Of a stretch of DNA of 64,000 bases, positions 1-64,000 are shown one piece after another. Under the pieces are notes generated by a model that worked only from the letters and a program-made list of their open reading frames with translations, did no database searches and had not been told where the DNA came from. Each line of letters begins with the position of its first letter. Position 1 is the first letter of the stretch. The DNA comes from Ulota crispa. Lineage: Eukaryota > Streptophyta > Bryopsida > Orthotrichales > Orthotrichaceae. The DNA lies in assembly GCA_963920765.1 (NCBI GenBank), contig OY987251.1, positions 7,070,501 through 7,134,500 of the forward strand. The letters run 5' to 3'. The position numbers and the translations under genes are program-made.

Positions 1-217
1 CCCAGCAGTTATGAGTTGGTCAAGGATATAAGGAGAGCAACGTATTGCTCAATTGGGCAATGTTTTGCTAAGTTTAAGACTCGGACCACATTTATCCCAG
101 CAACTTCCGATTTAAAAGAAGGATCAGTTGCCAAAAACTCCTAAGAGCTTTTTTTCGATATTTTAATTTTCCAATGTCAATAATGATCGTGTAATATAAT
201 TATGCCAATATCTCATG

Positions 218-626
218 GGGAATTGATACATGTACCACCCCTTCTTGACTATTCTACCACACCCTACTATATATGGTCAATATTTACCATATTAAAATAG
301 GTGTGGATCACAGAAAAACATCACTAATTTGAAAATACAACTTGACATAGAAGATACAATTTTAATTTCATAATTTAGCTCTTAATCCCACTCCTAGTAT
401 CAGCTTTAAAAAACATGAATTAAACTAAACCTAATTTAGATTTTTTTAATTGATACTATGAGCGGGATCTGAAGCTAAAATTAAAGTTGCAACTTCTATG
501 TCAAGTTGTATTTTCAAATTAGTGATGTTTTTTTCATGGCCCACACCTATTTTAATATTGTAAATATTGACCATATATAGGGTGTGGTAGAATAGTCAAG
601 AAGGGGTGGTACATGTATCAATTCCC
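218..626. mobile_element. Foldback MITE, 9-bp target duplication (family B, Mutator-like), 409 bp
   Basis: Ends are inverted: GGGAATTGATACATGTACC at the left and its complement at the right. Both arms run inward for most of the element. The flanks TATCTCATG (209-217 and 627-635) are a perfect 9-bp direct repeat, the size made by Mutator-like transposases. No coding capacity. It sits in the second intron of the phosphoserine phosphatase gene. Relatives are at 45581-47123 and 53120-53531. Confidence 0.8.
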
Positions 627-734
627 TATCTCATGCCATCAAACTTGATGTCTTCGTGCACAGAAGCAAATTACCACCAATAATTGGAAACCTCGGAATA
701 TATCAACACATAAAATGAGAAAGAGAGTTCAGAC

Positions 735-2071
735 CTGGCCGTCCACGCAGCCACTGCTTCTCCTGCCCCGCAAAAGGCAGCTAATTCATCAATTCCTTCG
801 TCCTCACACACCGTACTGTCAACATCGAAGCACACAGCCTGTGCATTTTGCCAAGTTGCAACCACCTCTACAAAGTATATCCGATAAAGCATCACATGTC
901 AGACCATAACCGACTATTAGACAAAATTCACTAGCAAATGCATCCACATGACAGCATTGAGTCCCTTAATTGCACAGGTTGAAAATCAGTAATCACATCT
1001 GACTAACTCGGGAGTAACAGCGGGATTTCTTCTAGAGACATTTTCCCTCACCCAAAGAAGCAGAAACTATCCCTTATGAGATAAAATCCGGACGGTTGTG
1101 AATAATTGACGAGTTTCACTAACAAAACGAGAGCCTACATATATTTGCAGATATCAACCAAATCCCCTTCAGGAATCACAGCCATATATGCAAGAAGCAG
1201 AAAGAAGCACATGCAACTCGAAAGAAATGCAAAAAAGTTGAATACGTCTAGCAATGATAATGTCGGCTGCGACGGACTAGATATATATACTTTTTAAGCA
1301 TTTGTTAGCTCGAATATCTTTGCTAAGAAGAAGCTAACTCAAGTAGATCAAACGTTAAAACACTTGCATTAAACAAGAAATGTCCATTGTAATGAGAGAC
1401 AATAGGACTAATCAGAGCACCACTCCTGACATAACCTTACTTGCAAGAAAGACATGCAAAAAAGTTGAATACGTCTAGCAATGATAATGTCAGCTGCCAC
1501 GGACTAGATATATAGTGCAATTGTCAGCTCAAATATCTTTGCTAAGAAGAAGCTAACTGAAATAGATTAAACGTTTTAAAAATACTTGCATTAAACAAGA
1601 AATAACCATTGTAACATGAAATAATAGGACTAATCAAAGCACCACTTCTAACATAACCTTACTTACAAGAACCAGCACATATAAAAAACTAGCAGTCTCA
1701 GAATAGTCAAATGCAGTCTAATCGCATTCCTCTCTAAAGTAAACGAGAAATAATAAGCCAACTGATATTTAATATATCTAAATATACAATTCGCAAGGAG
1801 AATAAAGCAGACGCTGACCTTCTGGCACACTCGTAGACGATGTTCCGTTCAATCCAGTACTTCCTTGCATTGCCTTCACCTTACACGACGACAATGGAAC
1901 ACCAGATAATACAGAACTCTCGGCAGTCAATGGTATGCATCGCGCTCCACACGAACTTGGAGAAACGATTTTAACGTTCCGCACCGATCCCACACCAGCA
2001 TCATCGCAACCGCTTCTGGAGAAAGAATATGAACATGTCGACGGTACCAGCCGCGAACGAAGCGTCGCCAT
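735..2071 (-). CDS. PSP: Phosphoserine phosphatase, plastid-type, first two coding exons (partial)
   Basis: Last enzyme of the phosphorylated serine pathway: hydrolyses O-phosphoserine to serine in the plastid. Two exons are seen: 1819-2071 and 735-867, with GT/AG borders and matching phase (1, then 2). Exon 1 starts at the ATG at 2071 and encodes about 84 Ser/Arg-rich, weakly conserved residues typical of a transit peptide. Exon 2 carries the HAD-family nucleophile motif in CFDVDSTVCEDEGIDELA (DxDxT, first Asp catalytic), then FCGAGEAVAAWTAR, as in plant PSP. A longer open frame upstream of 2071 begins with TTG, so the ATG is preferred. The remaining exons (substrate loop, Lys and DGxTD motifs) must lie before base 1. 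The 951-bp intron holds a tandem duplication; the next intron holds a foldback element. Confidence 0.88.
1228..1672. repeat. Tandem duplication of about 225 bp, two diverged copies
   Basis: The segment starting ATGCAAAAAAGTTGAATACG near 1228 recurs near 1453 and stays alignable to about 1672 with scattered substitutions and small indels. It lies inside intron 1 of the phosphoserine phosphatase gene and has no coding role. Confidence 0.8.
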
Positions 2072-2381
2072 GGACGATACGAACGCACTCCTTGCACGCC
2101 CTCTTTTCAATTGAAACTAGGATTCATAAGTCTGCCTACTAAGCTTTACCTCTCGAAATTCTTCAACAACATTCTAAATTGGTTAAGAGTTCTAGGAATG
2201 AGCATTCCAACCCTAGGCTTTCACCGTTCAGCCGATCGGTTGAGAAAACTGTGAAATCCAAGAACAAAACAGAATGCGCCACCAAAAGTTCAATTCAGCT
2301 GCAAATCAAGCGCGGAAAGGTTCACAATCGACGAAATCGTTGGAGTTTTTATTCGCACGCTGATCGAGAGGACATGGCTTT

Positions 2382-2666
2382 GTGGATTGTAATGCGACGA
2401 CAGGCGAGACCATTGATTCTGCAGAGGAGGCGACGACAATGCCAGAGGACCCGCAGGAGCTGCGGACGTCCCGGGGACGGAGACGGGGACGGGGACGGGG
2501 ATGGGTCGTGTCGCAGGGTGACTTTGATAAAAGAGCGGGCAAGGAGAAGCGGGGCAGTTCGACAAAAAACCTTGGTGGGCTGCCCAACCTCTCGTCGTAC
2601 TTCGTGGGCGGATCCAGTATTTTCTCAAGCTGGCCTTTTGTCTCCCTGCCCTTCATTTCTTCAATG
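2382..2666 (+). other. Possible orphan first exon, divergent from phosphoserine phosphatase
   Basis: An ATG at 2382 opens a frame of 95 codons with an Arg/Gly-rich stretch (TSRGRRRGRGRGW) followed by a less biased segment (LPNLSSYFVGG). A donor-like GTAAGG follows at 2667. It begins about 310 bp from the phosphoserine phosphatase start, so a shared divergent promoter is possible. Composition is more GC-rich than the surroundings. I recognise no domain and see no downstream exon: repeats start within 20 bp. The Gly/Arg run comes partly from a GGGGAC microsatellite near 2478-2505. It may be a truncated gene, a leader exon of a distant gene, or non-coding. Confidence 0.25.
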
Positions 2667-2679
2667 GTAAGGTAATGGT

Positions 2680-3265
2680 AAGGTAGACATACCCATTCAC
2701 TAGCGTTTAAGGGTTTAGGGTACCGCAAGGTCTGGCAGGAAAAAAATCTGTAGGAATAGCCTTTCAACAAGCTACAAATGGTGTTTGTTAACGGCAACCT
2801 TTGTAAGAGCCATGTTTGAATAAGATCACAGTCTCACTCCCTTTTTGCCCAAAGCATGTATTATGAGCTTGGATAAAATCAAGTGTTTGCATATGGTCAA
2901 CGTTTTCTTTTCATCAATGTCCATTTTGACTCATAAGTTAGAAAGATGTTTGGTTGGTGTACCAAACACATGGGGGGGAAAGCACCTCCAAAGTTACAAC
3001 CACTAGAACAAGGGAAACTAATGCAAAGGGAGTGTTTTTTAATGCTCAATGCTTGGATAGATTCAACACTTTTTCCTAACCCAAAGTGTTGACCTTATCC
3101 AAGCACCATTATATTATGGAACTATCATTTTTGTGGAAAATTTTATTGTAGAAAATTTTATAATAAAGAGTAAAGTTACAGCTCATAGGATACTTAAAAA
3201 AATTCTAGAGTAACCTTGAAACTGCTTGGATGTGTTCATATAACTGCACTTGACGGTCCCAATCT
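2680..3265. repeat. Dispersed repeat (family H), interrupted by a MITE-like insert
   Basis: The start (GCGTTTAAGGGTTTAGGG near 2704) and end (CCTTGAAACTGCTTGGATGT near 3214) match the last 250 bp of the window (63740-64000), where the two parts are much closer together. The extra sequence here, about 2800-3118, ends in TTGACCTTATCCAAGCACCA, resembling the right end of the element at 10446-10626. An older repeat therefore seems to have received a later insertion. Nothing coding is visible. Confidence 0.6.
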
Positions 3266-3620
3266 AAACCCTCCCAAAGTAGCTTAGCAGCTAATATGTG
3301 GCAGGATTCACTAATGCAAGTAGCCTTCATTGCTTCATTTTGGGTTCAATAGTGTATGGTGAAATCCTCAAATCTAGGGTGCAAAATTGGGAGCTGCTCG
3401 GGCTTCAGTTAGAGTTAGAGTCCAATGTCCAAAAAGATTCAGCATTTAGTGTATTATTAGCCAGTTGAAATTGCAAAATAACCAATTGAAGTTGAAATTA
3501 CTATTGGTCAAATTTTGATTAAAATTTGAATTGCAGTAAATCAAAATAAAAACATAAAAAACATCCAATGCAATGTATTGAAAATTTCATTGTGAAGTGT
3601 CAAATATTAGCAAGTGAAGT

Positions 3621-3860
3621 TTAACCCTTAAAGGAGTGAGGAGCCTTTTGCGACCAATACAGTACTTGATATTTTCTTGTGTTTGGAATGCACTCACACC
3701 TTTACTACATGTGAAATCAACAAAACAGTTAGAATATAGATCAATGCGGTTCTAGTGAGTTAGTCAAGATCCCAAATTAAAACTTTTTATTGGTAGCAAA
3801 TACCAATTATATGACAGCGTATATACTATGTAATATGTAGAGCGGTCCTTTAAGGGTTAA
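3621..3860. mobile_element. TTAA-flanked MITE (piggyBac-like), 240 bp, subfamily A
   Basis: The ends are TTAA-CCCTTAAAGGA and TCCTTTAAGGG-TTAA, a perfect 11-bp terminal inverted repeat between TTAA target copies. The interior (TTTTGCGACCAATAC and onward) aligns along its length with the element at 30581-30815, and more weakly with 54367-54598. No coding capacity. TTAA duplication plus CCC-starting ends is characteristic of the piggyBac superfamily; the assignment is by ends only. Confidence 0.8.
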
Positions 3861-4260
3861 ATTTCTTCTCATACGCTGGTAGAGTTTGCCTGACCAACTT
3901 TACATAAGGCAAGGATCTTTGCATGGGAATTTTGGATGTAAGGTCTTGTTGTCTTTTGTGCGTCAAGCATTGTCCATAGCCCTCAAGTAGTGGGGCTTTA
4001 TGTCCAAAATTCTTTCGTAGGGATCCCTAATCCTCTATATAAGACCCATTTACCTTTGAAACTCCTAGATTTTTGCATGCATCTTATTTGAGGGCCCTCT
4101 TGATCAAAACTTTACAAAAATGTCCTTGAGAAAAGGGGGCCTCACGCCTTGAAAAGCACCTCTACTTTTGGCCTTTCCCCAAATAAGGTGCTTCAAGCCT
4201 AAGGGAGGAACCCATAGATAAAAGGCGCTTTATTTTGGGAAAAGCTAAAATCAAAGTGTC

Positions 4261-4988
4261 TTAACCCTTAAAGGATCACTTGTCACTTTGGAGGATAAAT
4301 GGGATTTTGGGCATGTACTTATGGCTGAACTACTTTGTGTAATTTTTTGAAATTTTTATGGAAGATGGGGAATTGAAAAATATGTGTGGACATCAAATTT
4401 TTCCTTCATTCCAACATTTATTAAAGAAGTTAAAAATGAATTTATGAGAATTTTTGTTCTGCAGGCAGCCCAAAAACTTCTTTAAAAATTGAACTTTTTT
4501 AAAATAAAAAAATTAGGTTAGTTCTTTAGACTTACGTATATGTGGGAAGCTTTGAATCATTCAATTCTAATTGATGAGATAAAAGTTATGAGAAGTTTTA
4601 GTTTGTGGGTAGGTGTGGAAAATCTCAAAACTATGCCTACATGTAAACTAAAACTTCTCATAACTTTTATCTCATCTATTAGAATTGAATGATTCAAAAC
4701 TTCCCACATATACACAAGTCTAAAGAAATAACCTCAAATTTTTAATTTAAAAAGATGCAATTTTTAAAGAAGTTTTTGGACTACCCGCAAAACAAAAATT
4801 CTCATAAATTCATTTTTAACTTCTTCAATAAATGTCGCAATGAGGGAAAAATTTGATGTCCACACATATTTTTGAATTCCCCATCTTCCATAAAAATTTC
4901 AAAAAACTTACACAAAGTAGTTTAGCCATAAATACATGCCCAAAATCCCATTTGTCCCCCGTAGGGACAAGTGGTCCTTTAGGGGTTA
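4261..4988. mobile_element. Long foldback TTAA element (subfamily C), about 728 bp
   Basis: Begins TTAACCCTTAAAGGATCACT. The right half is the reverse complement of the left half over about 350 bp per arm, centred near 4620, and ends GTGGTCCTTTAGGGGTTA. The right target copy reads TTAG, so one base has changed or been lost. The element would fold into one long hairpin. It shares arm sequence (TACATGCCCAAAATCC) with the element at 45778-46899. No coding capacity. Confidence 0.8.
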
Positions 4989-5395
4989 GGGTTGATTCTC
5001 ACTTGGCTTTTTGAAAGACCGGTATTAAAACATAGAAATGTTCATTGTAGTACAAAAAACAGCATTCAGTGTTGTACACCTCAGAAAGTAAGCATTCAAA
5101 TTTCTAAGCGGGAATTAAGTGAGGCCTCGTTCACACATAAGATCATATGTAATCATAAAGTTCCCCTACAATATGCCAACAAGGCAAAACTCATGATGTG
5201 AAATGCAGGGGTTCACACATTGATTCAATGTATTCTAAAAATCACATCCCTTGCTCGCACAAAGCTGACTTTTGTCGCGCTTGTCTTCTTCTTCTCAACA
5301 TTGCACCTGGTCTGAGAGGCGTGCTGTAAATTTTTGTCTGTTGCGTAGTTTTTCTTGAAGTGGTCACCAAAGGTGAGGTGGGGAGTGTCGGCGTT

Positions 5396-5545
5396 CAAAG
5401 TCGTGATACATTATGCAAACTCTGAAGCAATGGTCGCCACGCACTTTGGGGTTGCGGAAGAATCTTGTATCAACACCGTGAGGAAGCAGTTTGTGACACC
5501 ACGCGGGGATTGGCATGGTTCCCGAAATTTTTGACTTTTGCCTCT
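5396..5545 (+). pseudogene. Possible decayed DNA-transposon transposase fragment (PIF/Harbinger-like HTH)
   Basis: One frame reads YANSEAMVATHFGVAEESCINTVRK in pieces, the look of the helix-turn-helix before the DDE domain in plant PIF/Harbinger nucleases. It is followed by WHGSRNF and a stop. The surrounding 5230-5960 is richer in GC than its neighbours but has no long open frame. No catalytic acidic residues could be placed. Identification is from general resemblance only; any HTH protein relic is possible. Confidence 0.3.
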
Positions 5546-6867
5546 TGCAATATGCAATGCTTCTTACATTGGCCGTTGAATTGGTTGTTTCTTAGTTCAT
5601 TCCTTGCATAGAGCAACATACCTCTAGAGTTGTACGACCTCACTCACATGCTCAATAAGTTAACAAGATAGTCGCTAAATGTTGAAGTCAGTTTACTGGA
5701 GGAGCCTCATTGCCAAGTGTTTATGTGTACCCATGTCACAGCTGCTTGACTCTAGCACTGTTGCAACAACCGTAGGCACAAAAAGGGAGTTTCACCAAAA
5801 GTTCAATGATTTTTATCTCTGCACTCTTTTGTAATTGATCTTCATAGCCCACAATACCAAATACCGCCTGAAAGATCCCAAAGTTCCCTAAAATCTCCAT
5901 TTTAGAGAAGATGTTGCACTGCTAACAGTTTGCAAAAAATCCCTAAAGTTATAGAATGTTATCATGTAATTTGGCTAACAACAGCTATTACAAGCCTGCC
6001 AACAAGGCTGCCACATTGGCTTGGAATCTATCAATGCCATGTAGTGCAAACAACCACTTTGCAACACGCTTGAAATACCGCTGCTTGCTAAACCGTAAGT
6101 ACAAGTGCAAATGGGGCTTTATCCTATACAATATTCCAATTCATTTTTTATTTGAAATTTTGAAAGGACAAACAACTACTAGCAAAGTCAAGGAAAGACT
6201 TAGCAAATAATAATTGCCATATCACATTTTAAAAACAACCTATGGCAAAATATTGATAGCATTTTATTCATTGCAGGTGAAATTTATAACAAACTTACAA
6301 ATAAGGCTGGGGCCATTCAAAGCCAAGAATCCTGTAAGTAACTTAGGTAGCCTCCAAGTGTAGGTCATTAGTATTTTATACATAAAATTTAGTGTGCCAT
6401 ATATTGGATCCTGTCTAGGTTTAATTTACTATAACTTGTGTGTACAGCTAGGTGCACAACTAGGCTAGACATACAATGAAAAAGAAATTGCTTGGTTAGG
6501 TCATTGTGTGTTTCCATTTTAGACCAACTCACTTTCTCTCTAATACACATGATATTAGTGAACTTCAATCACCCTAATCCTTTGAAAACCCATGAAAATA
6601 GGCAAAAATCCACGCTCGTGAGTTGTATACTTCTTTATCTAATCCTTTTCCATTCAACTCCCTTTTCAATTCTAGATTTCTTCATAAAGAATATAGCCTA
6701 GAATAAATTACAATGAAATGGAAGTTATAAGTAATGATATAGTTTCATCAAATAGACCATTTTGCCAATTTCAAGTAATTATAGAAATCCTTTAATCCTT
6801 GCCTATGAGCTAAATAGCCCCCCAAAAAACAGCTCTTGTTGCACGGGGTACTCAAAACATACATAGA

Positions 6868-7113
6868 GTGCCTCCCTTGAGTTGGGAACAAGGACAGAAC
6901 TGAACTAGTGACACAAAAGTGAGATTGCTTGTGCGTGAGGCCCTTAGCTTATGTAAATGTTGCTTGAAATAATACTGCCACATGTTCTTTTTTGCTAGCA
7001 AGAGTGAAATTATGCAACATGACACTCCTCTGCAATTTCCATTGTTACGTTCACAAATATACAAGGGCAACCAAAAATGCTAAAGGTATTTGTTCAAGCA
7101 ACATCTACAAAAA
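6868..7113. repeat. Dispersed repeat with internal foldback (family G), copy 1
   Basis: The segment ending in an inverted pair (ATGTTGCTTGAA near 6956 and TTCAAGCAACAT near 7092) matches 29190-29439, including the upstream phrase TGAGGCCCTTAGCTT. The two copies differ by many substitutions, so the insertions are old. No coding potential. Confidence 0.6.
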
Positions 7114-7475
7114 AAAGTCCATCCACTGTGAGCCAATTGCATCACTACAATACAACTCTAAAATCAATGAAACGTGAGCGGACAAAAAAACAGAAAAAAA
7201 AAGAAAAAAGAAAAAAAAGTGCTACTTTCTAGTCTCAAACTGTACCCTTTATTATGGAAACTATTCAATGAACTAAAGATTGCAAAGAAATCTATCCTTC
7301 AAAGAGCCTTCAGTTGATCAAGCAGCCAATATCCAAAGTTACTATATAACATTCCCCGTTGCCTCACGATCCAGAGTGATGTTGTCGGTAACACTCGGAT
7401 TCAGTATCAAAAACTCCTGCCAGGTGCAAAACTTGTGAAAAAAAAGATGCCTGTGACCACTCCAGCAAGAAAACT

Positions 7476-7701
7476 ACACTAACTACTGCAGTGCATTTAG
7501 ATTGCCCCACACTAATTTCTCAACATTCTACACTATAAATACATACTGATACTACAATAGTTTTCATCAATAATTACTGCAATAAACAATTTTTAACAAC
7601 AAAAAGGTCTTAACAATAACATCATGCGCCTCTAAGTGGCCAAACAATGAGTCATGAGGTAACTTTCCAAAGTAAGGCAACCTAAATGCACTATTTTGTG
7701 T
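7476..7701. mobile_element. MITE-like repeat (family E), copy 1, at the 3' end of fumarase
   Basis: The ends are inverted: GTGCATTTAGATTGCC at the left, GGCAACCTAAATGCACTATT at the right. The same unit occurs at 26301-26601 (opposite orientation, kinesin intron 18) and 49701-49968. The shared interior phrase AATGAGTCATGAGGTAAC identifies all three. It ends about 55 bp beyond the fumarase stop codon, so it probably supplies part of the 3' UTR or the polyadenylation region. Confidence 0.65.
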
Positions 7702-7756
7702 ACAAGCAAAAAACGAAACCTTGGATGTTGCAACTTTGGTGTTTTTACTGACGTGC

Positions 7757-10700
7757 CTAGGATGGTCCCAACATTTTCTTCGGGTCAACCCATTCGTCAA
7801 ATTCCTCGGATGTGAGGTAGCCAAGAGTCAAAGCTGCTTCCTGTTTCACAAATAAATCAAAAAAAAAAATCAATAAACTTTGTAAAAGACATGCAGGATT
7901 TACCTCGACTTGCAAATATATTTCTGGTATTATAGAAATTTGTGTGTTTGTTTAGAGATTTTGCTTCCAAGCTAACCCACAAGAATACTGTAGTGGTATA
8001 CTGTCATGAAGAATATACAGTGGAAGACAGCATAAAGCAGCAAAGCCCTAACAATCATAAGAGCTATTCATTACACCCCTCAAGAAGTTGGAATTCTTTG
8101 TAACTATAAACAAGAAGGTTTTAGGATGAAAAGTTACAAAACAGATTAGAACTATTGTTTGTCAAAAAAGAAAGTTATTTTCATTCAAAGTCAACAATTC
8201 TTTGACATTTGTGGCCAATAATTTGTTGGTTTATGGTGTCTTGCATTATAGGATGGTGAAAATCAGGTTTCTTTAAGTTTGAGGTTTTTCAAAATAAAAA
8301 CATCTGTATATGAGTGTGCAAATAGAATACTTTCAAAATTGCAGAATATATGAAAGAGATAAGTGCCTTGCCTTTAATGTGGATCCTTCTTTGTGAGCTT
8401 TCTTCGCACATGCTGCAGCTTTGTCATACCCGATTTTCTGCCAAACATTTCGATTTGCAAAATGTCAAATACAGAGAATATGCATACATTCACTCTTTGT
8501 TTGGAGAACACCTTGCAACAAAGTCCTGTGTAATTACAAGTTTTTTACATCTGGGGGTATTAATACTTGGCCTTGCAATGGAAAATGGTGAGAGTTTTAA
8601 GGTTGCTTACAGGGTTGAGTGCAGTCACGAGCATCAGCGACTGCAATGTTTCAGTACCCCACCCCGGAACAAATTGGTCAGAAGTTCAAAAGACAATTAT
8701 TTTTAGCAAAATTAGAAATGCCACTCTTACTATAAGCACCTACTACAGTTCTACTAAAAGACATAAGAATTTCATACTCTATAATGATGAGTCCCAACAT
8801 GGCTTTTAACAAGTGTTGGAACATAAGAACTTTCTATACTTTCAAACCATTGCTTACTCTCGACCATAGAGGAATACACAACAATATCAACAAAATTCAA
8901 GTAAAATTTGACGTGCCAAAAAAATAAAAATTTGCAAAAAAGACATACCCTTCGCATCAAATCGTCAATGTGGGTACGATTCGCTTCAATACCTACAACA
9001 CAGTTCTTTCTAAAAGACTCTGCTGCGTCTCCAAGCAAAATCATTGACTGTCAAAAGAAAAGGAAATACCATGGTCGTGGAATTAGTATAATTAAAAACC
9101 AGAGTTTAAAATAAGTGTGGAAAAAAAAAAAAAAAAATCTTTGCACATAGTATAAGAATAATCTAGCAGCAAAATACCTGAAGCAAAGCGTTGATCATGA
9201 CTGGCTTATAAACATTTAGCTCAAAATGCCCGTTGGAGCCTGCCACTGTGACGGTTGTGTGGTTCCCTATTACCTGCATAAAAACTCAAAAATTAGACAA
9301 GGCAGCTACAATGCATCTAAAGAAGATATTAAAACTGACATAAAAGAGCAGCCAAAACCATTTCGAGTTGAGAGAATGAAGAAGTGGCTAAATGCAAGAC
9401 TACCCTATAAGAGAAGTGCTATTTAATTGTATTTCTCTTTCCATTTGATTTCACTATGCAAAGCTCTTTATTTGCAAACTAGAATTTCGCCTTTTTAAAA
9501 TTATAATGGCACCTGAGAAAACAAATACCTGACAGCAAACCATTGTCAATGCTTCGCATTGTGTGGGGTTGACCTTTCCCTGCAGAAACTCCCAAAAAAA
9601 ACTTATTAGTACCAGCTGGAAAAAACAACGTATGTGTACAGGAACAGAAGAAGAAAGTTTGCAAATTCTGAAACATCAGAAAACTGAGTAATAAATACAT
9701 CCTTAGCCAAGTAAAAAACAGCAGTGGAAAAAATAGGGACAGTACAGGCATAATACTGCTGCCAGGCTCGTTCTCTGGTAAGATGAGCTCGTGCAATCCA
9801 CAACGAGGTCCACTGCAAGCGTTCCAGAAAGAAAATCTCATTGTTAGAATCTGTCATTAATACCTGAAAAAGAAAAAAAGAGAAAAAGAAAAAAAGACAA
9901 CAGTTTTAAGGGAAAAGTTGATGGATAACCCTGAAGTTTGCGATATTTGTACAGATGCCCTAGGTTTTTCAGAGATTGCACAAATAACCTTGGACCATAA
10001 TTATCAAGCATTTGTTCTTTTGTGAACACCACTTCCTTCTCCCTTTGTGCGCACACAAAACAGGAAAGAAGCAATGTGCTTACAAAGGGAGAAGGAAGTG
10101 GTGTTCACAAAAGAACAAATGCTTGATAATTATGGTCCAAGGGTATTTGTGCAATTTCTGAACAACCAAGGGCATTTGTGCAAATATGGCAAACTGCAGA
10201 GGTATCCATCAAATTTTCCCTGGTTTCGATAGCTCTATCTGCGTAAGGTCATACCTTCCCAGCAATCGAATGTCATTAGCAATCTTCAAGAGAGAAACAG
10301 CAACAGTGTTGAGTGCACCACTGCATTCTACAAGTGCATCATGAGCTGCCTGCAAAAAAGCCAAGCAGCAGCAAAAATGATGCTGACACTAAACACACAC
10401 TCCCCTCACAAAAAATAAGGCTTAACCTACTAGAACGGAACCCACTATAGTGATGTTTGGATAAGGTCAACCTTTGTAACAGAAACATTTGGATAGTGTC
10501 AAGGTTTCACGCTTCTTTTCGTGTTCTCGGCCTAGTTATATGGAGTGTTTGTTTGTAGTTAATGCCGGGATATGGTCAACATTTTTTTCTTGCCCAAAGC
10601 ATTGACCTTATGCAAGCATCACTATATATATAGAAGAAACCATACCAATGCTTCAAACTTGTTTGGTGCTGTTGTGAATGGCAACCCTGTCTCTTTTGCC

Positions 10701-13334
10701 ACTTGTGCTGCAATCTTCTTATCAAACCTACAAGCCCCTTGTTGTCAGAAATTTCAAGGACACAAACCGTTAAAAAATCCTCTAAAAAAAACCAGCCAAT
10801 TGCAATACTGATTCTCTATGGTAGTGCAGGAAGGCATGATATCTAAAACTAGAAAATTTTGAGATTTTTATAAAAATGGAAAGCCCTCAACAAGGTGCAC
10901 GTTTCAATACATTGTAAATAATTTCAAGCGTTCAAATCCATGTAGATAGAGAGACTCAATCGCCTATCCAACCACCTCGTTGGACCATATGCTAGCCCTC
11001 AGTCTAGACTTCCTACAATCAGCTTGTATCTCAACCCCAAGCCTTCTTGCACTACCACAGAGAATTACCACAAAGAGTTACGAATGTTTCCAAACGTAAA
11101 CCCTGCCAATTACAATGCCCAAAACCTGAGAAATAAATCACAGAACAAACCAAGCTTTAAACCTTGCTGGATAGAAAACAAGACAGACACCATACCCTTT
11201 CTTGGTATTGAGACCAGTTCCAACAGCTGTTCCTCCTTGCGCCAGCTGGAAACAGCACAATCAATCTTAATTTGGTTTCAAGGAATTACTCATTGAAATG
11301 TTCAGTTTTAAAAACATCAAAAGTCAGGAAAATAATCAATCAACAATAAAGAGTCAGTTTCCCATAAAGAAGCTGTAAACATTAATGATACAGGTCAATA
11401 CTAACAAATTCTTTCTACAAAAGTATAATTAATGTACACACAATCACATGTCCTTACTGAATGTTTACAGAAAAGAAAACGTCCTATTCAAATATAGCAG
11501 AGTATGAGACGATGTCAAACCTGATACATGCGAGGAAGAGTATCTTCAATCCTTTGGATTCCGTACCGCACCTACACCAGCCAATGTCATCAGAGTAAGT
11601 CCACATAAACCTTTTCATACCCTCAAAATAAATATAAACAAAAAGCAAGAAAAAAAGAGGACATGTTGGAACAGGATTGTGTAGTTGTTACCTGAGTGCA
11701 ATACGCACTAAAAACTTGTCCAAGGGTAATTGGGACTGCGTCTTGAGTATGTGTGCGACCAATCTTCACAATATCTTTGAACTCATTTTGCTGCAAAATG
11801 CGAAGTCAACAGACTGTCAATGCTGAAGAAATTTAAAAAATCCATCCAACAGGTAACTCCTTTGCCAAAGAGTCTTAGAGAAAATGAGAGTGTAGCGTGT
11901 ATTTTGCATGAAAATACATCTGGAAAGTCTGATAGAGTTACCTTTTGGATCAATGCTTCATGCAAACCATGCAAATGAGGAATCAACTTAGCGTTAGCCT
12001 CAACAGCCGCTGCAATATGCATCGCCTGCCCCAAAAATTCTCAAAAAGCAGAGTTATTAGCAAAGCAATCAAATGGATATGAGACCAAAGTTGAAATCTC
12101 AAGACAAAACATTCCTCTTTTAATAAATCAAGTTATTCAAGTGTAGTCCAAAGAAAGACAAAAAAAAACAAGAATTACGTAAACTTGCAGAGAAAGTCTG
12201 GAAAAAGCAGAAAGTCTGGTACAAGAGGAAAAATGGGGGTTTGTGGCAACCAACCGTAGGAAAGGTGTCATTTGAAGATTGGCTCATATTGACATGGTCA
12301 TTAGGGTGAACACCTTTGCTTCCAATAGGAATGCCAATAATCTCACCAGCACGATTTGCGATCACCTGTACAATAAACCATACACCAAGATTCAAACAAA
12401 CAAAAAACCATGAGAAAAGCAACAAAATACAAAGCAAAAAAAGTCTTCTTTGAATATCAGTTACACCAGCTGAGTTTTGAAGTGAAGTACCTCATTGGCA
12501 TTCATGTTGGTTTGAGTGCCGCTGCCAGTTTGCCATACAACAAGTGGAAAGTGGTCGGTCAGCCTTCCTTGCGACACTTCCGAGGCGGCTTTTACAATAG
12601 CATCACCAAACTTCTTGTCCAAACCGTATTCCATGTTCACCTGCCTCAAGCACAGAAACACTTTTTACAAATGAGTATGATGCAAAACCAAAACTCTTGC
12701 GTGTTCAAAATTATAAGGAAATTTTAATGAATACTCCTGTAGTTTGCAAAAGATACTCTTGATATTTGAAATGGTAATCGTCCCCCCTCTCCAAGACTCC
12801 CCGCAATTTAAAAAGATCAAGGATATCCATCAAAGTATCACAAAATACAGAGATATCTATCCAATCCTTACAAAGTTATAATACCGAAAGCAAGGAAAAG
12901 AGAGCTTGGCAGGTATTTACAATGGCAGCGGACTTCTTGAGGATGCCGAATGCTTCAATGAGTTGTTTCGGCATCCGCTCTGTTTCACCTCCGATCTCAA
13001 AGTTTTGTACAGATCTCTGCGTCTGGGCTCCCCAGTATCTGTTCAGCACAGTTCGAGGTTACCGGCTTAAGAAAAAATGGAAAGAGATGGCGATGGAGTG
13101 ATCAAGAGCAGCTGAAAGAAGCTACAAAAAAAAGGATCCAATGAAAGAAAACAAAGAAAAGTCGACCAAAACACGATTATTACGAACTCACCGATCTTGA
13201 GGCACTTGAATGGGACCGAACGTGTCGCGCTCTTCACGGAATCCACCACCGCCCGTCAACGAGCGAGCGAACTGAAACGAGGTCGCAGCTGTGGAGGAGG
13301 CAGGGACTCGCAGTAAGCGCCGCGCGGACGCCAT
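7757..13334 (-). CDS. FUM1: Fumarate hydratase, class II, mitochondrial
   Basis: Reversible hydration of fumarate to malate in the TCA cycle; homotetramer in the mitochondrial matrix. Seventeen exons in transcript order: 13192-13334, 12921-13038, 12491-12640, 12255-12365, 11942-12025, 11692-11790, 11521-11571, 11196-11245, 10646-10727, 10255-10349, 9746-9812, 9529-9579, 9178-9273, 8949-9047, 8611-8640, 8372-8437, 7757-7840. They join in frame to 491 residues, close to the usual plant length. Residues 1-30 ([20 protein letters not shown]...) form an Arg/Ser-rich presequence. Family motifs present: [26 protein letters not shown], and the signature GSSIMPGKVNP split across exons 11/12. All introns are GT-AG except the last, which starts GC (AAAG-GCAAGG). 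The start is the first ATG, 13332-13334. Confidence 0.97.
9911..10220. mobile_element. Near-perfect foldback element (family F) inside fumarase intron 10
   Basis: The left arm from 9911 (GGAAAAGTTGATGGATAACC) and the right arm to 10220 are reverse complements over roughly 130 bp. The inner part around GAACACCACTTCCTTCTCCC is virtually identical. It fills about 310 of the 442 bp of this intron. A related single arm is seen at 28670-28760. The open frames on both strands here are products of the palindrome, not genes. Confidence 0.75.
10446..10626. mobile_element. MITE (family I) in fumarase intron 9, TA-flanked
   Basis: Inverted ends of about 30 bp: TATAGTGATGTTTGGATAAG at the left, complementary to TTGACCTTATGCAAGCATCA at the right, bounded by TATA. 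Length about 180 bp. TA flanks suggest a Tc1/mariner-type origin, but the AT-rich context makes the exact duplication uncertain. A related piece lies in 2800-3118. Confidence 0.6.
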
Positions 13335-13929
13335 TTTGGTCAAGATCGCCATTGCGAGCTTTACACAACTCGAGAATCCACCTGCAACTTTATCAAAACT
13401 TTTAATTCAAATTCAGGCGTTCATGTATCGAGCGACGTTGCAAACCAAGCGTGATTCTGCGCGACATTTAAACTCGGCCCGACATAAGAGGCTCGGACTT
13501 GACAGAATTAGGTTTTTGAAGTAAGTGGAGATTATTGGAACAGAAAAATTGAGCCCTGAGATGGAATAATCAACATGATAATGAATGCAGAAATTGCTTC
13601 GTATGCAAAACCCTCGCACCTTGCGAATGGTTGAAGAATTTTCTTCGGGCGGGTTAAGACATGACCGGGAGATTCTCCGGAAGACGGTAGACTTAATTAA
13701 TTCAGAATGATGTTGTGTTGGAGAGTATAAGCTGGAGGGGAAGAAGGGAGAGAAGGAGGGGGATGCGACCTGCTTCGACTGCCGCCCCCCGTGGAAATGC
13801 AAGAGCGAAAACTTAGTCCGGCAAACAGAGTGGCGACGACGACGACGAAGAGCGCCGGTGACGACTGTATGTCTCGATTGATACCCGCGTTACGTGTGAA
13901 GCTTCATAACCGGTTTCGATAAATAAATA

Positions 13930-14498
13930 CTCCCTGTGTTTCTGAAAGAAACCCTGCTTTTTTTCTGTTTCAGAAAAAAACCCGTGTTTGTCTCTTGAGT
14001 TGATTTTTTTTTTAAATTTTAAATTATACGCTTATACGCTTATCTCTAAAATGAAAATGAAATTAATTATTTAGCACTCATATTTTTTGGGCTCTTTATG
14101 CTCATTGAATGCTAATGTTAGCATTACAAATTTGATTTAGTAATTTTTGTTTGTAAATTTTGCATCATCAATAATATCAACAAAAAGATTTAGTTTTTTT
14201 ATAAATGGGACTACTTGGGCAACTAAGTTAACTTGTTCTTTACTTACAATTGCATTAACACACTTCATATCAATCATTTTTCTAACCATTTGTGACAATA
14301 ACAAAACATTTGAAATTTCAAAACTTTGGTACTAATTTTCTCTCTTTTTTTTAAAAACCTTAATTCTAAAAAAAATCAAAATTGGTTTTGGAATAGTTTA
14401 AGCCTAATATCCAATAACTTACAATTACAATTTGTTGTTAATATTCCTTAATTCCTCACAAATTCTCAAATCTGGGTTTCTTTCAGAAACAGAGGGAG
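13930..14498. mobile_element. Stowaway-like MITE, 569 bp, TA target duplication
   Basis: The left end CTCCCTGTGTTTCTGAAAGA and the complement of the right end, CTCCCTCTGTTTCTGAAAGA, match except at one base over about 25 bp. Both are flanked by TA (13928-13929 and 14499-14500). CTCCCTC-type ends with TA duplication are diagnostic of Stowaway elements moved by Tc1/mariner transposases. The interior is AT-rich and non-coding. Confidence 0.85.
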
Positions 14499-14502
14499 TA
14501 AA

Positions 14503-14926
14503 AGGAATTGTTAAAGCAACACCCTAAATTGCTAACAGGACACCCCTGTGAGCATGAACTCCTATGAGCATGAAATGTGATTTATTTTTAATGCTGATTT
14601 TTTAATTTGAATCAAAAAATTTGTTTTAGCTTTATCATTCTAAGGTTGTACTAAAAAAATAGGTGTGCTTAGTTTTGAAATTAAGATCATAAGACTTTTG
14701 AGTTTCTTAAAGCAAAAATATATCAAAAAATAGTATTGGTGTCATAATATTTCAACAAAAATTTGTATTTGTTTTATTTTCTTTCAAAGGAATGGTAATG
14801 TTGGTTATGCCGTGATTGAATGAATGAAGGACCACTTGAATACATCAAAAATAGCACTAAATTATCAATTTTCATGCTCACAAGCGGTGTCCGTAGCAAT
14901 TTAAGGTGTTGCATTTGCAATTTCCT
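14503..14926. mobile_element. Second foldback element adjoining the Stowaway MITE
   Basis: The left end GGAATTGTTAAAGCAACACC and the right end GGTGTTGCATTTGCAATTTCC are inverted. The next inner blocks also pair (ACACCCCTGTGAGCATGAA with TTCATGCTCACAAGCGGTGT). The target duplication is not clear. It begins four bases after the TA that closes the neighbouring Stowaway element, so this spacer is an insertion hot spot or one element landed beside the other. Confidence 0.65.
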
Positions 14927-16303
14927 ATAAAAAAAAAAAAGGAAGACTCTGCTTATGAATGAGATTCATCTTTGAAATGTCACATTGTTGCCTATCAGTA
15001 GTCGGCATCTCATAACCGGTTTCTGATCTCACGAGAACTGGTTGTGCACTGATAACCGGAACCGGTTCTGAGAAAACGACTACCTAATACTATCCGAGTG
15101 TTCACTTCTGGTGGCCTAGCCGCCCGAACCGTCTTTTCCTGTTGAACTATCGTCATGGTCACGTGCTTGTTTGCCTCCAAGCGCGCGCATGCTTGCGTTG
15201 TCCAGACTTGGATCCCCCGGCCTTTCTTCCCTTCACCCTCTGTCGACTTTGGCATTACCTATCTCTCGCCCTTCCGAACACTCAGCGCAACGAGAATTGC
15301 TCTTCAAACTGACCTTCTGAGCACCGATCAATAACTCGTCCACGTGATTCTTCAGCTTTTTAAACAGCGTTTTGCAAAGTTTCTGTACCATCACCGCTTT
15401 GTCACTTCAATCATAAGGTATGTCCTTCCTTCCGCTTCTCCAATTGCAATCGCGGTTGTTTGTTGGAAGAATGCATAACACATTAGTTAAGTTATCAGGT
15501 TTTGATTGTTATGGAGGTTTATGGAGAGTCGTGTAAAGCGTCTATGAGTGCCGAGAGTTCGGCTTTCTTGCTGCTTAGTTTTAAAATCCATGGGAATGCA
15601 AACAGCAGAGGACTTTCAAGCGTTTAGCCATGCAAAAACACGGCAGACTTGTGATCCAAGCCACTAATTTAGAGATTATTCAAGAGTGGAAAATAAGGCT
15701 AACATTGTTTAGCTATGGCTATTGGCACTGCAACTGCACGGCGCATGCTTATCTATCAATTACACTTAACTATATTTCAAATTATTCCATCAGTTTGAAA
15801 ATGTCGGAGAACACATTGACCTCACGTTTGTTAATAGGTCTTCTCGTTAGTGCTCTGTTCTGATTTATTTCTGTGAAATGTCTCGTTTCTGACATAGCAA
15901 GTGCCACAACTGCTCATCCTGGAGTTTCACTGGAAATTTTATCAGACGTTTTTAAAGATCTGTAAAGATAGAATTAACAAGCTCTTTTGATGCGGAGGAT
16001 GCAGAGGATGCATACGAAAAGCTGACGTGCGAGCTGGCTTACCTTGGAGTTGCTGACGCGAGAGCGTAACCTTCTCTGCTCAATGTATATGCCAATTAGA
16101 GCCATGATACACAACAACTTGGCAATGAACTTGAACTGTTCCATTGATAGCAATGCAAAATTCTTGTTAGGTATTGTGCGAGAGTAGATTTGGAAGGAGA
16201 GCTGAGAACATGACGAGGGGGACAATGCCTGTGACATGAAGCTTTTATTATAAAAGAGTTTTCAAAGTAGGTTTGGTGATTGTCGGGGAGCTGTGAAGGA
16301 GCC

Positions 16304-19300
16304 ATGCATGACTCCACAGCGAGTTCATTCCTTGGATCAGAAGAAGATGGATCTCCGACGTGCTCCTCCAGCCATGACTTTGAATACCGAATGCCGTCTC
16401 TCTTGTCGTCGCAATGCGGGGGAGGAAACATCAACAGCACTGTCTATTTCACGGATCATGGACTGTATCCCAACCATGAGATGCTGACAGGACCTCGGCC
16501 CCCCTACGGTTGCGGTTCCAAAGAATACATCATTGATCTCATGGTCTTGGAAAGTGGAAATGAGGGCGTGGGAGCGAAGCTGAGTGAAGCGCGCATGGCA
16601 GCGAGAAGAGCCGAGGAAGCAAGTCCGTCACTTACTTTTCAAGTTTTGCTCTCAATCCTCTTGCCTTTGAAATCAAGCATATGTACCTTTGTTGTACAAA
16701 CCATTAACCCCTGGTAGCCTGCATTGAACCAAAAGTCTGTCGCATGAAGACCTTGCTTAAAATTATCTCTTTCCATTACAATAACACCAACTTCGCATGG
16801 CTCGGAACATGTTGCTTTTTGCTGTGGTTACCTTGACTCTGAGTGCCGTGTAGTCACCGACTGCACAACTCATGGAGAGCCTTGCGTAGCAACTATTTGG
16901 CAATGAACTTTTTTGCTAGTTCAAGCTTTGAATCCTAACAATTGCATTTTACTTTCTGACTCCATAGATGTTCAACTACTGAAGGACTGCATTTGCTAAA
17001 CTTTCTCTCTTCTTTAGATTTTTGAAGAGGAATGTTGAGCTCTTTGTCTTTCATGACAATTTAACGAGGTTACCTACTGCAGGACAACGGGTGGATGCTA
17101 TCAGAAACATGAAGCACACAATCAACAGTGACAATCTGCAGGACAGTTGTACGTTTTCAAGAATGTTGCTACTGGATAAGTGGAGAGTTGTTCAGGGTTT
17201 TGTTAGCAATTTTTGACATGGTTGCTGCTGTGGAATTAGTTGTTTTTTTTGTGTGGTAGTGATGTTTTTTTTGTGTTTTGATGTTGAGATTGTGTTTTGG
17301 AGATTTGACAGCGTCAAGGAGGCAGTTAGCAGCGCAATGGCTGCAAACCATGGTTGGAAATCAGGCTCTCCCTGCCGATCCCACTGTGGAAGACCTACGT
17401 GTGTACCTGAAAAGTGGCTGTTTACTTTGTAAAGTCATCAACAAAGTTCAACCTGGCTCAGTACCAAAGGTAACAAAACACTTGAATCATGCATTTCCTT
17501 TCTTATGTCAAGTTTGAGACATTCACAAATTTTTCTGCTCAATGTGGATCCTGTGATCTTTCAGAAAGTGTAGATATGGATGTTCAAAATTCAATAAAAA
17601 TCACTTGATATAACATCCATTAACCTTCTAGAATTTCCTGGCTCTTGAAGTGTATCTAGTCTGGGTAAAATATTGTGTAGCTCATTTGGACATGCTATGT
17701 CGTGTGTGCATGGACCAGGTTGAGGATCCAGCTAACTCAAATCAGTTTGATGGAGCTCTACCTAATTACTTATATTATGACAACGTCAAAAACTTTTTGG
17801 TGGCTGTGGAGGACATGGGATTGCCTGCATTCGAGGCTTCCGACCTGGAAAAGGTACAAAAACTAGATAATGCTAAATTACCCATCCACGTGAAATGTCA
17901 GTACGTGTCAAGAGCCATGCATGTGAGAGCTTCATGACAGGCTTGGAAAAACATGGTACATGTTTACGGCCAAACATGCAAGGATGTTCAAGGAATTTGC
18001 ATCTTTCAGAGACTCTGACACATGCAACCCTTTGCTTGACTCTTTGAAATGGCCATCCGTTGCAACACGCGATGACTAATTTGCCATACAGCAGCCTTTG
18101 TGCTCCAGAAATGTTGCACTTTTTCAACTTGAAATTTGGAAGAAACCTTTCCTTTTGAATGAGGGGGGCTGCAAGTAGCTATTGACTGTTCCATTGCAAG
18201 TATTCTGTGTTAGTTTTGCATGTCTGAACTTACGTGTCATCCCCCGGTATTCATGAAATTGGCTGGCATAAAAGAGGCTGAGAGTTGAGGAATCACAACA
18301 GTCTTATGTCGCCATACGTTCAGAGCTTTGAGAACTTGAGTATTACGTTTTGGTCATCCTAAGATCTGCTTTATTTTTAACGAGTATGCTCAAAGCTTGT
18401 GCTAAGATTGAGTGTGTAATCATTGCTTTTTTACATAACAGGGTCCCATGTCCTCAAATGCAAGTGCCAAGCTGGTGGACTGTATACTAGCATTGAAGTC
18501 ATACCATGATTGGAAGCAAGGGGGTGCACTTGGATTCTGGAGGTTAAAATCTCCTACGGACTCCGGGTCGTGCGTTGCCTCCTCGAGATACATGAATCAT
18601 CCCAAGAACCCCAATCCCCGAAGAAAATGGTTACTTTCTTCGGACCAAGAGTCTCTGGATGGCACATCGTTGTCTTCTTCACCAGAGCAATCAACAAACT
18701 TCGATGGTTTTCACAAAGAAAGCAGAGCTTCCTTTGATGATGTCATGCGCCTGGATCAGTCTGGTCAAGAGTGTATGGATGCAAGGCGTGGTAACCGATC
18801 TCCAAGCCCTGTCATCTCAGGTATATACTAAGCCAGGGTTGTCTTATCAAACGAGGTAAGCCCATTGGACATTTGTTGTCTTTTTTTTCCTGTTGTCAAA
18901 CATGATAATATTTCATAACCTGTTTGAACATTTTGAAAATATTTTAATCATATACTTTAGATTCAGTACTATGCACCATAAACCGTTAGATGAGTGTATT
19001 AGTGTCAAGGTGAACCGTGATCCATTCGTAAAGCTTACAGTTTCAGAATGATTAACATGTGACATCCTACAGCATCGACATCTTCGTGGCTTCAAGACAT
19101 TCGGCACACGTTCAATGAGGTTCTTCAAGTGAAAGCAAAACATAGTGTCCAGGATCCTTTAACAGAAGGTTATGGAGGAGGAGGAGGAGCTATGGCATAT
19201 GATGTACGTGATCAATGCAAAAGGATGATGTATTTGTACCGGTTTTATAGTTTTATAATACTACGTTTATTGGATCTGATTGTTGTGACTTTGCACGGTG

Positions 19301-22300
19301 TGGATGAGATGCTTTTCACTTTTAAGGTATCTTTCTTTGGTTGAAGCTTCTTTGTTTTTATTATATTAAGCAACTGCGTTTTTGTGCATGTCCAGCATAA
19401 TGCTCCTTCTCAGTCGCTGCTGAGTCTTATCAGTGCAATTATAGGTGACAAACCGGCAGAGGAGGTGCCCATAGTATGTTCACTTTGACCAGCTAATTTT
19501 GTCAGTTTACCATACAATGGACTTTGCTATGGTCGTATCGATTACAAAGAGAGGCCTCTCCATGATACGTAGAAAATCCTCTGTATGATCAGTTCGACTA
19601 TAGAGAGGTATCCTACTGAATTGTGGAGAAGGTTTTCTTTATGATATCTAAATGTTATTGGAACAGTTCAATTTTGCTAACAATGCTGTTACAAATCAAG
19701 TTTTTTTAGCCTGGGCATTTTTTTGATTCAACCGCTTATTGAACATGTGAGATAAGGTTGATTTGTAATTACAAGTACTCGTGTGGTTTTGATTATAGCT
19801 TGTGGAGTTCATGCTGCGGAAGATCATGGAGGAGTTTGAGCGTCACCTTCTCAATCAAAGGAACCAAGTCACGAAGGCAATCAATCCATCATTGTTCATT
19901 GCCAAAGTATATACCACAAGCCTGAGTGATTGTTTGCTTAACTCGTATATTTACATACCAGAAAGTGCTTATAATTTTACTGTTTTTTTTACATCTCAGT
20001 TCTATGGTTGCTATTCTTGCAGATGAAAACTGCACTAAAAGATATAATGGTGCGGGAAGAGAAACTTGCATCGCAGAACATGGTGTTGGAAGCCTTGGGG
20101 TCTGGCACACAAGAAGAAATCAAAGTAATTCCTCTAACCTCTTTCTACTATTTCAAATGCAAGGTTTGAACTTTGCAGAATTTATTAAGGATTTTTAAAT
20201 GTAAAAGCTTGACGAACGTCTTAGGTACTTTTAAGAACTAAACGAATGTCTTTTTGGTTCTATGATGGAGAAATAGAATATAGAAAAGGAGAAGAGGTTG
20301 AAAGAGGAAGTGGGTAACAAGAAGCGCAGCATCAAACATTTGGAGGACAATCGTGTATTCCACCTTGAGAATGCGAAGAAAGAGATGGAGATGGAGTGGA
20401 AAGAGAGAATGTCGATGATACAAACTCAGCTTACTGAGTCTAAAAAGAAGCTGCAAGAGACGGAGAATCAATCGAGCAGGTTGAAGGGAACTTTGAGGGA
20501 AAGGGACGACAAACAGCAAAAAAACCTCACGAGGATACTAAAAGATTTCAAGGTATGCTCAAGACATATATTTGCAAAGGTTGTGCTACTCATCAGTGAA
20601 TAGAAGGAACTAAAATATCTCAGGATTTGAATGATTATACAGTTTTTTCATATGCAGTTTTTTTTGTAGTAGGCAAACTCTGGAGCTCAATTTTAGACTA
20701 TAATATCTTAGTTTCTTACTGGAAAGGAAGAGTGTCTGTCCAGTCTAGACGTATTTGTTAATGGTAGCTCCAACTTTGATGCTCTGATCACACGTATGAT
20801 TGCAGGATCTGAGGTGGTGGCAGCTGGATGCCAAAGAAGAAATCTTGAAGATGCAGTTTGATTGGAAGGAGCATCTTAAGATATTCGGTAATTTTTACAA
20901 GCCATGCAGCATTTTTTTTTCATTTCTTGTTATCTACAGGATTTTAGTCTACTAACCAGTCCAAAGGTGCAGAAGAAGAACTTCAAACTCTTGTTGCGGC
21001 AGCATCTGGATATCACAAGGTGTTAGCTGAAAATCGCCAGCTCTACAATGAAGTCCAAGATCTGAAAGGTAAACCTCAAACTTGAAACAGATGTAATTGG
21101 GGTTCAATGAAGCAGGTGGTGCTTTGGGATAAGGTGGAGTATTCACAGTATCTCCTTTTCTAAACGTTCAAAGGTTTCATGGTTTGAATTGTGAAAAAAT
21201 CTTGTACATAACGTGATTGAGTTGAGAGAAAAACATATATTTCAACATTACATGTGCTTCTCACAATTATGAAACAAAATTGAATATGATATAGTCTTCA
21301 TATGAACCCGTGAATTTTTGCAGGCAATATTCGTGTTTATTGCCGAGTGAGACCTTTCTTTACGAAAGATCCTACGAGACAGACGACTATTGACTATATT
21401 GGAGAGAATGGAGAATTGGTACTGGCCAATCCCAGCAAGCCAGCAGGCAAAGAATCCAGGCGGTCGTTTATGTTTAACCGGTGCTTTGATACAAAGTCAT
21501 TACAAGGTAAACTGGCAATGTAACACTGTTTTGCATTTTAGATGCGTTTTAATTAGAAAATATTCCCTTGTCATTGGGTCCCCAAGACTCTTACTGTGGT
21601 TTCTTACATTGACAATACTGCAACTCCTTAGAGTATTTTGGGTTTAGTATGCCAAGAGATGTACAAAAAGTACCTAGTTAAGTATATCTTGTTGAGTCTA
21701 TGACTTTCTGGCATGTGGTTGGTCAACTACTTGAGAACTAAATGGAACTTAGGGATCATATGAGCAAAGTATATTTTTGTTTTCTAAATTATACTTTGAG
21801 TTTTTGGTTTTTATTTGTTGCAGAGGAAGTATTCTTGGACACACAGCCCTTGATTCGATCTGTTTTAGATGGGTTCAACGTGTGCATATTTGCATATGGA
21901 CAAACAGGCTCTGGCAAGACCTTCACTATGGTATGTTAGAATGCACAAATTGGCTGGTTGCTATTTGAAACATTTTTATTGAATTTTACTTTTTTCTCTT
22001 GTATACCCGGATGAAAAGCTTCTTTGAAGTGACATTTGATTTGAGTCTCCTTCACTTCTTCTCCAATGCAGTTGTTATTGGATACTTCTAAATCGAGCAT
22101 GGAAAGAAATTTTTGTTTTCTAGATTTTTTTCTGAAACTTTTGATGGACATGTAATTTTTTTGTCTTTTCCAGAGCGGTCCTACCAATATGACACCAACA
22201 AATTGGGGAGTAAACTACAGAGCTCTCAATGATCTCTTTCAAATAACGCAGAGTAGAGTTCATGTATTTCGATATGAGATTGGAGTGCAGATGTTGGAGA

Positions 22301-25300
22301 TTTACAATGAGCAAGTTCGTGATCTTCTCGTTACTGATGGAAGTCACAAGAAATATCCTTCTTGCAATTTTTTTGTCTCCCCCATGCTTTTAAAAATTAT
22401 TGATTTTTTTACCTTGTCTTTGTTGTGTGACAGTAGTAGCGTTCTAGTCTTTGAAAGAGCTTCTGTAAACTGTGCATGTATTTTAGTGGTGCTTACTCAA
22501 AGCAGGACTTCACTTTACAGGAGTGACGGAAGGTAAGATTGGAGTGGACGGCATAACTTTGTTCTTGTATGAATCCAGTGTAAGCCAATCCTTGATTACC
22601 AAGTTTTTTTTTACATGTTTTTAAAGCAAACAAAACCACTCCATGATTCTACCAATGTAAAACAACTGAGACTTTGCGACTATTTTCACTTGTATGTAGT
22701 TTTTGAGTTGTTTTGATATTCTAGTGTGTAGAAGGAAATTTTAATTAGTTTTATTTTTTAAGTGCCCTTGACATTAAAAACGCTGGAGATTCGGAATAAC
22801 TCACAACTAAATGGGCTGAATGTGCCTGACGCAAATATTATGCCAGTGAGGTCAACAGATGACGTTGTAGAGTTGATGAGATTAGGTCAAAAGAACAGAG
22901 TTGTTGGATCAACAAGTCTGAATGACCGGAGTAGCAGATCCCACAGGTATGAATTCCTCTTAATTTACTTTTTTTTGTTTTTACTTGTTTTATTTTATTC
23001 AATTAAAAGTGCATGTGTAATGAGAAATTAATTTGGCAACCATTAGAACAAACAAGGGTATTGGCAGCCACCATATTTGATTTAGGCAAGTCGTTGACCT
23101 ATACAAAGTGGTTGGCATTCCTTTTATATACCTTCTGTACAAGGCATCAAAAACCTACAAGAGATTGGTGGTTGTAAACTATACGTAACCAGTCTTATAA
23201 ATGGAAACACTTTAGTATCTACAAAAATAATAGGGTTTAGTTTAAAATCTACTGCTTTTGTAAATAAAGATTTTTAATATCTTTTAGACATATGAATACA
23301 TGTAAGGTCACAAAATTTTCAAAAGGTTGGCAATTTGCCTACCTCATGTAAGAATTGGAAGGCCGCAAAATCCTTCAAAATGGTTGGCCATCTCGTGTCC
23401 CTATCTTGCAAGGTTTTTGCACCGCTTTAGACACATCGTATTTAAGAAAATTGGTAAACTTTAAAGAACTTGACACTCTTTAGACACCCTTTTTGGACCA
23501 GAGATCTATACTTATCCAAGATTATAGAGTTGTGTGCATTTGAATGTTGTAATATAGGCTCATGCAAGTTTTGTTTATGAATACGATCATTCCCAATGTT
23601 GTAGTTGTTCACAACACTAGGTATGTCCTGCTGCTCTTTAATAGATGCACCAGGGGATCCCAAATAAGAATTTCATAACTACCTCAAGCAGCTAAAATCA
23701 CTGTTGAATGCCATATAATTTGTAAATTAACACCAGTGTATTCATATTTTTTTGTAGTTTAAAATTAAAATAAAATGTTGGTAGAAGTTTTGCTAAATCT
23801 AACCACGTTTGAGAATACTACTCATAATTAGCTTGAGTAGCTAAAAGCATTGCTAAATGTGCTCAATTTTGAAATGTTATTACCACGGTGTTCACTATTT
23901 GTGTAGCTAATGAGGAAAAATTGCTAGAAATCATGCTAAGTCTAGCCACATATGTGAACACTCCTCTTAATTTTGCTTAATGTGCTAAAACCCTGCTAAG
24001 TCGCTAAAATTTTGGCATCAACACTTTAAAAGAGCTGTAGTTATAAGCAAGACAAAATAATAGGTAGAGGTTTTGCTAATTTAGCCACATTTGTGAACAC
24101 TGCTTCATAATTAGTTCAAAGGGGTAAAAAGCGCTAAATGCGCCAAGTTATCAGATATTATCACTGCAATATTCATGTTGTGTAGCTAAAAAAGAAATTT
24201 GCTAGAAACCATGCCAATTCTGGCCACATATGTGCATGCTGCTCATAATTTTGCTCAAGTGTTCAAAAGCATTGCTGAATGTGCTAAAACTTCAAATTTC
24301 ACATTGTGTTTATCACATTTTTGATAACTATAAGACAAAATACTCTAAAGTAGAGTATGCTCAAAAAGTCTATGCTAAACTTTGGCAGCATCTGTGAGCA
24401 TTTGGGTGCATCTTGTGTTGATCAAATTTGGTCAAATTGAAGTAACAGTGGGCTCTGTGGCTACATTGCAGTGTGGTGACAGTGCATGTTCAAGGCACCG
24501 ACTTAGATTCAGGGAACATTTTCCGAGGCTCCCTCCACCTTGTTGACCTGGCTGGAAGTGAGAGAGTGGATAAATCTGAAGTGACTGGAGACCGACTGAA
24601 AGAAGCTCAGCATATCAATAAATCCTTGTCTGCTCTGGGTGATGTCATCTCTGCCTTAGCACAGAAAAATGGTCATGTTCCATACCGGAACAGCAAACTT
24701 ACCCAGCTCCTTCAAGACTCTTTAGGTAAAGTTTATTTCAATATATTGATCTTCTATTTTGCAAGCATTAGGAACATGTTGATAACAACAAATCTGTTGT
24801 GCTAATTGTGATTTATCATGAGTTCGTTGTTGAATTTGTTTAGAGTTTCACATATGGAGCTTCTGACAAGGCTGGATGATTTGTAACTCTTTCTCTTGTG
24901 ATTCATTATTGTGTTTTTGTTTTTTGTTTTTTTCATCCGACCAGGAGGTCAAGCAAAGACCTTGATGTTTGTACACATAAGCCCGGATGCTGACTCGTTT
25001 GGAGAGACAATTAGCACCCTGAAGTTTGCGGAAAGAGTGGCAACTGTGGAGCTTGGTGCCGCTCGAAGTAACAAGGAGAGTGGGGAGATTCAGACGCTGA
25101 AGGATCAGGTTCACATACCTGAACTGGTGGATTTTGTTTTTCCCACTTTGCTCCTTTATTCTTGAAGAATTTACCATGGAGAAAATCCTCACAAGTTTTA
25201 TAATTGAATTCGTAATAACTGCAAGTTGTCATTAATATTATTTTCAACTATGTTGTGTTATGTTTATGCTACTCCTTATACAAATCATTATGCAAGATAG

Positions 25301-28300
25301 AAACATATTTATTATAGTAGAATTACTTTATACATCACCGAGGACATTTTCAATACTTTTGTAACATAACAAATTCAAGTTTGAAATTTTCTGATGTTTG
25401 TTTTCAAATGCACAGGAATTTGAACTTACTGCCACAGCTGCATTTATCTTGCTCAAGCTCACCTCAACCAAATTGTAGGTTTCAACAAAGTTAGATTTGT
25501 GAAGGCTTTAGATTATGAAACTTTCCATAACTCTTTTTACATTTGCTTCAGGTGAATCAACTCAAAGACGTCGTCGCCAAGAGAGACGCGGAGATAACTT
25601 TTCTTCACACTATGGTAGAGCAGCTTGAAAAACCAAACACCGACAATAACAACAACAATAACAACAACAATAACAACAACAATAACAACAACAGCACTAA
25701 CTCAAAGTCGAAGTCCAAGCCAACAAACGCATCCAAACCTCGCCGACGGACGAGAAACGAACCACAGCCTCCACGGAATCAAAAGTCCACTGCAGAAAAT
25801 GGAAATGCGAACGCGGAGGTGTGTTTAATCTCAAGTAGGTCCAATTGTCCTGTGCATACCATTACCACCGGTCATGAGTACTGTATACCTCCCTTGCAGC
25901 TCTTCAAAATCAAAGTAGCCTTAAAAAAACAAAAACATAAACAAAACAAATAATTACATTGAAAATGACCTCCATAGCTATATGTATTCCTTTTCAGTAA
26001 GTCAATCCCGTACTCTTGTCCTTATGCATTGAAGAATCTCAGATTGTGTGAACATCTCTTATCTCGCACTTACTCTAAAGTTTTTGTTTACTGACACTTT
26101 AGCAGTACCTTGTTTTGTCGAGAGGTGGATTTAGTTAGAGTTCACTCCGGTTGAAAACTCGGGGTTTTTGAACAGGGTTTTCAGTAAAAACTAAGACCGT
26201 TTCAGAAACCTTGAGAAAGCACTATATGAAGAATCTTCTTCCCTAATTTTACTGAGAATCCTGTTTTTTCATTTCTTCCAAATTTTACGTTGTTCTAGTT
26301 ACACTGAATATTGCGTTTAGGTTGCCTTAACAATTAGGTTGCCTTACCCTTGAAAGTTACCTCATGACTCATTCCTTGGCCACTTGGAGGCGCATGCAAC
26401 TCTCTAATTATTAAAATTTCACATGAATTACGACTAGTTTGTTTTTCTGCAGCGCTGCTATTGTTGCCAAGTCCTTATTGTTGTTGAAAATTGTGTATTG
26501 CAGTAAGTGTTGACAAAAATTATTGTAGTATCAGTGAGTATTTATGCAGTTTTAAAAATCAAGAAATTATTGTGGGGCAACCAAAATGCACTATTTAGTG
26601 TACTGGTTGTTGCATTTTTTGTTTTTTGGTATATAATTGAGTAATTGCTTGTGGTTACCAGGCACGTCAATCAATGCGCAAAAATCCAGGAGGAAAGAAG
26701 ATGCCGACGTCGCTGGTGATGAGTAGCATGGGCCACGGTGACCCCGAGGATTCCACCGAGCACTTCGACTCGTCCTCGGCGTGCTCGCAAGTGGACTCTC
26801 CCTCAGAAACCAAGGTGCAATTTGAGGTGAGTGAGGGCGGGGCTCCGGTGAACAACGTGTTTGAGAAGCTCAAACTCCTTAAGAGTCGTCGTGCAAATGG
26901 AAACCACCGGGGCTACAACCACACCACCACCATCATTGACAAGTCCTTGGATGATGCTCAGCCATGTGGAGATGATGCTCTGTCTTCTTGGCAGGACTTT
27001 GAGCAACTCAAGGGCGACAACGGCCGCTACTCCGGAGCTTCACAGGTTTTGAACAGTGACGCCTCTGCTGCTGGTGTTATTGCTGCTGCTTCTGCTGCTG
27101 CTTCCAACCTGCACAATGGTTTGCGTCACCACCACAGGCCTCAGTTCAGTAGTAGCTCTGCCCAGGATCTTGCAAATGGAAGCCTTGAAAACATTCTATT
27201 GGAGACCATTGGAGGCAACATTGTGCCTGGCCAGAATGCTCAGGACGTTGCTGCCGGCAAGCGGATGTCGTTTCTGTTGAACGACGTGGGATTGGACGAC
27301 GACTACGGTGACGAGAGTGAAGTGTTTGAGTCCCGAGGTACTTGTCAGGATGACAACAGCAGCTTGTATTCGGACAGTGGTATGTCCGGTGAAGCTGACC
27401 TCTCTGGGTCAAGCCTGGTGGAGCAGTACAAGAAGGGGAGGTCCACGGCCTCTTCTCGACCTCACAATGACCGGAAGTAAGCTTGCAAACCTTTAGAGTT
27501 GCTCAAAGCTAGCAATCCTTGTTGTTATACCTTCCCTACAAAGGAATTGGCATTTTTTTGAGCTGAAACTCAAGTTTCAAACCTATCAAAGCTTTTGATT
27601 TTTTATTAAGCTCTAAACACATGAATAAGCCTCTTATTAAGCCAATGCTCGTTTGTGAACCTCCATTGGCAAAGTTCCTCAAAATAAGCACACCTTGTTT
27701 TCTGCCTCCTTACAAAGGAATCGGCTTTGTTTTGAGCTAAATCTCTTAGTTTTATACCTATCAAAGCTTCTTCTAGGCACAATGAAAAAGTCTGTTATTA
27801 GCCCAATGCTTGGTTGTGAACTTCCATGGGCAGAGTTCCTCAAACTAAGCACGCCTTGTTTTATGCCTTTCTACAAAGGAATTGGCATTGTTTTGAGCTG
27901 AGTCTCTAGTTTGTATCTACCAAAAGCTTTTTTTTTCAGCTCTCAGGACTATTGTATTTGTCTAGCTTTCTTCCTGTTTTTGTGATTATGAGTCCCTTTG
28001 CTCTGAGTTTGTATTACTGGCACTCCAAACTGCTTCAAAGTTACAGACATATGCTTGTAATCAAAGCTCTATAAATTGCGACATTACATCAATATTTTTC
28101 ATGTCGTTTTCCTTTGCTCTTTTTCAATTTTTTTATAAAGAAGGGAGGTAGTGCTTGTCAATGAATTGTGACAAGTATTAAATGATTTAATGCCTCTTCG
28201 CTTTTTTTGGAGCTTTTAGTTTGACGCATTGTTTGTTTTGTTTTTTTTTATTGTGCATTGTTTTTGGGACAGGGGGGTGTTGCAAAGTGAGATTGCTGCA

Positions 28301-28528
28301 ACACCGGTTACAAGTGCCTCCAGAGCTTCACCGATGAAAGAAGACAGGAAATCAACGGCAGGGCTCACGCAAGTGCGGTCCCGGAAACACAAAGTTGCCG
28401 GAAACGCTGGAAATGCTGGCAATGCTGCAGTTGGTGCTGCTTTTGCTGCTGACAAGCCACCTCCAAAGCGGAGTGCTCATCTCCCCGGAAATTCCAACCA
28501 AGAGGTTGAACATGCTAGTATGTCTTGA
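16304..28528 (+). CDS. Kinesin-14 with N-terminal calponin-homology domain (KCH)
   Basis: Minus-end-directed motor of the plant KCH class, which links actin (CH domain) to microtubules. Twenty exons: 16304-16622, 17312-17469, 17719-17853, 18442-18820, 19073-19203, 19396-19473, 19799-19906, 20023-20124, 20277-20552, 20806-20887, 20967-21068, 21324-21506, 21824-21930, 22174-22352, 22782-22946, 24472-24725, 24945-25108, 25552-25818, 26662-27476, 28273-28528. Phases agree throughout and give 1419 residues. CH domain about 112-235 (AARRAEEA, then WLQTMVG); coiled coil about 440-620; kinesin-14 neck and motor entry [11 protein letters not shown] near 624; P-loop GQTGSGKT near 712; switch [10 protein letters not shown]; switch [10 protein letters not shown]. 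The tail has an Asn run and low complexity. A TGA lies 24 bp before the chosen ATG. One intron is AT-AC. Exon 5's donor (GAT-GTACGT) and the last exon are the least certain. Confidence 0.93.
22353..22781 (+). other. U12-type AT-AC intron in kinesin-14
   Basis: No GT donor fits here. The intron begins ATATCCTTCT, matching the U12 donor consensus ATATCCTTT, and ends CCCTTGACATTAAAAAC, with a U12-like branch site (A at 22771) 10 nt before the terminal AC. Removing exactly this segment joins GGAAGTCACAAGAA to GCTGGAGATTCGG and gives [16 protein letters not shown], the expected conserved kinesin-14 sequence in frame. Confidence 0.85.
23780..24350. repeat. Diverged tandem repeat in kinesin intron 15, units of about 180-190 bp
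   Basis: About three units share the phrases TTTTGCTAAATCTAACCAC, GAACACT, AGCTAAAAGCATTGCTAAAT and GAGGAAAAATTGCTAGAAAT. Similar phrases occur intergenically at 49180-49310, so the unit is a dispersed repeat amplified within the 1.5-kb intron. Confidence 0.55.
25638..25695 (+). repeat. AAC/AAT trinucleotide repeat coding a poly-Asn run
   Basis: A run of AAC and AAT codons in kinesin exon 18 codes about 17 consecutive Asn just after the coiled-coil end of the motor neck region (QLEKPNTD). AAC and AAT codons alternate, so the array is imperfect at DNA level. Likely a disordered spacer of variable length. Confidence 0.85.
26301..26601. mobile_element. MITE-like repeat (family E), copy 2, in kinesin intron 18
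   Basis: The inverted ends ACACTGAATATTGCGTTTAG and CAAAATGCACTATTTAGTGT match those of 7476-7701 and 49701-49968. It lies in reverse orientation relative to those copies: the interior reads GTTACCTCATGACTCATTCC. Confidence 0.65.
27510..27930. repeat. Tandem repeat of about 172 bp, 2.3 copies, in the last kinesin intron
   Basis: The phrases CTACAAAGGAATTGGCATT, ATACCTATCAAAGCTT and TTGTGAAC(C/T)TCCAT recur at a spacing of about 170 bp. It occupies half of the 796-bp intron 19. No coding role. Confidence 0.7.
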
Positions 28529-29189
28529 ACTAACGTTTTTTGCTATTCATTGTTTAGATTGTTGGGCATTTGCATTAGGGTTTTTTATTATTTTTTCCTC
28601 TTTTACTAACAAATGCTTAGTTCTTTCTATATGTGGATTTTAATTCAATTTATAATGTTTTTAATGTTGAGAAAATGTGATGGATACCTCTAAAGTTTGC
28701 AATATTTGTATGGATGCCCTTGGTTTCTCCAAAGTTGCACAAATACCCGTAGTGGTACATTGAGAAGCATTGGATTTATGTTGTTATAGTATCAAATGAG
28801 GGTTAAGTTGACTTTAGTGAAGGGCAAATGGTATTCCTCTTTATTTTTGAAATAGTGTAAAAATCACAATCAAATTGCTTGATGTTGATATTTTTTCTTA
28901 GTATTTTCTTTGAAAGTGAAGATTATATTTGAATACTTTGTCAATTCAATAGAAGAATCTTTTACAATGCATAGCGTATTTCAAATGTGCCAATCAAATG
29001 AAACTAAGGTTCTATAATGTTTTTCATATAGTCCTAGCTAGCAATTTAACTACTTATGAACTATTCATTGGAATTATGGACTTTCTGTATGTCCCTAAAC
29101 ATTGAAGATTTCTCACTATTTTGCATATATATATATATATATATTTTACTTCAAAGTTTTGCATGTCTTTTTGTTTTTGGACTATTGCA

Positions 29190-29439
29190 TGTAGGGTAAG
29201 GCCTCACGCAAGGACATTCTCACGGTCCAAGTAACTAGTGTTGCAAACATGAGATTGCCCAAGCATGAGGCCCCTAGCTTGTGTAGATGTTGCTTGAAAC
29301 AAATATTACCACCTGTCCTTTTTGTTGGCAAGAGTGACATTATGCAATGTCACACCACTTTGCAATTTCTAATTATGTTCACAAGCATAAGGCAACTAAA
29401 AATACAAAGGGTTTTTTTTCAAGCAACATTTACGTATGA
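29190..29439. repeat. Dispersed repeat with internal foldback (family G), copy 2
   Basis: Counterpart of 6868-7113. The inner inverted pair is ATGTTGCTTGAA (29287) and TTCAAGCAACAT (29419). The copies differ at many positions. Confidence 0.6.
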
Positions 29440-30210
29440 AAATTGGGTAGTTTGTTTTTAGTTAAATGTGGCATTAGATTATTTGTAAATATTTATTTTT
29501 CTATGTTTTCTGTAATCAATTTTTTTGGATAATAGTGTGAATGTGAATGTGATGAGTTACAGGCAATAGGAGGTCAACAATTGGTACAACATCTTTAACC
29601 ACTTGGAGGTGAAGATTAGCAAGTCATATCTTTTGGTAAGTCTAATTTTCTTTTTGTGTAGTTTAGTTCTTGTTTTTATTTATTTTTGATCTTGTACAAG
29701 TTACTTCAAAAATGACATGCAATTTGAATATAAAAAGGTCAATAGGAGTAGGCAATTTTCTTAGAGCTCCAAATAATTAATAAAAGAACCCTAATAACAT
29801 CTCAAGTAATAAACTTCAAGTGGATTAAGCACAACATATGTGTCAATGATTTTATTAGTTCATCATACTAGAGAATATTTTTGGTTCACTTTTATCACTT
29901 TGTTTTCCAACAAATGTAATGCTCTCCGCTTCTTCTCGTAATGTAAAATTTGGTGCCATTTAAATTTGACTTACTTTCTTTGTTTTGATCAAACCAAACA
30001 CGTGGTTTTTGTGTACTTACTTTTTCTTTTTGCAAAGAGAATCAATGGTTTGTCTTGGACAAGAGACAAAAAATATAATGAGCAAACAAATACACAAATA
30101 TGGTTTATGACAACAAAACTATTTAGGATCAACTTTTGACCTATTAAACATGTGTAAGCCTCTTAAAAATACAATTCTATTAGTAGAACGTACATTGCTT
30201 TATTGTTGAT

Positions 30211-30560
30211 TTAACCCTTAAACAATGGGCTAGTCACTATGGCCAAAAGTGGGTTGTTGTAGATATGGAAATTGCTTGCTATAGCAATGTGGCAAAGTGC
30301 CCACAAAATATTACTATTGTCAATAGTTGAACAAGCCAACATTGTATGTTGTCCTCATGGAAATTGCAAAAAGATAGTATGGGACCAAACATTGTTTCTA
30401 TGAGTTTTCTCACAATTTGAGTACCTCAAAGCATGAGTGCATTCAATGAGGCTATTTTTTGCCTTCCATGATGGGTTGCTTTTCCATGATCACTTTTTTA
30501 AAAATGATGAAAAGTAGTTTTCTTACATCTAGTAAACTATTTTTTGTCATCCATTAGATA
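30211..30560. repeat. Dispersed repeat (family D), copy 1
   Basis: Starts TTAACCCTTAAACAATGGG. The stretch through GTTGTCCTCATGG, CTCACAATTTGAGTACC, GAATGAGGCTATTTTTTGCC and CATGATCACTT matches, in reverse, 49980-50290 and 34560-34830. No matching right terminus was found. Confidence 0.55.
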
Positions 30561-30580
30561 AAAATCATCCACCTTGGTGT

Positions 30581-30815
30581 TTAACCTTTAAATGCCTACA
30601 AGACCCTTTGCGGCCAATTCAATACAAGGTGTTTTTCTTGTACTTGGAATGGATCTACACCATTATTACATTTGAGATCAATAAAAGAGTTGAAATATAG
30701 ATCAACGCACTTTTTGTGAGCTATTTGAGATCCCAAATAAAAACTTATTGTTGGTAGTAAATGCCAATTACTATAATAATGTATCTACTATCTCCGTGGG
30801 ATGTTTAAGAGTTAA
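30581..30815. mobile_element. TTAA-flanked MITE (piggyBac-like), subfamily A, copy 2
   Basis: The ends are TTAACCTTTAAATG and TGTTTAAGAGTTAA. The interior aligns along its length with 3621-3860: CCCTTTGCGGCCAATTC, ATTACATTTGAGATCAA, GAAATATAGATCAACGC, TATTTGAGATCCCAAAT. Divergence of the ends shows an old insertion. Confidence 0.75.
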
Positions 30816-32240
30816 TGGTTAAAATTCTACAAAAAATACATCATTTCTACAATGCAACAAACAACTTTGTTATAAGCATATTTATCTCAAAATCTGAAAT
30901 ACTTACTAATGAAGATTTACATTCAAATTTAAGACATGACAATGTAACTTGCCACCCAATCATAGAAATGAGATATTGAGTAATTGAGTAATCAACTTTG
31001 TTTGCTTTGTCTGCTATGTTGTATACTACCTCAATGTCAATGTATTGTTCATACTAGAATATGTAGGACCCACTAGGTGTACCATGTATTGTGTGCCTAG
31101 TATGATGTAGCTCTTTGGTTTTCCAACTACCAATGTCCTATGGTGTTTTAGCTACTTCAAAGTTCATAAACTTTAGAGTAACTTAATTCCAACAATTTAT
31201 ACATATCCCACGCATTGCAACACTATGACTTGTTTTCACACATGGACAACTCTACATTTTACTAAGCATGCATCACCAATTTTTCCATTCATTGTACAAA
31301 CAAGACAACAACCACCAATAGTATACAAGAAAATGTGTTTCTTAGTGAGCATTTAACCCCTATCTACCCAAGCCGTTTTCACCAAAATTCGGGTTTGGGG
31401 AGACCTACAACTTTGATGCATTGTATCTTAGCTGTTTGGATGATCCAAAACAAATGACCAAAAAAAAAAATAGGACATCTACATAGAAAAGGGCTTGCAA
31501 AATTTGGTAAATTTTGATATATTGTGAAAGAGGGAGATAACAACATTTGAACGAACAAAATGTGATGACAAAATCTCATTTTTGGCAAGGAGTTGCTATT
31601 TGTTGATATTTACAAAATTTTGAAAGCCCCTAATCCACCTCAAATTTTGTGAGTAGCAAGATAAGATGTGAATGCACACACATGTAAATCATTGAAAATT
31701 TGTGTTTCTTTGGATGTTAAGTTTTAAGACTTTGAATTACTATTACAACAAAAACAATAATCAACATAGTTGATGAGGGTTGTCATAACAAAGGTTTGGA
31801 ACTTGCTTGAGCCCTTATAGGCCAATTTCTTGCCACCACAAAACACACATAAAGAAACTTGCAGTACATATTGACCATTTGCAAGTTGTAAAATGATGCT
31901 TGCCATCTTGTCACATATGGTGTTCCACCCAATTGAGGCTCTCAAGGTGTATGTACAATGTTTGGCTTGCTCTACCATTACTCCAATTGCATGAACCACT
32001 TCAATAGTGGGTGTCAAATCTGGCCAATTTTCCAATTTTCCCACCCCATAACTTTGCAAGGATCACCCCATAACTCAACCACTTTTGCAAGTTATAAGGC
32101 ACGATCATCACCCACCTCTAGAGGTGCTTGACAACTATGGCCCCTCTTTATAAAAGTTATCAAGCGATCTTGTAGCTCTCTTCTAGCACGCTAACCTCCT
32201 CTCACGATTGAATCCTAAATTCTAATTTACGCAATTTTAT

Positions 32241-32710
32241 GATATTAAAGAGGGTAGAATGTGATATTAAAGAGGTTAGGGTGTGATATTAGAGAGGTAG
32301 GGTGTGATATTAAAGAGGTTAGGGTGTGATATTAAAGTAGGGGTGTGATATTAAAGTAGGGGTGTGATACTAAAGAGGTAGGGCATGATATTAAAGAGGG
32401 AGGATGTCATATTAAAGAGGGATGGTGTGATATTAAAGAGGGAGGATGTGATATCAAAGAGGTTAGTGTAACTACTAATCATACTACTAAAATCTCAATT
32501 ACCTTTGTAATATCACATCCTCACCTCTTTAATATCACACCTTACCTCTTTAATATCACACCCCTACCTCTTTAATATCATGCCCTCCCTCTTTAATATC
32601 ACATCCTACATTTTTAATATCACACCCTATATCTTTAGTATCACACCCTAACCTCTTTAATATCACACCGTAACCTCTTTAATATCACATCTCCATTCTT
32701 TGTGATATTA
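32241..32710. repeat. Inverted minisatellite: opposed arrays of an approximately 21-bp unit
   Basis: The left array (32241-32468) holds about 11 units of GATATTAAAGAGGTTAGGGTGT with variants. After a 40-bp unique centre, the right array (32508-32710) holds about 9 units of the reverse complement (CTCTTTAATATCACACCCTAAC). The transcript or single strand would fold into one large imperfect hairpin. No coding potential. Confidence 0.85.
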
Positions 32711-34060
32711 TGGATACAATCACAATGACTTTTGTAATATCACATATGTCCCTTTATAATATTAGTATATCACACATCAATCTTTGTGACATTATCTCGT
32801 ACATAAGTTATGAAGACTTATTGAAGTTTTTATCAAGGAGTTTGTGAAACTTTGCAAGAGTGGTTATTTTGGATATTGTGGTTCAGCCACCACCTTGTAA
32901 CTTTAAGAAAACTTCCAAATAAACTTATCCTGAAACCTTAACAAATTGAAAGTTTGACACCTACTAATGCCTTAATAATTGTAATTTACAATAAAGTCCA
33001 AAAATTAGATCCAATACACCAAAGAGGCTTGTGATATCTTGCAAAAAACTTTTAGTCCTTTGGGGCGTTCAAGGAGTAAAACCTAGTTGGAAATTGATAA
33101 ACCTTGCTTTGCAAACAAAAAGGATCATTCATGAAGTGTGTGCATGTTTTAAACAAAATACAATCCAACTTACCACGTAAATATGCATGAATGTAATGTT
33201 CTTTGCTCAAAACATGAGAGTCCAAACCACTAGTATGTGAACATAAATAGAGGTGTAGTTAACCAAGCAAACATAATTGAGGTAAAACAATTGATTGATT
33301 TTAGAAAACTTAACTTGAATATATACATTGGTACATTTGAATTGAGTATATTCCAAGTTGTAGTTAAGCCCAAATTGGTCAAGCAAATAAAAAAGCCCTA
33401 GCAATTCTTGACTCACCATTCTATTTTGTAGCTAAATTCATACATCACAATAGTCTACAGTACCTAATCCCAAATAGATTTCTTGCTAATTATAAAAATT
33501 TTACTTTTTATTTTTAATAAATTAGATGTGTTTTCCAATGAGGTATACCAATACCAAAACACCACAACATTGACATTCTACTTACATCATTTTTCGGTTT
33601 TAGTGCATATACAAAGAATACGAAGAGTCTTCACATTACAATATAAATCCATTTTCACCTTTGTTTTAGTTTTGAAATCGTATGAATAAAATGTATTCTC
33701 AATCAACATGATTACAATAGTGTTTTGTGTTATTTTGACATTTATTGTACCCATACACACCTATCAATTAATTGAAAAAACATTGAAATTATCAACAATA
33801 TTTGGGGATTGAGATGTTTGCGTTATAGGTGGCCTCAAAAGCATCATTCAAACTAAACTTGTGATAAGAACTACAACCAATGCCTTCAACCAATGTCCAA
33901 GGAGAATTGGCATTTTGTGTATTGTCAACCAATTCAAATTCCAAAAGAGCCAATTGAACTTGAAACTATCAACTAAAACACTTCCCTTCTTTTTTAAACT
34001 AGCAATAGTACATTACAAAATAAATATATATAATATCTAGTGCAATTCAATGAAAAACCA

Positions 34061-34232
34061 GTTGAAAATGGAAAGTGCCAAATTTTAACCCCTAAACATC
34101 TGGGGGTCATCGTGGAAACACGGGTTTAGTGTATTTTGCGCGGACAGTTGAAAATGGAAAGTGCCAAATTTTAACCCCTAAACATCTGGGGGTCATCGTG
34201 GAAACACGGGTTTAGTGTATTTTGCGCGGACA
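34061..34232. repeat. Exact 86-bp tandem duplication
   Basis: GTTGAAAATGGAAAGTGCCA at 34061 recurs at 34147, and the two 86-bp units are identical. Each holds the left end and first half of the adjoining TTAA element, ending GCGCGGACA. The duplication is therefore recent and younger than that insertion. Confidence 0.95.
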
Positions 34233-34263
34233 AAAAATGTCCTCTTCGACATTTAGGGGTTAA
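34171..34263. mobile_element. Short TTAA-flanked MITE, 93 bp
   Basis: TTAA-CCCCTAAACATCTGGGG at the left; ACATTTAGGGG-TTAA at the right. The interior TTTAGTGTATTTTGCGCGG resembles the interior of the 70-bp element at 54831-54900 (TGTAGTGTATTTC). Its left half is duplicated just upstream. Confidence 0.75.
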
Positions 34264-34559
34264 GTGGTAAAACCAAAACTTCTCCCCAAACGCTACCTTG
34301 GACTCAAAAAAAAGCACAAAAGTGGAGCCTACCATCTTCCCCAAAACACAACACAAATGCATTATATTGAACTTTTCTTTTCTTCCAATTCCTAGGGTCC
34401 CCTTCCCCTTACACTTTTCCTACACACGAATTATGTTCAAGGGCTTTTGATCAAAATGTTTATTAGCTCTGGACCATAAGGGAGTATGCTAAGGGAATTT
34501 GAATGCTACAAGGACAAATCTTGTTCTACTTGACAACAGAACTAGTCTTGATGCAGACA

Positions 34560-34830
34560 TTTTATGTCTAATGGATGACAAGACAATTCACTTTAAAGTG
34601 GATAACTAAATTTCATCCTTTTAAATAATAAAAAGTAATCATGACATGATCCATCATAAAAGGCAAAAAATAACCTCAATAGATGCACTCGTATTTAGGT
34701 ATCCCAAATGTGACGATTCACAGAAACAGTGTTAGGAGGACAACACTGCATGCCAACTTATGCATCTTTCATTTAAGGGTAATGTAGAACTAAGACAAGG
34801 GTGGGATATGAACTTAAACCAGATATTCAT
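34560..34830. repeat. Dispersed repeat (family D), copy 2, reverse orientation
   Basis: GTAATCATGACATGATCCAT, AAAAGGCAAAAAATAACCTC and GGAGGACAACACTGCATGCC match the reverse complement of 30330-30530 with substitutions. It is non-coding. Confidence 0.55.
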
Positions 34831-35661
34831 TGAAAGAGGTCAACCTTGATACGACAACACATAGTTTGTGTATTTATTGAGAGCAAGAACTTACTACTCA
34901 CTTATGGATGTTATTCATTCGAGCGATATGCTTATATACAAATTCACTGTATCTAGGGGAAGCAGGCCAGACAAACAGCAATATCTTCCATTAAAGAGCT
35001 ACAAAAGGTTATTATAAAACAAAGTTGAATCCTCACAACAAACACAAACTTACACATGAGCCAGAAAAAGGTATTAACTGCAGCTTTAGAGATGAAGATA
35101 ACACCAAGAGTACGAGTGCAGCCAAAAGAAAGAAAGTAAAATTATCAAACAGTCCGAAAATCACATCATTGAACACTTTCTGCTCAAACATACAGAACCA
35201 TACCAATGTGTTCCACATGGAAAAATCCCTTCGGGTTAAGAATGGATATGAAATAAATCAACCAAAACAAGCTCCTCCCTTCGAACCTCCGTATCTCTAA
35301 ACTGTAAAAAACTCCAATATATCTTACTACGCCTTTCAGGCAAAGAATTTTTTTAGTTAAAGAGGGCGGGGTATCACCTGCTGCTCGCTTCATACGGTTT
35401 GCTGATGAAAAAATTGGACTCCAAGCACCACTAGGGCCAGCTCCATTCCGCCACTCTCACAGTGCGAGGGGTAAAGGAGGTTCTGGGCTTCCGAGAACAT
35501 TAAGCCACGCACCCTTGTGCAAGTTTACCAGAAAATGGGGGAGAAAAAAACTCGTTACCTGGACCATAATAAAACCCCTCCTATCACTAAACCTTCCCGT
35601 GTACAAATGAAGGTGCAGTTTCACAAAAAAAAAAGATTAAAAAACCTCCTGGTACTTATAA

Positions 35662-38600
35662 TCAAACTCGTCCTAAAGCCTCTTGTAAGTTCCTAGCTGC
35701 TTTTGTCATATCTCCTCCTTTCCTGCAAGGGAAAAAAACATGAGGCTTCTCTTTCATTTGCTGGACAACCATCGTATTATCCAACATTCACAGATGAATA
35801 TAAACTCAAAAGTTATACGCTCCCTGTGATAACTCTGAAGGAGGTGTCCCTAATATAAAGAGGAAAACATCTGAATAATCAGTGTAAACATAGAGAGACA
35901 TCATGAATTATGAAGACATTCTCGTGAGTAAAGGTTTGTGAAGCATTCTAGTTCTACTGCAAACCCTATTTGGGGTTGTTTACATAGGCATTCCAAGCAC
36001 CTAAGGAAGGAATTCAGTTCAAGTCATTCCGTGGACAAAGAACACAAACGCAACATGAACAGTATACTCTGATTTATGCTACTACTCTGAAGGAAACGTT
36101 TCTTAAAAGAGCAACGCTGTCTGAATGTTTTGAATTTTCTAACAACCAATAAAAAAGATAAATTACCTCATCAGAGGCAGCAAACAATGGCCCACAGCCT
36201 GTAGCTCGTGATAGCACATATTGCATCGCTCCAAGCTGTAATCAAAACAAGTTTATATTAGACATTGCAGATTTAAATCCATCAATTCTGCCTTTGTTGT
36301 TGAAAGTGCAAACAGAAAGATTTACATTCAAACGGTAGGAGCAAAAAATTAGATACTCACCGTTGTTCTGCTTGCAGGTCGACTCCTATTGCTGGGGACG
36401 AAGTTCGAGTAGCATGGATAATAGGACCAAAATTCTCTACTAGCTTCAGCAAAAGCTCTAGCGCTGTCATTAGAAATCTGCAGACAAAGGTTTTGGTGAG
36501 GAGGTTGTAGAAAATCATAATAAGATCGATTAAAGAGTTTTCTTCCACTTTCATACAACAAATATTTAGTACAATAAAAGAAAGCTTCTGTTCGATCACC
36601 TGTCATTGTCAGTGTTGAGAAGACCATTTAGCAAAGGAATCAGCATGTAGCAGATCTCCAACGTCAAGACATCCAATTTTTCCATAAGCACAGAGAGAAC
36701 TTCTACTAGTACCTGCACCACAAAACACGTCCCTTCCATTAAACTTTTCACGTTCTATTTTGCGAATTTATCATCCTGCCCTTCTGTAACTATTAATTAA
36801 ACATAACAGGAAAGAATGAGATCAGGGTTCAGACACTAACGGATTGGTCAGTCATTTTCTTCATTGCTTCTATGGCACCTCTCATGTCATTTTTATTCCA
36901 AAACCGCCTCACAACCTGCAGATTTCAACATGAAATGTCACAGTTTCTTAGAATGTAAGCTTATTGAGCAGTAGGTTTTGATTAGTGAATCTGCAGTCAC
37001 AATCACTTCAAATCGTAGGTTTTGCTAGCAACCAAACCCTGGATGCGAAATGGAAAAAGTGTTACGCCTTAGATGGCTGCCTACTGAAGGTGGTTAAACA
37101 CCACATGATCAGTTTACAAGAGCAAACAAACCTGCATATTTGTAAGGCGTGATTGCATAATGCTAGACATGGTATGGTGCTGAAGTAGAAGCTCCTCAAT
37201 GACCTCTGACTCATGCTTTGCCGCTGAGATTTTATTCTCTGATCGAAAGTCACTACCTTTCTGCACGTCCAAACACAGATAAAAGAGATATAATTAAGAA
37301 AGAGATACTTATACATAATTAGTCCACTCATAGAAAATGCGTCAGTGACACTAACTCCAAACACAGCTGAAAAGATACATACGAGAATTCCATGGAATAC
37401 CCTGCTCTTCGGCATTCTAATCGGAGCAATCAATCAAGCAGAAAAAGCATGAGGCAAGGTAGGAAATAAAGATCTCAAAGTGCATACCGGTACAAACGAG
37501 TTAATATCCAGTCCAAGGGTTTTAACTCCACCACCGCTGCTTGGCCTCTCATCAAATCCTGCTCTCTCCGAAACAAAAGACCTCGATTGAGGTAACGACT
37601 TCTCCACAACCATCGGTTTTTCCACAAATGTTGGCTTCTCTGAAAGCCTCTTCTTCTCCTTTCTCTCCCATTGGGCAAGTAGTGATTTTGTTGTCACAAC
37701 CTCAACACGTCCTGCCAAAAAAATATATATACAGCCAAATAAGATTTCCAGCAAAAAAAACTGGATCAAACAAAGAAATCCAGCAATAGATTGCTAAAAG
37801 ATACTGTGATTATACAAATGATTCAATGCTTGCTCGTAATGCCCTACAGCCAAGTCTGCTTCACAACTTAAGAGTATCCGTTGCATAAGGGAAAACCCCA
37901 TCAGTGAGAGGCTACTACGTACATTCAGAGATACCAAACCACTTATAAGAATGTTTCTTCATTCCTAGAGTAAAAACAAGCAGACACTATGACCAAATGC
38001 AGAAAGTCTGTACAATCTCTACCTGTCGTGGAAGCTTCAGTCCCTGTCGCATTCCTAGTACCTTGGGCACGAGATGATTCGTCTGCACACACACATAGAG
38101 TATCATTAAACCTTCATGCATCCGAAAATCGTGCTAAAATTAGTTTTCCACTGCTATGATAAGATATTATAATGATAGCTCTAAGAGAGTTATAAGATGA
38201 GATATCTTCCAAGTATCCATAAATTTCTACAATCCAGAAAATCTTAATACAAAGAGTAAAATATAAAACTTCAGCACAATCTCGGTGGACAAGGAACTAC
38301 ATTCCTTACTGCAGATTCCAATGTTCACAGGAAAACAGAAAAATATCGGCTTTGAGATGCAAACCTGAAAAGGAATGAGAGCGCCCTACACTATTATCTA
38401 AAGGCACGTCAAAGGACGAACTTTTTCTGGAACTGTGACTTCTGGCTCCATTCCAATTAAGAGTTGCATCATCTTCTTTGGTACCCAAACGAGAGATCAA
38501 GTTCGGCCTGCTTGCAAATTGAGACGGCAAGCTGTGACCACTCGTATCAGGACCACGAGCTGAGCTTGTCCTATTCATATGCGGGACAGGATCTATCCTA

Positions 38601-41600
38601 AGTGCATCACTGTTTCCACCACCATCACCACGTACACCATCACGGTCCTGAAACTTCGATGAATCACGATCATGAAACTTTGACGACTCATGATCATGAA
38701 ACTTCGGCGACTCGCGATCATGAAATTTCGACGACTCTCGATCAGAAGACTTCGATGTTTGAGACGTTGACACACCGCCAGCGGCTGAAGTCGGCCTCAT
38801 GTCATCCATGCCGCGGTCACCCTCAGGAGCTGTCAATGGTCTTGGACTGCCTCCTTTGTGAACGTCAGATCGATTAGACATTTTGAAGGAATTTCCACCC
38901 GGTGTAGCCAACTTAGGTGTTGCAAGACTACTTCTACGAGACGCCAAGGTAGGTGTCCCCGTTGAAGGAACTGCAGTAGCAATGTTGACAGGCCTTCTTG
39001 CGGTATTCGGTGCGCTTTGAGAGGGCTGGGAATTGCTAACTTCTGCAGCTGTAAAAGAAGAACACATTCAGCGAAGATACAATGGCTACAAGAAAACATA
39101 ATCAGGCGATAGGAACCTTTTGATTTAACAAAATCTCCATGACTCACGTCTAATGAAGAAACACGAGACGAACACAAAGAGAACATTGCAACATGTACCT
39201 CAATAGGAACCCAGACACGCAAATACCAGACATAAACTTGCAATTGAATTAAAAAGTTACTGGAATTTGACTAAGATACTATCAATACTGAAACCAGGTC
39301 ATGATACCTCAACCAATAGCAAATTCAGGACACCATACGGTTCGCTAATGCTCGTATATACTTAAATTTCAAACATTTGCACAAAAAACTAGTTTGGTGT
39401 TTCCAACTAGTGTACCTTTAGGAGGGGATAATTTCACATTCTTCAAGGCTGCATCCACCGGACTAGGAAGACGAACATCACTTTCTGTTGTTCCGTGTGA
39501 AGTAGGAGCCACATCATGTTGGACTTGATTGCCATTGTTCACAACACTTGCGCCATCCTTCCAACCTGCATTACCAGCCTGATACGGAGCCACACGCTGC
39601 ACCCACAAAACCCAAGACGACGCATTTAAATCTCGGGTACCAAAGCCTCTAACAACTATGCACACGAAAATTTAATTCTAAAGCATGATTTTCAAAATCT
39701 GACTTTAGGTATGAATAATTAACTCCAAAAAATATATACGTAAACATTATTACAAGGAGGAAAAACACCAGATCGTGACAGGAGTAATCAAGAACTAGAC
39801 GAGAGAAGATGCACCTGAAGGTCTACAACCCATACGCCAACACAGCTCTGATTGAAAGAGCATCCAAGTAATTTTCCTTCATGTATACATAGATCCGCAA
39901 GCTTGTGCCAACCGACGTCAACCATATCGTGGCACCTCAGCGGCTCCCATGAGAAAACCTGTCACAAGTTCCACCTTCAGCACTATCGCCCAAACTCAAA
40001 GATATCATCGTGACAAGACACGCCCATCCATACATGGTCTATGTTGTGAATTCAGCTATCAACAAGAAAGCATCACATTACATTCTAAAATGAGATACTC
40101 CTTCAGTCAGAAAAAGCAAATGTGACAAAATATTAACATCTGACAGTTTTTCGTGAAGTGTCAAGTGAAAATCATAAGTCACCTTCAGACTATCCTGCAT
40201 AGCACACATTACAGTTCGCCCATCAGGGTTGAAAACCATGGATCGCACTCCTGCAGACTGCAAGAAGACAACACACTGTTAGGAATTGTATATATCAAGT
40301 CAAATGAAGATATGATGTATCACGGGGCAAAGCTTAATTGGTAAGAGGACAAAACCCCTAATCAAATTGTAAATAGATTATAGAGACACGTACATCACAC
40401 ACAAAGAAAGACCTCGGATCTCATTCAACTCTGTTTCAGGATGTTTGAAGACTGTTAGCACAAGGGGAGACCGACATATAATAGAGCCGTAGAGGCGAGG
40501 AACTGATATTATAATTTAGAACCTCGTGGGTGCCGAACTACATTGAAGCCCTCCAGCATTTCCAACAGGTGGAACCAGCACTAGCTTATAAAAATGAAAA
40601 ACTCAAACTGAACACACATTTATTTCATGAGAAATAAAGGCGCTTACTTCAGGACCAGCAGATCCGATGAGCTCAAAAGTTTCGAGGTCAAAAAATTTGA
40701 CTGTCCTGTCTGCAGAACCTGTATCCAGGAAACAGGAGAATATAAACTGTTACAGAACATACCGAGAATAACAGATAGCTAACAATGATCCGGCATGACA
40801 AGAGGAAGCATTCCTGCATTGCCCAACCTGAGTGTGTGCATATAATGCAGTGAAGGAAAAATATTTCTGCCAAACATATTATGAATAACTATCTTCAAAT
40901 GACTATTGATCGAAGAGATAGTTACTCTGCAGAAGAAGACCAATGTACCTTTCAACCGATGAAAGAAATTTACTATTTTCACTTTAATCTTTTCACGGAG
41001 ATAAACAAGAGGGTCTACATAAAAACACGTTTAACCAACTAACTAACATAGCGGTCTCCCATGATTTGAGTTGCCCGCGCAATTTTTAATTGTAGGACCC
41101 TAAACTATGCATAAACAAGGTAGAGGAACAGTATCTGCATCCCGAGCAAATATAACACCAGATATTCTGAATGTTTTAAAATGAAGGATCAAATAAGTGC
41201 AAAGAAGATACCTGTAGCAAGAAGAAATTCATGTGGATGAAAGTCCAGACACTGGACTTGGCCTTCGTGGTATTTGAAATCATGCATGAGCTTGCCAGCA
41301 GTCAAATCCCACAGCTGTCATGACAAAGGTGCCATTAATAATCGCACAACCTAGAGCTCAAATATCTTAAGATACTCAACTTATTTTAGAGCATGTAGGG
41401 AAACCATGAAATCGGGATTCCAAGAAAATCCAAGCCAAAAACCAATATATCACCAAAAAATCAAGGCTAAAACGGCATGAATATGATGCCAAGAACAATT
41501 CTATGACTGGATATTGTCAGTGTCTTATGAAACGAAAACTGTGGATAAACAATAGGACAGAGAACCCATAACATCGAAATGATCGAATATAAAGGAAAAT

Positions 41601-43280
41601 TAAGAAACTAGTTGAAAAAGAAACAGTATTGCCATCTTGGATACTATTTAGTCAGTACTCTACCGAAAGTGAATATTACGTTCATGCACATCTAATGTAA
41701 CTGTAAAGATCATCTGAGAATTCACTTTCGTTTATTAAAATCGTGCATAGGATATCAGGAATGTTTAAGACAACACAAACAAGCTATTGAACGCACACTT
41801 ACTCCCACAAAATTCTCCACAGTCAGAAATTTAAGTTAGTGAAGTTAATAACGAGGTTAGGGCTGAAAAGTGCACACTTTCACAACATTGTCTTCACCAC
41901 CAGAAACGACCCAACGCCCATCTGGACTGAATTTGATAGCATTGATGCCACGGGTGTGTCCTTTATAAGTGTGGATGCATCCTTTTCGTCGAATGTCCCA
42001 TATTTTAAGATTTGTGTCCAAAGATCCCGACGCAAAAAACTCTCCAAAAGGATGAAAATCTACAGAAATGCAATTCGATCGATGACCTGTAAGAGTGCGA
42101 ACAACTGCACGCACAATTACCAATGTCAGTAAGATCTTGCAACTGACCACATCGACCATGCAACCGCTCTATCAAAGATAAGGAAAACTATGAGGGCATA
42201 GTAGAATTCATCCATTAGAGACTCAAACAAATCCCTGTACTCATACTCCCAAGAGACTGAAAGCTTACTTTTGGCTTCTTCAAGATCCCAAAGTTTGATA
42301 GTGCCACTAGCAGCTCCGGCAACAACTACCACCTCAGCAGCATCAAAAGTGACCGACTCCACGGCACTAGTATGCCCTGCCAAACTCTACAAAACCATCG
42401 AAGAAAAAGAAGAGTTGATCATCTACAGACCAGAATGGTTGCACTCATAGGAATATCCTCCAATACAGCAGTTACTCACGTCTCAAAAGCAAAAAAAATC
42501 GTCTAAACTGAAACCTTTTACTCTATAGGGAATCCAAGACTACAACAGAAAATGTAAACAATCCTAATCGTGACTGGATGCAACCTTCCACTCAATGTAC
42601 AAAAGAACTCTACTTCTGAAGCAAATCAGCAAAATAGGACTACGATCAGAGAAATAGCATATCAAAAACTTCTCAGCGTCTGTGAAATCTCTGGGATGGG
42701 AAGACCTGAATGTGAAAAAAAAATGGTCAAGACAAATAGAATTGGTGCACATTGAGAAGGTTCACAACTACTTGTAATTTCTTAGAGCTACCAGGATCAA
42801 CATACCAGTATCGCATTTGGCTTTCCAATTGCCCACATATTCACTTTGTGATCCTCGCCACCAGTGACCAGGACCCTGGAGGACTTCTTCCCAATCTTGA
42901 GGCAATTGACATTGGACGCGTGAGCAACAAACTCCTCTGTAAGTAGAGTAGTCAAGGGCCAGAGACTGGTACAAGAACTTTAACAAAATCATGTAAAATG
43001 ATTCTGCATTTAAGGTCATTAGGTCAAATTCGCATAAAATTACTGCTTTAAACAGGCACTTTTCAGGGAAACGAACTCTAGTGGTTTAACAGCACATTAA
43101 ATTCTGCTCCCTTTTTGAAATAAATCACAGCTATAAAGCCTCGCAGAAAACTTTGAGCACTTCGGTATGCACGAGATCAACAGGTCCTGTTACAGATGTC
43201 AGACTCGGGGAAAACTGAACTCTGAAGTACACGATATATACAGAGGCAAACAGGATACGTAATTTGTAAGCTCGCTTCAT
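35662..43280 (-). CDS. KTN80: Katanin p80 WD40-repeat subunit B1
   Basis: Regulatory subunit that targets the katanin p60 AAA ATPase to microtubule branch and crossover sites. Exons in transcript order: 43259-43280, 42806-42936, 42269-42386, 41878-42104, 41212-41314, 40648-40718, 40183-40257, 39815-39958, 39416-39596, 38365-39048, 38023-38082, 37488-37711, one small exon near 37390-37417, 37132-37260, 36841-36915, 36600-36712, 36361-36477, 36167-36235, 35662-35722. About 870-880 residues. The N-terminus MKRAYKLQEFVAH and repeats with [45 protein letters not shown] and LWDLTAGKL form the WD40 propeller (about 1-290). A Ser-rich linker follows, then the con80 domain that binds p60 ([36 protein letters not shown]). 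Borders of the 24-34-nt exon are unresolved. Intron 1 looks U12-type. Confidence 0.93.
38640..38757 (-). repeat. In-frame 24-30-bp repeat coding an ESSKFHDR array in the p80 linker
   Basis: On the minus strand the katanin linker reads [32 protein letters not shown] in succession. The DNA units (TGAAACTTCGATGAATCACG and variants) differ mostly by single bases, so the array arose by tandem duplication within exon 10. The plus strand shows a spurious His-rich frame here. Confidence 0.8.
42937..43258 (-). other. Probable U12-type GT-AG intron, first intron of katanin p80
   Basis: Read on the minus strand, the donor is GTATCCTGTT, one base from the U12 consensus GTATCCTTT. The 3' part contains CCCTTGAC, a U12-like branch site, 14-16 nt before the terminal ACAG. 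The intron follows a 22-nt first coding exon, and removing it gives MKRAYKLQEFVAH, the conserved p80 N-terminus. Confidence 0.7.
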
Positions 43281-44966
43281 GTTGCCAATCTGCAATAGTG
43301 ACGATCTTGGAAGTTTTTAAACTGGAACTTTGTGTTACATCGAGCATATGCCTGCTTCTACGCTGCTCCTCAACGCTCCACGCCTTACTCTTCAGTAAAC
43401 TGCTGAAAAAAACAACAATACCGCAAAAGATTAATCACATTTACTCATACAAAAGCCCCGAATCAACTACAGCATGTTATCCGGCTAGACTACCGCCTGT
43501 AGTACCAGAGTCTCTACAATCGAGCAGGAAAGAAGAGGAATCCTGTGTCAATAGGGTTTAGATCATCAGCTTCGAAGCATCTCAAAACACTAATGATCCC
43601 AGACTGCAGAAAGCTCTCATTTCACAACCTAAACCCTATTGCTATGAAACAAAATGGTATTATCACTCTCTGCCATTGTACGAAGTTCATCATTCCACTC
43701 ACGTCCAGAAAATCGAAAGTTTAGAAATCATCTATGCCTTCTTCTGTTCTCCACTGCAGCATGTATCAACAATAAATACTCATTCAAAAACCTCGAAGGC
43801 TTCAAAAACAGCACACCAGTCCAGAATTCGTTGAAACTACATCCAAAATTTTGTACTTTCCATAAACAAATACAATCCAATGGCGCTCACGAGCTTGTAA
43901 ATAAAAGCCCGTTGAAGATTGAGACGTTTCGTACTTAAACAATACTTCCCGTACAGAACTCGGCCACTTAAGCAGTGTGAAACCCTAACGTGACACTATA
44001 AGCTTTACTTATACACTCGTGACCTAATTATTTGACTGGACGTCAAAAAGCTCTTTACTTAAACAAGATCATATCCAGTTTATCCACCTTCACCTAAAAC
44101 AACGAAGTGAAACAATTCCAGTACCTCTCCCTATAACAAGAATCCTGCTATATATCCGACCAGCCGAATATACAAAATCACGGCTGCAGATGCATATAGT
44201 GATATAGCCGGTCGAAAGTCACGCGGTGGCGAGTTAAACGATAACAGAGCGAACAAGCAAGCAAGCAAACGCGTTCACTTCTCAGATCCATCGCGCGCAA
44301 CAAACTGCACTAAACTAATCCTGTCCCGACTTGAAAATCGAACACACAACGCGGCACCTCTCATCGCCATTAACAATCGTGCGAAGATGAACACGCAAGG
44401 GATAATATTTGCAGGTAACACTACAATACGATCACGATTGCTCTGTATCGGTGAGAGAAAAATAAACAAGCGAGGCGTATCGATCGTGCGAAGATTAAAC
44501 GCAGGGGATAATATTTGCAGGTATCACTACAAGACGGTGACGATTGCTCTGTATCAGTGAGAGAGAGAAAAATATATAAAAATAGCGAGGCGTACCACAT
44601 TGACAAGCGTTCATGGAGACAAAATCCTCCTGCAGCCTTTTTGTCGCTGTCGATCACCGCTTAAGTTACTGCATCCGGCAAACTCCGTCCCTTGCTTCTC
44701 TCTGCCTCGGCCTTGCTCTGCCCTGCCCTGCTCTGCCCTGCCCTGTTCTGCCCTGCCTTCGCGTTGCCCTAAGCTTATTCTGTCCTGTATATCTCGTGCA
44801 ATGGTTTAAATTACTGCCATTCAGTTTGCTCGTTGTGCTCGCCGTGCTCTCCTCGTCATTGGCGGTGCCATGGCGAGCAATCCACGATGGAGGGAGCTGC
44901 AAAGGGAGAGGAGTGAGTGATGAGAGGGAGCAGAGAAAGAGCTGGAATTTTGGTGCAACAAACGGA
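43281..44966. promoter_or_regulatory. Upstream region and leader of katanin p80
   Basis: No coding frame with homology. Minus-strand pyrimidine-rich tracts (the CTGCCCTG array at 44704-44760 lies on plus) and moderate GC suggest promoter and 5' leader. A two-copy duplication is at 44379-44596. The transcription start could not be placed. Confidence 0.35.
44379..44596. repeat. Tandem duplication of about 107 bp upstream of katanin p80
   Basis: GTGCGAAGATGAACACGCAA (44379) and GTGCGAAGATTAAACGCAGG (44486) begin two alignable units, both containing GGATAATATTTGCAGGTA and GATTGCTCTGTATC. Small differences only, so fairly recent. Confidence 0.8.
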
Positions 44967-45184
44967 ATGGACGCCGGTGGAGGTCGTCCTCGGAGAAGGG
45001 GAACCGGGAGAGAAGGGAGGGAAAGGCGAAGGGGAGACTGGAGAGTGTTTTCGTCCCAAACGAGGAATGACGAGCAAAATAATTCAAACTCAAATCGACC
45101 GGTGGGTATCGCCAACAATAGCACTTCCGGTCTTGGAAGGGGGGGCGGTTCACACTGTTCCTCCAGTTCCCAAGTCCCGAGGAT
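44967..45184 (+). other. Possible orphan first exon, divergent from katanin p80
   Basis: From the ATG at 44967, 72 codons read an Arg/Gly-rich start (MDAGGGRPRRRGTGREGRER), then an Asn/Ser-rich part (NNSNSNRPVGIANNSTSG) and QVPR. It ends at a strong donor, GAT-GTGAGTACC. GC content and codon order look more coding-like than the surroundings. No domain is recognised and no second exon is visible in the following 10 kb, which is repeats. It may be a gene truncated by repeats, a gene with a very long intron, or a non-coding leader of either strand. Confidence 0.3.
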
Positions 45185-45777
45185 GTGAGTACCAATTCAA
45201 CGCCAAATCCCAGCTTTTGTTGGATTGTTTGAAAGACAAAGCTTGGTAAGCCTATCCCTTATGCTTTTGCTTTTGTCAGGTTGTTTTGAAAGATGATAAG
45301 GTAATGTGCTCTAAATTGGTGTAGTGCTCTAAAACTGTGCACTTTTAGGAATGGCTGACATTGTTCTTTCAAATATATATTAATTACTGTCATTGATGAG
45401 TTAGGTGGGCTTAGCAAATTAGGTTAACTTGCTAAGCACACCTAACTCATCAATGACAGTAATAGCTATTTGAAAGAATAATGTCAGCCGTCCTTAAAAA
45501 TGAACCCTTTTAGAGCACACTACCTTAGGGGGTTTCAACACTCACTTGATATATCTATCATCTAAAGGTGTTTTTTTTTTGGGAATTGATATATGTAATT
45601 ATGTACCACCCCTTTCTGACTATTCTACTACATCTATTATATATGGTAAAGCTTTACAATATTAAAGTAGGTGTGGACTACGGGAAAAAACATCGCTAAC
45701 TTGAAAATGCAACGCTTGATGTAAAAGTTGCAACTTTGATTTTGTATTTTAGCTTTGGATCCCACTCATAGTATCAA

Positions 45778-46899
45778 TTAACCCCTAAAGGTCCAAGCCC
45801 CTTTTTTTGTGAAAGTCACTAAAAAAATGCCACTTTGGGGGGAATGAGTAGAAAGTAGGAAATAAAATTTGTTTTGCAAATCCAATTGTAGGATCTTGCC
45901 TTAGACTAGAAGAGGTACTTGTGGGAAAAAAATCAGGTCATTATAGATGGAGGGGAAGGAGATGTTTACATCTAAAGTGAAAAAAAATGTTTTTTTCCAT
46001 GCGGTCCAAAAAATTCAAAAGCCTTTGACCACTCATACATGAAAAAAATTGATCTACACAAAGTTGAGGTTTATTTTTTCCATGTAGAAGACCAAGTTAG
46101 GTATGTATGGGAGAATTTTCAAATCAATTGGAACTATACAACACATGGGAAAAAAGTAGTAAATAAAAAGAAGCAAAGAATGAGTCAAATCACTAAATTG
46201 TTAAGAATTTAGTTATGGAAATGAAAAATGCAAACCCCAATAGTTATAATGTTGTAATAAACATCTATTTCTTGTAGGTTTACTTCTTTTTCCAAAATAT
46301 TGAAAATCATAGAAAATAAAGCACTTCAAAGTTTACTTTAGAGTAGAGGATTTGTAACTGCCCACAAACTAAACATCTCATAACTCTCATCTCATTGATT
46401 GAAATTGAATGATTCAAAGCTTCTCAAGTATAAAATATTCTAAAGAGACAATTTTGAATTTTGAATTTTTATTTAAATGTAATTTTTAAAGAAATTTTTG
46501 GGCTGCCCTGCAAAAAAATTTGCATAACTTCTTTCTCAAATGTCAAAATGAAGAAGAAATTAGATGTTTGCCTAGGTCTTGGAACTCCCCACCTTTAATA
46601 AAAGTTTCAAAAAATCACACAAACTAGTTTAACTATAGGTAAAAGTTTCAAAAAATCACACAAACTAGTTTAGCTATAGGTAAAAGTTTCAAAAAATCAC
46701 ACAAACTAGTTTAGCTATAGGTAAAAGTTTCAAAAAATCACACAAACTAGTTTAGCTATAGGTAAAAGTTTCAAAAAATCACACAAACTAGTTTAGCTAT
46801 AGGTAAAAGTTTCAAAAAATCACACAAACTAGTTTAGCTATAGGTACATGCCCAAAATCCAATTGACCCCAAGGGGACAATTGGGCCATTAGGGGTTAA
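45778..46899. mobile_element. TTAA-flanked foldback element (subfamily C), 1.1 kb, nested
   Basis: TTAACCCCTAAAGGTCCAAG at the left; GGGCCATTAGGGGTTAA at the right. The right arm (ATAAAAGTTTCAAAAAATCA, TACATGCCCAAAATCC) resembles the right arm of 4261-4988. The left arm resembles, in reverse, 48820-49145. It inserted at a TTAA in the centre of a family B element. It contains a six-copy 41-bp tandem array. Confidence 0.75.
46599..46844. repeat. 41-bp tandem repeat, six near-identical copies
   Basis: The unit TAAAAGTTTCAAAAAATCAC continues ACAAACTAGTTTAGCTATAGG. Copies start at 46599, 46640, 46681, 46722, 46763 and 46804. The first copy has AACT where the others have AGCT. The single-copy form of the unit is in the arm of 4261-4988, so the array is a local expansion of element sequence. 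Confidence 0.95.
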
Positions 46900-47494
46900 G
46901 AAATCTAAGTTATGCTTAGTTTAATTTAGACTTATTAAAATTGATATTATGAGTGGGATCCAAAGTTGAAAAACAAAATTGAAGTTGCAACTTCTACATC
47001 AAGTTGCATTTCAAATTAGTGATGTTTTTCCCATGATCCACACCTACTTTACTATTATAAAGATTTACCATATATAGTAGATGTGGTAGAATAGTCAAAA
47101 ATAGTGGTACATGTATCAATTCCTTTTTTTTTCGATCCATTTAATGACACCAAAATCTTGAATTCTCACAATGGTTTCAAGGCTGGTTTCTTGTTGTTTA
47201 TCTTGCTTTCTCAAGCATATGACTACGCTTGCATTCTCCGACACCTCCATAAGCTTCTTCAATTTTATTTTATTTTTGAGTGATACAAATTCCACATTGT
47301 GTTGTAAAATCGCCCATAAAAAAGAAACAAATCCTAGGTTTGAAACCCTCTAATGAGGAGACATTTCTAAATCACATGGGACTTCAAACTTGAGACAAAC
47401 AATATTTTTTCAAGCTATTAGTCTCAATTTTTAATGTCTTGCCGAATCGTGTCTTGAAAATCATATGAGACTTGGAACACGTTGTAAACCAGCC

Positions 47495-47731
47495 TTAACC
47501 CGTAAGCACCCCAACAACAGGATCTTGTCGTTGGGGATCTCAAGTTTATCTCACTTTTTCTCTCGATCAGTACTCTGAAAAAAGTCGTGGCTGGTCCCCA
47601 TTAGCAAAGAAGGTGGTCCTTTTTCAAATGTTACGGTCACTTTTTTGAATGTAATTTTCCAAGCTATGGTGGCCATTAAACCCCTTATTTTCTCCTAAAC
47701 CCTAAAACAACTCTGGGTGCTCAGGGGTTAA
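47495..47731. mobile_element. TTAA-flanked MITE, 237 bp (subfamily with GCACCC/GGGTGC ends)
   Basis: TTAA-CCCGTAAGCACCCC at the left; CTGGGTGCTCAGGGG-TTAA at the right. The end sequence resembles 55058-55307 (CCCTTAAGCGCCC). Non-coding. Confidence 0.7.
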
Positions 47732-48819
47732 GTATTTTATGCATCATACACCACACCATTTATTTTTCTCCATCTCTTTTACCACCTCATGGGTAGAAAC
47801 CTCAATAAAAAGGAAGAAATTTGCACATATGGCATGTCAAGGGAGGATGTTTCCTCTATATTTGCTTTACTTGTTCTATGATACATTGTGATGTACTATA
47901 ATCAGTTTCCTTGAAGAATCTAATCAAATTTTAGCTGATAGTTTCAAATTTCAACCAATTCTTTTGCAATTTCAACAGGGTTTTCTGCACCCACCCACTG
48001 ACGCACTTTGGACAAAGGTATTGAATTATGGCTCTACTTTTTTTGCTGATTCTTCTCTGGCAACGACCAACTGTACTTTAGGAGGCTCTCAGTCTTGGTC
48101 TGATGGGCCATCTGTCAGGCAGCGTGCAAATTATCCAAAAGCCCTTTGCTCAATGCTCATGAACCCATGAAAGATTTGGCAAAGGAGAGGCCATGAAACG
48201 AGGCGCAGTCAATTTCCGGTAGTTCTCATAAGCCAATCAGATAAAGCCTGCTGGCAGCCCATACCGTGAGAGAGGTTGACAAAAGCCTAGATTCCCATAT
48301 AATTTCTTCTTCTTTTCATCTTCCTTTTACTTTCACCCTATTCATTACTATAGGCCAAGGGTTAGATGACGCTAGTATATGGGCACACGCAAACGTGCAA
48401 GGCAACTTTACAAAAAGTTACCTCATAACCAATCTAAAATTTAACTTTGATGCAATGTCAGTTTGGTCCTTTATTAAAACCAAAATAGTAATTTTCTTGT
48501 TACTCTATGATACTTTGTCAGGGAGCACTTGGCATTTTGTTGGTTTTTTAAAACATGGTTGGAGGATGTCTGGTGTTCTATATTAATGGAGTGTAAGAAG
48601 TCAGTCTTGGGGGATTCCCAATCCTCTATTCCTTTTGTCTTTTGCAAAATTTGGTAGTTTATTTTTATGAGCAATTTGTGTATATATTTTTTTAGTTTTT
48701 TTTCCAAGTTGTAGCAAGCTGAGAGTCCTTACTTTTCATTATTAGATTAGTGTAATTTGAATTTTTGAGTTATACGTAAAGCATCCAATTTTGCCTATTG
48801 TATTTGCAAATTTTAGGAC

Positions 48820-49145
48820 CTTCTAGCATTCAGAGATTTTTTGGAGTATGTTGAACATTTCCAAATCATTTGAGAATTCTCCAACACATGCCTAACTTGG
48901 TTTACTACATGAAAAAAATAAACCTCAATGTTGTGTAGAGTAAATTCTTTGCTATAGGAGCGGTCAAAGGCCTCTACAATTCTACATACTTTGAGCAAGG
49001 AGGAAAAAAACTTTATTTTTCACTTCAAATGTCAATATTTCACTCCTTTCCATTTGAAATGAGCTGATTTTTTTCCCACAAGTACCTCTCATAGTCAAGG
49101 GCAAGATCCTACAATTAAAATTTCAAAAAATAAATAAATTCTACC
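48820..49145. repeat. Reversed relative of the left arm of the nested TTAA element
   Basis: TCCCACAAGTACCTCTCATA, GGGCAAGATCCTACAATTAA, CAACACATGCCTAACTTGGT and ACATGAAAAAAATAAACCTC match the reverse complement of 45830-46120 with substitutions. It is probably a fragment of another subfamily C copy. Confidence 0.6.
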
Positions 49146-49700
49146 TTTCTAGCAGTGATCCCAAATATGATTTACACTTTTAGCATAAGTGGCTAAAAAC
49201 ATTGCTAAGAAGCTAAAATTTTCAAATTTAACACTAGAAAGCTTACATTTTTTTAGCAACGAGGAAAAATTGTTAGCAATCTTGCTAAATTTAGCCAATT
49301 TAGAGAACACTTCTTACAACTCATTGGCCTTGAAGTAACTATCTAGAGTGACTTTTGCAAAAAAAAAAGGCTCAATCCTTTAGGGCAGTTAAGTCATGCC
49401 ACATGTCCCAAAGGGAAGTGGGAAGTAATGAGTAGCAAGTAGTTTGGCTATTATCAAAATTGCATGAGTATATAGGTTGGATGAGTGCAAAGCACTTTTT
49501 GACTCCCAAAATTCAAAATAATTTTAGTTTTGCAAATAAAATCACAAAAAAATCGTGGTTCCAATATTTCTTATCTCCCTACGTAAGAAAAATATATGTT
49601 ACCTCAAACTCTTTGTAATTTGTTGCAAAATTGCTTGAGATATTGGGTATGGGTTCTTGTACCTTACAAACGTATAAGATATTAACATGTTTTGTTCAAT

Positions 49701-49968
49701 ACACTAAATAGTGCATTTAGGTTGCTCCACATTGATTTCTTGACATTCTACACTACAATAACTTCATCAAATTTTTTTGCATCAAACACTTTTTTAAATG
49801 CTTAATACCAACAATAAAGCTACACAAAAACAAACTAGCAACTTCTAGGTTGTAAATCAAGTGGTGAAATCCTAACATCTACAAAGTTGCATGCAACTAC
49901 AAGTGGCTAAGCAATGACTCATGAGGTAGCTTTCCAAGGTATGGCAACCAAAATACAATATTTAGTGC
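49701..49968. mobile_element. MITE-like repeat (family E), copy 3
   Basis: The inverted ends are ACACTAAATAGTGCATTTAG and CAAAATACAATATTTAGTGC. The interior CAATGACTCATGAGGTAGC is shared with 7476-7701 and 26301-26601. This copy has the clearest termini. Confidence 0.65.
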
Positions 49969-49979
49969 AAAGAATTAAA

Positions 49980-50290
49980 AAATGCTATCTAAAGATGAAA
50001 AAAATTATTTTTCATCTAATTTATTTTAGAAGTGATCATGAAAACATGGTTTATCATAGAAGGCAAAAAAATAACCTCATCGAATGCACTCATGTTTTTA
50101 GGTAACTCAAATTGTGAGAAAATTCACAAACACAATATTAGGTCCCATATTACCCTTCTTTCAATTTTCATGAGGACAACATGCACTCTTAACTTTTGTA
50201 AATTTTTGACTCAATATTAAATTGTTTGGACACTTGCAAGTTGCAACACCATTATAGCATTATAGTAAATGGTAGGCACAATGACAACTC
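49980..50290. repeat. Dispersed repeat (family D), copy 3, reverse orientation
   Basis: AAGTGATCATGAAAACATGG, AGGCAAAAAAATAACCTCAT and TTCATGAGGACAACATGCAC match the reverse complement of 30300-30530. It abuts the TTAA element at 50304. Confidence 0.55.
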
Positions 50291-50303
50291 CAGTATTTAA
50301 AGA

Positions 50304-51165
50304 TTAACTCTTAAAGGATCAGATCCTATAAGGATAAAATGGACTTTGGGCAAGCATATATTATTGGGTATTTTAATCATTTATTTTGAATGCTTTCTCT
50401 AAGATAGGGTTTTGCAAGACTGTGCAAGGTATAATTTTTATTGGAATTGGATTCAAACTTCAAAACTTATTGACAATTAGAGGAGAATTTTAGTTAGAGG
50501 GGCAAGTCAAGCATGCCATTTTTTGTTGACCTCCCAAGGGCAACCAAAGAAGACATGACCCTCCATTAGAGTATGTCCAAAGTAGTAGTGGATTACATAA
50601 ATTCATTATTATATTAGATAAACATACAAACTTTTGAATTGTGATAGCTATTAGAGATTTGGTGTTTTTTTTGGTTGTTATTAAATCTAAAATCATATAA
50701 TTCATTATTTGATTTTTTTTTTTTTTTTTTTTAAACATCCTTTGAAAACTTGGTTTGCTAAAGACCTCAATGTAATGTAAAATTCAAGCACACTTTTGCA
50801 ATCTAAGGCCATGTAGGGTGTGCTCCATGTCTTTGTTGACCTCGAAAACTTGTAAAAATATACTTAACATGATTTAGAACATTTTGGACAAATCTTTACA
50901 ACACTTGCATCCGTCCACAACATGTGATCAAGAGGACCCAAAGATCGTGGGCAAAGGTCAAATCACTGCCTTTCTAACTTTAAATGACCATATCTCTTGA
51001 TCTTTACAGTCAAAGCACATAAAATTTTCACCATGTCTTCTTGCATAAATCTAATGCAAGATCTTACATGAAAAATATAATTTTTTGTTCAAGGAGCAAA
51101 TGACTAGAAATGACGATTTTGAGTATTGTTGCGATACAAAATGGGCTTGGTCCTACAGGGGTTAA
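50304..51165. mobile_element. TTAA-flanked element, about 862 bp
   Basis: TTAACTCTTAAAGGATCAGA at the left; GGTCCTACAGGGGTTAA at the right. The terminal repeat is imperfect beyond the CCC-like start, so this is an older or more diverged member. No transposase frame. The poly-T run at 50710 lies inside. Confidence 0.5.
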
Positions 51166-53119
51166 CATGGAGATAAATATCTACAGTAATGCTATCTACC
51201 AGTGACTGCAGGACACGTGCACACTTGGTTGGAGTAATGTGTGTTGACAACTGTTCTGAACGGCATTTTTATGGTATCTTACAAATAGTGAAATGGAAAT
51301 TGGGTCTTCCATTGTCAAATGATAACTATTTGTACACATCACCCCCAATCTTTCTTTTTTGTATTTTTTATAAAAGTTTGCTTATGTCTCAAAACAAATC
51401 AATACTTGCCCCATGAGTTAAAGACAAATAAGGATTACTTCAAAGCAATGAGCGGGTAGATTAAAGGGAAAATAGAAAGTCAGCTATATGAAATATGATA
51501 AAAAATTGGTTGAAATTTATATAAACTGAATAAAAAGTGGCTTGTTTTTTGGGAAATGTCTAATTATAGGATAAGTACATAAGCAACATGCAATGCAAGC
51601 ACTAAAAACCAATTAAATTTGAGAAATACAAGATTTCGTTTATCAAGGAAGCTCAAAACACCAAAAGAATCTATTATTTTTTTGACATGTTTTTTAGAAT
51701 GTTCACTAGTTTTTATGTTAACTATGACATCAAACATAACATTAATATGTTAGTTTTAACATTAATTGTGACATAAAATTAAACAAACGTCAAAAAAATT
51801 TGTCAAAAAAAGCACGGATTTCTTCTAGTGAGATCTCCTAGGACATTACTTAAAATTAGAAGCAAGTGGGAGATAGTTCCCCTAGTCATGTCCATCCTTC
51901 ACACTTCAATCCAATGTCTAGGGAGATTTTGGGCTTCCTTGATAAAAATCTAACATTTGTCATTATCAATCGTTTTTTTGGGTGCATGCATTAGATATTA
52001 CATTTAAACTTATGTTGTAATTAGATATAACTTGAAAATCTAACTACTTTTTGCTAGACTCATTCAAATTTCAACCAACTTTTTTTGACATTTCATTTAG
52101 CTAACTTTCTATTGTTTTTCGAAGTCCTTCCTCATAGCTTTATACTACTCATATTATTTTTGAGAGCATTTTCAATGCAATCTTGTAAACTTGACATCAA
52201 CAGTAAATGAATGGTGCAAATCCTTTGCCACAAACTGTGCTCACAATGTTTACCATCGATTTGCTGTATAATGCATGTATAAAGGTTTGCATTGAGGATA
52301 CCCTCTCCAAAAAATCTATTGCTTATGTTAATTGTGTGAGGCATTTTTCTATATCGCATTTTGCTTTGTTAATAAATTTTCCAAATATAACTATTCAATT
52401 AAAACATACAGTGTTTGTAAGTCATTTATGAGGAATTTCTTTTTGTGAACAAGCCAAAATCAAACATAGAATTATTTGATCACCTAATATTAATTGTTAT
52501 TATGATTTGATCCATTAAAGAGCTTTCTAGAAAATTTCAACATTAAACAAAGTTGTTAATGAGTAAATTTTTCATGCAATGTGGTTTGTTGAAGAAAATT
52601 CATTGGGCAATTTTGCAAAAGACTTTTCATTTGAAACGGATTGTATTTTCATAATCACTTCAAGAGTAATTGAATTTACTACAACAGAGTTGTAGGTTTC
52701 TGTTTCCTTGTTTGTAAGAGAAATTTTCAACCGTTGTTTTATTAGAAACATTTTCTAGAAAGTTCAGTCATCTCAGGGTGGATTGCATAAAATTTATTAT
52801 GTGACCATAGTTTGATCATATGTATGTATTTTGATTGGGAACAATTTTATTTAATCAAGCCTTTCTTTGATAGTCAAGGATTCCCAAATCTTTGAGTCAC
52901 AACAGATTACTGTAGCATTTGATATGGAATTTGTAGGAGTATCATGTATTTTTCTGGCAAATCCATTGGAAATTTTTAATCCAATACTGTCCTTTGAACA
53001 GCGATGTGTATTTTGTAACTAAATAAAACTTGCACGTTAGCCCTCAAAACTTTCTCTCAACCAAGTAGGATTCATTGCAATAGTGACGAGGCCTAAGCAG
53101 TCAAAGATTATTATTATTA

Positions 53120-53531
53120 GGGGATTGATATGTCTACCACACCCTTTCAACTATTCTACCACACCTAGGAGTAAATTTTAGATTTCTACCATCAAATAGT
53201 TGAATTTGAAAATTTGGAATTCAGATTTGGACTTAGAGACTTTGATTTTGAATAGAATCATAAAAAAAAAGGTTGTAATTGAACTACACCCAATGAAAAA
53301 GCATAGCTCGGGGGAAAATTATTACTTTTACTTTTGTTTATAAAATAAGTAAGCTTTTTCATTGGGTGTTGTTCAAGTAGAACCTTTTTATGATTCTAGA
53401 CTAAATCATGGTCTCTAAGTCCAAATCTAAATTCCAAATTCTCAAATTCAACTATTTGATGGTAGAAATCTAAAATGTATCCCAGGGGTGTGGTAGAATA
53501 GCTGAAAGGGTGTGGTAGACATATCAATCCC
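53120..53531. mobile_element. Foldback MITE of family B type, second subfamily
   Basis: GGGGATTGATATGTCTACCA at the left; TGGTAGACATATCAATCCC at the right. The arms pair inward (CTATTCTACCACACCTAGG, ATTTCTACCATCAAATAGTT) nearly to the centre. Both flanks are ATTATTATTATTAG, so the target duplication is obscured by the microsatellite. Confidence 0.75.
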
Positions 53532-54366
53532 TTTATTATTATTATTAGTTTTGGGTGTTAATGCACACTTCAAGATGGGCTTGTATTCACGTAGTTGCAG
53601 TAAAAATATCATTTGGTAGCTTTCTGCTTGTTTGTTTTAGGAGCAAATATAAGCACCTTCACCATCAAGCATGATTGTCTTTTTCAAAAGTAAATATTTG
53701 AATTTGAGTTGTTTATATTTTTATTCTTTCAAGTGCTGCAAAGCACTTTGAGCAATGTCAATTTGGACCTTTTTTGTCAATTAGGTCATTTTGATTTGGA
53801 CTTGTCAATTTGAACATGTTTTTATCAAATCTTTGTCAATTTAGACATTTTAGTCAATTTGGACATGTTACTGTGGACAAATTTTCTTGTAATGTTCATA
53901 ATCTTCATTTTCTTGTATATTTCATGTATTTTAATGAAAGGGTGGAATGATAGTTAGTTTAATGAATTCGAGATTGTACGAATGACTTGTCGGATCAAAG
54001 TATATAAAAAGATGGAGTGAAAATAATCATGGATTTGTGTGGTGAATACTGACACTTTTAAAATATCAGTTTTCTAATACACAGTTGTAATCAAAACCTA
54101 AAAAATGTAAATCTTTAGAAATTTAATGCAATGAACTATGATCTATTGGTAAATAATTTTTTGGACTACGTTACGCTTTTAGACTAAGTTTAAGACATCA
54201 TGTCTTTAATATCTTGTTGATTCTTATCTTACTTTAAAATATTCAAAATCGATGCTCGAAACTGACTTCTTTTAAAGTTTAAATAAACGCTGAAGACTTT
54301 GATATAGGCACACCTGGGGTTTGTTATATGGCCACCTAGCGGAAGGTAAATTTTAGATAATTATCA

Positions 54367-54598
54367 TTAACCTTCAAACGTCATGAAAGCTCTTTGCGGC
54401 CATATGTATGGTTGTATGTATAGATATATTTGAGTTGTTATGAGAGTTTTCCAATTTTTTTTATGCACCTACTATCATACAACCTTTCAATATGTATGGT
54501 TGTAATACTTAATTTCTAGCTCATTCAAATGTCTAAATATTGGTTGCAATCGTATTTGGTACCGCAGCTCCAGAGCCCAAGGGCACTTCAAGGGTTAA
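54367..54598. mobile_element. TTAA-flanked MITE, subfamily A-related
   Basis: TTAACCTTCAAACGTCATGA at the left; GGCACTTCAAGGGTTAA at the right. The interior CTCTTTGCGGCCATA recalls CCTTTTGCGACCAATA of 3621-3860. Non-coding. Confidence 0.65.
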
Positions 54599-54830
54599 TA
54601 AGTTGAATTTCAAAATATTGAATTTAGATTTTGATTTAGAGATCTTGATTTAGTTTAAAACCATCAAAGGAGGTTACAAATGAACATTGCCTAATTGAAA
54701 TAATGGTTTTTGAATTTCACTAGATTTTGTACAATTTCAATTGACTGACTATGGCAAGTTCTCCCTAGAACCCAATGATAAATGAGCGCTTCTCTAGGAT
54801 TGCACTTCAAACTTATCACTTTAACCCTTT

Positions 54831-54900
54831 AACAACCGCGCAACCAACAGATGGTCGATTTGTAGTGTATTTCACACACATGCAGTTGTTAAAGGGTTAA
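54831..54900. mobile_element. Miniature TTAA element, 70 bp
   Basis: TTAA-CCCTTTAACAACCGCG at the left; CAGTTGTTAAAGGG-TTAA at the right. It is almost entirely terminal repeat, among the smallest such elements possible. Confidence 0.75.
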
Positions 54901-55057
54901 GAGATTACATTTGTTTTTGAAAAACCCTCAAAATTGTGGTTCACCACCTTTGCTCTTCAAACATGCTCAATAAATATCATTCGATCATTCACCAAAGGGA
55001 ATACAAGATAAAACTCACTAAACTAAAAAATGAATATTGTTTTGAAGGACCATTACT

Positions 55058-55307
55058 TTAACCCTTAAGCGCCCATACTTGAAACCAAAAAAACTTAACC
55101 TATTTGCAATCAAAGTGCCCCTTGTGGATTAAAAATTACAATTTACAAGATTGGACCATACAAATTATTAGTAGAAAGCATCTCCATTGTGATGGGTTTG
55201 ATTGGAGGTGGTTTGACCAAAAGAGCAATGACATTACCACACTCAAACTTGCATTGACCCAGCTTTTGGAGAGACAATATAATGTCTCTTGGGCGCTCAT
55301 GGGTTAA
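55058..55307. mobile_element. TTAA-flanked MITE, 250 bp
   Basis: TTAA-CCCTTAAGCGCCCATA at the left; TTGGGCGCTCATGGG-TTAA at the right. The ends resemble 47495-47731. A 67-codon open frame spanning it is fortuitous. Confidence 0.7.
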
Positions 55308-55477
55308 CACATTAGGATGGAGTACCATGAGAGTATTTTGATGAGCTCAAAGCACTTATCATCCATCATCCCATCACCCATCACCCATCATCCCATGACC
55401 CCATGACCCATCATCCCATGACTCCATCACCCATCATCTCATCGCCCAGCATTCCATCACCCATCATCCCATGACCT

Positions 55478-55762
55478 CCACCATCCACCATCCACCATCC
55501 ACCATCCACCATCCACCATCCACCATCCACCATCCACCATCCACCATCCACCATCCACCATCCACCATCCACCATCCACCATCCACCATCCACCATCCAC
55601 CATCCACCATCCACCATCCACCATCCACCATCCACCATCCACCATCCACCATCCACCATCCACCATCCACCATCCACCATCCACCATCCACCATCCACCA
55701 TCCACCATCCACCATCCACCATCCACCATCCACCATCCACCATCCACCATCCACCATCCACC
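55478..55762. repeat. CCACCAT heptanucleotide satellite, about 41 copies
   Basis: Pure 7-bp repeat of CCACCAT, preceded (55365-55477) by a decayed CATCACCCATCATCC version. Because 7 is not a multiple of 3, all plus frames give PPSTIHH repeats and all minus frames MVDGGWW repeats. The long open frames here are not genes. Confidence 0.98.
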
Positions 55763-56159
55763 CAGTCATCCATCATCCACCCACCCACGCTTGAAGTGTG
55801 TCAAACCTTACAGGACAACGCTGGAGACGCCCTAACGGTCATATCCGTTACCCCAGGCCCAGTGCAAATCAGACCTGCCACAAGCTAGATGTACTACAGC
55901 ACTACACGCAGCTTTCATTAATGTATACCGAGAGAACGAAATCACAAAGTGTGCGCAGTCAAGGTCCCGCTCGCTCAACATCCCTCACGTGCTGAAGAAA
56001 AAAAATCAAAAAAATCCTCCCCCGCATCGCCCTCTCTCAATCTCTCTCGCAAAATCGCAATCCAGCAATCCACTGATTCATTGATTGTGCCTCGCAATGC
56101 AAATGCCGTAACTAATCCTCTCAACTCAGGGCACGGTAACCGTTCCTCTTTTCCTCTTC

Positions 56160-56630
56160 TCCTCTGTGTCGGCGTTGCATATCTCCTCAGGATTTCCTCT
56201 CTCTTTTTATTTCGTTTTGTTTCGTTTTATTTTGTTCTCGTTTCGTTTCGTTTTGTTTTGTTTCGTTTTATTTTTGTTTTAAGCATTCGTTAACGCTTTT
56301 GTTAAAGTAAGTTAAGTTAGCAATGGCGGGATGGAGATCCAGCACGAGGACGCAGTGATTTAAGCTTACATGTCGTTTTGATTCGAGATCCTCTGCCGTT
56401 GCTGCAATTCTTTGCGGACTATTCCTCTTTCGTCTGTGTCGGCGTTGCGTATCTCCTCAGGATTTTCTCTCTTATTGTTTGTTTCAAGCATTCGCCAACG
56501 CTTTTTTCTTAAAGTAAGTTAGCAACGGCGGGATGGAGATCCAGCACGAGGACGCAGTGATTTACATGTCGTTTTATCAGAAATCATCTGCCGTTGACTA
56601 AGGATGCTGCAATTCTTGCGGATTACGAAC
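56160..56630 (+). promoter_or_regulatory. Duplicated 5' leader of the EDM2-like gene
   Basis: Two tandem copies share CTGTGTCGGCGTTGC, ATATCTCCTCAGGATT, GCATTCG and GGATGGAGATCCAGCACGAG. Each has a strong splice donor, AAA-GTAAGTTA, at 56307 and 56514. They look like duplicated alternative leader exons. The first copy contains an additional 65-bp TTTCG/TTTTG-rich stretch (56205-56280). Confidence 0.6.
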
Positions 56631-57390
56631 TAGCAAGGGTTTACGAATTGCTGCCATTTGCATGTATTTTCTCTCCGACTTTCAGGTCTCTATAGGACTT
56701 CTCTTCTTCCATTTCTTGAGTTTGTATTGCAGTTCTTGAGTTCGTATGCCAATTTTCTGATGAACTCTGTTTTTTCTATTCTGTAATGACATATCTTCGA
56801 TCGGTTTCTTAATTTCTTGATTTCTTGACAAACAATGTGCTCCTTCTCAGAAAGTTTCATGTGGTTGAAATTTCCTATGTTATGCTAACTTGCAAGGGTT
56901 TATGAATTGCTGCTGATGCATGTACTTTCTCTATGCCTTTCAGATCTCTACAGAGTTTGTATGTAAAATTTCTGATGCAACTCTGTTTTTTCTATTTTGT
57001 AATTACATATCTTGGGTTGGTCTTCTTGATTTCGTAATTTCTTGATAAGCAATGTGCTTCTTCTCAGCAGGTTTCATGTGGTTAAAATATTGTGTAATGC
57101 TAAGTTGTAAGGGTTTCTGAATTGCTGCATTGCGTGTTTTTTTTTTTTTTTCCAACTTTTAGGTCTCGGTAGAGTTTGTATGCAGTGCTTGAGTTCGTAT
57201 GCAAATTTTCTGATGTAGCTTTATTTTTCTATTCTGTAATTACATATCTTGGATCGGTTTCTTGATAAGCAATGTGCTTCTGCTCAGCAGGTTTGATGTG
57301 GTTTAAGTTTTGTGTAATGCCAACGTGCAAGGGTTTAAGAAATGCCGCATTGCGTGTGTTTTCTTTGTGACTCTCCGTTCTTGGAATTCG
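56630..57390. repeat. Four diverged tandem units of about 215-260 bp in the leader intron
   Basis: GGGTTTA(C/T)GAATTGCTGC recurs near 56639, 56896, 57109 and 57330, each followed by ACTTTCAGGTCTC-like and AATTACATATCTTGG-like phrases and AAGCAATGTGCTTC. Several copies keep an acceptor-like TTTCAG. Confidence 0.7.
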
Positions 57391-57543
57391 TGTGCTTTAT
57401 TTATTACGAAGAACTGCTGCGTTCTGTTTTCTATTCTGTCTATTGTCATTAGTTTTTTTATTTCGTCTTCTTTTTAGGTTTCGTGATTTCTTGGTAAATG
57501 ACATTTTTTGGCTTTTCCATATGAAAATTCCGTGGTGCAGATA

Positions 57544-60500
57544 ATGGAGGCAATAGATTTTATGGATGATTTCTTCTTGAGGTCTGGTAGCAAGTATCCT
57601 ACCTTGATGGAGCTGCCATTTGCGAAGCGTGAGATCAAATGGGAGCGAGCGGAAGGGGAGAAAATGTATGTGCAAGGCAAGTACAATGGAGTCCAAGAGT
57701 TATCTGTTGAAATTGACTTGTGGAAATTGAAGCTTCCGTTGGAAGGAAAACCTAAATTCTTGGTTCGTCAAGTGGCCGGTTTATGGTGAGCAGCTCAATA
57801 GTCATCCTTATACTTCTTGTGTGATCAAGTAACTTTATTTATAGGAATTGAAATAAACCATTTAGGAATTCTGAAGGAGGGTAACAATAAACCCTCTACG
57901 GTTTTGAAAAATAGAAATGTGTTCTTACAGCTGCTATTAATCCACTTTTAGCTTCCAAAGTGGACTTTTTCTAATCAATCCAAGTGATTGTTAAAGAACA
58001 ACTTTTCTGTCTGCTTCTAGGATGGAGCTACGTAAACCGCGAGACTTCTACTTGGAGACTATGAAAGTGGTTCTGGTGGCAGCTTACTTCTTGATCTTCG
58101 CAAAGCAGAGCCCTAATTCGTCCAAAGGTGACGTCTGGCGATACGTGCGCAAGGAATGTAGGTAAGTCTTGCTGTTAGGAGAACTCTTTTTTCTTTTGTT
58201 GCTTGTATGATTGTTGTTATGGATCAGTTTGTTTAGGCTTAGGTCAAGGAGTATACCCTAAGCTTCTGTAGGTTTCTAACCATTATGTGCTGTGCAAGTT
58301 TTTTGATGGTAGGATTTTGATTTTATCTACTCTTGTGTTTGCAGGGAATTCAAGGTGAAGCCAAACCATAAGGATTTAGTACAGGCTTTTCTTCTGCTTC
58401 AATCGATAGTGCTGAGTGATCCCGTATTACAAGCATCTCCTGTAAGTACTAAGTCCATGTTTGCTCAGTTCGAGAGATTTCGTACTTCACATAACTGAAT
58501 GCCAGTGATTTTGCTGCATGATCCTAGAGATTTGAATTTTCAGATGTGTGTCATTTTTGCTTCTGTTTTCTCTCCATGCTCTTTAGACTTATTATTTTGA
58601 GTTGGAGAATTTATCTGTTTAATTATCTTGCAAGCTACAGCATAGTCAACTAGGAATAGTATCAATACAGGACTGTGTGATGACATGTCTTGAATATAAT
58701 CCAAGAGCAATGAGAACAGTATTATTAATGCTGAGCTATGAATTAGTTGAACTCTATCAACAAGTCTCATCAATAGCAATTTCTCAACTTAAAGGTGTAT
58801 TATACAGTCTCCACCAGTGGTGGATTAACAGCTCGAAAGCCAAATTTTTGGCATTTCACATACTTGAGTTTTTGTTGTTGGTTTTACAGATTATACCGCA
58901 GTTCTTTCCAATCCTTTCTAAGTATAGGAGACAAGAAATCGTTCAGGTGGGTGGAGAAATCAGTCAGAAGCCTCTGGAGACTCTTTGTGTTATTACCGCA
59001 GCACAGAAGGGTTGCTGTTGTGAAATACTGAATAACGTGAGGCTCTTTGTTGAAGTCAGGGTGGTCACCACACCAGGAAGACAGCGTCTGTTCAACGAGA
59101 GAGCGCATCTATTGTGGAGGCCCTCACACCTGAACGGCCAAGCAGTGCAAAGAACGTCGAAAATTCCAGTGTTGAAGTGACCCCGCCAACAGGTGAAAGT
59201 TTAAAAGATGGGCCAAGCTTGCAATCCACGCCAAGGATGCGCAGCCTAGCTGACTTCGCCGCCTCAGAGGATGATCATCCCCTTTTGGTTGACGAGCCAA
59301 GCCCAAAGAAGAGAAAACCAGGGCGGCCAGCAGGTTCCATGAACAAGAAAGGAAATAAAAATAATCACCACCGGGAGCTAGGAGATGATGATTGGGTTGA
59401 TGAGCCGGACGTATGCGCATTTTGTGACGATGGTGTGGAGGAAGGTGAAAAACTGCTATGGTATTGTCTCTGTTATCCCCTGTTGAAAGAGCAAACTATT
59501 TTTGATGTTTTACCTCAAAATCATTTTACATGCAAAATTACAAAACTTATTGTACCGTATAAAAGCCATTACCTGATTTTATCCCCACTGATTTTACGCT
59601 CCATGAAGTTGCAAGGTTTTGAAACTTGCTCTTTGTGTGATCGTGCAGCTGCGATGGTCGATGCATGCGATCCTTTCATCCAACAGTAGATTCCGGGATT
59701 GAAAACAAATGCCCTACCCTTCGCCTTTCAAAATCTGTTGTCAGTGTAAGCTCTCTCGCTCCTAAAATTATTGTCAGTGTTACAAACAGGGAATGACAGT
59801 ACTGGAATACGAATACAACAAGGAGCCTTTGATTTCAAGAAAAAAATTCAGCGATCCTTTTGTGCGGTGGTTCTCTTTGATACAACGTGCCCCGCTACTG
59901 TAGATATCTCCTTGAGAGAGATCGAGACGTAGTTCACAGACGTGTTTAAACACTTCCTATTAAGTCGTTTACTAGGTTGACCTCCGCATCTTGACATAGT
60001 ACAGGCCTAAAAATGGAGCTTGCACTGCAGGTTAAGAGCTGGATGTGCCCAAATTGTGAAGCTTCGCAGCACCAATGCTTTGCTTGTGGGAAGCTTGGAA
60101 ATTCTGCGACGTCGTCAGACCTCCAAGAGGTAACCACTTGAGTGAACTGTTTCCCTTCGTTTTTGTCAAGTTTAGATAGTTGCGTTCTTTGTGCATGGAC
60201 CTTCTAAAGTGAGCCAGTTGCAGTATTTCTCCTGTCCTCCATTGCCATTCCGTCCATTGCTATCTTCATGATTGTGCCCTGGTGCAGGTCTTTGAGTGTG
60301 ACGCTAAGCAGTGTAAGCGGTTTTATCACTCGGACTGTGTGGCCAAGCTTCTGGTTCCTGCCACAGCACGAAAGAACGTGGCATTCAGTATCCAGCTGAA
60401 GACGGATACTTTCATCTGTCCACTCCATAAGTGTGCAAGCTGCCAACTGGACGAAGACAAGACAGACCCCGATCTCTGCCTCATCAAGTGCAGGCGCTGC

Positions 60501-60943
60501 CCTATGGCATGGCATGAGAAGTGCTTGCCAGAGTATGCATCCTCTGCTGTTTCCTGCTTTGGACCAATATTTGTGCCTTTGTCAGTAGTACGCTATTCAA
60601 ATTTACGCTGATCAGACGGAGTAGTTAGTTCTGATTGTGATTTGGATTTTGTGGATTTCTTCTCAGGGTATGCCGGAATCAGTTGTGGCCACTTGAAGGT
60701 GGCAAACATGTCATGTATTGTGGGTTGGTGTTTCGTAACTTTCTCCTCTTGGCTAAATTATCTCCTGTTCTTTGGATGTAGTCTCGATTCTTTTGGGTGA
60801 ATTTTGCACTATTTTCCTCACATGAGAGAGGTACTCCTGGTCAATTTTCTGAGTTTTGAGCGTGTATGAGCAGACAACACATACTTGACCCGGAGTTGTT
60901 GACTCCTAAGCGGGACCACATTCTCTTCCCAGTTCCTAAAGAG
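57544..60943 (+). CDS. EDM2: EDM2-like PHD-finger protein, N-terminal half (3' part not seen)
   Basis: EDM2 is a nuclear histone-mark reader that controls alternative polyadenylation and silencing of genes carrying intronic repeats. Exons: 57544-57785, 58021-58161, 58345-58441, 58890-58946, 59060-59460, 59649-59745, 60031-60129, 60288-60532, 60667-60723, 60874-60943; the phase is kept over 502 codons. Start MEAIDFMDDFF. The N-terminal domain includes LPFAKREIKWERAE and FYLETMKVVLVAAYFLIF; then an NLS-like PKKRKPGRPAGS, and atypical PHD fingers: VCAFCDDG, LLCCDGRCMRSFHPTVD, WMCPNCEASQHQCFACGKLG, FECDAKQCKRFYHSDCVAKL, CPLHKCASC, CRRCPMAWHEKCLPE. DPELLTPKRDHILFP is a strongly conserved EDM2 block. 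Exons 58890-58946 and 60667-60723 are less certain. The C-terminal methyltransferase-like half is not found in the next 3 kb. Confidence 0.85.
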
Positions 60944-63900
60944 GTGAGTTGTCCATCTGGAGGTCCCCTTCTTTATGTGGATTTTGGTTTAATTCCAGAG
61001 CATCAACCCTTAAAAAGCCCTACCAACTCGTTTTGGGTCGATGGATGATTTCAGACTTTTGTAACTCACAATCCAAAGTAAATGCGTTTTTTTAGTCTGC
61101 TTGGAAATAGCTTGGTAAAGTGATTGTACTCTGTAGAGTTGGATTTAACATCGCCAAGCTGTGCACTTTAGTAGAAATATGAAAATAGGAGTATATGAAT
61201 TTTTTTTAAACTTTTAGTTTAGAGGTTTCTTTGATAAAATGAGCGTGAAGATTAAAATAACCAAAAAAATTCAAAAGCATCGTTCTGATGAGAACAGCAC
61301 CTTTAAAATCCATGACAACGTTTTCTACGCCAAAACTATCAATACTTCGTTCATAATAAAATTTAGAAAGAATTTTGGGTTTTGAGTTCTCAAAATTTAT
61401 AATAACAGTAGAGTAATAGTATTCGTAAAATACAATTGTATGGATTTGATTTTAACTTCAATATCTACAATTATCATTCACACATTAACTCCTAAGTGTT
61501 CTTCCTAACTAATGGATCTTCATACACCTTCAAAAAACAAAGAATCAGGGCGTTTTCTTTTGGCTTTCTGGTGCCAGGTTGCACCAAAAATAATAATCTG
61601 GCTAAATAATGTAAAAAAAATGCCAAAAAACTTGGATGAAATCGCCACAAGGGTTCAAATTGAAAAAAAAGAGAGGGTAAAATTGTCAAATTGTGGATGA
61701 GAACCAAATTATAGACATGTAATATGTACTAATGTGATATTTTCTATCTAGTATGTGGATGAATGTTGAAATTTGGAGCACCTCTAGAACATTTTAAATC
61801 GCCACTTTCACACTTCTTAAAAAATGAAAAATAAACCCTGATACCATCTACAGGGAGATACTTTATTCGTGTCATTTTCAGATTTATTGTGTGTTTGACA
61901 ATATAATCTTAAAGTCAACTTCATTTTGTACCATGACAAAAATAAACTAGACCCTAGACCCTTACCATTTACAGGATTATAATAGTCAAAGAGGAGTCAG
62001 AATAATCTTTGGGTGCTGCCCAAAGGATAAAATCTAATGTTGGGTGGTTATAAGTCTAAACCATGTGCTTATATATGTGACTTGTAAGCCTCAAAGAGAA
62101 TTATATTATGTAACGATTTTAAAAGCGTGTGTGAAGTTCTTAGACCAACTGTACTCACCTATCATGCTGAAAATAATAGCATTTGTACAAGGCGTTCAAA
62201 AAATTTCAAAGGATATAGTTTGAAGGGTGCACATTGGGTTGGACATTTGCCTCCCTAAGCTTTCCTACAACTTGCACATTACAGGCCTTGTAGTTAGCAG
62301 TTAGATACCTGTTCAATTCCAGTTGAACAAAAGTCGATATATATATATGTATATATATTGCATTTTGAGGGCCTTAATGGGTTAAGAAATCACTAGAGGG
62401 TCTTGAAGATATCTTTGGATACAAAAGCCAAACCTATTTGAGATCATATTCTAAGCATGATCTACTTAGTGCAATTTCAATGTGGGAGGTTGTCGCGTTT
62501 GGAATCACTAGTCAGTACACGAAATGGATCTCTGAAATTTTCTTACTAAACACAGTCCTACAGGGGGTTTATAAGAAGGACCAAAAGCAGGGTTTACATT
62601 CAGTAGCACCCCGCAAGCGATCACCAGGTTAGGAAAAATCTCTTGCAAACCTTACTATTTAACACTAATTTGCTGTTAAATTCCAATTTGGACCAAAATC
62701 TATTTCGTTTTTTTCAAAACAACAGGTACCAAAAAGTTTCTCATTTACTAATTAATATTATTTGATCTTTCAGGGAGTCACGGGAGCACCAGGCAGCACC
62801 AGTCAAAAACATATCAAAGGTGAGGTGTCAAACTCTAAGAGACATATCTCAAGCTTCCACTATTGAAAAACAATGTAAAATACCATGTTTAACTATTTAT
62901 GGACTATAAAAAGCTTATATATAATAATCCAAAAAGTTCCTTTGCTTTTGCAAAAAGTTAGAAGAGTAGTTAAAGATGTCATTATGTGAACTTTTTCTTG
63001 TTCACCCAATTTTGTGCTCTACACATGTTTGACCATCGTCTTGTAGTTCTATGTAGGATAAGAGACATAATTTCAGAATCTCGCCAAGTTATCACTCTTG
63101 ACACGGTGAAGCAGAAACTGAAGCCTTCGTCACCGACTTGAAAAAAACGAAAAAGAAAACTCTGGTAAGCGCCCTCTAGCTGCTCTCCTATCTCCAGAAA
63201 ACATGTAATTCCAAATCTGTACATAGTTTCATGTATAAAATTCGCTTATTTGGGCACGGGGTTTATGCAGGAATAATACATCTACTGTACAAACGAACTA
63301 TACATATCTGGAACCTGGGCAACTATTGAAGGGGTGCGAAACACTCCTCACCCTCAAAGTTTTTGTGTTTAGAGCCTCTGCAAGTTCTCCTTGGAAGCTC
63401 TCCCATTTCCCAACTGGGACTTACTGCAATGTGTCTGAGGTTTAAGTTAGGTGCCACTGAAGTGCAATTTTTTTTTGATTTCTACGTCCAATTTTTTGAG
63501 GATTTTATTTTGGTTCTTTTCTTGATGTTTCTACCCTTCTACATCTTCGTATAATACATACCCAAACTGCATAAGCCGCTTCATGCAGTTGACAAGTAAG
63601 AGAGAAACGTAATGTGCAGGATAAAGTGATAAAAAAGCATGACACTTGTGTACAAACCTACACCAGCTCAAAGCTTAACTTTTGTAAAACTGAGCATTAT
63701 AACACATTGTATAACTCTAAGGGGTCAGTTCATCCTATGTTTCAGGTTCCACTGAAAGCTCAGAGTCCTAAGGTAACCTTACCCATACCTGAGCGTTTAA
63801 GGGTTTAGTGTACTCCAAGGTCTCGGAAAAGCAGAAAAAATTTAGGAAAAAAATCCTTAGGGTGGAACGTTGTTTTTGAGGGAAAAAGTATTGTAGAATT

Positions 63901-64000
63901 TTTCATATTATAGGGCAAAGTTACAGCCATAGGGTCCCTAAAAGTAACTCTAGACTAACCTTGAAACTACTTGGATGTGTTCCTATGTCGGCACTTGTCC
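60944..64000. other. Region after the last recognised EDM2 exon, no clear gene
   Basis: Mostly AT-rich, with an AT microsatellite at 62338-62359. No frame resembling the C-terminal half of EDM2 was recognised. A short Lys-rich stretch, 63108-63166, ending in CTG-GTAAGC (ETEAFVTDLKKTKKKTL), is the only candidate for a further exon, and it lacks an obvious acceptor. From 63740 to the end lies a family H repeat matching 2680-3265. Confidence 0.4.
63740..64000. repeat. Dispersed repeat (family H), copy 2, cut by the window end
   Basis: GAGCGTTTAAGGGTTTAGTG and CCTTGAAACTACTTGGATGT correspond to 2700-2720 and 3214-3233. This copy lacks the insert present in the first. Confidence 0.6.

Follow-up and report, generated by a model that had tools for sequence, protein, structure and literature searches.

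A stretch of 64,000 nucleotides from the genome of the moss Ulota crispa (contig OY987251.1; hereafter, the window) holds ten short sequences bounded by TTAA, raising the question of the transposon superfamily to which they belong. A sequence-only reading had assigned them to piggyBac, a superfamily chiefly familiar from animals, from which a widely used gene-transfer tool derives. The analysis presented here leads to the same assignment, with the ten elements being viewed, at a probability of about 0.94, as non-autonomous, MITE-like representatives of this superfamily in a moss.

All ten predicted TTAA-bounded elements were present in the window, with two borders being amended, from 54831 to 54821 and from 4988 to 4989, where the right-hand TTAA has decayed to TTAG. 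Of the size range initially given, the upper value stands (1122 bp, 45778-46899), whereas the smallest element measures 80 bp (54821-54900) rather than 70 bp. Likewise, the view that several subfamilies are represented held up. The 240-bp element at 3621-3860, with TTAACCCTTAAAGG at both ends, is kin to the 235-bp element at 30581-30815, the two being 77% alike over 188 bp (30604-30791) and thus of the same family. The foldback MITE of 729 bp at 4261-4989 and the 45778-46899 element have about 300 bp in common, at 72% likeness. No matches among the remaining window elements were detected at E 1e-3. In the foldback, an end segment of ~350 bp, also found in larger elements such as that at locus L040, is present twice in inverted orientation, with the arms being 91% complementary and separated by a 22-nt gap. 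The 45778-46899 element, related to ~930-bp copies at L038 and L040, owes its greater length to tandem repeats of 41 bp within it (about 46599-46846) and sits inside, and so interrupts, an older inverted-repeat element of another kind (45593-47120).

The other non-autonomous elements are found at 47495-47731 (237 bp, with GAGC-type ends), 50304-51165 (862 bp), 54367-54598 (232 bp; one genome copy, 80%, query 64-299) and 55058-55307 (250 bp; 85-92% identity to 39 other copies listed), together with micro-elements at 34171-34263 (93 bp) and at the aforementioned 54821-54900. Four window elements repeat genome-wide, with matches mostly halting at the same TTAA ends. For 47495-47731, 32 starts and 33 ends among 39 other genome places lie within 3 bases of the borders, while for 54821-54900, 24 of 39 other genome matches do so at both borders. 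For 34171-34263, 25 of the 39 other matches across the genome map to the element, 14 of these within 3 bases at both ends. Position 34085, where a second TTAACCCC is found, was also considered as the left border of this last element but was dropped, as the genome matches support 34171 and an 86-bp tandem duplication created the second copy of the left part at 34085.

Examination of the window for similar ends revealed the extended end TTAACCC[CT]T[AG]A 12 times, against 0.3 expected. When pairs were defined as facing TTAACYY ends lying 60-1200 bp apart and agreeing at no fewer than 8 of 14 additional bases, 12 pairings were obtained, whereas 100 Markov shuffles gave 0.76 on average and 3 at most. 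These correspond to seven of the ten listed elements and five other pairings; the elements at 4261, 30581 and 54367 (3 of 10) were not recovered by this definition. A looser search, accepting 11 of 14 matches to one consensus end, returned 29 sites, roughly twice the shuffled counts (8-26). Chance palindromes in AT-rich sequence would explain some single ends and pairings, given that TTAACCC alone was found 23 times against 8.5 expected and that five of the 12 pairings are not elements. Still, with the number of pairings so far above the shuffle maximum and with borders mostly common to the genome copies and placed at TTAA, chance is scarcely credible as the source of the window ends.

A search of the assembly with a piggyBac transposase profile, the check that the sequence-only reading had proposed, yielded 120 matches to PF13843 (piggyBac transposase family), distributed over 116 places scored among 527 candidates, with a best E of 1.3e-73. 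In 110 of these 120 matches, an internal stop was present. Decay was evident in most of the transposase copies read. C/T differences between copies concentrate at CG and CHG, a pattern as expected of plant-methylated DNA, suggesting that the copies have been methylated. PF13843, the DDD transposase of the piggyBac superfamily, was found in four of five transposase stretches examined, and four stretches share about 26-67% protein identity with other loci. NCBIfam, a library that serves bacteria and archaea, returned no match for two transposase stretches. The L025 sequence could be aligned to the solved transposases piggyBat (2.6e-24) and piggyBac (7.6e-20), with Asp opposite Asp in the motifs ITVDE, VTDNFFT and KGVDIVDQ, which three aligned residues we take to be catalytic.

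Twenty transposase loci of 9.9 kb were next read, nine of which were given borders and eleven none. Four of the nine, comprising two pairs, were delimited by aligning two copies. L015 and L024 (5028 bp) are 90.5% alike, and L031 and L034 (5308 and 5230 bp) are 89-93% alike, with homology in each pair beginning and stopping at TTAA ends within different flanks; the left TTAA of L024 reads TTCA, and the right border of the L015/L024 pair runs one base past TTAA. The other five were delimited by end similarity (10-15 of 16 bases), a weak guide when used alone, since at L015 a wrong 9.1-kb pairing outscored that confirmed by alignment. Unused pairs of fair similarity were noted at L015 (9,125 bp; 14 of 16), L016 (6,010 bp; 12), L017 (6,021 bp; 10), L029 (7,674 bp; 13) and L033 (6,621 bp; 11). 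The piggyBac superfamily is defined by terminal inverted repeats starting with CCY inside TTAA. Among the nine copies, 15 of 18 ends begin with TTAACCC, the exceptions being the left ends of L024 (TTCACCC), L031 (TTAACTC) and L022 (TTAACCT), an agreement that is partly built in, as all but the left end of L024 were chosen by a TTAAC[CT] search. Transposase-bearing copies, as predicted to exist elsewhere for an autonomous partner, are present in the genome, yet none could be established as both intact and delimited by two such ends.

The ends of the window elements were then compared to those of the transposase-bearing copies, using a weight matrix based on 14 ends of seven copies, with L024 and L034 omitted, being the second members of the L015 and L031 pairs. 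All 19 window ends with an intact TTAA ranked within the top 25 of 776 TTAA sites, where 34085 was used for the 34171 element, both sites scoring alike, and where the end at 4989 (CTAA), lying outside the TTAA ranking, has a matrix score of 16.0. Considering positions 8-17 alone, element ends scored above other TTAACYY sites (19 vs 34, p 3.7e-8); when only TTAACCC sites were considered, the advantage was weaker (15 vs 8, p 0.007). In this manner, the window elements present ends matching transposase-bearing copies of the same genome, as do piggyBac-derived MITEs, and the profile matches, the bounded copies and the matrix ranking sustain the piggyBac identity originally proposed.

No matches to window elements were found inside the nine bounded transposase copies, which offer no support for the window elements being plain internal deletions of those copies. 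Standing apart is the likeness of the right-hand ~560 bp of 50304-51165, in three blocks, to a stretch reaching the right end of L017, such that this element may yet be a deletion derivative. That right end is situated 1.9 kb beyond the transposase, and no clear end facing it was seen in the interval. The commonest end type, CCCYTAAAGGACC, appears on none of the verified-border loci among the 20 transposase loci read; the nearest to it there is that same right end of L017 (CCCCTAAAGGCCC), a locus with an insecure left border.

To address the target, paralogous, not orthologous, empty sites were compared, with the 4-kb loci L003-L014 omitted. A single TTAA was found at insert-free relatives of three elements, namely, L031, L023:514-1452 and 45778-46899 in the window, as befits piggyBac and as had been predicted. 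For the 5308-bp transposase element at L031, a relative in L001, of 88% likeness, carries only one TTAA. The empty site for 45778-46899 is a relative of the interrupted 45593-47120 element, with bounds given as 200-645 or about 215-629 of the window and containing one TTAA, with 2-base gaps at the junction in two of three alignments. For a further candidate, L028:8562-9478, the relative encountered was diverged and lacked TTAA where the junction falls. Two other junction matches were repeat artefacts.

Because TTAA is palindromic, an empty TTAA cannot separate duplication of TTAA from that of TA within T-TA-A, such that Tc1/mariner or Stowaway elements preferring TTAA would leave the same trace. 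In that case, however, the outer base should be free, whereas TTAACCCCTAAAGGACC was found 8,154 times, as compared to 325 times with another first base, so that T is the outer base in 8,154 of the 8,479 copies. With the transposase being of the piggyBac type, as judged by PF13843 and the L025 alignment, such an origin is most improbable. Much the same holds for Kolobok elements, which also generate TTAA duplications but have 5'-RR...YY-3' termini, according to PMC9587614. The ends here instead read 5'-CC...GG-3' inside TTAA, and both pairs of bounded copies contain PF13843, leaving Kolobok very unlikely. PIF/Harbinger (Tourist) elements, duplicating TTA or TAA, are a plant MITE type listed in PMC10004981, yet TTA-ACCC...GGGT-TAA offers no direct repeat and insert-free relatives contain one TTAA, such that this explanation can be given almost no weight.

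The preferred assignment to piggyBac is also consistent with comparison to known systems. Like piggyBac of Trichoplusia ni and piggyBat of bats, the moss elements combine PF13843 with three aligned Asp motifs, a TTAA target and ends mostly reading CC inside TTAA, yet they differ in having a moss host, in assigned lengths of 5.0-5.7 kb and in that no intact bounded copy was established. PiggyBac is among the MITE superfamilies listed for angiosperms in PMC10004981; like such MITEs, the window elements are short and TTAA-bounded, whereas the host here lies outside the angiosperms and the element ends can be linked to copies that carry a transposase in that very genome. Both the non-autonomous status of the ten elements and the plant host, as first described, are supported, with the LEAFY protein of the genome pointing most likely to a moss. 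With its two inverted arms, 4261-4989 resembles foldback or snap-back elements. Both of these arms correspond, however, to a single end of larger elements of ~930 bp that have the same TTAA termini, and 4261-4989 would thus seem to be derived from such elements and not to represent a superfamily of its own.

In the mechanism proposed, transposases encoded by related elements, some 5.0-5.7 kb long and located at other genomic sites, would recognize short ends, comprising TTAACCC followed by roughly YTNANNGNCC, excise the element and insert it into TTAA, leaving TTAA on both sides of each copy. Such recognition and cutting are assumed by analogy to the piggyBac superfamily. That the families share little beyond their ends may reflect the ends being what the enzyme needs. 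Foldbacks such as 4261-4989 probably arose when one end of a larger element was duplicated in inverted orientation, as the alignment supports. Since the target is also the flank of every copy, elements would also land in the TTAA of one another, yielding rows joined by a single TTAA. Such rows were observed, with GGGGTTAACCCC occurring at 1,074 places as compared to 3 for the reversed control, and presumably reflect successive insertions. At such element numbers, these rows may simply follow from random targeting of TTAA, and no landing preference is claimed.

In terms of scale, TTAACCCYTNANNGNCC has 31,318 exact genome matches, as compared to 9 for the reversed pattern. Another exact pattern, TTAACCCTTTCCC, was a poor guess, with 2 matches against 37 for the reversed control. 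The notion of a local burst was not upheld, as the window lies below the genome mean for both end patterns considered (4 vs 7.29 and 2 vs 3.62) and compared copies are mostly 68-92% alike. One idea, to which we give even odds, is that a moss lineage has long kept piggyBac as a major DNA-transposon load, with several transposase lineages that diverged deeply and perhaps 4-8 x 10^4 elements, the single-TTAA rows included. If true, piggyBac would be a native and long-standing part of the genomes of some land plants, and not a superfamily essentially of animals with the occasional stray in a plant.

The natural range of piggyBac in plants is thinly described in the searchable literature. Among the matches listed by a search of the main text of mostly non-subscription papers, none was recognized as describing piggyBac in a moss; the moss host and the scale are considered new here. 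With candidate transposase places numbering in the hundreds and ends in the tens of thousands, such a genome makes it possible to ask how and when piggyBac entered land plants, whether it is active today and how plant DNA methylation controls it. Short TTAA elements of this kind may, moreover, have been classed among the unknown repeats of moss annotations.

Finally, the initial placement of all ten elements between genes is here taken as tentative. A possible further element spans 61485-62385 of the window, downstream of a PHD-finger exon (60213-60611), with Pfam giving no indication either way as to the gene extending beyond this element. The probable end at 62385 ranks 5th of the 776 TTAA sites, with its partner at 61485 being weak.

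The ten elements with TTAAC-type ends described in the sequence-only reading were all found where they had been placed, namely, at 3621-3860, 4261-4989, 30581-30815, 34171-34263, 45778-46899, 47495-47731, 50304-51165, 54367-54598, 54821-54900 and 55058-55307, save that the ninth starts at 54821 rather than 54831 and the second extends to 4989, with TTAG at its right end. Together, these comprise 4,080 bases, or 6.4% of the window. The window contains the pattern TTAACCC[CT]T[AG]A 12 times, as compared to the 0.3 expected. A fixed end-pair criterion returned 12 pairings, whereas 100 Markov shuffles averaged 0.76 and never exceeded 3. These pairings correspond to seven of the listed elements and five others, two of which use 34263 or 30815 as one end; the elements at 4261, 30581 and 54367 were not recovered by this criterion. 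Matches to a looser consensus in the window were only about twice as frequent as in shuffled sequence.

The window elements are repeats with fixed borders. Genome-wide searches covered four of them. For 55058-55307, at least 39 other copies of 85-92% identity were obtained (query 54300-55350; 40 of 4,429 candidates scored), with 35 starts and 34 ends of the 39 matches listed lying within 3 bases of the TTAA. Judged by eye, the same held for 32 starts and 33 ends of the 39 matches listed for 47495-47731 (40 of 1,064 candidates scored), for both borders in 24 of 39 for 54821-54900 (40 of 49 scored), and for both ends of 14 of the 25 listed matches, out of 39, that fell on 34171-34263 (40 of 72 scored). 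A separate repeat of ~83 bp lies at 34005-34090, with 14 listed genome matches stopping near the TTAA at 34085. Relatives of the elements at 3621, 4261, 30581, 45778 and 50304 were present among the loci fetched from the genome, and one genome copy of 54367 appeared among the matches listed for query 54300-55350.

None of these elements had been seen to encode a transposase, and an autonomous partner had been predicted elsewhere. A profile search of the assembly (274.8 Mb, 157 contigs) with PF13843, the piggyBac transposase family, revealed at least 120 matches at the 116 places scored of 527 candidates, 110 of the 120 containing an internal stop; the same search returned no match in 14 control genomes. 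Four of five open stretches were assigned to PF13843 in Pfam. When one of the matches, L025, was aligned to solved transposases (piggyBat, E 2.6e-24; piggyBac, E 7.6e-20), its Asp residues in ITVDE, VTDNFFT and KGVDIVDQ, which we take to be catalytic, sat opposite Asp in both. L025 (G000:C2:34594948-34595949) and L032 (G000:C1:1180709-1181995) are free of internal stops. No flanking TTAAC(C/T) pair was found within ~4 kb of either, and both are candidates for host-adopted transposase genes or for copies with decayed ends.

Borders were sought at 20 transposase loci, each read over 9.9 kb, and eleven yielded none. Two pairs were bounded by alignment, with L015 and L024 being alike over 5028 bp and L031 and L034 over 5.2-5.3 kb. 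The members of each pair lie at unrelated sites, and their likeness starts and stops at TTAA ends, although the right border of L015/L024 runs one base past the TTAA and the left TTAA of L024 reads TTCA. At L018, L019, L020, L022 and L030, ends were assigned as the best pair found, by similarity at 10-15 of 16 bases. Such similarity alone can mislead, since at L015 an incorrect 9.1-kb pairing outscored the alignment-confirmed one.

TTAA as target was borne out by unfilled relatives containing a single TTAA. This was so for the 5308-bp element of L031 (88% relative in L001), for L023:514-1452 (72% relative), and for 45778-46899, which interrupts another inverted-repeat element. A relative of that interrupted element, at 200-645, offers the empty site; here, the empty relative reads ATCAATTAAAAAAATC and the filled site ATCAATTAA...TTAAGAAATC, with 2-base gaps at the junction in two of three alignments. 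In all, six of 42 candidates gave eight junction-crossing alignments; three of these candidates support one TTAA, that in L028 was aligned to a diverged relative lacking TTAA, and two are repeat artefacts. Taken alone, one empty TTAA does not distinguish TTAA duplication from duplication of the TA within. The end TTAACCCCTAAAGGACC, however, occurs 8,154 times in the genome as opposed to 325 times with another first base, so that the outermost T is part of the target. Kolobok elements likewise use TTAA, but their ends are 5'-RR, according to passages of PMC9587614. In target, ends and transposase, the elements belong to the piggyBac superfamily.

The transposase-bearing copies and the window elements were connected through a matrix of end positions 5-17, built from 14 ends of seven such copies, all outside the window. 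Applied to every one of the window's 776 TTAA orientations, and with 34085 taken in place of the equal-scoring 34171, the matrix placed 19 of 19 TTAA-intact element ends within the top 25. With positions 8-17 only, and the true end 34171 counted among the other sites, element ends scored above other TTAACYY sites (19 vs. 34; p = 3.7e-8) and above others when TTAACCC sites alone were considered (15 vs. 8; p = 0.007). No window element matched the interior of any of the nine transposase copies with assigned borders. A lead in the opposite direction comes from 50304-51165, whose right-hand ~560 bp is similar to L017:6846-7437 in three blocks of 69-89% identity. This L017 region ends in TTAACCCCTAAAGGCCC, 1.9 kb beyond the transposase match in transposase-sense orientation, and between that match and the region there is no clear facing end (best, 12 of 17 bases). 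On these grounds, L017 may carry a transposase within an element of AAAGG-type end and be the source of 50304-51165; its left border candidate at 1417 (14 of 17 bases) is insecure. The L017 right end downstream of the transposase match reads CCCCTAAAGGCCC.

Ten copies of 909-963 bp fetched with TTAACCCCTAAAGGACC at both ends proved to be more than one family. L038 and L040 align nearly full-length to 45778-46899 (77-80%), and L041 and L043 do so in places; a group made up of L039, L044 and L045 mainly shares its ends; and L037, L042 and L046 match it partially or hardly at all. The greater length of 45778-46899 relative to L038 and L040 is due to an internal 41-bp tandem array. This array, at 46599-46846, has copies 99.4% alike within an otherwise diverged element and is probably a recent expansion. 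Each arm of the foldback 4261-4989 aligns with the initial ~350 bp of L040 (L040 1-350 to 1-352 at 81%; inverted, 2-350 to 728-377 at 80%), and so it looks as if it would have formed by inverted duplication of one end. Among the plus-strand ends listed, 17 of 48 have an exact partner no more than 2 kb away.

Elements also stand in rows. The sequence GGGGTTAACCCC, in which two elements meet on one TTAA, is present at 1,074 places in the genome (reversed control, 3). L048 holds three elements with different end types on two shared TTAAs; shared TTAAs are also found in L049, L050 and L051, with none in L047. Random TTAA targeting by very many elements may suffice to explain such rows.

The local burst that had been proposed did not hold up, since the window contains 4 occurrences of TTAACCCYTNANNGNCC against a genome mean of 7.29 and is therefore not a hot spot. 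Genome-wide, TTAACCCYTNANNGNCC occurs 31,318 times (reversed pattern, 9). As 4 of 20 window ends match it, this fraction, or ten elements per 64 kb, points very roughly, from small numbers, to 4-8 x 10^4 elements. K2P distances between copies in the fetched loci were 0.18-0.37 for comparisons of at least 100 bases, leaving aside self-matches and a short match at 0.12; best genome matches to window elements differ by 8-16%, and transposase-bearing pairs diverge by 0.08-0.11. To judge from these distances, the elements read as an old population of many families. More recent copies may occur as well: L044 and L045, identical, inverted, ~6 kb apart and with mirrored flanks, look like a segmental duplication.

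As to the host, the LEAFY C-terminal domain found in the genome reads KPKMRDYVHCY and GAWCQACY, motifs presumably containing residues 312 and 345; in type II LEAFY, residue 312 is Asp and residue 345 is Cys. LEAFY type is determined by positions 312, 345 and 387, with type II being that of Bryopsida mosses and found mainly in mosses plus one liverwort, as excerpts of PMC6588583 describe. In passages of other papers, PiggyBac counts as one of the MITE superfamilies of angiosperms (PMC10004981), 'plants' are included in general statements of piggyBac range (PMC10813416, PMC10140906), and 1,230 PiggyBac matches, amounting to 0.00% of the assembly, are given in a table for a fern (PMC6890710). For mosses, a Physcomitrium transposon study names Mariner elements and shows no use of the word piggyBac (PMC7466625), no use of it was counted in a Pohlia paper (PMC9247546), and passages of the Niphotrichum genome paper contain only 'piggybacking' (PMC10619864). 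In open-licence main texts, no report of piggyBac from a moss stood among the results listed. The elements form new families within a known superfamily, in an unexpected host and at high copy number.

C/T differences in the bodies of L015/L024 and L031/L034 amount to 15-25% at CG and CHG and 4-6% at CHH, a ~3-6-fold contrast that was weaker in one small-element pair (CG, 10 of 22; CHG, 7 of 27; CHH, 65 of 375). Plant methylation at CG and CHG would be expected to leave such an excess. Elsewhere in the window, further inverted-repeat elements, whose ends come close to GGGRATTGATAYRT, lie at 45593-47120, 215-629 and 53107-53545, a long simple-repeat tract at 55399-55800 gives spurious open frames, and an exon at 60213-60611 encodes a PHD finger of NSD-like type (PF22908, E 1e-10) and may belong to an EDM2-like gene.
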